Shown piece after piece: positions 1 through 64,000 of a DNA stretch of 64,000 bases. Source of the DNA: Aphrocallistes beatrix (Eukaryota > Porifera > Hexactinellida > Sceptrulophora > Aphrocallistidae); contig OY725490.1 in the NCBI GenBank assembly GCA_963281255.1, positions 992,001 through 1,056,000 of the forward strand. Direction: 5' to 3'. The position numbers and the translations under genes were made by a program. The stretch's first letter is position 1. The number at the start of each line of letters is the position of its first letter. The notes beneath the pieces are model-generated. The model did no database searches. It saw only the letters and a program-made list of their open reading frames with translations, and was not told the origin of the DNA.

Positions 1-1
1 T

Positions 2-3000
2 TATTTCAACAGAGACAAATACAGAGAAATTACCGAAAAATTGATCCATGCAATTAAAGATATTACTAAGTGGAAATCTCCAAAAGTGATTCTAGAAAAT
101 GTAAAGGAAGAGTTGGACGATAAATTCGGAGAACATCAGGAAGAAACTCTCAAAGATTTCGCAGAACAATGGCAAACTGATCCTTTACTCAAGAAAATGG
201 GTTACATGTGCGATGAAGCCAAATCTAACTTGAGAAGACTTATCTACATAGAGAAAAAGACTTATGAGGATAAACTCAAATTCGAAATCAAAGCTAAACT
301 GAAAGAGATAAAACTAACAGAGAAAATGAAAAATTTTCAAGAAGCTATTGAGAAGAATGCTGATAGATATCTGGAGTTAAGAATTGAGGAACAAAAGAAA
401 GAATTTGAATTAATCTGGCTCAGTTGCTTCAGTAATGATAGCAAGGAGGAAGAAGAAATTGATATTGATGAAATATTTGATGACTTGTACTCTGTATTCA
501 GGATGGAATCAAAAACGATGGAGAACAAATCTACAATTTACACTTTATTTCGCGATTTCACATTTGAAATGGATACTATAATAAAAATACTTGAAAAAAC
601 GATACTTTCGAGGTTTTGCGATGAAAGTGATAAATTCGCAGGAACTGATAAGTTCATATATCCTTGGAGAGAGAATAAAGTCCCCCTAAAGGATATGACG
701 CCATATATAGGGAAATTAAAATGTGAATATTTATCTAAAGAGTCATTGTACGTGAGAGTTCAGAAGAGGAGATCTAATCTAGAATTTCGAAAATATATCC
801 CACAAGACTGCCATCCATTGATCAGATATTGTTCTGGTTATTTCAACCATCCTGATATCATCTGGAATCCAGTGAAGAGAGACCAAATACTGCTGCTAGC
901 TTCCAATCTCAAAGATCCAACTGATCCCAAGAGAAGCACATGGAAAAAACTCATTCGTGACATTTCTAAACGTGTACAAGAATTTACTAGAAGCGATCAG
1001 ACTATTTCTCACTCAACCGTGAAGGAGATCGTAGACTTTTTGTCCCGAATCTGCAAACTTGTGAATTATGAGATTAATTTCATCGAAGCGAAATTGACGA
1101 ATACAGCTGAGAGGATGATATCAACACTTGCGTTCGCTTTTGCATTCAAATCAGTTCTCAATTCCAAATTTGAACAACAAAGAGAGAACAAATCAAATGA
1201 AAACAAAAGAAAAGAGAAAGATTTAGTGTATTTCTTGCAAAAAGTAAAGAATCGAAAATCAGCCAGAGGAGGCTGGGAACGCAAAGAGATGAGGGAAGGT
1301 GACTTGACAATGGCAAACAAATTCGCTGTAGATTTTCTAGCAGCAGTTTGGAGAGGAGTCAACACTGCATGCGAACGGAACATTTACGAAGAATATTTCG
1401 AAAAAGAAGCAGACACATTTTCACATAAAAATATTTTGCTCCTAGCAAATGAAAGAGTTACAAAAGAAATTCAAACAAACTTCATAACAACAGAAAAGGA
1501 ACCATCGTCAGGACTCAATACTATTCTTCAAATCATTGCTCAAAAACTGCCATTTCCAGTAATAAGTCCAAATATATTCCACAAAGATCGTCCTGATCCT
1601 AACCAATCGATTAATGAAGAAAATTTTGTTGTTCAGTTCATATGCAATCGAACTCAAACTCTGAAAGATATTTTCCAGGAAGAATGGAGAAAACTTTCAA
1701 TGGAACTTTATCGCAAAGTTGTTGGAGATATGAATAAACAATTTATGAAACAAATAACAAAATTGAAAAGTATCTTAGAAAAATTATTAGAAGTGCTTGA
1801 AGAGGTGTGTAAAGAAAAGGATCGACTACTCGAAGTTGGGACAGATTCTGATAGCAACTTTGAAGTAGCTGAAGCAGCAACAGAAGAATCTGCATGTGAA
1901 CCAGATCCTAAGACAAGAGAAGCACCGTTCAAGGCAATGGTACTATTTCTAGAAAAGTACCTCAACCCCAAAGTGAGTCCAGAAGAATTCAACCAATTCT
2001 TCACTGCGGGCTTTGAGGTAGATGGTGTGAAGATGGTAAGGCATCATGACACATACGTACTATGTGAAAAGACACAATATCCAGCACAAGAACTGGATGA
2101 AGCTTCGTTTCAAAAATTATCAGATACGAACATGTTTGCCAGTACTGAGACTATATTCAATATCAAAGTGTACATACAAGAATTCTTGCGGACGTTAAAT
2201 TGCTATGAATATCAGGTAACTGTAGGTGAATATGAAAATATTTTAAAATCTACAAAGGAACAATTTGAAGCTCATATCATTAACTGTCCATCCAAATGTC
2301 CCAGCTGCGGTAAGTTCTGCGAGAAAGAAATCCACCCACAGGAAGGAAAGTGCCAAATACTGACAGGCCATCAGTTGTGTTCAATGGGAGGGAATGTCTG
2401 GAATACAGACAAGAACAGAACTGCGATTTTGCTGATGTGTGATGATTACAGCGATGATACACCAGTATTAGTTCCAAGGCACAACATGAAGTGGTGGGAG
2501 TTCAAAGAGAAGTGCGGAGATCAGTGGGACTGGACTCTTCCAACAGATGAAGAATTTGCAACTTTACAAGAAGAGAATCGCGACAGAATGAAAGAGATCT
2601 GGAATCAATACGGAAGAGAAATACTCAAATATTACGAAAATAGAGGTACAAAGATTACCTACGTTCCTTACACATCTCCTGAGGAGATATACAAATCTTT
2701 ATTTACACTCAAATACTACATTTGCTTTGTTATTGATGGGACAGATCTGATGGGTAAAACTATAGATTACGTTACAAACTGGGTTTCAGATCTCATGAAA
2801 GATGCTGCACTGGGGGGAATACCTTACTTTAAGATTATCGTTTATCACGGGCATGCAGTTAGTGAAAAGGAATGCGTGGAAAAATTTCCGAATAATTCTG
2901 AATTTACCACTGAAGCCGAAGACATACAGGATTTTATTGATGCCATTTCCACGTATGGTGGCGATGGAACTGAATCAGCGATGTTGCATGGTCTAGCCAC

Positions 3001-3142
3001 AGCAACTACAGAGAGCGATTGGAAATCAGGATATGGTGTTAGAAACGTGATATTCCATATTTATTGTGAACCTACAAAAGGACATTTTGATATTTTACCG
3101 CGAAAGGAAAATGCAAAGAGGGTTGTCCATTCATATGGATAA
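2..3142 (+). CDS. C-terminal part of a very large protein with Cys/His cluster and vWA-like domain (5' end outside window)
   Basis: The frame is open from base 2, before the first possible start, so this is the 3' part of a longer gene. About 1,040 residues are visible. The first ~600 are helical and highly charged with no domain I can name. Near residues 750-790 is a Cys/His cluster (CPSCGKFC, then H, C, HQLC). Near 900-1015 is a vWA-like domain: a MIDAS-like DGTDLMGKT and a later GGDGTESAMLHGL helix. The pairing of a Cys/His cluster with a C-terminal vWA segment recalls invertebrate relatives of interferon-induced very large GTPases (VLIG), but the GTPase part would be upstream, so this is inference. 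The frame ends at a TAA that looks premature: homologous-looking coding sequence continues in another frame to 3339. It is on the opposite strand to the receptor array. Confidence 0.65.
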   Translation, partial: YFNRDKYREITEKLIHAIKDITKWKSPKVILENVKEELDDKFGEHQEETLKDFAEQWQTDPLLKKMGYMCDEAKSNLRRLIYIEKKTYEDKLKFEIKAKLKEIKLTEKMKNFQEAIEKNADRYLELRIEEQKKEFELIWLSCFSNDSKEEEEIDIDEIFDDLYSVFRMESKTMENKSTIYTLFRDFTFEMDTIIKILEKTILSRFCDESDKFAGTDKFIYPWRENKVPLKDMTPYIGKLKCEYLSKESLYVRVQKRRSNLEFRKYIPQDCHPLIRYCSGYFNHPDIIWNPVKRDQILLLASNLKDPTDPKRSTWKKLIRDISKRVQEFTRSDQTISHSTVKEIVDFLSRICKLVNYEINFIEAKLTNTAERMISTLAFAFAFKSVLNSKFEQQRENKSNENKRKEKDLVYFLQKVKNRKSARGGWERKEMREGDLTMANKFAVDFLAAVWRGVNTACERNIYEEYFEKEADTFSHKNILLLANERVTKEIQTNFITTEKEPSSGLNTILQIIAQKLPFPVISPNIFHKDRPDPNQSINEENFVVQFICNRTQTLKDIFQEEWRKLSMELYRKVVGDMNKQFMKQITKLKSILEKLLEVLEEVCKEKDRLLEVGTDSDSNFEVAEAATEESACEPDPKTREAPFKAMVLFLEKYLNPKVSPEEFNQFFTAGFEVDGVKMVRHHDTYVLCEKTQYPAQELDEASFQKLSDTNMFASTETIFNIKVYIQEFLRTLNCYEYQVTVGEYENILKSTKEQFEAHIINCPSKCPSCGKFCEKEIHPQEGKCQILTGHQLCSMGGNVWNTDKNRTAILLMCDDYSDDTPVLVPRHNMKWWEFKEKCGDQWDWTLPTDEEFATLQEENRDRMKEIWNQYGREILKYYENRGTKITYVPYTSPEEIYKSLFTLKYYICFVIDGTDLMGKTIDYVTNWVSDLMKDAALGGIPYFKIIVYHGHAVSEKECVEKFPNNSEFTTEAEDIQDFIDAISTYGGDGTESAMLHGLATATTESDWKSGYGVRNVIFHIYCEPTKGHFDILPRKENAKRVVHSYG

Positions 3143-3339
3143 GAGACGTCAGAGATAAAATAGACGAACTGAAAGTTGATTACCGCCGTATTCGTTTAAT
3201 TAATTATACTCATCCAAATTTTAAAAACAGCTCAGGAAGACGTATTACTTACAAGGTTTTCCCTGAATACACTCTAAACTCAGGGAAGAAGTCTAAACCC
3301 AAAGAAGACGTTCTCATCAATTACCAGGTGGACCATTGA
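3091..3339 (+). pseudogene. Frame-shifted C-terminal continuation of the vWA-type gene
   Basis: After the stop at 3142 a different frame stays open from 3091 to a TGA at 3337-3339 and reads as ordinary protein (begins EGCPFIWIRDV, later RIRLINYTHPNFK, ends INYQVDH). A glycine-cysteine-proline turn after the vWA core fits a natural domain end. The frame change must fall between 3091 and 3139, near the A/G-rich run at 3101-3120. No plausible GT...AG intron joins the frames. Either the gene is frameshifted or the assembly has a small indel. Confidence 0.6.
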
Positions 3340-3527
3340 ATGTGTAATTCTTACATACAGTGTTAAGTGTATTATTAGCAACTATAGGCGTAGTAGTAGT
3401 AGGTTCCAAACTTCCCTGTCTCTGAACTCATAGGTATTCCTCTGTTAGTATTCGTAGGACTATAGGCTTAACATTATAGAGTAAGGTAGGATATTTGTTT
3501 GTTTGTTATTTTGATTTATATTCTTTT

Positions 3528-3654
3528 GGGGTATGCCTAATTTACGGGACGGGACGGGATAGTCCCGTAAAATCTAGGTACCTAATTTACGGGACGGGAC
3601 AGAAAGGTGCCTAATTTACTGGACGGGATGCCGTCCCGTAAATTAGGCATGCCC
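3528..3654. mobile_element. Palindromic minisatellite-MITE, copy a
   Basis: The ends are inverted copies of GGGCATGCCTAATTTACGGG, and the core holds repeats of CCTAATTTACGGGACGGGAC. The element is flanked by a 9-bp direct repeat ATTCTTTTG (ending 3527; starting 3655), which marks a transposition event. It has no coding capacity. Related copies are at 4713, 5033, 27197, 41375 and 53260. Confidence 0.8.
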
Positions 3655-4712
3655 ATTCTTTTGCAACATTCAGTTTAAAGGGATTGATTGCTTCGATTCT
3701 TAAATACTTTGTTCACTGGTTATCGTTGAAATAATAAGTATCAATTACAACCATAGGCGCTAAATGTGGGTACAGTTAGGCCAAAATTGGTCAGGGGGAC
3801 CATTTTAGTGCAGTATCTGCAGAGAGATGTCCTTATGGCAAGAATGGTGTACCACATCCGTCCATATGTATGTACTATGTATGTATCTCCGAACGCTGCA
3901 AAATTTGAGTTTTCAAAAATTTATTAGTCCCGATGTATTTCAATATTTATATCTCACGTGCCATTCAACTGCACTATCGGTCTACCGACAGACATTTTTA
4001 TTAACAATATATAATGCCAACTTGAGCCTTCATAAAATCGGGGCGCAGCGTTGAAGTTTGTGGAACATGGAGGGACGCAATAGTAAAAATTATAAATACT
4101 TGTAGAATCAAAAAAAGTGTACAAAATAAAACTTCATATAAATTCATGAAATTAGCTCAACAGAAGAATGCAAAAATCGGGATGTCCCGTCAAAAACCGG
4201 CAGTTGGCATGTATTGAATAGAGTCCCTATTAATAGAGACCTCCTAGAGTGATTGTAATGTCATCACATTCTATTATGAGGAGAGAGAGGACTACTTTAG
4301 TGTATGTGATAAAATGACAAAATTTAACCCCGACCAATTTTTTCGTGACAGTACCTGGGGGGGCCATGGTGCTAGGCAATGGAATAGTGGAGGAAGCTGT
4401 GGTATGGCAGGACTCCACACAAACTAATAGGTTTCAACTAAACCACAAATTATGTTAATTGAGTCTAAATATATATCCCAGTTACATTTTTCTTCCACTA
4501 TAACCCGAGCTTTTCTTTTCTTTAGGTAACAGCAATAGCTGTATATCGATATTTGAGCATCTAATATTTTTAAAAATTATGAGGGGCAAGCCCCCCAGAC
4601 CCCCCTTACCGTCATAAATTTGAGATGTTTGCTTTTTATCCTTTGCTTGTTTAATGATAATGCTGGTTCATAAAAGGGATGCTTGCAGTGTATTCTTCGT
4701 GATCTTTCTCTT
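3655..4712. other. Non-coding stretch, no gene recognised
   Basis: About 1 kb without a convincing reading frame. It holds a G/C-rich motif near 4580-4605 (GGGGCAAGCC followed by CCCC runs) that resembles the inner end of the hAT-like element at 45.1 kb, so old transposon debris is likely. Nothing else recognised. Confidence 0.4.
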
Positions 4713-4804
4713 GGGCTACCTAATTTACGGGACGGGACGAGTCAAGATGCCTAATTTAAGGGAAGGACGGGATGCCGTCCCGTCCCGTAAATTAGGCATG
4801 CCCC
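4713..4804. mobile_element. Palindromic minisatellite-MITE, copy b
   Basis: It runs from GGGCTACCTAATTTACGGG to its inverted match ending GGCATGCCCC. The direct repeat TTTCTCTT occurs on both sides (8 bp, allowing one terminal base). It has the same core repeat as copy a. Confidence 0.75.
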
Positions 4805-4903
4805 TTTCTCTTCACGCATATCAGTAATTCCAATGGTAAGTAATCGAATAGACTTGATAATCCCAGTTCTACCTTCTCCTCAAGTTTGTCGATGGTCATA
4901 TAT

Positions 4904-5304
4904 CAGGGTTGCCGTGGGAATGGAATTTCAATACCCATCCCCATCCCATTCCCACAGGATTTCTGTGGGAATACCCACAGAAACCCACAGAACCCACAGG
5001 AAACCTCACAAAAAACCCACAGAAACCCACAAGAAATTAGGCATCTTAACCCGTCCCGTCTCGGAAATTAGATACCTTTTCTGTCCCGTCCCGGAGATTA
5101 AGCATCTTGACTCGTCCCGTTCCGGAAATTAGGTGCCTGATGGTTCCGTTCCGTCCCGGAAATTAGGCATGCCCCAAGAAAACCCACAGAAACCCACAGA
5201 ACCCACATGTGGGAATACCCATAGGCTTAAAGTCATTCCCATTCCCAACCCATATGGGAATACCCATGGGAAACCCACAGATTCCCATTCCCACGGCAAC
5301 CCTG
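4904..5304. mobile_element. hAT-like non-autonomous element with CCCACAGAAA minisatellite core
   Basis: Terminal inverted repeats begin CAGGGTTGCCGTGGGAATGG and end with the inverse (…CCACGGCAACCCTG). The 8-bp target duplication TCATATAT is perfect (4896-4903 and 5305-5312). An 8-bp duplication and a CAGGG terminus are typical of the hAT superfamily. The body is tandem AAACCCACAG-type repeats with no transposase. A degenerate copy of the CCTAATTTCCGGGACGG repeat (about 5033-5175) is nested inside. Confidence 0.85.
5033..5175. repeat. Minisatellite-MITE copy c nested in the hAT-like element
   Basis: Four divergent units of CCTAATTTCCGGGACGG (inverse orientation) ending in GGAAATTAGGCATGCCCC. 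The left terminus has lost the GGGCATGCC end. It interrupts the CCCACAGAAA array of the surrounding hAT-like element, so it inserted later. Confidence 0.65.
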
Positions 5305-5312
5305 TCATATAT

Positions 5313-5775
5313 GCAATGAAAGTATAATTCTCAGAATTATTAATAGAATATTTACAGATACTATCAGTCCTACGCGCCTAGACTCATCTTTATATAGCAT
5401 TTTTATATATGTTTTATGCCACGCGACTAGTAGGCGTATGCAGCGCACCTAGCCAAAAAATCATAGCCTAATTATGATTCATTGGATCAAATACGCTCTA
5501 GGCGCGCCCAGTACGCCTGGATGAATGCCTGCTTGTGTGGTTACTTTCTCAATTAACTGGGCGCCTAATCGACAGAATACCGCAGTAGATATGTACTTCA
5601 TTCTCTTAATTAAGAAAATAGACTGAAATTAAAATAAAATAAATTCAAAAATTTTCCTCCAAAAAACAAAATTTCAGCAAAAAAACTATTCTCATAATTT
5701 TAAAATTTATATACTACAGTATATACAAATTTTAAATGGAGTATGTTATGTAACAGTTTATAGTATCGCCAGCAT
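5313..5775. other. 3' flank of receptor A, no gene
   Basis: AT-rich non-coding DNA with several GGCGC/GCGCC words near 5370-5560 and no reading frame I trust. It would contain the receptor A 3' UTR; no convincing terminator or poly(A) choice can be made. Confidence 0.35.
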
Positions 5776-8177
5776 TCACTTCAAGTTAGCATAGAATGGA
5801 GGTTTGGTGCTATCTTGTTTCGGTACAGAACTCATATGGACATAATCCTGAGGAGATTGTTGTTGAGTAGGAGAGCTGATGTTACCACCCATCTCATCTA
5901 GATCTATGTACTCGTAAGGATGAGCAGGAGCTGGTTTAGCGGCAGTTAGTGCTGAGTTTAACTGTTCTATTCTCCTTGCCATATATATAATGACAATTAT
6001 TAATGTTACTATGATAATAACTGTAATAAACAAGAGAAGTCCAATGATAACAATTGCGATAAGTAGTGGTGATGAAGATATCATTGTAGGTATAGCTAAA
6101 GTGAGAAAATTTGAAAGAAATGGAAAAAGGTTCTATCAAAACCAAATAAATTTGTGTTAATAACATTACCTGATATAATTACATTACCACTAGCAGTTGT
6201 AAATGTTACAACTGAAGTAGGACGTAGAGTAGTAGATGAGGTATTCGAAGCAGTAGATGAAGATATAGTGGGAAGGAGAGTGACAGGAACTGCATGTATT
6301 GCTAGAGGCATTATATCATACATAATTTCAGATAGAAAAATAAAATAACATACAAGAATCACAGCTCACTTGAACTAACGGTACAACATATTTCTTCAGT
6401 GGATGGCTGACCACACTGTTCATTGATCCTCAAACAAGCTACTATGCTAGTCTCCACATCTGCTGTACATCTGAAGCTATGAGGAGCTATAGACTGAGTG
6501 TAAGTTTGTGCATTCGAAGAGAGGAGAGAGAAATTTGCAATGTTATTAATAGTGCTGGTTATGATATTTCCTTGAGAATGTGAGTAGTTATAGCGGAGAG
6601 AATACTGAATGAGAAGAGGAGTGGACTCAGCGGATAAATCCTGAATGAATAGCACATAATTACAGAGTTCAACCATAAGAGAGTTATAAATAAATGCGTA
6701 TTAAATAGCAGTAACTACTATGCAATCAGGTCTTAAGTTAACAGAATGTATAAATAGAATGCCGTTAGCAATACAGTAATATTTTGAACTTTTGCTTAAC
6801 TCACCCAATTTAGTGTGAACATGTTGGTCACATTGTTGAAATCGAGACATACTAAACTTGGAGATGTATCAACAAGAGAATAACCTAAATAGGAAAAGTA
6901 TAAATTCGATTAAAACATCTATTATTTCAAATTAGCACACCTTCCTACAAGTAAAGTCGTATCACTCAATGACGTCACAGAATGTAAACCTAACGGAAGT
7001 AATCAACAACAAAGAATTCGATACTGGCTCACTATTTATGAGGTTTATGTTTGAGACAGCTGCAGTAGAGTTTCCAGCACAGCTGCTAGCATGGACAGAG
7101 TATGCATAGACTGTATCGAGGAGTAGATTAGTGTTGTGAGAGTATGAGTTAGCAGGTGCTGATATGCTATCTAGTGCTGTTCCGTTCTGTTGAGACAAGT
7201 AATAGATATCTACAGTTCTGTCTGTGGAAGTGGGAGCTGTCCAGTTCAGTGAAACTGTAGCCGAACAAGTGCTAGGATCTATGTTGGATGATGAGATGGA
7301 CAGCATAGATGGTGCAGAAGGAGGAGCTGGAGAAATGAATGATTCTTCAATTAACAATTGATCTACTAGCCAATGTTCAAAATTGGAATCCATAAAATCG
7401 ATCTTATTATAGTTTAAATCAATAATTAGCCTTTTGGGGTTAGTTATTAGAAAGCTGGTAATAAGTTATTGAAAACTGACTTCTTCCTTTTGTTATTGGA
7501 TATTCTTTATGCATTTTATAAAAAGAATTCATAAGCCGGTTTTTAAAGATGCCTAATAATTATTGCTTACCATAATCTAGACTGCAATTAATATCACTTC
7601 GTTTATACTTAGATTTAATTTAAATAAATTTGATAGCATACCAGCGGGTTGCATTGGTTGTCCGGAAGCAAGAGTAGCACTGAGACTAGTGTTGGGAAAG
7701 ATTCCTTTACACTCAAAAGTAGTGCTAGAATCTGAACGTTGATAGCTACGAATGATGACTCTTATCCCTGGTCTGCTCTTGGAAATGTTCAGTCCATCAA
7801 TATTAGCACTGTAAAGGGATAGGTCAATGCCATTTAGTATATTGTTCGTATTTAATTGAGCAATTGTAAATGCACGAGTCGATGAATTTATGGAAACTAG
7901 AGCAGTGGTAATTGCAAACTGTTCTGTAGACTGTACGAAGCACACCATCTCTACTTCCTCACCAATGCACAGTGGAGAGTTAGGAGAGAAGGAGATACTA
8001 CTGTTGCCTATCAAAATGAAATGAAAATACGAACTTAGAATTATCATAAGAATAAAAAGAGTGATGATCCTGATACATAAGAGAAATTCACTTACCATTG
8101 GAATGACTGATCTGAATCAAGAGAAAAATCACGAAGAATACATTGCATGCAGCCTTTTTATGAACCGACATGATCAT
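5776..8177 (-). CDS. Ig-FN3-FN3 transmembrane receptor A with three-tyrosine tail
   Basis: Seven exons with consistent phases: 8097-8177 signal peptide (hydrophobic VFFVIFLLIQI), 7642-8007 Ig-like domain, 7033-7326 first FN3-like domain (APPSAPS start, SLNW, YAYSVHASSCAGN), 6805-6884 and 6370-6640 second FN3-like domain, 6170-6301 Ser/Thr-rich stalk, 5776-6095 membrane span and tail. The span is a run of I/L/V before ARR. The tail carries YEYIDLDE, DYVHM and a terminal YANLK. YxxL, YxxM and YxN sites are known SH2-binding patterns once phosphorylated, so signalling is likely, but this is inference. It is the most divergent ectodomain of the array and has no visible break. Its partner EGF gene lies 760 bp upstream. 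Confidence 0.75.
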
Positions 8178-8936
8178 TAAACTACTAAAAGCTAGAAAGC
8201 AAGCATCATCAAGTTTATGTATTCAGAGTATACAAAACTTAATTTAAGATAGATAGTATAAAGGAAAATTCTGAATCAACAGGACCAACATAATTGTTTT
8301 GATTTATAACTGCTTTAAACTATCATTACACCTAATAGATACAATGTTGTAATTGATACCATTTATTTCAACGATAACCAGTGAACAAATTAGGAAACTT
8401 ATATTCCAAGGATTCATATAGATAGGCGCTAATTAAAATTATGCATAGTACAATGTGTACTGTAAGGGAGATTTTAGTGGATCAATTACTAGAGAAAAAT
8501 ATTCACTTTTTGAAGAGAAAAGGGGAAGTATTCTAACCATTAGTACATAATAGACTGTGAGTTTAACTACATTCTATAATGTACTAATGGTTAGAATCGT
8601 CAACAAAATACTGGTTAGTGTCCAAATAAGCACTAAACTAGTAATATAAAAGATAGACATAACAACATGTATTATTTCATACACAATAGTACAGTATCTA
8701 ATACAAAGAATATGCATCAAGTATTATCATCGTAACAGTCCAGAAAATAAACAATCTTACATGTATTTAGGGTTTAGAGGAGACATTATATGAAATAATA
8801 ATATGCCATATAGGCGAGCAAAATAATCACAAAACATTCTAAGAAATAAAAATCCAAGAAACATATACAAAAGCAAAACTGTATTCTTTTAAGAAGAATT
8901 ACACTAGGAACAGGCTGTGGGAACTTAGAGCTTAGA
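8178..8936. other. Receptor A / EGF1 intergenic region with a perfect-looking hairpin
   Basis: Non-coding. A near-perfect inverted repeat (22 of 23 bases) pairs 8531-8553 with 8574-8596 around a 20-base loop, in the sense TTCTAACCATTAGTACATAA. Only the left arm is recognisable in the equivalent place of other units (near 20473). The remainder is the conserved 3' flank shared by all EGF copies. Confidence 0.5.
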
Positions 8937-10589
8937 TCAGAGAGCATTTGGATATATTTCTTCATGATTCACGTCCGGTGGAATGTTGGGTCGAGATTTG
9001 AAGTGTTTGCGACACAAAATGATGAGACAAATCAAGATGAGAACAAGGAACAATGCGAAAAGTGCCAGAGCAACTAAACCACCTGTAATAGAAGAGGTCA
9101 ATAAGACTAGGTCTATGCCGTGACAACTTCCTGCAAGGCCTAGCCTGGACCCAGCATTACATTCACATTCATAAGACCCATTCGTGTTGGTACAGATTTG
9201 ATCACAGCCGCCGTTGTTGGATAGACACTCGTCTATGTCGTGACAACTTCCTGCAAAACCTAGTCTGAACCCAGCATCACATCCACATTCGTATGACCCA
9301 TTTGTGTTAGTACAAATTTGATCACAACCGCCGTTGTTGGATAGACACTCGTCTATGCCGTAACAACTTCCTGCAAGGCCTAGTCTTAACCCAGCATCAC
9401 ATCCACATTCATAAGACCCATTCGTGTTGATGCAGATCTGCTCACAGTCACCATTATTAGATAGACACTCGTCTATGTCGTAACAACTTCCCGCAAGGCC
9501 TATCCTGGACCCAGCATCACATCCACATTCATAAGACCCATTCGTGTTGATGCAGATCTGCTCACAGTCACCATTATTAGATAGACACTCATCTATGTCG
9601 TAACAACTTCCTGCAAAGCCCTGGCTGAACCCAGCATCACATCCACATTCGTATGACCCATTTGTGTTGGTACATATTTGATCACAGTCACCATTATTGA
9701 ATAGACACTCGTCTATGTCGTGACAACTTCCTGCGAAACCTAGGCTAAACCCAGCATCACATCCACATTCATAAGACCCATTCGTGTTGATACAGGCTTG
9801 CTCACAGGTGTCTAGACCTTCAGTACATTCATTGATATCTACGCAAGATCTCCTGTCTCCATACAATCTGTATCCTAGTAGACATACACAGTGGTCTGTG
9901 CCATTAGTGGTGGAACAGAGATTATCACAACTGCCATTATTCACGACACAATCTACGTTCAAGTGACATTTATTTTCAAACATGAAAAATCCCTCATTAC
10001 ACTCACAATAGGCACTGTCCATCGTGTTAACACAAGTGCTGTTAGCAGGACAAACGAAGGATCTGTTGAAGCATTGATACGAGTGAGGTTGGACACAGTT
10101 TTGGTAATTGGAATCATCCGTTATAGGTTTCCCATTCAAATTGCTCGGAGTCAAACAACTCCCTGTTATTATCCAATCAAATGCGTGGGATACAATGGCG
10201 GTCCATTGCATGTCACAATCACAGTGGAATGGTTCATTTGGCGCCCAAATCTGACGCAGTTGTAGCTGATGTTCGAACAAATCAGAATCAAGTTTAGTCA
10301 AGTCGCAGTTAAGAAAAGTTATCAGAATTGCGTCAGGGTATGTCATGTTGTAAAGTGCTGCCAGGAGAAAAGGGGATATTACGCTAGTGTAAGAGTTGGA
10401 AGTGAGGAGCTCTCCTGATTGGCTGCATTCTCTGACTGAGGCACTGAGAAACTTCGTTTCGAACGTTTGTAGATTACAAGCAATGAAATTATATTCAACA
10501 TCACATCGAACTTCACGCGATGGAGGATTGCAATTCACTAAAAATACTGAGAAATGGAGCACAAGAAAGATAACGCAACACACATGCAT
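8937..10589 (-). CDS. LRRCT-EGF transmembrane protein 1 (intact, 550 aa)
   Basis: Single exon. Signal peptide at residues ~1-20 (VIFLVLHFSVFLVNC). Residues ~25-150 hold a conserved Cys domain ending FHCDCDMQW...W...C...LNG, like an LRR C-terminal cap but without LRR units. Eight EGF-like repeats follow (~165-480). From the third on they have the calcium-binding pattern (I/V)D(E/I)EC or INEC and CxNTNGSYxC. A membrane span (LVALALFALFLVLILICLIIL) precedes a ~27-residue tail with EEIYPNAL, a possible YxN site. Six EGF units are 120-bp tandem repeats almost identical to each other, a sign of recent unit exchange. Ligand binding or adhesion at the cell surface is the likely role. It pairs with receptor A. 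Confidence 0.85.
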   Translation of the reverse strand: MHVCCVIFLVLHFSVFLVNCNPPSREVRCDVEYNFIACNLQTFETKFLSASVRECSQSGELLTSNSYTSVISPFLLAALYNMTYPDAILITFLNCDLTKLDSDLFEHQLQLRQIWAPNEPFHCDCDMQWTAIVSHAFDWIITGSCLTPSNLNGKPITDDSNYQNCVQPHSYQCFNRSFVCPANSTCVNTMDSAYCECNEGFFMFENKCHLNVDCVVNNGSCDNLCSTTNGTDHCVCLLGYRLYGDRRSCVDINECTEGLDTCEQACINTNGSYECGCDAGFSLGFAGSCHDIDECLFNNGDCDQICTNTNGSYECGCDAGFSQGFAGSCYDIDECLSNNGDCEQICINTNGSYECGCDAGSRIGLAGSCYDIDECLSNNGDCEQICINTNGSYECGCDAGLRLGLAGSCYGIDECLSNNGGCDQICTNTNGSYECGCDAGFRLGFAGSCHDIDECLSNNGGCDQICTNTNGSYECECNAGSRLGLAGSCHGIDLVLLTSSITGGLVALALFALFLVLILICLIILCRKHFKSRPNIPPDVNHEEIYPNAL

Positions 10590-11008
10590 TTCTGTGGATA
10601 CTATAGTAGATCTGATGAAAATAAGAGGACAGTAAAGTACAGTATAGCCACTCTTATTCTGCCAACTATTATTGAGATTGATTGTAGATAGAAGTGAATG
10701 TTAGTGCCTACTTTCACTAATGATATATAATATATGTGCCATATATTGTGACTATATATTATGCCATCTTTGTATTTTGTTCGTCTTCTAGGTCAATACT
10801 GCTCTATAATACCTAACTAAATGTAATATTTGATAATACAATTTGTCAGTACAATAGACCAATCAAATAGATCGTGCATCTTACAATAAATTGGACAAGA
10901 TAGGCAATTGTTCAATAGAATTTGATAAAATTCATCCAAAAATATACATAAAGTACTTGCTATAATGCTCACAAATATACTTTTAAATAGCGTCACACTT
11001 CAATGCCA
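10590..11008. other. EGF1 upstream / receptor B downstream flank
   Basis: AT-rich non-coding DNA similar to the flanks of EGF2 (33.3-33.65 kb) and EGF3 (43.75-44.05 kb), including TGATATATAATATATGTG. It would hold the EGF1 promoter; no element is definable. Confidence 0.4.
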
Positions 11009-19821
<8,813 letters not shown>

Positions 19822-20645
19822 TAAACTAAATTATAGATAAGAAAAATCTTATTAATATTATTATCCTCAAATTCCAAATTGTATCACATATTTTAAATTC
19901 TTGTGTGCTAGTCACAGACATTGCTGATAAATCTGACAAATTTACATCAGGGAATGCCAGATGTTGAGTTTTCACAATAAGAAATGGGAAATTACGTCAG
20001 AATAGTCATTGGAAGTGATTATTTCCCATTAGGATTTCCACCAGCCAAAATGATTGAGGATTAGAAATGTAAAAGAGAGCACAAAATGAATGCATTTTAA
20101 TAATAAGTTCCAATTTTATTAATAAGTATATCAACACAATAGAATACTGAGTTCTATTCTGATAATGTGAAGTACCATTAAACTCGTCTGTAGAGAGAAC
20201 TACGAATATGTTTATTGCCTACTTTCATTATCTGAGTTTTATATATCATAAGCATGGTAATCCTAAACTGACATTCCCAGTGGACAAACATTCATATTTA
20301 ACAGTGTAATACTACTTCTATTCAAAGGATTCATATAGATAAGAGTAAATAATTAAATTTATACCTAGCACAATGCAATACTGTTAACAAGGTGACATCA
20401 ATCAATCGAAGAAGAATTTATAGAGAAAATATTTGTGAGAAATGAAAAGGGAACAAGTGAAAGTCCTAACCATTAGTATATAATATTGTTCAATATTAAA
20501 ATCTCAATCTCGATTTGGGTTCCCAATTAAAAACTGAGGTAGTTAAAGTATGCACTAAACTAGTAATATAAAAGATAGATTTGACATAGTTATTTCATAC
20601 ACAAGAGTACAGTAACTAATCAGCACAAATACTGTGCATCAAGTA
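19822..20645. other. Receptor B / EGF4 intergenic region
   Basis: Non-coding; closely matches 30656-31400 and 40345-41065, the same position in other units. It contains the shared block around AAAGGATTCATATAGATAA. Confidence 0.5.
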
Positions 20646-21123
20646 CACTCGAACCTCTCTTATCCGGGCAGTGCCGGACCGGAGGGTGCCTGGATAACAG
20701 AATTTGCCCGGATATCGGAGGTCCGGATAAGAGAGGTGCTACTCAGAAATTAACTTGAATAGCAGTTTATAGTGTTAAAACTATATATATCTAGTGCCTG
20801 GAACTTAGAGGTTATCAAAATTTGAGTTCCGGATGAGAGAGGTGTTTATAAAATAGATATTCTATAAAGGAAAATAAACTATTCCATTGCGGTTGATTAA
20901 TACATTTTAAGCAGTATTTACCCTGAATATATTAGATGTCGCAATTATCTTCCAAATTCATTATCAAAGTTCATTAAATAATATTACATGATAATGATTG
21001 CTGGAATTGTGGTTAATAATTGACTTGAAAATAGGACAATACCTATTGACTAAATGTCGAAAGGGCTGCCCGGTTGAGAGAGGTGCCCGGATATCGGAGG
21101 TCCGGATAAGAGAGGTTCGAGTG
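20646..21123. mobile_element. pogo-like MITE 2
   Basis: Same termini as the 15.0-kb copy, 478 bp. Paralogous empty sites (near 31408 and 41540, CATCAAGTATTA) show insertion at TA; the right copy of TA has changed to TG. Confidence 0.85.
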
Positions 21124-21342
21124 TGTTACCATAGTAACAGTTCAGAAAATAAACAATCTTAAATCACATTTAGTTTAGAGGAGGCATTATATGAAATAAT
21201 AATATGCCATATAGGCGAGCGAAAATAATCACAAAACATTCTAAGAAATAAAAATCTAAGAAATATGTATAAAAGCAAAACTGTATTCTTTCAAGAAGAA
21301 TTACACTAGGAATGGGCTGTGGGAACTTAGAGCTTAGATTAG

Positions 21343-21573
21343 TAATTATTAGGAAGATCTTCAGGATTTACGTTCGGTGCAATGTTGGGTCGAAATTTGT
21401 GGTGCTTGCGACACAAAATGATGAGACAAATCAGGATGAGAACAAGGACCAATGCGAGAAGTGCCAGAGCAACTAAACCAGCTGTGATGGAAGAGATCAG
21501 TATGGCTAGGTCTATGCCGTGTCAACTTCCTGCAAGGCCTAGCCTGAACCCAGCATCACATCCACATTCATAA
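21343..21573 (-). pseudogene. EGF4: 3' remnant of an LRRCT-EGF gene
   Basis: Only part of the last EGF unit, the membrane span (LVALALLALVLVLILICLIIL) and the tail ending NPEDLPNNY remain. Similarity to the paralogs stops at about 21573, in the middle of an EGF unit, where unrelated sequence begins. The signal peptide, LRRCT-like part and most EGF units are absent, so this is a truncated copy. It marks the EGF position of the receptor B unit. Confidence 0.8.
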
Positions 21574-21574
21574 G

Positions 21575-22310
21575 ACAGATGTCATTGTAATGTATCAGTG
21601 CAACCTAGTCGAACATCTCAGTAGAATCTCTAACAGTGCTTGAATGAGCAACTCCTCTTAACTAATAGGAATCTATAGTACAAAATAATATCTATCAATG
21701 GAAGATCTCTGAAGGATAAAAGTGTCTACTCTCTCATTCTCTATAGCACCTATGATTCTACTCATGTGATAAATCAGAAATGGCTTCAATCGCAAACATA
21801 GATATTTTCAGTGATTGTAATCAAATAGTCATATTCAAGTCAAAATACTTCACAGTAAAGAGCATTGGTATGGTGGTTAGAAATGTCAAGAAAAGGTTGA
21901 GAGATAAGCATTATTCCTTATTGTCACATCTTATTGCATAAATAGAAGTTCTATACTTCAGATTCGATAATTAAGGAAAACAGCTATAAATTAAAATGCT
22001 ATGCAATCATAAGATATATCCGTCTAAAGAGTATAAGACATCGATTTCTAAAATATAATTTACACCATCCATTGTCTTAAATGTTTAGCATTTAAACTCT
22101 CATTCCAATACAATAATAATCAAGTACAACATATTGCATCAATTCTTTACACACAAAATAAACAGAAAGAGCAATATACACAAGAAAATCCTGATTTCTA
22201 AAAACTAATTTTGTTGTAGACTATCTGTATCGAAACTACAAGCTAATACGTACTATCATATCATCGCTGGGAATTGCAGTGATTGATGAGAAAACTCATG
22301 TTTTGACATT
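21575..22310. other. Non-coding region downstream of the phosphatase gene
   Basis: AT-rich, no coding signal recognised. It probably contains the 3' UTR of the phosphatase gene. Confidence 0.4.
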
Positions 22311-25159
22311 TTAATACAAACTCGAATTGCTGAGAAATTCTATCATAGCTAAGTAGCAGAATCGATATTGCGTCTAAACGAGAAAGAAACCACCAGTAAT
22401 CAGATTGAAAGTAAACTTATGCAGTAGTATCTCCTTACTCCGGAATAGAATATCAGTCATTGTCCGATATTTATCCTCATAGAGATGGGATTAGTGTCTG
22501 GATGTTAATACTTATCCATCAATTTGGAACCCTACTCCCTTTTCTTCACTACTAGTGCCTGATTATACAGGTTCTATTTAATGCAAATCTGAACTTTATT
22601 TTCATATTGTCAAGTCTAAAATCCAACTATAAGATTAAAATTTCCTGATTTAAATTACATGAGAGAATTTATACTATAGTATTTACCCCAGTCTGTACCA
22701 TAGCTGGCCGTTTATAACGCATCTTTTTCACAGTACTGAACACATCAACTGTATTATCATGGCGTACACCCTCTAGCATATTGTAGATTGCTATGAAAGC
22801 TCCAGTACGCCCAACTCCAGCACTAAACACAAGAGAATAAAACTCACAAAGCAACCTCACCACACATCAATTGGTATAATAAATTAAGTGTGGAAACTTG
22901 CCTACAATGAACGACAATAGGATGTGTAGGATCTGCTTTGTGCTGCCAGATGTCGATGTCATCAATCATATTAATTAAACCGACAGCAGAATATGGTATT
23001 TCTACCTCGTACCAACCGGTGTACTGGAAGTGCAAAACTTTACGAGTCTTTTGCTCCTTCACATGTGATACTTTGAGATTGTAAATGATGAAGTCATCCT
23101 GCTCATTATTTCTAGTATCAACTAGTTCTACCATTATTTGACCGTAGTATTCTGGTGCTTCTTGAGGCCAATAGTGTGCACAACGTTCCTATAAATAAGT
23201 ATTGATTACCTTATCTTATATATTAAAACCCAACGTTTTTGTTTTATGTTTGTTTGTTCGAGGAACTGGGAGATGCTATGAATAATATTAAATTTGGCAC
23301 ACAAGCAAATAATAATGAGTCTACAAGGGAGTTCGAAGATCTAAGCGAAATCTTCACACCTCGCCGAGATAGGTGAATAATTGTGCTAACCAATCAAATT
23401 CGTGATATTTGCAATGCATGCAATCAAAGGACTAATTGTGATTGAAAATCATTTGTTCATGTGAGAACCAATCAATTACCAAGCTTTTAGGATGCAATTC
23501 ACACGATTCTATTTCATATAAATGATTGAATACAGCTATTTTGAGTCGATAATTTGACTGTTAAAAGTTATTTTAAGATCGAATTGATTGATCATAGCAT
23601 ATAACACATTTTAATAAGCTGCTAACGTTCTGAACTGAAATTGGTCATTCAATCGAATAATCTTTGATAATGTGAACTTCTTGGATTCAAACTGGCCTTA
23701 TATTCATGGCTTAATAGGCAGTAAATTCTATTTATCATGAACCTTTTTCTGACACATTTCTGATTTCAATAATGTCACCGTAGAGAAATAACAATTGAGC
23801 AATCCTTAGTAGAGAACCCGAAAGTGACGCATTGTTTCTTTGATATTCACAGGTGCCTTCAGGGCTACTCTACGGACACGCATGTCCGAAAGCAAGCGAA
23901 GCTTGTTTGTTACTAAATATGAAGCAATATCGTACTACACTCACCCTTCCTACTTCAAATTCTGAAGTTAGCATGACGATGGTATCTACATGTTGTTCCC
24001 AGATCATTCTCCAGAAATCTTCTATCGTGGATTCTAATGGACCTTGTGTTGCAATGAACATATTTTTCAACCAATATCCCTATATTTAAAATACAAACAT
24101 TAAAGTATAAGTATATACGCATGTTTGGATTCTTTGTATTACTCACATCGAGGATGCTTGCGTTTATATAATCTGAATTCTCCACTCCTGGTATCAGGGT
24201 CAGTTTAACACTATTTGTATTATCTAAGTGAAAAATCTCATTAAGTTTTGCATGAATTAAATCTATATACCTATAAAACGGCATATTAATTACATGGTAA
24301 AATGTTGACGTATCTGTTTTTTGCTTTATTCAGCTGTCCAATGCTGTATTCTGTCTGGTTAACTGGGTGAGACAAACGCTAGGAAATAGATTTTTTAATA
24401 ATGTAATTGTTCTTCCTTTTGAAAATTTTCATACAACTGTAGATATGTATGTAAATTTACCTTAAACTGTGCTAGCAGTTCAGAAGACTCAAGCGATCTA
24501 TAAAAATTTGTTTATATTTAATGATAATGTACTTGCATATACTTTTGCAATATACAAGTATCAATTAATATACTAATGAATATTTGATTCTTAAACATTA
24601 TATGAGTATAAGTATATAGTACGTGTGTGGGCTTCCTACCTAAAGTATGTATCCAAATCTTCTCCTGACACGTTTGTATCACCATGTACTACTTCATAGA
24701 TCAGATCCTTGTCTATAGACCTAATAGGCTGTACATTCATGCGGGAAATGGGAGATATTTGTAGAGATCCAAAATTTTCCATCATTTGTAGTAGTTCCAC
24801 CAGGAGAGATCTGTCGAAATGGGTGAGTGGGGTAGAAGTTAGCCTTTGGAGTTTTTCCTTTTCGTTTTTCATATTTTGAATTTGTTGTTTTTGTAGGTTT
24901 ACTATGAAATTATGTTCTATTGTCGCATCTTGAATCCCTCTGATCAGCTGATCCAGATCTTTCATCTGTTTCTTTCTCGTCTCCTCTCCTCTTTGCTGAA
25001 GTAGCCCGCACTCATATCATGCAGCTCTACCAGCAGCTGGTCCCTCCTCTCTACCAGTTTCTTTATCAGGGAGTTGAAGGTGGATGTGATGTGGAGTTCT
25101 GCTCTTTGAAATGGATTGTAATGGAGGGAAGGTTCGCTCTCAGGAAATCTTGAAGCCAT
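22311..25159 (-). CDS. Coiled-coil / protein tyrosine phosphatase with WYE in place of WPD
   Basis: Exons: 24640-25159, 24461-24497, 24294-24378, 24147-24262, 23945-24079, 22902-23188, 22687-22822, 22311-22373. The first encodes a helical segment ([21 protein letters not shown], then [17 protein letters not shown]) like the coiled coil of TRIM/NHL proteins. The rest is one PTP domain: [24 protein letters not shown], Fxx[14 protein letters not shown] with the catalytic Cys, and QTGTQYRFC. The general-acid loop, normally WPD, reads GWYEVEIP, so activity is doubtful. The intron after HC uses a GC donor (22901-22900). The coil part changes frame between about 24960 and 25000 (five extra bases in an AGGAG-rich run), so the gene is either damaged or misassembled. 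No signal peptide or membrane span: cytosolic. It lies inside the receptor array. Confidence 0.75.
23215..23915. repeat. Dispersed repeat (family Y) in a phosphatase intron
   Basis: About 700 bp between the exons 22902-23188 and 23945-24079. One end has AAAACCCAACGTTTTTGTTT, the other GCAAGCGAAGCTTGTTTGT. Parts recur at 26996-27352, 34140-34400, 34893-35320, 36709-36985, 37720-37960 and 49545-49690 in both orientations. No protein seen. Confidence 0.6.
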
Positions 25160-26039
25160 TGGATATTTGTAGTTACTAAATTAGTAATAATGAATTGTTT
25201 AATGAGTGGATATTTATATCAGATGTGAAATGTGTTGGTATCATGAGCTGATAGTGCGTGTTGTGTTGTAGAGGGAAGGAGAGACTGATTAGGGAATGAC
25301 TGGTAGATTTGTGGTTAATTTCCTTGAAGCAGGAGTGTGTCATGTTACTGAAAGGATATCTCCTTGTGGAATTTGCTTTTAGACTAAAAACTTACTTTCA
25401 ATGTTATTTACTTTAAATATTTGTCATAATTAGAATAATTAAGGTTTTACTAGTTTCGTATTTAAAAACGTTAACAAATATAAGTTGAACATAAGTGGTC
25501 TCATCCAGCAATGAATAAGATTCTCATTATTCGAATTCAAATTAGTTATATACCTTTCTCCGCTTAATCAGGACAAAATATCCGGGATCAAAGTGTCCCG
25601 ATTAAGCGGAGCCTCTATATACCTTTAAATTTCCACTTTAACTTTTAATTGTTGTGTATATTTTCATGTATAAATTATACATGTTGAATTAGTTGTATAT
25701 GTAGAATTAATGAGAGGATCAGTTGTTTTCTCCCAAACTTAAAGAGATCAAAGAAAACTCCCAAACCATGACTAAATGCAATACACTAAACTTATGTACA
25801 TAAATTAAATGTTAGTACCGTAATAATTGCCTAATCACAACATCTTCGATGCAAATAGAAAACTGAAAAACACAATAAATTTTAAAATCCAAAAAGTCAG
25901 TCATAGGGAAAATACAAAAAAATGTAGATTACAAATAAAATTAGCAAGCAAAACTAAGCAATGAGAACTAACAAACCAATTTAAAAGTTGAATTAAGGAG
26001 GGAATTGAAATATGCGAAGGCAATGATCCAGGATTACCC
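25160..26039. other. Upstream region of the phosphatase gene with a small palindromic MITE
   Basis: Non-coding, AT-rich. It contains the palindrome at 25553-25618. The promoter of the phosphatase gene should lie just above 25160, but no motif can be named. Confidence 0.4.
25553..25618. mobile_element. Short palindromic pogo-type MITE
   Basis: CTCCGCTTAATCAGGACA pairs with TGTCCCGATTAAGCGGAG around a short spacer; flanks carry TATA/TATATA. The TCCGCTTAATC sequence resembles ends of pogo/Tigger derivatives. Confidence 0.55.
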
Positions 26040-26355
26040 TAAAATCGTTATACTATTATCAAGTTAGCTGTAACACATCCAATCCCTATCAAGAAAAATG
26101 TCAAATCGTGTGACACGTATGCTTCAAGGTTCCACCTACAAACATTAATCAGGGGCGGTAGAGGTGGTCAAGCTAATCAGTCCATGCCTTTGTCGTGATA
26201 GTAAAGGGCTTTGACAGCTTATAAAATAATAATAATAACCTGCATAAATAGAGATCAATAAACAGTGCAATACTCACCATTGATGAAGTTGAATTGTGAG
26301 AAAAAGAGTAAGACTGTAAGAAACTTTGACTATTAAAAAGATTGTGAACTGTCAT
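26040..26355 (-). pseudogene. Remnant of an Ig-FN3 receptor copy (FN3 scrap and signal-peptide exon)
   Basis: Bases ~26045-26075 match the second FN3 exon of the receptors (TACTATTATCAAGTTAGCTG). Bases 26278-26355 match the signal-peptide exon with its GTGAGT donor, giving KFLTVLLFFSQFNFING, but the ATG is out of frame with it because of a small indel. All exons between are gone. A deleted array member. Confidence 0.65.
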
Positions 26356-27486
26356 TAGACTAATCTATAGATATTAATTAATATGAAGAGTCATAATTGA
26401 ATTTTCTTATCTCCAAATTCCAAAATGGATAAGACTATAATTTTCTTTAATTCTTGCGTTGCTATTCTAACATTTTTCTATATTTTCCACAACATGCTCA
26501 ATTGAACACTGTGCATTCTATTCTAATATGCTAACCACTAGGGCATTAGTCAATGGTGAAAAAGAAAATTATGATCCCGATTTTAGCCGATATTATAATC
26601 TTCGATCCCGACTAAGATCAAAACTTAGCTATCAGATTGCGTGATAGTATTTTAGTACCGGAAAAAGATTCAAATCGGTAGCAACATAGAAAAATGGATA
26701 AAGTTAAAGATGGTTAGGAGAGAAAACAATACAAAATTCGAAAAATGATCGAGTAAAAAAAGATCCATCATTCACAAAAAAATATCGCCGATCTTCATTC
26801 GATCTTCAAAATAGGATCGCGATCATAATGTCTTACTGACCACTACTAACTTGTCTTTAGAGAAAAGTTTGAAAATGTTTAGTGGCCTACTTTCATTTAT
26901 TGATATACGATAACTAGTGTAATATTGTACTTCACGATCCATCTGTATTGACACAATTCTGTAGACAGCTGTGAGTTGCATCCACACACTCATCTAGGTT
27001 GATTATTCAAGTATAAAAATCTTTAGTAATGTGAACTTTGCGGATTCAAATTGACCTTGCATTCAGAATTAGTTGACTAAATACGAAGTAAATTTTACCT
27101 AAATTTTTTTCTGATTTCATTAATGTAACTGCAGACAAATGACAATTCAGCATACTTACTACTAGTAGAGAACAAGAAAGCGACGTATTGTTTCTCGGGC
27201 ATGCCTAATTTCCAGGACGGTACGGAACCATCCCGAAAATCTAGGCACCTAATTTCCGGGACAGGATCCCGTCCCATCCCGGGAATTAGGCATGCCCTGT
27301 TTCTCTAGTATCCCCAAGCCGTGCAGCGCAAGCAAGCGAAGCGAGCTTGTTATAGATAATTTATACAAGATAGCAGCAGGCATAGTAGAATGTAATACAA
27401 TCTTATCAAAATATCTACAATACTTGGCTAATATTCACAAATATAGTTCCGAATGTAAAAAAGGTAAAAATCAAAATCTTCGGACA
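26356..27486. other. Decayed intergenic DNA with an EGF scrap and repeats
   Basis: About 26938-27000 matches the EGF repeat at 42080-42150 in EGF3 (ATCCATCTGTATTGACACAA), a scrap of a lost EGF gene. A family Y repeat (26996-27352) follows and is itself interrupted by a minisatellite-MITE at 27197-27297. Confidence 0.6.
27197..27297. mobile_element. Palindromic minisatellite-MITE, copy d
   Basis: GGGCATGCCTAATTTCCAGG to …GGAATTAGGCATGCCC with the 8-bp duplication TGTTTCTC on both sides. Confidence 0.85.
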
Positions 27487-30400
27487 TCACTTCAAATTAG
27501 CATACTGAGTAGGAGGATGAGTGTTATCTTGTTTTTGTACAGAGCTCATAGGAACATAATCCTGAGGAGATTGTTGTTGAGTAGGAGAGCTGATGTTACC
27601 ACTCATCTCATCTATATCTATGTACTCGTAAATATCAGATGGAGCTGGTTTAGATGGAGATTTTAACTGTCTTATCTTTCTTATTAGGAGGATAACAACG
27701 ATTATAAATATCAAGTTGATAACTAAGCTTATCAAGAATAACAGTGTTAAGATGATAGCTGTAGGCAGTATTGTTGAAGATGAACCTGAAAGAATAGAAA
27801 TACGTTAAGACATATCACATTTATTCCATATAGGTTTCTGAAAAAATTACAACACTGAACATTTAAATTACAAATCTTTGTACGTATAACCATAGCATCG
27901 ATCTATTTGTAAAGAAGAATATGCTTAAACTATGAGATCTACGAAAACTTCGCAGTCTCATGTTTTGAAGTATTATTACAGAGATTGTGTATCATTCTAA
28001 ATCAATATTTATATGTAGTTACATTTGTTTTAATATTATTTAAGATATTTCCTACTTACTGGTACAAGTAGATACAATATTGCAAGGTGCTGCTGTAGTA
28101 ACAGTTTGTATAGGAGAGGAAGACATCTCAGTAGATGCAGCTATAGGAACCGATAGATTGGATATAATATGAAGATTATCTGAAGAAACATCAATAGCAT
28201 ACCTGAAATGAACAAAAATAAAGACAAAAGTTCCTAAGTACAATGCACAATAATCATTCGTTATTAGAAGTATCCAATTTACTCACAACTAACTTCAACA
28301 GAAAATACTTACAATTTCTGATAACGCAAGTGATATTAGTTACAAGAAACAAAAATTAAATTATTATTTGTTTACTTACTTGAGCTAAATGAGCATTCCA
28401 TTGCTGTTCCACTGAATGACTGTCCACACTGTTGTACTATCATCAAGTTAGCTGTAATGTTAGTTTCTACTCCATCTAGCTGAGTGAAGTTGTGAGCAGT
28501 TAGAACTGTATTGTAACTGAGTTGAGAAGATGGTAGAGTGAAGCTAGTACTGTCAGTGTATGTGTATGTTACACCTTGTCTACTGTGAGAGTAGAGGAGT
28601 TGGAGAGAATACGAAATGTCTAATCCTGATACTCCTGATGGCTGTGTAGGTGTACTTAATTCCTAAATAGAAGTTTATATTTTTTAGACCTCCATGGATT
28701 GATGGCTCAAATGTTGACGCTATGACCTTATTCATGATAAGAATAAACACACCCAATTGACTGTGAGTGTCCTCGTAACATGGTCATAGCCAAGACACAA
28801 GTACTGAGAACTCTTTATCAGTGAGTAACCTAAATAAATTTATATATTTAAAATGTAAACTAACTGGAATACAAATGATAATTATTTACATATACTCACT
28901 TGCAACAGAGATCACACCATTACTAGAGCTGGAAGCAGAGTTACCAGCACAGCTCATAGCTGTTACAGAGTATTGATAGTCAGTGTTGATATTCAGAATA
29001 GTGGAGTGAATGTAACTGTTAGAATTAGTAGTAGCTAGTGGAGATCCATCAAGATACAGGAAATACCTATCTACAGTTCTGTCACTAGGAGGAATATTCC
29101 ATGATAGAGATATGTCAGCTGAGCAAGTAGCTGTGTTGAAGTTAGACACAGAGCTCTGTAGACTGGGAGCAGAAGGAGGAACTAAGAAATAGCAATTTAA
29201 AAATATCATAAAAAGAGACTGTAGTTTGCCTCTGTCTTTTCATGTAGTTATATTGCTGACAACGCATAATGCTGGCCGATATCAAATGAGTATAGTTTGG
29301 CACAGTTGTTCTAATACAGTTGACCTAATATGCTAATGGAAGTATAAATCAGATTTTATACGTTGTATACGGAAGTTGGCCATTATACATAGTATAGTCG
29401 GCAAACTGCAAAGATATATTTAGATTATGATCAAATATTTCATTATCTTTCTAAGAAAAGTGGTATGCTCATGGAACTCGTACAAACAGCATTTCATCAT
29501 CTATGTCTATGAGAAAGTTCATACATACCCGCTTGAGTGAGTTGTAGAGTTTCTATAAATTTCTTTATATCAAGAATGCCACCAGATATGTAATCAATAG
29601 AACACCCAAGACGTAGTCCTTCATCAGAAGTCAGATAAGAGCTAAGAATAATATCTCCTGACACTCTCGTAGCAGTTCCATCTGATACGCTAGCTGTCAG
29701 TATAGACAGGTCTACACCAGGATGTGATATGCTGCTATTGATATTGTCAGCTGTAAGCTCTGTATCAGAATCTCCAACAATAAAATGGGGCACAACAGAT
29801 GTGAACGTATCACCATTATTTAATGGAGTCAGCAGACAACTAGCAGTGATGCTCTCTCCTACACACGCAAAAGGTGTCTGAGTTACTATACCTAGAAATT
29901 AGAAAGTCTAACATGATGATATACGTATTTTTAAGAAGAAGCACCTTTATAAGGAACTGCAGCCTGATTTTTCCTACGATTAAATGACCTGGAATCCGTT
30001 CTATTTATAGCTTGGACCCCACATTTCTGGGGCCTCCCCGCCCAAAATGACTTAACCGGAAATGAGTTGGCAAAATCCATAGTTCATTTTAAATAGCCCT
30101 TAAAAAACTCATGCTGGGATTCAGAAAAAAATTCACAAACAAAGTGTTCGCTAATTGACATCAAATTTATAAATAAACTTTTTTGGAAGATACATAGCTA
30201 TGTATACAGGGCCGGCGGAACTGGTCCGGCTGGTCCAGCTTTGGCCGGACCAATTTTATGCCATTATGGCTTATTTTCATATGCAAATTTGCTTTTGGCC
30301 GGACCAACTTCTGCTTTGGCCGGACCAACTTCCGCTTTGGCCGGACCAATAAAAAGTTGCTTCCGTCGGGCCTGGTATATGTATATGATCAGTTATCAAT

Positions 30401-30655
30401 AGATTTGTGTTTTTAGAGGATTGTAGCATAGTAATATAAGTAGTACCCTAAAAGGAATTTTGAGGTTCAGAGAGAAAATATAATAATTTCGAGGTTCAAC
30501 TTTGAAGTTACTTATAAAGAGGAGAAGGATTCTACGTAAACTCCATAAATTAGTAAATAGTATATTGCATACTCACCATTGATAAAATAAAGTTGTGAGA
30601 GAAAAAGTAAGAATTTAAGAATCCTTGGCCTTTGAAAATGATCTAGAATTCTCAT
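27487..30655 (-). CDS. Ig-FN3-FN3 receptor C (apparently complete)
   Basis: Exons: 30577-30655 signal peptide (MRILDHFQRP..FLLFLSQLYFING), 29529-29891 Ig-like (CVGESITASC ... LRLGCSID), 28900-29181 first FN3 (LSWNIPPSDRTVDRYFLYLDG, YQYSVTAMSCAGNS), 28753-28829 and 28380-28662 second FN3 (YSLQLLYSHSRQG, VQQCGQSFSG), 28060-28179 Ser/Thr stalk, 27487-27785 membrane span and tail. The tail has YEYIDIDEM, DYVPMSSV and a terminal QYANLK. All joins are phase-compatible; one donor is GTGTGT. No stop or frameshift seen. Single-pass type I surface receptor; ligand unknown. The Ig-like domain has conserved cysteines but I do not see the usual Trp, so the fold is inferred. Confidence 0.8.
30207..30374. 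mobile_element. hAT-like short element with TTGGCCGGACCAA repeats
   Basis: Ends CAGGGCCGGCGGAAC and (inverted) CAGGCCCGACGGAAGC; interior repeats of TTTGGCCGGACCAACTT. It lies between the Ig and signal-peptide exons of receptor C and is absent from the same intron in B (near 19530) and D (near 40075). Confidence 0.65.
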
Positions 30656-31607
30656 TAAACTAAATTATAGATAAGAAAAATCTTAATAAATATTATTATC
30701 CTCAATTTCCAAATTGGATCACATATTCTTGTGTGTTATTCACAGACATTATTGATAAATCTGACAAATTTACACCAGGGAATACCAGACCTTCAGTTGG
30801 AGGATTTCCACCAGCCAAAATGATTGAGGATTAGAAATGTAAAAGAGAGTACAAAATAGATACATTTTAATAATAAGTTCCAATTTTATTAATAAGTATA
30901 TCAACACAATAGAATACTGTATTCTATTCTGATCATGTGAGGTACCAATAAACTTGTCCATAGAGAGAACACGAATATGTTTAGTGCCTACTTTCATTAT
31001 CTGAGTCTTATAGTATTATCATAAGCATGGTAATCCTATACTGATATGCCCAGTGGACAAACATTCATATTTAACAGTGTAATAATACTTCTATTCAAAG
31101 GATTCATATAGATAAGAGTTAATAATTAAATTTATACCTAGCACAATGCAATACTGTTAACAAGGTGACATCAATCAATCAAAAAAGAATTTTAAGATAG
31201 AGAAAATATTTGTGAGAAATGAAAAAGGAACAAGTGAAAGTCCTAACGATTAGCATATAATATTGTTCAATATTAAAATCTCAATCTCGATTTGGGTTCC
31301 CAATTAAAAACTGAGGTAGTTAAAGTATGCACTAAACTAGTAATATAAAAGATAGATTTGACATAGTTATTTCATACACAAGAGTACAGTAACTAATACA
31401 AATAATGTGCATCAAGTATTACCATAGTAACAGCTCAAAAATAAACGATTTTAAATGTTTAGAGGAGACATTATATGAAATAATAATATGACACATAGGC
31501 GAGCGAAAATAATCGCAAAACCTTCTAAGAAACACGTACAAAAGCTAAACTGTATTCTTTTATGAAGAATTACACTAGGTATGGGCTGTGAGAACTTAGA
31601 GCTTAGA
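30656..31607. other. Receptor C / EGF2 intergenic region
   Basis: Non-coding; near-identical in long stretches to 19822-20640 and 40345-41065. No gene seen. Confidence 0.5.
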
Positions 31608-33272
31608 TTAGTAATTATTAGGAAAGTCTTCAGGATTTACGTTCGGTGGAATGTTGGGTCGAAATTTGTGGTGTTTGCGACACAAAATGATGAGACAAAT
31701 CAGGATGAGAACAAGGACCAATGCGAAAAGTGCCAGAGCAACTAAACCAGCTGTAATAGAAGAGATCAGGATGACTTGTTCTGACTCAGAAGTGGAGAAT
31801 AATTGACAAGAATATGATCCGTTTGAGTTAATACAGCTCTGTTCGCAGCCTCCATTGTTTACAAGGCACTCATCCATGTCCACACATTCCCCTGTGGCAG
31901 ATAAGATCAGTCCTTGTTGGCAATCACAGAGGAAAGAACCGTCCGTGTTGAAACATCTTCGATGACATGTATGCATTCCCAACACACACTCATCTACATC
32001 CATACACGATTTCATTTCAGCGTCGAAACTATAGCCTTGTGTACAAGAGCAGTAAAAAGACCAGGGTTGGCAGGTTTTGTCCACTTGGACAAAACCTAGT
32101 GGTTTTAACCAGGTTAAAACCGTCCTGTCCAAAACCTCTTGGGTGGACAAAACTGGACAAAACGTTTTGTCCAAGTTTTGTCCAGGTCTTGTCCAGGTTT
32201 TGTCCAAGTGTTGTTCGTGTCTTCCATGATAAATCGAATATAACATATAGTTATGGTAATAAACAGGAGTTAGCAAGAAAATCCATTCATTGTCCTCGCT
32301 CTCTTTCCATCCTAAACTGTTTCGTACCCACTGCAATGATTTACAGTTTCCATTAGGTTTTGTCCAGTTTTGTCCGGTTTTAACCGGTTAAAACCAGGTT
32401 TTGTCCACTGCCCTGTCCAAAACCTGTTTTGGACGGACAAAACCCAACCCTGAAAAAGACCCATTTGTATTGGTACAAATTTGATCACAGGTGTCTAGAC
32501 TTTCAGTGCATTCGTTGATATCTACGCAAGATCTCCTGTCTCCATACAATCTGTATCCTAGTAGACACACACAGTGGTCTGTGTCATTAGTGGTGGAACA
32601 GAGATGATCACAACTGCCATCATTCACTGCACAATCTACATTCAAATGACATTTATTTTCAAACATGAAAAATCTCTCATTACACTCACAGTAGGCACTC
32701 TCCATCGTGTTAACACAAGTGCTGTTAGCCGGACAAATGAAGGATCTGTTGAAGCATTGATACGAGTGAGGTTGGACACAGTTTTGGTAATTGGAATTAT
32801 CCGTTATAGGTTTCCCATTCAAATTGCTCGGAGTGAAACAATTCCCTGTTATTAGCCAATCAAATGCGTAGGATATAATGGCGGTCCATTGCATGTCACA
32901 ATCACAGTGGAATGGTTCATTTGGCGCCCAAATCTGACGCAGTTGTAGCTGATGTTCGAACAAATCAGAATCGAGTTTAGTCAAGTCGCAGTTAAGAAAA
33001 GTTATCAGAATTGCGTCAGGGTATGTCATGGTAGGAAGTGCTGCCAGAAGGAAAGGGGATATTACGCTGGTGTAAGAGTTGGAAGTGAGGAGCTCTCCTG
33101 ATTGACTGCATTCTCTGACTGAGGCACTGAGAAACTTCGTTTCGAACGTTTGTAGATTACAAGCAATGAAACTAGATTCAACATCACATCGAACTTCACG
33201 CGATGGAGGATTGCAATTCACTAAAAGGACTGAAAAATGGAGCACTAGAAAGATAACGCAATACACATACAT
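31608..33272 (-). pseudogene. EGF2: LRRCT-EGF gene split by a hAT-like element
   Basis: From 33272 down to 32453 the protein matches EGF1/EGF3: signal peptide, LRRCT-like FHCDCDMQW, three EGF units to NTNGSF. From 32061 down to 31611 it resumes with YCSCTQGYSF, two EGF units, the membrane span and tail NPEDFPNNY. The intervening 391 bp plus one 8-bp duplication equals 399, so frame is kept, but the element brings a stop at about 32388. Without the element the gene would be open and shorter than EGF3, lacking several EGF units. Translation would now give a secreted fragment with no membrane anchor. Confidence 0.85.
32062..32452. mobile_element. hAT-like element in the EGF2 coding exon
   Basis: Ends CAGGGTTGGCAGGTTTTGTC and …GGACAAAACCCAACCCTG; perfect 8-bp duplication AAAAAGAC (32054-32061, 32453-32460). 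Interior is repeats of GGTTTTGTCCA and its inverse. The uninterrupted site is present in EGF3 near 42450, where AAAAAGAC occurs once. Confidence 0.95.
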
Positions 33273-33655
33273 TTCTGTGAATACAATGATAGATCTAATT
33301 CAAAATAATAGTACAGTGGTACACAGTATACTATACTATGCTGTGCTCTGACTCTGTCAACTATTGTTGAAATTGATTGTAGATAGAAGTAGATGTTAGT
33401 GCCTACTTTCATTAATGATATATAATATATGTGCATATAGTATAACTAGTATGATTATGCTATATTTGTAATTTTGTCTCTCTTCTTGGTCAATAATTTC
33501 CTATAATACCTAACACACAATGTAAAACACTATTTTACATACAGTAGATTAATCAAATGAATTATATATCGTACACGGTGGATAATTTAGACAAGATAGG
33601 CGACTGTTCAATATAATTTGATACAATTCATTCAAACATATATGTAAAGTACTTG
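33273..33655. other. EGF2 upstream flank
   Basis: AT-rich non-coding DNA matching the flank upstream of EGF1 and EGF3; likely promoter region, no motif definable. Confidence 0.4.
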
Positions 33656-36600
33656 TTACTTCAAGTTAGCATACTGAGTAGGAGGTTGAGTGGTATCTTG
33701 TTTTTGTACGGAACTCATAATAGCAGAATCCTGAGGAGATTGTTGTTGAGTAGGAGAGCTGATGTTACCACTCATCTCATCCATTTCTATGTACTCGTAA
33801 GGATGAGATGGAGCTGGTTTAGATGGGGAGTAAGATCGTTTATTTCTTCTTAGTGAGAGAATAACAACAACTATTAATATCAAGTTGATAACTAAACTTA
33901 TCAAGAATAACAGTGCGAAGATGATAGATGTAGGCAGTAATGTTGAAAATGAATCTGAGAGAATAGAAATACGTTAAGACATTATATGACTACACTATCA
34001 CAAATTCACAATGGAAATCATTATACGACACTACAATAGATTGTCATTGTTATTAATATTTCAAAGCCTCAACTTATGTTTGAATCTTAAATGTAGTATT
34101 ATAATTTATGGCAATAAAAAAGATTATATACATATTTCAAAATCATTTGACGAATTCTGAAAATATGCTAGAGACTAGCTTCCAACGGGTGACATGGGGT
34201 TTTCAGGGGTGCAGATTTAGTATATTATATTTTGGGTTCCATTTGAGAAATTATTCGTTAACTTGTTTACAATATTTATATAAAGCAAAAATCCCAAATA
34301 GGTTGGATGAAGTAACTCCAGGTGCCCGCAGGTTGACTCTGCGGACACACAGTGTCTGCAAGCCGCGCAGCGCAAGCAAGCGAAGCGCGCTTGTTTGTAA
34401 ATAAGATTAGAAATAAACTAAAAGATATCCTAAATTTTCTTTGTCTCTTGCCGAGACGTGTTTCATAGCATCAATTTGGATTCAATTTTCGAATCGATAC
34501 TATTAAATTTGCTTTCTGTAACAATTTAAGAGATTTTCTACTTACTGATGGGGGAAGTATTGCTATGTACTGCTGTAGTAATCATCTGTATAGAAGCGGA
34601 AGATATTTCAGTAGATGAAGATGTAAGAATCGATGAAGTGGGCAATATAGCTGGATTGTCTGAAGAAAATTAATGTAGTAATCAATAATCTGAACAGATG
34701 TTTCCTACGTATAGAGAATCTATATTCATGCATGACGTATCTAATTTACTGCAAACTAGTCTAATAAAGTGGACTCATACTTTACAGAATTCGAATAAAT
34801 TAATTCAACTCGATTTGAATATTGAATGAATAAATAGAATTTTGGTTTACTCCAGATAAAGATTGGTTTATAATTGGGTGACAATTTAAAATACAAACAA
34901 GCGCGCTTCGCTTGCTTGCTTGCGCGGCGCAACTTGCGGACACTTTGTGTATGCAGAGTCGCCCTGCGGGTGCCTGGGGTTACTCAATCTAACCTATTTT
35001 GGCATTTTTTGCTTTTAATATAAATATTGAAACAAAGTTAAAAGAATAATTTCTCATATGGATCCGAAAATATAATATTCTAAATCTCACCCTTGAAAAC
35101 CTCATGTTAACCGTTGAAAGCAAGCTTCTAGCATTTTTGTGAGATTTGTTTACTTTATGTATCTATTGTGAACAAATGTAAACAAATAATTTATTATATA
35201 GATCTGAAAATATTTTTATATGAAATATAATCGTGTGAATCGCATTATAAAAATCTGATAATTGATTGGTTCTTACATGAACCAATGAATTTCAATCAGA
35301 TATTCCTTTTGATTGTATGTATTGTAGGGTTTCAGTTGGGGGGGCCCCCCCCATTTCTATCAAATTTTGGATCCCATTTTGGTGGGCCCCCATCAAATTG
35401 GGGGGTACCCCCCAATTTTTATTATTATTATCCTCGATTTGGGGGAGCCCCCCCAATTGTTTCTATTTTAGCAGTCTATATGGAAGGTCCCCTCCAGAAT
35501 TGGGGGGGACCCCCCCAAATTAACATTTAGATTTCTGCCTAGGGGTACCCCCCCAAATTTGGGGGGGCCCCCCCGATTTTATCATTAGTCATATTTTAAT
35601 TTGGGGGGGGGGTCCCCCCATTTGTATTAATGTAGCGATTTCAAGCTCTAATTATTTCTGGATACAAGCATTAAACATCGTTAATCTTTAAGATTCTGTA
35701 TTATTTCGTTGTTTTTTTTATGTATATTTGAGTGTGTCTGGGCGTGTCTGTGTCTTCTATTATAATAATAGAGCATTGAAACCCTATTGATTACGTGTTA
35801 TATTTCAAGAATGTAAGCAGTGTGATTCAACTTTGATTAATATTTAAATATTCTGAATTCGAATTCCGCAGTTTAGATTACATCCTAGGTTGTTTTTACT
35901 GGGCCGATATTTATTGTTTAGACAAAGTGTTGTGTAATACCAAAATAATCGAAGAGGCTTGCTCTCAACGGCAAGTTAGGGTAATCCAGTTCGCTCAAAA
36001 ATCAAATTTAATAAAATAATCCCTTTGGATTATTTACAAGTTACAACAATTAGTGTGCTTTTGTTAACTAATAAAATACTAACACACACTGCTACGAGTG
36101 CTACAGATGATACATAGCAGGGGTGCTCAAACTTTCAAATATACAGGCCACTTTAAAAATTAGGCTCCGCCTTACGGGCCACAAATCATAGATCGCCTGT
36201 GGCTTTAGTTTAATCAATTTTCAAGCTATAATATTTGACCTCATATTGCATTAACAATGGATTCTACTTGTAAATTCAGGTTATTGACTTAAATTATAAT
36301 CTTTTGAATGGATTCGAATCATTTGATGTCTCTTTTGAACTCAGCTTGTTTTCTAGCAAGTGGACAATAGTACTAAACCTAGATTTGGGGTATGCTATGT
36401 ACTGTTCATAGTAGAATAACATTGCAGAAAAATCTACCTAAACTACGAAATTTAGCAAATGAGAGTGATAATGTTGCTTGGATTTAACTAAGCTAGAACT
36501 CGCCATTTCAATTTAGGTTCTGCCTCCTACGTTATACTTGTGAAGCTCTAACAATTGATAGAATTCGTAAATGCAAACTATAGTTAGCAAATACTGTATT

Positions 36601-39600
36601 CATACTAGGAACATTGTTGCATTTGTAGAGTATCTATAATTATTTCCATATGGTGTTTAGAAAAAATTATTATTATCTGACGATTGAAGCACGTCAATCT
36701 ACTGTATACAAGCACGCTTCGCTTGCTTGCGCTGCGCGGCTTGCGGACACGTAGTGTCCGCAGATTTACCCAGTGGGTGCTTGGGAATATACGTCGCTTT
36801 CTTGTTTTATACTAAGTACGCTGGATTATCATTTGTCTACGATTAATGAAATCAGAACTGTAGCATAAATTTTATTTCTTGATAAATATAATTTACTTCG
36901 TATTAAGTCAACTAATCCCGAATGTAAGCCCAATTTGAATACACGAAGTTCACATTACTAAAGATTATTATACTTAAATAATCAATTCCAGTCCATGAGT
37001 CCAAAAAAGTGCACAATCTCAGTATTTTGGTATTCTCAATGTTTTCTCGTTATAACACCACCTTGATCGACCTGTCACGCCTTAACTAGTACGAGGGGAG
37101 CAATTGTGGATGCCATAACTGGCCGCCCCTTTCCACAACAGGTCGGGGCCGGACCAGTCATGGCGTAGAAGCCGTCAGGCATTGCACTTTTCAGAATAGT
37201 GACCTTTATAAATCGTCTAAAACTATTCGCAGCGGACGGGGAGAGCAGGGGCGGTTTCCTATGGGCTGACCTCGGTCGAACATCTCTTACGGCTCTGAAA
37301 TACAATTCAATTATAAATTGTCAGGTTATATCAACATTAAATAGTAAACATTAATTGCCAAAACATTAGTAGTAGTAGAAACAAATGGGTAATACTTTTC
37401 ATAAAATTATAAATGGGGGGACCCCCCCCAAATAAAAATATGACTAATGATAAAATCGGGGGGACCCCCCCAAATTTGGGGGGGTCCCCCTAGGTAGAAA
37501 TCTAAATGTTAATTTGGGGGGGTCCCCCCCAATTCTGGAGGGGACCCCCCATATAGACTGCTAAAATAGAAATAATTGGGGGGGCTCCCCCAAATCGAGG
37601 ATAATAATAATAAAAATTGGGGGGGTCCCCCCCAATTTGAAGGGGCCCCCCCAAAATGGGATCCAAAATTTGATAGAAATGGGGGGAGTCCCCCCAACTG
37701 AAACCCTACATGTATAAGTCACTACTATTTGATCCCAATGTTGCATTATAAAATAATCGAATTTGATCGGTCAGCACATTTTATAACCTATCTCGGCGAA
37801 ATGTGAACATTTCGCTTAGGACTTCGAACTTCATTCTAGTTTCATTATTACTTACCTGTGTGCCATATTTAACGTTTCTAGCACCTCACAGTTCTTCAAT
37901 CAATTCGCACAAACAAAAACAAAAAAAAACACTGCGTTTTAATATATCAGACACTAACAATTTTAGACAACATAAGTGATATCAATGAAAAACAAAAAAG
38001 TAGAATTATCGTTAATTTTACATACTTAATTTGAAGAAACATCCCATCGCTGTTCCACTGAATGACTGTCCACACTGTTGTACTATTATCAAGTTAGTTG
38101 CAATGATAGTCTCTACTCCATCTAGCTGAGTGAAGTTGTGAGCAGTTAGAACTGTATTGTGACTGAGTTGAGAAGATGGTAGAGTGAAGCTAGTACTGTC
38201 AGTGTATGTGTATGTTACATCTTGTCTACTGTGAGAGTAGAGGAGTTGGAGAGAATACGAAATGTCTAATCCTGATACTCCTGATGGCTGTGTGGGTGTA
38301 CTTAATTCCTATAATAACAATAATGGGATATTGGACCTAATCTTCCAAAGTAACTGTCTTCTAGTATGATGCATATGATAAAGTCCCTCTTTATAAACAT
38401 ATTCAGCCTGAGAATAGACTCACCCAGTTAACTCTGAGTCCTCCTGTGACATTGTTATATGCTAGACACTCAGGCTGAGAGCTCTTCATTAATGAGTAAC
38501 CTAAATACGTTTATACATGCACAGCATTGTTGATAGGTAAACTAACTCTTACATATGATATGCACTATGACTCACTTGCAACCGAGGGGAAATCAGTAGA
38601 GCTGGCGGTAGAGTTACCAGCACAGCTCATAGCTGTTACAGAGTACTGATAGTCAGTGTTGATATTCAGAATAGTGGAGTGAATGTAACTATTAGAATTA
38701 GTAGTAGCCAGTGGAGATCCATCAAGATACAGGAAATATTTATTAATAGGTATGTCGCTAGGAGGAGTATTCCATGATAGAGATATGTCAGCTGAGCAAG
38801 TTGCTGTGTTGAAGTTAGATACAGAGCTCTGTAGGCTGGAAATAGAAGGAAGATCTAAGAAATAGTGTTTAATTATTGTGTATTATATAATAACTCCTCT
38901 TAAATTAATCACCAGGAATATACATATTGCTTACTTGAGGCATAATTAACATTAGTAGAGCTGGTAGTAGAGTTACCAACACAGCTCATAGCTGTTACAG
39001 AGTACTGATAGTCAGTGTTGATATTCAGAATAGTGGAGTGAATGTAACTGTTAGAATTAGTAGTAGCAAATGGAGAGCCATCAATGTACAGGAAATACCT
39101 GTCTACAGCTCTGTTGCTAGGAGGAGTATTCCATGATAGAGATATGTCAGCTGAGCAAGTAGCTGTGTTGAAGTTAGATACAGAGCTCTGTAGACTGATT
39201 GGAGCAGAAGGAGGAGCTAGAGAATAGAAATTTTTTAAATGTCATAAGGATAATGTATTTTGCCTCTACTTTCTTATGTAGCTATATTCAAGACAAAACA
39301 CAATGCGTTGCGATATCAAGTATAGTTTGGCACAGTTGTTCTAATACACTTGAGCTAAGCTGTATACGCAAGTTGGTCACTATATATGGTACAGTTCACA
39401 AATTAAAAAGAAAGAACTAAAGTATGAGCAAAGATTTCAAAGAAAGATGGTATGCTCATTGAACTCGTACAAACATCATTTCATCTTATCTATGAAATAC
39501 ATGCATACCCGCATGAGTGAGTAGGAGAGTTTCTGTAAATTTCTTTATATCAAGAATGCCACCAGATATGTAATTAATAGAACACCCAAGACGTAGTCCT

Positions 39601-40344
39601 TCATCAGAAGTCAGATAAGAATTTAGAATAATTTCTCCAGACACTCTTGTAGTAGTTCCTAGTGGTGCACTAGCTGTCATTCTAGACAGATCTACATTAG
39701 GATGTGCTATATTATTATTGGTTTCATTGGCTGTAAGCTCTGTATCAGAATCTCCAACAATGAAATGGAGCAAAGATGTGAACGTATCACCATTATTTAA
39801 CGGAGTCAGCACACAACTAACGGTGATGCTCTCTCCTACACACGCAAAAGAAGGTGTCTGAGTGATTGTACCTAGAAATTGAAAAGTCTAACATGATGAT
39901 ACAAGTATTTCTTAAGAAGTAACATAAGAAACTCCAGCCTGATTTTTCCCTACAATTAAGAAGCCCTTAAAAACACTCAAGCTGAGATTCAGAAAAAAAT
40001 TCACAAACAGAGTGTTCGCTAATTGACATCAACATTTATAAATTAACTCAAGTCTTGGAAGATACACAGTTATATATACGTATATGATCACATATCAATA
40101 GATTTGTGTTATTGGAGGATTTTAGTACAGGAATAGGAACCTAAAAATTTTAAGGTTCAGAGAGAAAATATAATAGGATCGAGGCTCAACTTTGAGGTTC
40201 CTTATAAAAAGGATTTGTATCTACGTAAACTCCATAAATTAGTAAGTAGTATATTGCATACTCACCACTGATAAAATAAAGTTGTGAGAGAAAAAGTAAG
40301 AATTTAAGAAATCTTGGCCTTTGAAAATGATCTAGAATTGTCAT
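33656..40344 (-). CDS. Ig-FN3-FN3 receptor D, with a duplicated FN3 exon and altered tail
   Basis: Exons: 40266-40344 signal peptide, 39509-39871 Ig-like, 38935-39216 FN3, 38576-38854 second copy of the same FN3 exon, 38424-38500 and 38026-38308 last FN3, 34546-34659 stalk, 33656-33954 membrane span and tail. The extra FN3 exon has its own acceptor and donor (GTAAGC and GTGAGT) and the same phase, so the protein could have three FN3 domains. The tail keeps YEYIEMDEM and QYANLK, but the middle site DYVPM is DSAIM: its tyrosine is lost. The 3.4-kb intron before the stalk holds the G-rich element (35327-37712) and family Y repeats. No stop found in exons. Confidence 0.75.
34140..34400. repeat. 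Family Y repeat, forward arm next to the stalk exon of receptor D
   Basis: Inverted match to 34893-35140. It includes TGCCCGCAGG, GCGGACACACAGTGTCTGC and GCAAGCAAGCGAAGCGCGCTTG. The two arms enclose the stalk exon at 34546-34659. Confidence 0.7.
34893..35320. repeat. Family Y repeat, inverted arm
   Basis: CAAGCGCGCTTCGCTTGCTT followed by sequence inverse to 34140-34400; beyond 35140 it continues with the inverse of the 23.4-23.5 kb part of the family (for example GATTGGTTCTTACATGAACC). Confidence 0.7.
36709..36985. repeat. Family Y repeat fragment
   Basis: ACAAGCACGCTTCGCTTGCT, then GGACACGTAGTGTCC, then sequence inverse to 26.99-27.19 kb. Confidence 0.6.
37070..37310. other. GC-rich block of unknown origin
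   Basis: About 240 bp of clearly higher GC than its surroundings, inside the G-rich element. A minus-strand frame (37075-37305) and a plus-strand frame are both mostly open. The block begins, on the minus strand, after a TTGTATTTCAG that could be an acceptor. I recognise no protein or RNA family in it. It could be an exon remnant of the element or captured DNA. Confidence 0.3.
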
Positions 40345-41070
40345 TAAACTAATTTATAGATAAGAAAAATCTTAATAAATATTCTTCTCCTCCAATTCTA
40401 AATTGTATCACATATTTTAAATTCTTGTGTGCTAATCACAGACATTGTTGATAAATCTGACAAATTTACAGGGAATGCCAGATCTTCAGTTGGAAGATTT
40501 CCACCCGTCAAAATGATTGAGAATTAGAAATGTAAAAGAGACCACAAAATAGGTACATTTTTCTATAAGTTCCTTTTTACTAAGTATTAATAAGTATATC
40601 AACGCAATAGAATACTGTGGGTTCTGTCTGATAATGTGAAGTTCCATTAAACTTGTCTTAGAGAGAACTACGAATATGTTCAGTGCCTACTTTCATTATC
40701 TGAATATAATATATCATAAGTATGCAAATACTTTTCTACAGTATATACTAGTACTAACTTGTCCAGTGGATAAACATTTAAATACTTTAATAGCTTAATA
40801 CTTCTATTCAAAGGATTCATATAGATAAAGATTAATTATTAAATTTGTACATAATACAATTATACAGTTAATAAAGTGACATCAATCAATCAAAATGAAT
40901 TTTAAGATAGAGAAAATATTTATTTCCGATGTGAGAAATGAAAAAGGAATAAGTGAAAGTCCTAACCATTAGTATATTGTTCAATATTAAATCTCAATCC
41001 TAATGTGGATTCCCAATTAAAAACTGAGTATTGGTCAAAGTATGCACTAAACAGTAATATAAAGATAGAT

Positions 41071-41473
41071 CAAGGCTGGGTTCGGTTAACCGGCTAGCCG
41101 CCGTCAATCACGGTTAACGGTTAAGAAATTCTTAGATCGGTGAGCCGATCTGCTTTATTTTTTAAATATTTAGATTCATTTAATTGTTTTTCGATAGAGA
41201 TTCATGAATATGACTTCTAAAATTTTGATATTACAATACTATTTCTATGCCTAACCAAATAGTATATTTTGAGACCACTGAATATTGTAATTTTTCCAAA
41301 ATTAGTCCAAAAATCCATATTTCACCAATTAATATTGACACAGGTTAACCGCCCGGGAACAAACAAAAACAACCGGGCATGCCTAATTTCCGGGACGGGA
41401 CGGAATCCCGTCCCGGAAATTAGGCATGCCCAAATAACCGAGCCCTAAAATCGGTTAACCAATCCCAGTCCTG
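41071..41473. mobile_element. hAT-like element with GGTTAACCG motifs
   Basis: Ends CAAGGCTGGGTTCGGTTAAC and (inverted) CAGGACTGGGATTGGTTAAC. Flanks repeat AGATAGAT/GATAGATA. Units B and C have the empty sequence AAAGATAGATTTGACATAG (near 20570 and 31350). Confidence 0.8.
41375..41431. mobile_element. Palindromic minisatellite-MITE, copy e (minimal 57 bp)
   Basis: GGGCATGCCTAATTTCCGGG back-to-back with its inverse. Flanks AAACAACC and AAATAACC (7 of 8). It is nested in the hAT-like element at 41071-41473. Confidence 0.8.
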
Positions 41474-41755
41474 GATAGATATGACATACATTTTTCATAC
41501 ACAATAGTACAGTATCTAATACAAAGAATATGCATCAAGTATTATCATAGTAACAGTCCAGAAAATAAACAATCTTACATGTATTTAGAGTTTAGAGGAG
41601 ACATTATATGAAATAATACTATGCCACATAGGCGAACGAAAATAATCACAAAACCTTCTAAGAAATAAAAATCTAAGATACATGTACAAAAGCAAAACTG
41701 TATTATTTTAAGAAGAATTACACTAGGAATAGGCTGTGGGAACTTAGAGCTTAGA

Positions 41756-43747
41756 TTAGAGAGCACCACTAGGGTATACTTCAGGATTTGCGTCTGGGGC
41801 AATGTTGAGTTGAAGTTTAAGGTGTTTGCGACACAAAATGATGAGACAAATCAGGATGAGAACAAGGACCAAAGCGAGAAGTGCCAGAGCAACTAAACCA
41901 GCTGTAATAGAAGAGATCAGTATGACTTGTTCTGACTCAGAAGTGGAGAATAATTGACAAGAATATGATCCGTTTGAGTTAATACAGCTCTGTTCGCAGC
42001 CTCCACTATTTACAAGGCACTCATCAAAGTCTATGCATTCTCCTTCAGAAGTTAGGTTATACCCAGTATTGCAAGAGCAGACATACGATCCATCTGTATT
42101 GATGCAATTCTGTAGACAACTGTGAGTGGCATCAACACACTCATCCATATCTCCACAAGACCTCCCATCATCTTTCAAACCGTAGCCTCCCATACAAGAG
42201 CACTGGAATGAACCGTTTGTGTTAGTACACGCATACTCGCATCCTCCGTTATTGAATAGACACTCATCCACATCCACACACCCTCCTGTAGCTGATAGGA
42301 TCAGTCCTTGTTGACAATCACAGAGGTAGGAACCGTTCGTGTTGAAACACCTCTGATGACATGTATGCATTCCCAGCACACACTCATCTACGTCCATACA
42401 CAATTTCATTTCTGCGTCGAAACTATACCCTGGTGTACAAGAGCAGTAAAAAGACCCATTCGTGTTGGTACAAATTTGATCACAGTCGCCATTACTGAAT
42501 AGACACTCGTCTATGTCGATACAACTTCCTGTAAAGGCTAGCGTAAACCCAGCATCACATTCACATTCATAAGACCCATTCGTGTTGATACATATTTGAC
42601 CACAGCCGCCATTGTTAGATAAACACTCGTCTATGTCATGACAACTTCCTGCAAAGCCTAGTGTGAATCCAGCATCACATCCACATTCATATGACCCATT
42701 CGTGTTGGTACAGATTTGATCACAGCCGCCGTTGTTAGATAAACACTCGTCTATGTCATGACAACTTCCTGCAAAGCCTAGTGTGAATCCAGCATCACAT
42801 CCACATTCATAAGATCCATTCGTGTTGGTACAGATTTGATCACAGCCGCCGTTGTTAGATAAACACTCATCTATGTCGTGACAACTTCCTGCAAAGCCTA
42901 GGCTAAACCCAGCATCACATCCACATTCATAAGACCCATTCGTGTTGGTACATGTGTGTTCACAGGTGTCTAGACCTTCGGTGCATTCGTTGATATCTAC
43001 GCAAGATCTCCTGTCTCCATACAATCTGTATCCTGGTGAACACACACAGTGGTCTGTGCCATTAGTGGTGGAACAGAGATTATCACAACTGCCATCATTC
43101 ACTGCACAATCTACATTCAAGTGACATTTATTTTCAAACATGAAAAATCCCTCATTACACTCACAATAGGCACTCTCCATCGTGTTAACACAAGTGCTGT
43201 TACCAGGACAAACGAAGGATCTGTTGAAGCATTGATACGAGTGAGGTTGGACACAATTTTGGTAATTGGAATTATCCGTTATAGGTTTCCCATTCAAATT
43301 GCTCAGAGTGAAACAATTCCCTGTTATTATCCAATCAAATGCGTGGGATACAATGGCGGTCCATTGCATGTCACAATCACAGTGGAATGGTTCATTTGGC
43401 GCCCAAATCTGACGCAGTTGTAGCTGATGTTCGAACAAATCAGAATCGAGTTTAGTCAAGTCGCAGTTAAGAAAAGTTACCAGAATTGCGTCAGGGTATG
43501 TCATGGTAGGAAGTGCTGCCAGGAGGAAAGGGGATATTACGCTGGTGTAAGAGTTGGAAGTGAGGAGCTCTCCTGATTGACTGCATTCTCTCACTGAGGC
43601 ACTGAGAAACTTCGTTTCGAACGTTTGTAGATTACAAGCAATGAAGTTAGATTCAACATCGCATCGAACTTCACGCGATGGAGGATTGCAATTCACTAAA
43701 AAGACTGAGAAATGGAGCACTAGAAAGATAACGCAATACACATGCAT
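41756..43747 (-). CDS. LRRCT-EGF transmembrane protein 3 (intact, 663 aa)
   Basis: Single exon; the longest and best preserved of the family. Signal peptide, LRRCT-like Cys domain (residues ~25-150), ten full EGF-like repeats and a partial eleventh (IDEC/VDEC starts, CxNTNGSYxC hydroxylation-type pattern), membrane span (LVALALLALVLVLILICLIIL) and a short tail with NPEVYPSGAL. Repeats 4 and 5 are identical in protein sequence. Repeats 8-10 (VDECVLGMHTC, VDECLFNNGGC, MDECVDATHSC) are distinct and not shared with EGF1, which suggests EGF1 lost them and EGF3 is closer to the ancestral layout. The first 150 residues are almost identical to EGF1 and EGF2. It pairs with receptor D. Confidence 0.88.
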   Translation of the reverse strand: MHVYCVIFLVLHFSVFLVNCNPPSREVRCDVESNFIACNLQTFETKFLSASVRECSQSGELLTSNSYTSVISPFLLAALPTMTYPDAILVTFLNCDLTKLDSDLFEHQLQLRQIWAPNEPFHCDCDMQWTAIVSHAFDWIITGNCFTLSNLNGKPITDNSNYQNCVQPHSYQCFNRSFVCPGNSTCVNTMESAYCECNEGFFMFENKCHLNVDCAVNDGSCDNLCSTTNGTDHCVCSPGYRLYGDRRSCVDINECTEGLDTCEHTCTNTNGSYECGCDAGFSLGFAGSCHDIDECLSNNGGCDQICTNTNGSYECGCDAGFTLGFAGSCHDIDECLSNNGGCDQICTNTNGSYECGCDAGFTLGFAGSCHDIDECLSNNGGCGQICINTNGSYECECDAGFTLAFTGSCIDIDECLFSNGDCDQICTNTNGSFYCSCTPGYSFDAEMKLCMDVDECVLGMHTCHQRCFNTNGSYLCDCQQGLILSATGGCVDVDECLFNNGGCEYACTNTNGSFQCSCMGGYGLKDDGRSCGDMDECVDATHSCLQNCINTDGSYVCSCNTGYNLTSEGECIDFDECLVNSGGCEQSCINSNGSYSCQLFSTSESEQVILISSITAGLVALALLALVLVLILICLIILCRKHLKLQLNIAPDANPEVYPSGAL

Positions 43748-44056
43748 TTCTGTGAATTCCTCTAGTGGATCTAATTCAAAATAAGAGTACAGTCAAATAC
43801 AGTATAGGCTCTATTATTCTTCTAACTATTATGAAATTGGTTGAGATAGAAGTAGGAGATATTAGTGCCTACTTTCTTTCATTATGATATATGATATTTG
43901 TGCCATAAATAGTAACTATACAGTATGCTATCTTTGTAATTTTATCCGTCTTCTAGATCAATAATTTCCCTTAACACCATACTAAATGTAATTTTGATTA
44001 GTAGTATAATACTTTTGCATACATAAACCAATCAAATAGAGCGTATATCTTACTGG
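43748..44056. other. EGF3 upstream flank
   Basis: AT-rich, similar to the upstream flanks of EGF1 and EGF2; no definable promoter motif. Confidence 0.4.
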
Positions 44057-44759
44057 GAGGAGCGTGCATTAGTTCGAATTTCACAGTAGTCCTTAGTTCG
44101 AATTTTGCATGTAGTCGTTAGTTCAAATCGAATTTAACTATGTAGTCGTTAGTTCGAATTAGAATTTGGCCATGTAGTCGTTAGTTCGAATTAGAATTTG
44201 GCCATGTAGTCGTTAGTTCGAATCGAATTTGGCCATATACTCATTATCATTAGTCGAATTGATTTTAAAAATAATGTCAATAGTTTGAATAGATTTTCAA
44301 TGTACTGCCATTAGTTCGAATATATTACCAACGTATTATTTGTTGTTAACACCGAAGTTAACAACGTACTTTTGAGGTACGAATTTCATCTAATACAATT
44401 GTTAAAAGTTTCTCCAATTTCTCATATTCTCAGCAGAAAATGCTGCTTTTCCCTCAGTTCTTATAAATAGCTCTCCATAATGGCACTCAACTACCCTTTC
44501 GTTCAGAAATGCCTTTTTCATCCTCAATTTTCTACTATTCTCTAAAGAAAATGCTTCTTTTCCCTCAGTTCTTATAAATATCTCTTCCAAATGCCACTCA
44601 ATTACAGTACTACATTGAAAATCTATTCGAACTAATGCTGCGTCCCCACAAATTACAACTCCCTATTTATGTCTATATCCGATTCGAACTAACGACTACA
44701 TGCCCAAATTCGATTCGAACTAACGACTACTTTGAAATTCGAACTAATGCTGCGTCCCC
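44057..44759. mobile_element. Inverted-repeat element with tandem TAGTTCGAAT units
   Basis: The left arm has tandem units of CATGTAGTCGTTAGTTCGAA and the right arm the inverse (TTCGAACTAACGACTACATG). The direct repeat CTTACTGG flanks it (44049-44056, 44760-44767). The interior contains a ~120-bp duplicated block with TTCTTATAAATA and no real gene. Confidence 0.7.
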
Positions 44760-44767
44760 CTTACTGG

Positions 44768-45211
44768 CAGGGGCAAGGAGAGCCATAGCCCCCCTGAAAA
44801 CTTTTGATGGATTGACGGTGCAGAATTCTTCAGTGAACTCAGGCTTGTGAAATATTATCTGAGATCTAATATGCTTTAAGAGCGACTTTCTAGTCTTGAA
44901 ACTATTTTTAAAAATAAGGATCTGCCTGTGAATATAGAAAATGTCATTTCAAAATTTTCTCAGAAGAGTACTAGAAGACTAGAATTTTTGATTTATTTCA
45001 TTCTAATATCGTGTTGTGAATATCTGAATGAATAATGGGATAAATTAGATTAATTTGTTCTTCTATAGGTGGAAGAATAACTGGAGATTGAAATTTCAGT
45101 CTCTAAGATTAAGATTTTCTGGGGGGCAAGGCCCCCAGACCCCTCCTTTTATCATCACTCGCTTCGATCGCTCTTGGCCTCCCCTGAGTGAAAGTCCTGG
45201 ATCCGCCCCTG
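44768..45211. mobile_element. hAT-like element with CAGGGGCGGATCCAGG end
   Basis: Right end inverted reads CAGGGGCGGATCCAGGACTT, a very common hAT terminus; left end CAGGGGCAAGGAGAGCC. Flanks CTTACTGG and CTTACAGG (7 of 8). It abuts the preceding element. Confidence 0.75.
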
Positions 45212-45354
45212 CTTACAGGGTAGATACTTTGACAAGAAAGGCAATTATTCAGATAATTTGATACATTCATTCAAAGATATACATATAGTACTTGTTAAAA
45301 TATTCACAAATATACTTCCTAGTATATAAGAAAATTAAACAGCGATACATGTTA

Positions 45355-45862
45355 TCACTTCAAGTTAGCATACTGAGTAGTAGTATAAATGCTATATTGT
45401 TTGTGTACAGAACTCATAGGAACATAATCCTGAGGAGATCGTAGTTGAGTAGGAGAGCTGATGTTACCACTCATCTTATCTAGGTTAAGTACTCGTAATG
45501 GGATGGAGCTGGTTTAGTAGAAAAAATATAAATATCAAGTAGATAACAAAACTTATCAAGAATAACAGTGCGTAGATGATGAATGCAGGAAGAAATGTTG
45601 AAAATGAACCTGAAAGAATGAGAAAAGCATGAAACTAGATTCAACATCGAAGAAGTAGTGCATATATTTTCCTGGAAACTAGCAATATCCAATAGTTCAA
45701 TCGCGAATATTATATAAAAGTATGTATTTATGATATTTTCTACTTACTGATAGAGACACTATTGCTAGTTACTGCTGTAGTAATCATCTGTATACTCTTC
45801 GAAGGGAAGACATCTCAGTGAAGATGTAAGGATTGGTATAGTGGGTAATCTAGCTGGATTGT
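45355..45862 (-). pseudogene. Receptor E remnant: stalk and tail exons only, tail broken
   Basis: Stalk exon 45748-45862 and tail exon 45355-45610 match receptor F, but the tail exon has lost bases in the basic/membrane-proximal part and reads into a stop after YEYLT. No ectodomain exons follow. A truncated, inactive duplicate. Confidence 0.75.
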
Positions 45863-46755
45863 CTATTAAAAATTAATTGTATAAATATACGAATTCAAAT
45901 TTCTTAATTTTAGAGTAACCATGCCATCATTTTTACACCCCAAAACATTGCATTTTCTAGATTTCGAATAAATTAACTGAACAGGATTCCATTAAACAAA
46001 GGGATATTTGGTTCACTTCAAATGATGATTGATTGATAATTGAGTCACAATGGATAAAGTTAAAGTTTATATACCCCCGAATCCATGCTAATATGTTCTC
46101 AGGGGGTTTACAATCTGGGTGAGGTGCTAAACCTACTGATAGTTGCTGAATGTGTGCATGCGGCGTGTCTGTATGCATATGATGGTATGTCTGTGTGCAT
46201 ATGATAGCGTGTTACAGAGAAAAACTCGGCTAACAAACAGTAGGCAAGAAAGATAGCACCTGACCTAACTTTACCTAAACGAGATGACATCCTTAGTGCT
46301 TTCAGCTCACTAAGGTTCTGCAAGAGTGTAGGCTCAGATTACATTACCGAAGCAAGCAATTGAGAGTAAAATGCAAATGACTAGAGCGAGGTTAGAACCC
46401 GCGACCTAAGTCTTGGTATTCAAACGCCCTAACCACTGCAGCACCCAAGCAGATAGTGACTATTTTCATTAATGATATATAATATATGTGGAATAAGTAT
46501 AACAATATGAGTATGTTATATCTGTAATTTTTCCGTCGTCTTGGTTAATTAGTTCATAGAATACACTAAATGTAATATTTGATAAGCACAATGTTTTTGC
46601 ATACAATAGACCAATCAATTATATCGTATATCTCTTACAAGGTAGACAATTTGGACAAGACATACAATTGTTCAATATAATTTGATAAAATTCATTCAAA
46701 AATATACATACGCATAGTACTTGTTACAATACCCACAAATATACGTAAAGTACTA
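45863..46755. other. Region between receptor E and F remnants, with a SINE
   Basis: The first ~170 bp and last ~300 bp duplicate the equivalent flanks of F/G (47482-47690 and 47820-48110). A tRNA-derived SINE (46045-46455) lies between. No gene. Confidence 0.55.
46045..46455 (-). mobile_element. tRNA-derived SINE
   Basis: On the minus strand the head has a tRNA-like A box (GCTGCAGTGGTTAGGGCG) and B box (GGGTTCTAACC) about 35 bases apart, at 46385-46445. The body follows, and the 3' part includes CCCCTGAGAACATATTAGCA and ends in AACTTTATCCA. A second 3' fragment in the opposite orientation is at about 58455-58515. The acceptor-stem halves do not pair like a tRNA, so this is a SINE and not a tRNA gene. 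Confidence 0.65.
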
Positions 46756-47481
46756 TCACTTCAAGTTAGCATACTGAGTAGGAGGTTGAGTGCTATCTTG
46801 TTTGAGTACAGAACTCATAGGAACATAATCCCGAGGAGATTGTTGTTGAGTAGGAGAGCTGATGTTACCACTCAGCTTATCTATTTCTATGTACTCGTAA
46901 GGATGAGATGGAGCTGGTTTAGATGGGGAGTAAGATCGTTTATATCTTCTTAGTGAGAGAATAACAACAATTATTAATATTAAGTTGATAACTAAACTTA
47001 TCAAGAATAACAGTGCGAAGATGATGAATGCAGGAAGAAATGTTGAAAATGAACCTGAAAGAATAGAAACAAAATATTTTAAGATACAATACAAGTAGTG
47101 CATATATTTTCCTGGAAACAAGCAATATCCAATAGTTCAATCGCGACTATTATATAAAAGTATGTACAGTGGAATTCTCTATTAGCAACTCGAGTTTTGC
47201 CCATAAAATGGTTGCTAATACGCGAAGTTGCTAATAAGGGAACAATATTAACACAAAATCTTCACCTAGGACCTGAAGATTGGTTGCTAGTAGAGCAATA
47301 TTGCTAATAAGGGAGTTGCTAATAAGCAAATTCCACTGTATTTGTGAGATTTTCTACTTACTGATAGAGACACTATTGCTAGATACTGCTGTGGTAATCA
47401 TCTGTATACTCTTCGAAGAGGAAGACATCTCAAGAAATGAAGATGTAAGGGTTGGTATAGTGGGTAATCTAGCTGGATTCC
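46756..47481 (-). pseudogene. Receptor F remnant: intact stalk and tail exons, no ectodomain
   Basis: Stalk exon 47362-47481 and tail exon 46756-47054 are open and phase-compatible. The tail has YEYIEIDKL, DYVPMSSV and QYANLK. Instead of FN3 exons, the next array member (G) begins at 48115. A pogo-like MITE (47167-47338) sits in the intron. Unless it serves as an alternative 3' end for receptor G, which lies upstream of it on the same strand, it is a partial duplicate. Confidence 0.65.
47167..47338. mobile_element. pogo/mariner-type MITE with GTTGCTAATA repeats
   Basis: Ends CAGTGGAATTCTC and (inverted) CAGTGGAATTTGC; TA on both sides. The paralogous intron of receptor E (near 45722) has the empty site GTATGTATTTATG. 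Confidence 0.85.
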
Positions 47482-48114
47482 CTGTTAAAAATTAATTGTA
47501 TAAATATATGAATTCAATTTCTTAATTTTAGAGTAACCATGTCATCCTTTTTTACACCCAAAACATTGCATTTTCTAGATTTCGAATAAATTAACTGAAC
47601 AGGATTCCATTAAACAAAAGGATATTTGGTTCACTTCAAATGATTGATTGATAATTGAGTCACAGTTGATATAAGAAATATGAATAATTCAGACAATGCA
47701 TGAGAAATTAATGGCAAGAACCAAAAGGTATAATCACCATTCATTGTACATACTTATATACGTATATACTACTCTGATTCTGCCAACTATATTGAAATGG
47801 ACTATAGATAGAAAATCGGAGATTTTAGTGGCTATTTTCATTAATGATATATAATAAATGTGGAATATAGTATTACAATATGAGTATGTTGTATCTGTAA
47901 TTTTTCCGTCGTCTTGGTTAATAAGTTCCTAGAATACACTAAATGTAATATTTGATAAGCACAATATTTTTGCATACAATAGACCAATCAATTATATCAT
48001 ATATCTTACATAGACAATTTGGACAAGACAGCAATTTCATTTGATAAAATTCATTCAAAAATATACAAATAGTTAATACCCACAAATATACGTAAAGTTT
48101 TTACTTCAAACTTG
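47482..48114. other. Flank between receptors F and G
   Basis: Non-coding; duplicates sequence near 45900-46040 and 46450-46740. No EGF gene is present between these two units. Confidence 0.45.
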
Positions 48115-50765
48115 TTACTTCAAGTTAGCATAGAAAGGAGGTTTAGTGCTATCTTGCTTTTGTACAGAACTCATAGGAACATAATCATGAGGAGATTGTT
48201 GTTGAGTAGAAGAGCTGATGTTACCACTCAACTCATCTATATCTATGTACTCGTAAGGATCAGATGGAGCTGGTTTAGGTTTAGATGGAGATTTTGATCG
48301 TTTATTTCTTCTTAGTAAGAAAATAACAGCAATTATCGATATCAAGTTTATAACCAAACTTATCAAGAATAACATTGCAAAGGTGATAGATATAGGCTGA
48401 AATATTGAAGATTGACCTGAAAGAATAGAAAGACGTTATTTTATGACATAATGTACTAATTACATATATAAAATAACAATATCCAATTGCTCCATTGCGA
48501 GTATTATATAGAAGTACCCTTTTGAAAAGAAGAATGGGACTAAACCAAAGTTAACACAAAATCTTTCCTCGATTCTTGTCTAGAGGCGTTTTATTAGTTA
48601 GATTTCGTTTTTGAAAATTTAAGAGATACTACTTACTGATAGAGGAAGAATTGCTAGGTATTTCTGTTGTAACCATCTGTATACTCGTGGAAGAGGAAGA
48701 CATCTCAGTAGATGAAGAAGTAGGGATTGATGTAGTAGAGATAGGAATTGATAAAGTGCGTAAAATAGCTGGATTGTCTAAAGAAAATGATTGAATAAAT
48801 AAACGATATTCTAAACAAACATTTCTTAAGTATAGGGAATCCATTATTCACTCGTTTCTGCTACTAGTATCCAATTTACTTCAACTAACCTAATAGTGTG
48901 CATTTTGATGCAAAAAGATTTTACAATGCAATTATAGCAACACTATATTAAACAGAGAAATTAATCATGCGAGACCTCTATGATTACCATATTTGGTTTG
49001 CTTCAAATGATGGTTGGTTGATAATTTAGTGGCAAAGACAAATATTAACAATTTAAAATCAAGCAAGTGATATTAATGACAAGAACCAAAGAAGTAGAAT
49101 CATTATTCATTTTACGTACGTACTTGAGTTATAGAAACATTCCATTGCTGTTCCACTGAATGACTGTCCACACTGTTGTACTATCATCAAGTTAGCTGTA
49201 ATGTTAGTCTCTACTCCATCTAGCTGGGTGAAGTTGTGAGCAGTTAGAACTGTATTGTGACTGAGTTGAGAAGATGGTAGAGTGAAGCTAGTACTGTCAG
49301 TGTATGTGTATGTTACACCTTGTCTACTGTGAGAGTAGAGGAGTTGGAGAGAATACGAAATGTCTAATCCTGATACTCCTGATGGCTGTGTAGGTGTACT
49401 CAATCCCTAAAAGACATTTTTACGAAGTATTTTTTTGCCCAGAATAAGTTGTCTAAAGTAGTATCCATAAATATACCACACACAAATTAAAAGAAGAAAA
49501 TAACTAGTTTTAGTAACTGATTGATGTAAATCATACGTTTTTGCAAATGTGTGAACATATCGCTTAGATCCTCGAACTTAGTTGTAGACTCATCATTTGA
49601 CACCCACATGCCAATTTTATATCTCTACGCGACTTGCTAATTCTTCAATCAATTCGGACAAACAAAAAATCCTATAGGGTTTTGATATATAATAAATTCA
49701 TACTGAGGATCAACTTACCCAATTAACTGTAAGTTTCCTTGTAACATTGTTATAATCAAGACACACATACTCAGAACTCCTCATCAGTGAGTAACCTAAA
49801 TAGTTTAATTATTATAACAATGACAAATTATCCCTGATACAAATGATAATTATCTTCTTATGACTCACTTGCAACAGAGTTAACATTAGTAGAGCTGTTA
49901 GTAGAGTTACCAGCACAGCTCATAGCTGTTACAGAGTACTGATGGTCAGTGTTGATATTCAGAGTAGTGGAGTGAATGTAACTGTTAGAATTAGTAGTAA
50001 ATAATGGAAATTCATCAAGATACAGGAAATACCTATCTACAGTTCTGTTGCTAGGAGTATTCCATGATAGAGATATGTCAGCTGAGCAAGTAGCTGTGTT
50101 GAAATTAGATACAGAGCTCTGTAGACTGGGTGCAGAAGGAGGAGCTAGGAAATACATATGTAGTAGTGAAATTATGAGAATTGTTTGTAATAGAATTTGT
50201 GCGGTGAGTTCATGTAAGCATAGAAAAGATTCCTATCTGAAATGAAAAGTACACACCAGCTTGATTGAGTCGGAGAGTTTCAGTTAATTCCTTCACATTA
50301 GATGTTCCACTTGCAATGTATTCAATCCAACACCCGAGACGTAGTCCCTCGTCAGAAGTCAGATAAGAGTTTAGAGTAATCGATCCAGACACTCTTGTAG
50401 TAGTCTCTACTGATATGCTAGCTGTCATTCTAGACAGATCTACGCCATCATGTGCTATGTTGTTATTGATATCATTAACTGTAATCTCTGTATCAGAATC
50501 TCCAATGATGAACCTGGGTATGGTAGATGTGAACCTATCACCAGCATCAGGTGGAGTTAGCACACAACTAACAGTGATGCTGTCTCCTACACAAGCAGCA
50601 GAAGGTGCCTGAGTTACTGTACCTAGAAATTAAACAGTTTAACATGTACTATTCTGCATAGAATCGAGATCAATACATACTATATTGCTCACCATTGATG
50701 AAGGTGAATTGTGAGAGAAAAGGTAAGACTGTAAGAAACTGTAAGAAACAATTTTGAATTGTCAT
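48115..50765 (-). CDS. Ig-FN3-FN3 receptor G (apparently complete)
   Basis: Exons: 50693-50765 signal peptide (NCFLQFLTVLPFLSQFTFING), 50257-50622 Ig-like (CVGDSITVSCVLTPP ... LRLGCWIEY), 49869-50144 first FN3, 49719-49795 and 49124-49406 second FN3, 48637-48777 Ser/Thr stalk, 48115-48416 membrane span and tail. Donors include GTGAGC, GTGTGT and GTACGT. The tail reads YEYIDIDEL, DYVPMSSV and terminal FYANLK, with three tyrosine motifs. The Ig exon is the most different from B, C and D within the close group, while the FN3 and tail exons are nearly identical to theirs. No break seen. There is no EGF partner next to it. Confidence 0.8.
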
Positions 50766-51560
50766 TAGACAATCCTTACTATTAAAACTCGATTAATGTT
50801 TATAAGCGCGCTTGTAAACTATAGAGCAGGGGCCGGCAACCTATGATACGCAAGCACTAAATTGATGGCACGCGGAGTTGAAAATAAATGTAGGTCGACT
50901 TACCACATTTATGTAGATTCAATGGTCGGTAACTCTAGGCAGGCCTGCCACTGGCACACAAGGTCATAAATAAGTCGACATTATAGGTAAACTGGCACAC
51001 TTCATTCAAAAGGTTGCCGATCCCTGCTATAGATATTAATCAATATGAAGAATCATATTCATCGTCTCATCCTCCAATTCAAAAATGGATAGGCTATTAT
51101 TTTATTTAATTCTTGCGTTGCTATTCTAACACAATCTGGTAAAAATCTCACAAAATTATTAGTCCATCAGGGAATGCCGTGAGTTTTCCCAAAAACTAGA
51201 AATTAATAAGGGTTCATTATACAATAGACTAAGAATTAGAATTAAATATGTTTCCAATACATGTACATTTTCAAAATTTTCACTTTATCCTCAATTGAAT
51301 ATACAGTGTATTATATTCTGAAATATCTAACCACCATTAAACTTCTCTTTAGAGAAAAGTTCTAATATCTTTAGTGCCTACTTTCATTTCTGATATATGA
51401 TAATCAATGTAATAGTGTATTTCATGCAATATAATTTGCAGATCTGCCCTAGCATAGTTTTGCATATAGTTTTCTATACAATCAAACTAGTATTGAACAT
51501 CTTCAAACAAGAATAGTCATATTGCCATGCATTTTATCAAAAGATTATATTTCTGTTTGG
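50766..51560. other. Receptor G upstream region
   Basis: Non-coding. It contains the hAT-like element at 50827-51026 and flanks resembling 26.35-27.0 kb. No gene. Confidence 0.45.
50827..51026. mobile_element. 200-bp hAT-like MITE
   Basis: Ends CAGGGGCCGGCAACCTATGA and …AAGGTTGCCGATCCCTG; flanks CTATAGAG and CTATAGAT (7 of 8). It contains GGCACAC words typical of such elements. Confidence 0.88.
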
Positions 51561-52165
51561 ATTTACATTACTAGAGCTGGTGTTAGAGTTTCCAGCACAG
51601 CTCATAACTGTTACAGAGTACTGATAGTCAGTGTTGATATTCAGAATAGTGGAGTGAATGTAACTGTTAGTATTCCAAGATAGAAATATGTCAGCTGAGC
51701 AAGTAACTAGATCGAAGAATTAGATACAGAGCTCTGTAGACTGTGAGCAGAAGCAGAAGGAGTTAGGAAAAGAGTAATGATGAACAAAGCATTAATTTGA
51801 TTGCAAGTCGTATGAACAGCAAACTTCATTCTTAGTCTTACATAGCCTGAGTGAGTCCCAAACTTTTTGAATAAATAGGATTATTAGCTGTTCCACTGAC
51901 AAATATTTCAACATAACATCCGAGATGTAGTCTTTCATCAGAAGTCAGATAATAATTTAGAATAATCTCTCCTGACACTCTTGTAGTAGTTCCACCTGAT
52001 ATGCTAGCTGTCAGTCTAGACAGGTCTACATTAGGATGTGCTATGTTAGTATTGATCTCGCTAGCTGTAGTAAGCTCTGTATCAGAATCTTCAAATGAAT
52101 TTAGGTCCAACAAATGCAAATGTAAGATCATCGAAACATACGTAGAGTCAGCACACAACTAACAT
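51561..52165 (-). pseudogene. Receptor H remnant: Ig-like and FN3 exons
   Basis: 51838-52165 matches the Ig exon (ASEINTNIAHPNVDLSRLTAS; SDERLHLGCYV) but its N-terminal Cys block is disturbed. 51561-51770 matches the first FN3 exon with a deletion of about 85 bp in the middle and frame damage. No signal peptide, second FN3, stalk or tail exons accompany it. Inactive. Confidence 0.75.
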
Positions 52166-52492
52166 GAATGGTATCTCCTTCACACGCAGTAGTTTCCTGT
52201 GAATGTGCTGTGTGTGCCTAGTATTCACCATTGGCTTGATATCATTATTTACTTAATTGTACAAGTACCTGTCAGTCTATCCTGATAGTGAAGTAATGTA
52301 ATAAAAAGCAAGGTAATTCATTAAAAATCTTTAATCACTAAAAAGTATGATAGCATCCATAAATAGGGAATAAAAAATTTATTAATTATTTCAAATCAGA
52401 ATATCATATTTCAACATGAATATATATATCGAAAATAATTTTTTTCATTCAAAAGCAAAGTTTCTATCCGTCTATCCACCAATCGAGTTTGC

Positions 52493-54571
52493 TCATTGAT
52501 TAGTCTCAAAGAAGTCTATAACAGCATAGTGAGTAGGCGAGAAATTTGGAAAGGGCTTCACTATTTCAGCATTAGAGCAATGGTCTATATCCAAGTAATG
52601 AAGTATGAACTATGGAAAGAAATTGATAGAATAACATAAAGGCTAGAGAGTTCATTTCAGTAGCATTTAAATAATATTGAGATTAGTATTTAGAAGTATT
52701 CGAATTTTATCTGAGTACCAAAGCTTTGTTTCGATTAGTTTTTAGTTAGTACTGTTAGTTAGTAGTTAGTTAGTACTTTTAGTTTGTACTTTTAGTTAGT
52801 AGTTAGTTAGTACTTTTAGTTAGTACTTTTAGTTAGTAGTTAGTTAGTACTTTTAGTTTGTACTTTTAGTTAGTAGTTAGTTAGTACTTTTAGTTAGTAC
52901 TTTTAGTTAGTAGTTAGTTAGTACTTTTAGTTTGTACTTTTAGTTAGTAGTTAGTTAGTACTTTTAGTTTGTAGTTAGTTAGTACTTTTAGTTAGTACTA
53001 CGTGTGTTTTTATTACCTTCTTTATGCGTTCTTCCTCACATGTTGTCATATCATCTTTCTTCACGGGTTCTTCCTCACAAATTATTACCTCATCTTTCTT
53101 CACGGGTTCAGGAATCTCAGGTTTATCTTCTAGCTCCTGATTTTGTTCAGGGTTAGGCAGTTCCTGGAGAGCTTCTCCTTGCTCCTGATTTCTACTAAAG
53201 TAAATATGTTTAAATAGAACTATCAGCTCCCAGCAATATACAATAGTTATTGGATAAGAGGCATGCCTAATTTCCCGGACGGGATGGAATCATCCCGAAA
53301 ATCTAGGTACCTAATTTCCGGGACGGGACGAGTCAAGATGCCTAATCTCCGGGACGGGACAGAAAAGGTACCTAATTTCCGAGACGGGACGAGTCAAGAT
53401 GCCTAATCCCCGGGACGGGACAGAAAAGGCACCTAATTTCCGGGACGGGACGGGTTAAGATACCTAATTTCTGGGATGGGATGCCGTCTCGTCCCGGAAA
53501 TTAGGCATGCCCTTGGATAAGAGATAATTTAGTTCGGTTTGAGATTCCTAGTCGATGATATTCCGTGCTAGTTTTATTGGATATAGTGTTAGATTGGTTA
53601 TAGTGATAATTTAGCCAAAAAATATCTTTCCCGGCATTAGCACTACATATCTCCAATATCTATTGTATATTGGAATATCTCTAATGGAGCATCCGTGCAT
53701 GGGGAGCATATTAACACCTCAAAAATGTGTCTAAATGTAGCACTTAAAGAAGTATTTTAGGGAGGTTTTACCAAAGGGATTTTGGGGGATTTTTAGTTGG
53801 TACTTAAGTAGCTTCCTCGTTCATTTCCTGAAATAAATTCTGTTGCAATTTTTTCTAGCTGGACCCCAAAATTTTAGTGATTGACTGGACTATTAGTGAC
53901 TGCTTGGGAAATATAGTAGAGGCGAACGTAGATATCTTCTTTTGACATTTTCTATCTTCCATAAATGGTTAATTGGTCCGAGACCCCGATTAGAGAGGTT
54001 CCACTGTACCAGATCTTCCAATCAAAATTCATCTTAGCCTCAAAATTAATTCTTCTAGATTATTTTAGATTCAATTGAAACGTACAGCTTTTAGCTGATT
54101 GCCATACACTTTTTCACGACATTTCTTCATTACGTTCAGATTAGATGGGTAGATTTAAAGCATATTCACTAGTTAGGTTAAATCTTGAAAATCATATTAG
54201 CTAGACATTAATTTAATTTTATTTGATAGGGAATACCTTACTTTCTATTCGTGATAATATAATATGTACCATTAATACTATATCCATAAGGCTCTTTTCA
54301 GTTATGGAACAATAAAAAAAATATTTGAGATATATTTCCTATACGAGTACACTTACCCTTCCACATTCACTTCTGATTGTGTATGTCCTAAAAAATGGTA
54401 GATCTAATCAGTAGACTAACAACTTAGTAGATATAATGATAAAATCAAACTAACTGCGGTTCTCTTTCCTTTTGCACCAGCAAATAATAACCAATACAAA
54501 CATAACTATGGGAATGATCGGGATAACTAAGAATGCGACTGCTCCCACAACATATATAATGATAATTATAA
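52493..54571 (-). CDS. Divergent receptor membrane/tail module with ITIM/ITSM-like motif (5' exons not found)
   Basis: Four exons with matching phases: 54455-54571 (membrane span, VVGAVAFLVIPIIPIVMFVLVII then CWCKRKENR), 54357-54387, 53017-53194, 52493-52609. The third encodes a charged spacer with an internal repeat (PVKKDE..CEEE, PVKKDD..CEEE). The last reads HYLDIDHCSN, similar to YEYIDLDE of the array tails, and THYAVIDFFETNQ at the end; TxYxxI fits ITSM and ITIM-type consensus. Phase 1 at the membrane exon start equals that of the other receptors, so it should join a stalk or ectodomain exon. None is recognisable upstream apart from a damaged signal-peptide-like stretch near 54690. It may be a relic or use unrecognised exons. 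Confidence 0.6.
52735..53000. repeat. Minisatellite of TTAGTTAGTAC(TT) units
   Basis: About 20 variants of TTAGTTAGTACTTTTAG in an intron of the divergent tail module. Higher-order units of about 70 bp are visible (GTTTGTACTTTTAGTTAGTA recurs). Confidence 0.92.
53260..53512. mobile_element. Palindromic minisatellite-MITE, copy f (largest)
   Basis: Six or so units of CCTAATTTCCGGGACGGGAC between inverted GGCATGCC ends, flanked by the direct repeat TTGGATAAGAG. In an intron of the divergent tail module. Confidence 0.85.
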
Positions 54572-55219
54572 CTGAAGAGAAAATATATTAGAATAATTTT
54601 AAAGTATAAAGTTAAATTATAACTAAGAACATTATAGAAGATCTCTCGCGATTCAAGTTTTCGGGTTTGATTCTAGGATTCTAGATTTTGAATTGTCATT
54701 AGACTAATCTAATTATATTAATCAATATTAAGAGTGATAATGAATGTCCTTATATACGTATATCCCCAATCCCACAATGGGTAATATAATTTTATTTAAT
54801 TCTTGTGTTGCTATTCAAAGACATTCGATCTAAAATTACATCAGACTTCATTTGGGTGATTTACTTGTATATTCGTCCAAAAGATTTAAAATAGAAAATT
54901 TAAAGACAACAAAGTAAATACTACATGGAAAATTGTTATATTTCACATATCTTCAATCGAATCCTGTACATTATATTCTGATTATGCTAACCACCATTAA
55001 AACTTGTCTGTAGAGAAAATTTGGAATATAAGTATTTAGTGCCTACTGCCTACTTTAATTACCTGATATACGATAACCAATAGTATGATTTATTTTATAC
55101 AATAGAATTTTGCAGATAGTCTCTTCCACACAATAAACTAACTGAGTGCATGAACTCAACAAACAAGAATAGTCATGTCTATGTATTCATTTATTTTGTC
55201 TAATGCTTAGATATCTTTT
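54572..55219. other. Upstream region of the divergent tail module
   Basis: No exon recognised. Bases 54680-54720 resemble the 5' part of a signal-peptide exon (inverse of AATTGTCATTAGACTAATCT), but the frame stops after a few codons. Confidence 0.4.
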
Positions 55220-55440
55220 AGAGTTGAATTAGTAGAGGGTAATTCTAAACGTGCCTTAGTATCATTTACCTGTAACCTGATTAGGGAATAGGATAGGAAC
55301 ATGTTCAATTCATATTGTACTTGTACCAAGAACAGATGTTAGTCGGGATTGAAGAGAAAGTAGCAAGAGAAAGAATCAAGTAGGAGAGTGCGAACAACTG
55401 TAACAGTTGATATTAGGAGTTGGAAATGTTGCAAAAGGAA
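55220..55440 (+). pseudogene. Fragment of the coiled-coil/NHL gene
   Basis: Bases 55225-55310 match the 5' flank and 55325-55440 part of the coiled-coil coding region of the gene at 61.0 kb (GTCGGGATTGAAGAGAAAGT; GAGAGTGCGAACAACTG). Frame is broken and the rest is missing. Confidence 0.75.
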
Positions 55441-55642
55441 TTAATTAGGACTATAATTCAATGCAATAAGAATTGGAATTAACTATGTTTCTGTTTAATT
55501 ATTTTTGATTGGTGGGTGAAGTTTTTTTTAAATTTTTATAAATGAACACATTATTCGATCAAAAATATATCGAGGTTAAAATAGCACCATGTACAAAAAT
55601 AACATAAAATCGAAAAAATAGTCTAACCAAAGAATTTATATA

Positions 55643-56612
55643 CAGGGTGGTCCAAAATAGAATGTACCCGATCACGTTTTGACCTGCCCAAACTCCATTT
55701 CTTGTACTAACCAAAAAGCCTTTTTTAAAATATGTCAGATACATCCCCTATGTTCAAGAAAAACACAAATGGACCATCGGGATGAGAACATTCTGTGCGG
55801 TATGGTACATAGAGTACCAGAGCTTCAAGGCCATAATCGATGAATTCCGGACAAAATATAAAACTGACAAAACACCCTATAAATCCTTGATTATTGTGTA
55901 AAACATCTTCTCGGGCTCTCAGAAGCCACACGTTGTGGCAAACAGGCCACTACACTCCAAGATGTGCGGCGTGAACCTTCGGAGAGAGGGAACACCGGCT
56001 CTTTCTACATCGTGGAAAATGGGAAGGCAATAACAAACAACACAGTGGGTGGTACATCGCTGTATAAGAGCTGTTCTGATACGAACTCCGGACTCAGTAT
56101 CCAGAGCTACACAAGAGGATGTGGTTTCAACAAGATGGGGCGACCCCCCACACCGCCAAAGCCTCCTTTGATTGGCTCAAGTGTCTCATTTCAAAAGTCA
56201 TTTCGTCAGCAGGGAGACGTCCATCGGGTGGCCCCCTTACTCTCCCGACCTTAGCCCCCCCAGACTTCTTTCAATGGGGTTATTTGAAGGACAAGATTCA
56301 TAAGAACAAGCCTCGAACACTTGAGCAGCTGAAGATGAATATTATGCAATAAATCAGGGTGATAAGCAAAGATGTTCTGAAGTCAGTTTTCCAGAATTTG
56401 GTGTTGCGACTCAAAAATGTCCAAGAACAGAATGGTGGCCACATCGAGCACCTCCTCTAAAGCCGTAGGATTTCAAGCTATAGACCTGATAGTCACAGGA
56501 TATGTTTACAATTAAGTTACTATCTTAAGTTTATAATCACATTGCTTTGCGATAAATATTACCTGAACAGTAGGGGAAAGATTTTGGGTGCAATCTATTT
56601 TGGACCACCCGG
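55643..56612 (+). mobile_element. Tc1/mariner-superfamily element with decayed transposase
   Basis: Ends CAGGGTGGTCCAAAATAGA and (inverted) CCGGGTGGTCCAAAATAGA, with TA on both sides. Plus-strand frame 56119-56352 reads MWFQQDGATPHTA and FFQWGYLKDKIHKNKPRTLEQ, the second-Asp and third-acid blocks of this superfamily. Frameshifts separate it from the upstream piece (from 55964), and the N-terminal part is missing. Not active. Confidence 0.85.
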
Positions 56613-57168
56613 TATATATATAATGACTTAGTGAAAGCGAGCATTTTAGGTTTAAAATAGTGCTCAATTGAGTGTTGAGTGTGAAAGTGGCTTTTTTTAT
56701 TTCGTGAGGTGAGTACTGATTGATACTTTAGGTTTTTGTAATAACATTGGTGGTATTCCCGAAACTTACTTCGAATTTAGGTCATTTTCCTTCTTCCTAA
56801 ATTTCGTTAGTTAAATTCCTACTCTGCAATATTTAGGTCAAATTCCCACGTCCCAGTTGAGCACTATATACGTACGTCTTTGCTGGGTGTCGCAGAGACT
56901 TTAGGAATCCATAACATATTTTGCTATTACTTAACGGAATTGAAATCAATGATCTGATGTAAACATACATTTATTTAATTAACATCAATATTTACAAACA
57001 CCAGCAATCTAAATGTATTTTTCTAAATAAACAGTAATGCTATAAAAATATATATACATACTAGTATTCTTTGATAAAGAATAAAATCCAAATATACTCT
57101 GATTTAACCTATATAGAGCAAATATTTCTATTTAAAGAAAACAAATATAAGTATGGCCAACAAACAAC
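56613..57168. other. CD225 gene 3' flank
   Basis: AT-rich, no gene recognised. Confidence 0.4.
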
Positions 57169-57711
57169 TTATGATGAAAATAGGACACGGAGGCTACGAC
57201 TTCTGGAATAAATCAAGACAAATATAACTGTTGCAGCTATGCCTAAGATGATAGAAGCAATTCCGAGAGAAGTTGCGATCCAACTGAGCACCTTTGCAGA
57301 ATTGTAGTCTTTGCTTCTGAATTGGCTCTGGGCATACACAGCTACACAGGTAGCACACGCGCCAATGGGAAATGAAAACAGCATAGAGATGGCTGCAAAA
57401 ATGACGATGCGCTTGAAATACTTGGGATTAGTAGAATAAGTGTTCCTCTGTCCTCGGTTTCTGTTGAATCTGTCCTGTTGATTCGATGTAGTAGGTTTGG
57501 ATGTTGGTGCTAGTTCTTGTGTAGGAGGGTACGGTTGCTGGGTAAGGGGCAAAGGTGTTGCATTTTGATTGGTGTAAACAGGAGGAGGATGGGCTCCTGG
57601 TACTTCAGGGAGGTCTGCAGTAGGGTTGGAGGGTTGGACATTTGGGGTATCAACGGGAGGGTAAGGGTAAGGGTAAGTAGTATCAGAATAAGTAGGAGGT
57701 AATTGAGACAT
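57169..57711 (-). CDS. CD225/dispanin family protein (IFITM-like), 180 aa
   Basis: Single exon; ATG at 57711. Residues ~1-95 are proline-rich (PPTYSDTTYPYPYPP contains a PPxY motif for WW-domain or NEDD4-type binding). Two hydrophobic segments follow: FKRIVIFAAISMLFSFPIGA (~100-125) and VLSWIATSLGIASIILGIAA (~145-170), joined by a loop with SQFRSKDYNSAKVL that fits the CD225 pattern (S....GDY..A..S). Known members include IFITM proteins, PRRT and TMEM proteins, which act in membrane fusion or vesicle traffic. Function here is not proven. The double-palmitoylation CC typical of IFITM is not obvious; CATC follows the first segment. Divergently arranged with respect to a duplicated upstream region. 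Confidence 0.8.
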   Translation of the reverse strand: MSQLPPTYSDTTYPYPYPPVDTPNVQPSNPTADLPEVPGAHPPPVYTNQNATPLPLTQQPYPPTQELAPTSKPTTSNQQDRFNRNRGQRNTYSTNPKYFKRIVIFAAISMLFSFPIGACATCVAVYAQSQFRSKDYNSAKVLSWIATSLGIASIILGIAATVIFVLIYSRSRSLRVLFSS

Positions 57712-59224
57712 TTGATTTTACTTTTGGTTTCAAATAAATTTTATGAGGCAAACTTAATTATTTCAAAAAGTTTAATTGTTACAAAGATTGGAGGTATTTA
57801 TACTAAAATACGCTATAGAGCAAAGTTATATTCGTCCATCTCATTGGTCCACATTCCTGTGTTTAGCTTTAAGAACGTAATAAGAATATCAAGGCTGAGT
57901 GTATATTCTGTTTTCAATGATTCATCAATTGACGCAAAGATTGATCCATTATGAGCATATGCTCTGACGAGAAAAGCTCAAGCTAATAAGTAATCAGATT
58001 CAACTGCAAAGTAACTACCTGAAAGTTTATGTCATACAAAGCAGTACACATTGTAGTTAGCCCATTTGATAGTTCACGCGTATACTGCAAGCATTTATGT
58101 AATGTGTTGTAAGCACGTCATCTAGTATCAGCTAACCTAAGCACTACGGTGCTTTCACTTTATTCATCAGTTTAATTTGGATTACGTACTAACGCTAGTG
58201 CAGTGTGCTCATACAGGAGCTTCTATAGTAGAACTAAATTGCTTTCAGTAATTGCAATGGTTTAGTGGGAATATCAAATTACGTTATCAGTGACTATTCT
58301 AAATATAGTATCACAATACAATAATTATTCTTCCCCGAGCTACATCTTTTGAATTTCTATTTTGGGCCTCCATAGAGATTAATACAATACGTAAACCTTG
58401 GTTTTGAAGAACACCAATATTGAATGCATCTTATTAGTTCTTTCTTTTGATGCAGCTCCTGTAAACCCCTGAGAACATATCAGCATGGATCCAGGGAGTA
58501 TATGAATATAAAACAAAGCAAAGATATGAAATATTCCTATAATCCATGAGATCCTCATTCCTCAATCGAATACTGTGTAACTGCCATCAAGCTTGTCTCT
58601 AGAGAAAAGTCTGAATATTTTTAATGTATACTTCCATCTCAAATAAGATAACCAAAGTAATATTGTATTACTGTTTCATGCCGGGGCGATAAAATGTTGT
58701 AGAAGATTGGCCTATGCTTAGTTTTCTATAAAATCAAACTAACAGAGTATTGAACTTCAACAAACAAGAATAGTAATGGCACCATGGATTATCTCATTGG
58801 TCCACATCCTCATGTTTAGCTTTAAGAACGAAATAAGAATGTTCAAGACTGAGTGTATATTCTGTTTTCAATGATTCATCAATTGAGGCAAATATTGACG
58901 AGAAAAGCTCAAGCTAATAAGTAATCAGATTCAACTGCAAAGTAACTACCTGAAAGTTTATGTCATACATAGCAGTACACATTGTAGTTAGCCCATATGA
59001 TTACATTTATGTAATGTGTCGTAAGCACGTCATCTAGTATCAGCTAATCTAAGCACTACGGTGCTTTCACTTTATTCATCAGTTTAATTTGGACTACGTA
59101 CTAATTCTAGTGCATTGTTGCTCATATAGGAGCTTCTATAGTAGAGCTAAATAACTTTCAGTAATTGCAATGGTTTAGTAATAATATTCAATTACGTTAT
59201 CAGTTACTTATTCTAAATATAGTA
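57712..59224. other. CD225 upstream region with a tandem segmental duplication
   Basis: 57838-58360 and 58791-59224 (continuing at 60531-60565 beyond a mariner element) are direct repeats of about 0.5 kb, for example TCATTGGTCCACAT. A SINE 3' end lies at about 58455-58515. No gene. Confidence 0.75.
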
Positions 59225-60530
59225 CGAGGGGTGCCCGATAAGTTTTTAGCCTTGAACATATATTAAGTCATTATTAACGAACCATACATTTTTCTTATAA
59301 CTCGATACTTTACTAACTGACTCTGTAAATCCTAGCTCTCTACTATATATTTTTCTGAAGTTTTGCTACATTTTGTATGATGGCTCAGGCAAATATTACT
59401 GAAAATATTATCCTCACAAAAGAGCAAATTCGGGCAATTATTCTTTTTCAATTTAAAATGGATAAAACAATTGATGATTGTTACCAACAGTTAATACAAG
59501 CTTTCGGTAACGATGTTACATCTCTTGCTACTGTAAAAAACTGGTACAGAGAGTTTAGAAGAGGAAATTTTGACCTTACTGACAAACCTAGACCAGGGTC
59601 GCCGTTGACTGCTTCGACCCCAGAGAACATCAGCGCAATTGAGAAGTTGGTACTTAATGATAAGCACATAACCTATAGACAGATTCAGTACGAGTTGGGT
59701 ATCAGTAATGATGTGATCCAATTCATCCTACACTAAATTCTACACTTAACAAAAGTCTGTGCAAGGTGGATTCCTCATTTGCTCAAACCTGAGCAGAAAG
59801 TAGCCCGAATTGATTGGTGCAAGAAAATGAAGTCAAAATTCAAAAAAGGCACTTCTCCTCTGGTTTCCAAAGTGATTACGGGTGATGAAACATGGATTTA
59901 TCATTATGACCCAGAATCCAAAGAGCAGAGCCGTCAGTGGACTCCAATAGGTGAACCTCCCCCTCAAAAAGTTAGGAAAAGTCAGTATTCTAAGAAGCAA
60001 ATGTATGCAATATTCTTTGATCCTAAAGGTATTCGTGCAGTAGTTGCACTAGAGAGTGGAAAAACAGTCTCTTCAGAATGGTACACCACTAGTTGCCTCC
60101 CAGAACTCATTCAAAATGTTCATAAAATGCGACCAGAAGATGGGACAAGGGGTTTACTGCTGCATCATGATAATGCAAGTTCACATAAGGCCCTGAAAAC
60201 AAGGAAATTTATTGAAGAAACTGGCTTCGAGGAGTTATCTCACCCACCCTACAGCCCAGATTTAGCTCCATGTGACTTCTGGCTCTTTCCTCGTATTAAG
60301 AAGAAGTTGAAGGGGAGGGTTTTCAGCAGCAATGATGAAGTGCGGTCAGCATTATCAGAGGCTTTGGAGGACATCCGAGAAAATGAGTTCGCCGAAGCTT
60401 TTGATAGTTGGTTTTGCAGAATGGACAAGTGTATTAAAGCTGGAGGAGAGTATTTTGAACAATTATAATAATGCATTCTATTATAATGCTGTTTTCGAAT
60501 CAAGGCTAAAAACTTATCGGGCACCCCTCG
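59225..60530 (+). mobile_element. mariner element (DD34D-type), 1.3 kb
   Basis: Ends CGAGGGGTGCCCGATAAGTT and its perfect inverse, TA duplicated (59223-59224, 60531-60532). The paralogous empty site is at 58309-58310. Contains one transposase frame with a single stop. Confidence 0.93.
59377..60468 (+). pseudogene. mariner transposase with one in-frame stop
   Basis: 59377-59736 (N-terminal HTH half: FQFKMDKTIDDCYQ, TVKNWYREFRRG) and 59779-60468 (catalytic half) share the same frame; only TAA at 59734-59736 separates them. Catalytic blocks are intact: TGDETWIYHY (first Asp), HHDNASSHKA (second), PPYSPDLAPCDFWLF (third, Asp 34 residues on). Otherwise full length (about 360 aa) and open. It lies between perfect terminal repeats, so it is a recent, singly disabled copy. 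Confidence 0.9.
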
Positions 60531-60532
60531 TA

Positions 60533-61009
60533 TCACAATACAATAATTATTCTTCACCGAGCTGTATATACCAAGTGTTCAATAAGTTTGAGTAAATAAT
60601 ATTTCCTGAATTAGGATTAAATTCAATTAAGTACGTATATAGGATAAATTACCCAATCAAGATGTTTTGTGGATTTTGAGACAAAAATCCTTGTTTCTTG
60701 AATTATACGTCACAACACATTTTGTATCTTCCGAAATAACGACACATTTCAAAACATTTTTTAGTATTGAACTTCGACAAACAAGAATAGTAATGGTACC
60801 ATGCGTTCATTCATTTTATCAAAGTATTAGATTTCATTCGAGTTGGATTTGGTTGATGTAAACGTGCTTTAGTATCATTTACCTGTAACCTGAGCTGGGA
60901 ATAGGATAGGAACATTCAATTCATATTGTATCTACTCATAATTATAAGAACGAACAAGATTTTGAGTGTAATTCTATTTATTTACTTTCTAGAAATTTAC
61001 AATTATTAA
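60533..61009. other. Upstream region of the coiled-coil/NHL gene
   Basis: Starts with the end of the duplicated CD225 upstream segment. Block 60838-60940 is the 5' flank also found beside the NHL fragment at 55.2 kb, so it may hold the promoter. Confidence 0.45.
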
Positions 61010-62236
61010 ATGGCGACTTGTTTGACAGACGCGCCACAATCCGTAGATTCCATTGAATGCCACATCAACCACTTCTTCGATCAAGTGGTTGCAAGTGTGA
61101 ACCGTCGTAGATTGACACTCATCGCAGAAGCAAATGAAAAGAGACTCGAAATGACTGCGCGTGTCACTCTTCAAGCAAAGAAAGAAGAAGAACTGATGAA
61201 TGTGAAATCAGACATCGAGGCTAAGATAAAGACCAATCAACTCCGAGAGTTGCAAGAACAAATGTTAATCGGGATTGAAGAGAAAGTAGCGGAGATGAGA
61301 CTACTTCATCCCGAGACACGCCTGGTGTTTCAAGGAGAGTGCGAACAACTGCAGCAGTTGATACTAGGAATCGGGAAAGTTGTAGAGGAAGAAGTGTCAG
61401 TCATCACCCGATACCATGACATGAGAAAGGTAGTAGGAGTAGCGAGGAAAGGCCAGAATCCTGGGGAGTTATCCGAACCTAATGCTATCGCAATCGATGA
61501 GCTAACAAATAACATATACGTCACAGAATACGCTCCCGCTAGAGTGTCGATATTCTCAGAGTCAGGGAAATTCCTAAACACCTTCACGAATCGGCTCATG
61601 GAACATCCATACGGTATCGCTATCCACAGTGACAACGTATATGTGACAGACCTCGGAATACCAGGAGTGTTCCAGTTCAAAATAGAGCTGCCAGATATAC
61701 GTCTTCACTCTGTGATAGCAGGCAATGTATCTGATGATGAAAAGTCTTACTGTCCTCGACAACTCACTGTCTCCACTGATGGAGAAGTCTTTGTAGCTGA
61801 CTGTAGTAACCACAAAATACAAATACTAGATGCGTCCTTATTCTACAAACGCTCCATTAAGCATGACTCCATGCTCTGTCCTATTGACGTTAAACTCAGT
61901 GGGGAGCAGGTGTACGTACTCACTCTCGTATCCGATTCCTGTGTCCATGTTTTCTCTCACGACGGAGTGAAATTACGTTCCTTTATCACAAAAAGTGGAG
62001 TGCAGGGAATTACTGGTGCTTGGTTCTTCTGTCTGGATACAGCTACCAATCTAATCATTAGTGATGGTGAGGCTAACCTCATCAAAGTGTTCTCTCCAGA
62101 TGGAACGCTACTTCACTCGATAGGAGGTTTCCAAGGCGGTCTTCCAAGTCCACAGGGCTTAGCCTTAACTAAAGAAAATAAACTTGTCGTAGTCGCGCCA
62201 TACTGCACATCTATGCTGCAAATATTTTCTGTGTAA
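61010..62236 (+). CDS. Coiled-coil / NHL-repeat protein, 408 aa (TRIM-NHL-like without RING)
   Basis: Single exon; ATG at 61010 follows an AT-rich leader. Residues ~20-135 are helical with IECHINHFFDQVVASVNRRR and long charged heptads, as in the coiled coil of TRIM proteins. Residues ~140-408 form NHL-type beta-propeller repeats: GELSEPNAIAID..NNIYVTEY, HPYGIAIHSDNVYVTD, PRQLTVSTDGEVFVADCSNHKIQI, GGLPSPQGLAL. No RING or B-box. NHL propellers bind protein or RNA; the role here is unknown. The coil resembles that of the phosphatase gene at 25 kb (HI..F..LI..L..RR..LL). No break seen. Confidence 0.85.
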   Translation: MATCLTDAPQSVDSIECHINHFFDQVVASVNRRRLTLIAEANEKRLEMTARVTLQAKKEEELMNVKSDIEAKIKTNQLRELQEQMLIGIEEKVAEMRLLHPETRLVFQGECEQLQQLILGIGKVVEEEVSVITRYHDMRKVVGVARKGQNPGELSEPNAIAIDELTNNIYVTEYAPARVSIFSESGKFLNTFTNRLMEHPYGIAIHSDNVYVTDLGIPGVFQFKIELPDIRLHSVIAGNVSDDEKSYCPRQLTVSTDGEVFVADCSNHKIQILDASLFYKRSIKHDSMLCPIDVKLSGEQVYVLTLVSDSCVHVFSHDGVKLRSFITKSGVQGITGAWFFCLDTATNLIISDGEANLIKVFSPDGTLLHSIGGFQGGLPSPQGLALTKENKLVVVAPYCTSMLQIFSV

Positions 62237-62359
62237 TTTTTTTGTATACCGGTATTTTTTTATTTAGCTAATGCTCATTTAGATACTTTGAGGCTTAGCC
62301 CTATAGCTGTGTTGAATAAAATAATCTGCATAAGCAATTCATCATTACAATGTATAATA

Positions 62360-62893
62360 CGAGGGTTACTCAATATGTTTTGAGCCTAGAGTAGTTGCTT
62401 CCGTTTGATTTTGTTGAAAATTTCTAGGATTATTCACCTACCTATTACGTATTATCTTTGACTTTGAGTTTGGTTTCAATCGGACAAGTTTCTAAAATAT
62501 TGTGATGAAGAAATTGTCTAAGATATTTTGTATTAGCATATATGAAAACACAAACACAAGTGTTGAATTGGGATATCTTTGAACATTTATTTATAGAATC
62601 CCCCCGGATTGTGAATATATCGCATCATTGATAATATTGAATTATCAAAAGTTTGTTCCCAACTATCATTTTTCTATAAAGAGAATAAATAAAATTCCAT
62701 AGGAAATGGCTTGCAAATGTGTCGGAGTCCACAAGGACACTCCATTATATGTGGCATAATATTTTAGAAACTTGTCCAATCTAACTCAAAGCCAAAGATA
62801 CAAGTAATAATAGGTAGATGAATAATCCTAGGAATTTTCAACACAATCAAATGGAAGCAACTACTAGGCTCAAAACATATCGAGTGACCCTCG
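62360..62893. mobile_element. 534-bp mariner-type MITE with ~145-bp inverted repeats
   Basis: Starts CGAGGGTTACTCAATATGTT; the right end inverted reads CGAGGGTCACTCGATATGTT. TA on both sides (62358-62359, 62894-62895). The repeats include GTTGCTTCC and CCTAGGATTATTCA. No ORF. Confidence 0.9.
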
Positions 62894-63171
62894 TAAATAA
62901 AGTAAATGTTGTGTTTAGATTATAAAATGAATTTAAGCGTAATAAGACAATATTATCACTACATCTAATGTTTTAACGAATCTTATAAAATAACTATCTG
63001 AGCAGTAATGTAAGCTATTAGCGATTAATTGATGATCTCTGTGATGAGATTGAGAGCGGAACATCTAATGTAAATTTATAGATTGCTGTGGTGCTACCGT
63101 TGTAGTGTTACAAGAAGTGGCTTTCATTCTGCCGGTGCCACGGTTTTAGAAGTGTTTCGGTTGAACCCAGA

Positions 63172-63843
63172 TCATTTCAAGTTAGCATAGAAAGGAGGTT
63201 TAGTGTTATCTTGTTTGTGTACAGAACTCATAAGAACATAATCATGAGGAGGAGATTGTTGTTGAGTTGGAGAGCTGATGTTACCATTCATCTCATTTAT
63301 ATCTATACATTCGTAAGCATGAGATGGAGCTGGTTTAGGTTTAGATGGAGACTTTAACTGTCTTATCTTTCTTATTAGGAGAATAACAGCAATTATTAAT
63401 ATCAAGTTGATAACTAAACTTATCAAGAATAACATTGCGAAGATAATAGATGTGGGCAGAAATGTTGAAGATGAATCTGAAAGAATAGAAACACGTATAT
63501 TAGACATTATGTACAGTTAGTACACATTTGTTCTTGGAAAGTTATTAATACCAATATTCCTCGCGTCGGAATATTGTATAGTTGTATTTGTAAAAAAAGA
63601 TACATTATTTTCCTTATCTTTTGCCTCGAAGTGTTTATAGCCTCAATTCGAAAGTCTTTTCGAATTTAAGTTAGAGTTACTTTTTGTACAATGTTGAGAT
63701 ATTTTGTACTTACTGATAGAGACAGTATTGCAAGGTACTGCTGTAGTACTCATTTGTGTAGAAAAGGAAGATCTTTCAGTAGATGTAGATGTTGGAATCG
63801 ATAAAGTAATAGGAGTAGATGAAGTGGGTAAAATGGCTGGATT
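63172..63843 (-). CDS. Ig-FN3-FN3 receptor I, 3' exons (rest outside window)
   Basis: Tail and membrane exon 63172-63480 and stalk exon about 63717-63843 match the array; ectodomain exons would lie beyond 64000. The tail reads YECIDINEM (second tyrosine of the usual YEYI replaced by Cys), HDYVLMSSV and terminal FYANLK. The stalk has the usual Ser/Thr-rich composition. It shows that the array continues to the right of the CD225 and NHL genes. Open and phase-compatible. Confidence 0.75.
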
Positions 63844-64000
63844 GTCTAAAGAAAATTAATTGTATAAATAATATATTCAATACAGATGTTTCCTAAGTAC
63901 GTATAGAGAATCTACATATATTCATTCATGATTTACAAGTATGCAATTTACTTCAAGCTTACTTAGCTAAAAAAGTGCGTTGAACTTTCGAGAATTCGAA

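Follow-up and report, generated by a model that had tools for sequence, protein, structure and literature searches.

The Alr proteins of Hydractinia (Alr1 and Alr2) are thought to bind either themselves or an allelic partner, and among vertebrate receptors CD28, ICOS, DAP10 and JAML carry YxxM-type tails, several of them together with an Ig tip and, to our knowledge, all without an FN3 stem. The sections of the Alr literature compared here describe clustered single-pass Ig-fold proteins with many broken copies, 44 further gene models of the complex being suggested as pseudogenes (PMC11067881), and tyrosine motifs in the tails (PMC12065747). In the corresponding passages on Botryllus, the FcoR proteins have a variable-type Ig tip, sushi and C2 domains, one membrane span and tails with an ITIM, a hemITAM or a core YxxI/L/V motif, and they are linked to a mapped histocompatibility locus (PMC12065747). 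Ig membrane proteins of sponges, in the extracts available, include the Ig receptor tyrosine kinase of Geodia cydonium (PMC12018476) and Ig-TIR genes (PMC12909245), with a kinase and TIR as their respective intracellular parts. As far as the consulted text of one review goes, sponges, cnidarians and ascidians have candidate allorecognition proteins that lack conservation, and the mechanisms involved are called a mystery (PMC12065747).

The glass sponge locus analysed here, a 64-kb window (C3:992001-1056000, contig OY725490.1) of a 100.5 Mb genome in 28 contigs, holds nine copies or remnants of one receptor gene plan, all on the minus strand. Like the Alr complex it is a cluster of genes for predicted single-pass Ig-fold proteins, whereas each sponge receptor has one V-type Ig domain plus FN3 domains, and the tail carries YxxM and YANLK, mostly no ITIM and never an ITAM. 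It resembles the FcoR proteins in the variable-type tip, the single span and the core YxxI/L/V motif, but has FN3 domains where these have sushi and C2 domains. The YxxM tail resembles that of the vertebrate PI3K-type co-receptors, a likeness that need not mean homology, and the sponge genes differ from these in forming a large cluster; in contrast to the Geodia kinase and the Ig-TIR proteins the cluster receptors have a short tyrosine tail without an intracellular domain. Such an Ig-FN3 receptor cluster was not found among the top matches of the sponge-related literature, by which we do not claim its absence from print. In our estimation it is probable (roughly 60%) that the cluster encodes a diversifying family of type I membrane receptors for variable partners, either other cells or microbes. 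As an object of study it is concrete and countable: it contains intact genes, the variable exon is defined and the tail is fixed. Its combination of YxxM and YANLK raises the question of whether signalling by receptors of this kind is possible without ITIM or ITAM.

Receptor copies in the window

The gene plan comprises, in order and separated by introns, exons for a signal peptide (SP), the V-type Ig domain, FN3-1, FN3-2a, FN3-2b, a Ser/Thr stalk and the membrane span with the tail (TM+tail). Splice sites and phases agree between the aligned copies, which confirms a preliminary description of this DNA that had counted at least nine minus-strand copies or remnants with one exon plan. C and D are the two complete copies of the nine, in A and E the signal exon alone is unproved, and the other five (B, E', Eb, Ec and F) are broken or partial or are truncated by the window edge.

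Copy C (27487..30655) has seven exons encoding 500 aa (SP 30655-30577; Ig 29891-29529; FN3-1 29181-28900; FN3-2a 28829-28753; FN3-2b 28662-28380; stalk 28179-28060; TM+tail 27785-27487). Copy D (33656..40344) has eight exons encoding 591 aa, its FN3-1 exon being duplicated (SP 40344-40266; Ig 39871-39509; FN3-1 39216-38935; FN3-1b 38854-38576; FN3-2a 38500-38424; FN3-2b 38308-38026; stalk 34659-34546; TM+tail 33954-33656), and in the tail alignment it has lost the tyrosine of YVPM. Every intron in the joined exon models of both copies is GT/AG and there are zero internal stops. Copy A (5776..8177) is divergent, with an Ig domain 25% identical to that of D; its exons, placed by alignment (Ig 8007-7642; FN3-1 7326-7033; FN3-2a 6884-6805; FN3-2b 6640-6370; stalk 6289-6188, or to 6170; TM+tail 6095-5776), form one open frame running from the Ig exon through to the stop, and a candidate SP reading frame lies upstream, from an ATG at 8177. 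Copy E (48115..50622) likewise has no break in its frame between Ig exon and stop (Ig 50622-50257; FN3-1 50144-49869; FN3-2a 49795-49719; FN3-2b 49406-49124; stalk 48777-48637; TM+tail 48416-48115); no SP exon was recognised in its upstream sequence, which has diverged. The intact cassette Eb (46756..47481; stalk 47481-47362, TM+tail 47054-46756) is in frame with FN3-2b of copy E, and the joined E-Eb model is also open, so Eb is possibly an alternative 3' end of E or else an orphan remnant.

The remaining elements bear on whether the array is mostly dead, a set of remnants of a once active family. Copy B (11009..19821) is a probable pseudogene (SP 19821-19743; Ig 19335-18961; FN3-1 18707-18426; FN3-2a 18354-18278; FN3-2b 18122-17828; stalk 11726-11544; TM+tail 11316-11009): the 5' part of its FN3-2b exon is lost or replaced, skipping the whole exon shifts the frame, about 6 kb with inverted repeats separates FN3-2b from the stalk, and a transposase-like remnant lies inside the copy. 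Cassette Ec (45355..45862; stalk and TM+tail) is a frameshifted remnant, and fragment E' (51562..52192) consists of a partial Ig exon (51844-52092) and broken FN3-1 pieces. Copy F is represented by its 3' end (63172..63845; stalk 63845-63714, TM+tail 63476-63172), the other exons lying beyond the window, and all that the 10 kb upstream of it yields is a fragment of FN3-2b and a single distant match to FN3. Copy decay and partial copies, as first described, are evident, with B, E' and Ec broken and Eb possibly an orphan cassette. Nevertheless, A, C, D and E are open across several exons with canonical splice sites, and YANLK is kept in all 24 full tails compared below (partial and broken tails having been excluded beforehand), so that a mostly dead array is very improbable.

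Interleaved with the receptor copies is a second gene family, which encodes EGF repeats and a membrane span (10700-8937, 33299-31608 and 43792-41756) and was absent from the preliminary description. Its three copies, all within the window, are 94-100% identical, and the next relatives, at most 61% identical, are found on different contigs or a long way along C3, with the exception of one 63-residue piece, 76% identical, at C3:1.076 Mb. Since the near-identical copies are all here and the next relatives distant, the EGF gene is treated as a co-duplicated neighbour and not as a partner of the receptors. A PTP at 24329-22672 was ruled out as the cytoplasmic part of copy C, which has its own tail and stop. 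No Rfam families were found within the window.

Domain folds and extent of the cluster

The model of the Ig exon, of moderate confidence (pLDDT 70.4), is a V-type beta sandwich with the B-F disulfide cysteines, as judged against the listed folds only, and on this model the receptor tip is a V-type Ig domain. A Foldseek search with it gave a best E of 2.5e-3, none reaching 0.001, and the list includes non-Ig beta sandwiches (adaptin ears, ZP-N). Sequence relatives are sparse: none of the 23 Pfam Ig-superfamily members searched matched the Ig exon, no PDB sequence match was significant (the best, E 0.017, being JAML), and the weak PDB matches of a second search were mostly V domains (best E 0.067). 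No full-length homologue was found at E <=0.001 among 7983 candidates scored from 5.8 billion proteins. In the stem, FN3-1 of copy C matches Pfam fn3 with E 2.6e-5 (24.8 bits, just below the 25-bit cut-off) and the FN3-1 model, also of moderate confidence (pLDDT 76.5), matches the FN3 structure 1k85 with E 2.9e-3; FN3-1 thus has both an FN3 profile and a predicted FN3 fold. The second stem domain, split over exons FN3-2a and FN3-2b, appears FN3-like by its sequence. The Ig and FN3 folds assumed in the preliminary description, which had proposed structure prediction as a check, are supported by a V-type model of the Ig exon and an FN3-like model of FN3-1.

The array described from the window is real, but it reaches far past the window ends. 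The Ig exon of copy B gave 99 genome matches at E up to 1 and 82 rows at E <=0.001 (one exon being split over two rows), of which 75 are on C3 and 74 at C3:0.728-1.834 Mb, where the C3 rows have a median spacing of 10 kb, on both strands, over a 1.1 Mb span. The Ig exon of copy A is absent from these rows, so the search misses divergent copies. Thirty of the 32 matches of the copy C tail exon (E up to 1) lie at C3:0.95-1.61 Mb. The C-terminal YANLK-stop pattern matched 43 times, 37 times with a real stop, compared with three in a reversed control, and 31 of the 37 sit at C3:0.95-1.65 Mb. Ig and FN3-1 exons are combined with different distal exons and a short one-tyrosine tail in locus L071 (C3:1.684-1.694 Mb), whose span and tail piece has seven matches (five on C3, two on C4), and long- and short-tailed forms thus both exist in the cluster. 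The evidence supports birth-and-death evolution in a tandem cluster of Ig-fold receptors whose tyrosine tails are conserved. In other queries of this genome, an Antennapedia homeodomain gave three matches (45-46% identical) and TGF-beta five; a Wnt query had no genome match and its controls matched nowhere either, so this result is weak alone. Taken together, this gene content suggests a glass sponge and makes a host with Hox genes unlikely.

A shared tyrosine tail

The single membrane span is followed by a tail some 50 residues long in which the tyrosines are fixed. Eight of the 32 tail-exon rows, Ec included, were excluded as partial or broken, and the 24 full tails left for comparison comprise seven from the window, 15 from other parts of C3 and one each from C6 and C14. 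YE[YHC]I occurs in 23 of them, YxxM in 21, and YxN and the C-terminal YANLK in all 24; a diverged tail missed by the protein search still has YDYIDI, two YxxM motifs and YANLK. Under the generally known definitions of ITIM, ITSM and ITAM, a strict ITIM is present in three of the 24 (one each on C6, C3 and C14), ITSM and ITAM in none of these full tails. A conventional ITIM receptor is rejected on this count, and the likeness to vertebrate-type (LRC/SLAM) tails suggested earlier is not borne out.

YxxM is bound by p85-type SH2 domains (PI3-kinase) and YxN by GRB2-type SH2 domains. Once a ligand is bound by the Ig tip, a tyrosine kinase would phosphorylate the tail, whereupon phosphorylated YxxM would recruit PI3-kinase via a p85-type SH2 domain and the C-terminal YANL would recruit GRB2-type SH2 adaptors; given this recruitment, we propose that the receptors would be activating or co-stimulatory and not ITIM inhibitors. 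Kinase and tyrosine-phosphatase domains are abundant in the genome, the kinase profile pooling tyrosine with Ser/Thr kinases. A search for the p85 inter-SH2 region gave two matches, both under the curated cut-off, and its controls matched in an archaeon, so a reader of YxxM is neither shown nor excluded.

The same tails bear on allorecognition, in which case the cluster would be a histocompatibility complex whose tips bind themselves or an allelic partner. The core YxxI/L/V motif, present in 24/24 tails, is also reported in the available text on the Botryllus FcoRs (PMC12065747), and the many broken copies have their counterpart in the portion of the Hydractinia Alr account compared (PMC11067881). 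However, a strict ITIM is found in just three tails and an ITAM in none, and FN3 goes unmentioned for Alr or FcoR in the parts of the literature compared, so that we regard a histocompatibility complex as unlikely. Immune and allorecognition roles are not separable by sequence alone, and recognition in the broader sense is a plausible role.

A gene at C14:3873604 has three I-set domains (Pfam E 1.2e-31), a membrane span and a tail ending in YANLK, and its tail exon matches the cluster tail with E 2.4e-8. With the same tail plan in a separate gene, the tail may predate the cluster. Its canonical I-set domains differ from the cluster Ig exon, and a derivation of the Ig tip from this gene has no support (hhalign probability 0.2 on a 0-100 scale).

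Exon histories and diversity of the tip

Across 23 tail exons, a tail block of about 165 nt is homogenised, with a mean pairwise identity of 0.78-0.96 inside, compared with 0.62-0.72 just upstream (membrane span) and 0.33-0.52 just past the stop; in copy C it occupies 27487..27648 and encodes PAPS..YEYI..YVPM..YANLK and the stop. Synonymous divergence (dS) is 0.185 in the tail against 0.938 for the membrane-span portion of that exon over all 253 pairs, and 0.150 against 0.322 in 11 independent pairs. So little synonymous divergence suggests that the tail has undergone gene conversion, and the block edge at the stop codon is also compatible with constraint on the coding sequence; both together would account for the uniform tails.

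The divergent Ig exons beside near-identical FN3 and tail exons of the preliminary description hold for the FN3 exons of copy E compared with B, C and D, where nucleotide identity is 78-79% in the Ig exon, 91-93% in FN3-1 and 95-97% in FN3-2b (dS 0.37-0.38, 0.10-0.13 and 0.07-0.10, respectively; Fisher tests p 0.0004-0.009, five comparisons with rounded counts), but not for the tail exons of the window, which are 83-93% identical. The Ig divergence of E is synonymous too, and mosaic history therefore explains much of it.

Variability of the Ig exon peaks at columns 97-110, which cover the F-G loop and the end of strand F before it and rank first among 120 circular windows, the region labels being read off the predicted model. 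Pairwise counts in 12 independent Ig pairs, which take in 24 of the 29 exons, give a pooled dN/dS of 0.78, with 0.38 in the E-F core and 0.96 in the F-G region. No Ig region exceeds 1 across these pairs, and four of the 12 have values of 1.04-1.53. Ratios in the FN3 and tail exons are close to that of the Ig exon, so the tip is not singled out by dN/dS, and the selection on the outer domain proposed earlier is not supported as stated.

Adhesion molecules commonly have Ig-FN3 layouts, and the copies could simply be adhesion or guidance receptors that multiplied in this lineage, their turnover being neutral and recognition not diversified. A pooled dN/dS of 0.78 and synonymous divergence in a mosaic pattern are what drift combined with gene conversion could produce, and the three-I-set gene on C14 carries the same tail outside the cluster. 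Against this, more than 70 clustered Ig-exon rows, tip sharing limited to exons and F-G variability would be unusual for single-ligand genes, and we hold this origin to be rather unlikely. An expanded innate family that senses microbes or symbionts is a possible, if doubtful, alternative: it agrees with a birth-and-death cluster whose diversity peaks at the F-G region and with short- beside long-tailed forms, which resemble paired-receptor sets, although the layout is unlike that of any microbial pattern receptor known to us. A tandem AIG1-domain cluster in another glass sponge is discussed as immune-related in the available part of its description (PMC10282587).

For a diversifying receptor family, new binding specificities would arise from tandem duplication, from Ig-exon-sized tracts shared by unlike neighbours and from F-G variability. 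In a stronger form, single-exon-swapped V-type tips joined to one gene-converted PI3K/GRB2-type tail would constitute an Ig-based self/non-self complex, which we consider improbable; if true, a glass sponge would have an antigen-receptor-like division of labour between a variable tip and a common signal, with a signalling code that differs from ITIM/ITAM. Tracts of this kind join C3:1380643-1381128 with C3:1373036-1373521 (inverted; 486 bp, 99.4% identical), with no collinear similarity outside the shared 486 bp, and C3:1599673-1600076 with C3:1579657-1580060 (404 bp, 97.3% identical), suggesting that Ig exons are sometimes copied alone between genes. For certain pairs in other parts of the cluster, similarity is greatest in the Ig exon.

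Genes lying among the receptor copies

A second gene family, also on the minus strand, is interleaved with the receptor copies (10700-8937, 33299-31608 and 43792-41756), the middle member being divided between two open frames. Its products carry EGF_CA repeats, which are built of 120-nt tandem units, together with a membrane span and a cysteine-rich N-terminal part, which we take to resemble the motif of an LRR C-terminal cap; this part gave no Pfam LRR match. One copy ends C-terminally in IYPNAL, and relatives of the family were found on contigs C9, C7 and others. Between receptor copies C and B sits a multi-exon protein tyrosine phosphatase gene (24329-22672, minus strand; Pfam E 2.5e-19), in which the 10-residue active-site stretch spans an apparent GC-AG intron.

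Loci elsewhere in the assembly

A 464-aa open frame on contig C14 (L037, C14:3872104-3875367) encodes three I-set Ig domains, a membrane span and the YANLK tail, and the tail of the cluster receptors may stem from this gene. Further dense groups of FN3 matches lie at G000:C6:777810-1469279 and G000:C12:4336048-4354431. Cluster stretches on C3 (C3:1689467-1692826, C3:1693444-1696806) and C4 (C4:2026929-2030288, C4:2022949-2026311) share 99.97-100% identity between the two contigs in opposed orientations, representing either a very recent duplication or an assembly artefact.

Repeats, transposon traces and other open frames

Copy B, a probable pseudogene, contains two inverted repeat pairs (11818-12138/13362-13679, 97.5% identity; 13684-14000/17220-17536, 99.4% identity), its repeat region spanning 11818-17536 overall. 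Also inside it are a TNP-like RNase H remnant (12631-13002), a weak match just under the cut-off, and a plus-strand 380-aa ORF (15808-16950) with no Pfam match. A Mariner-type transposase (59359-60468, plus strand; HTH_48, Transposase_1) is parted by a stop codon into two pieces in the same frame. A proline-rich minus-strand ORF (57169-57717) shows a weak CD225/IFITM match below the cut-off (E 2.4e-4), and a 408-aa plus-strand open frame (61010-62236) matches the NHL repeat (E 1.8e-15).
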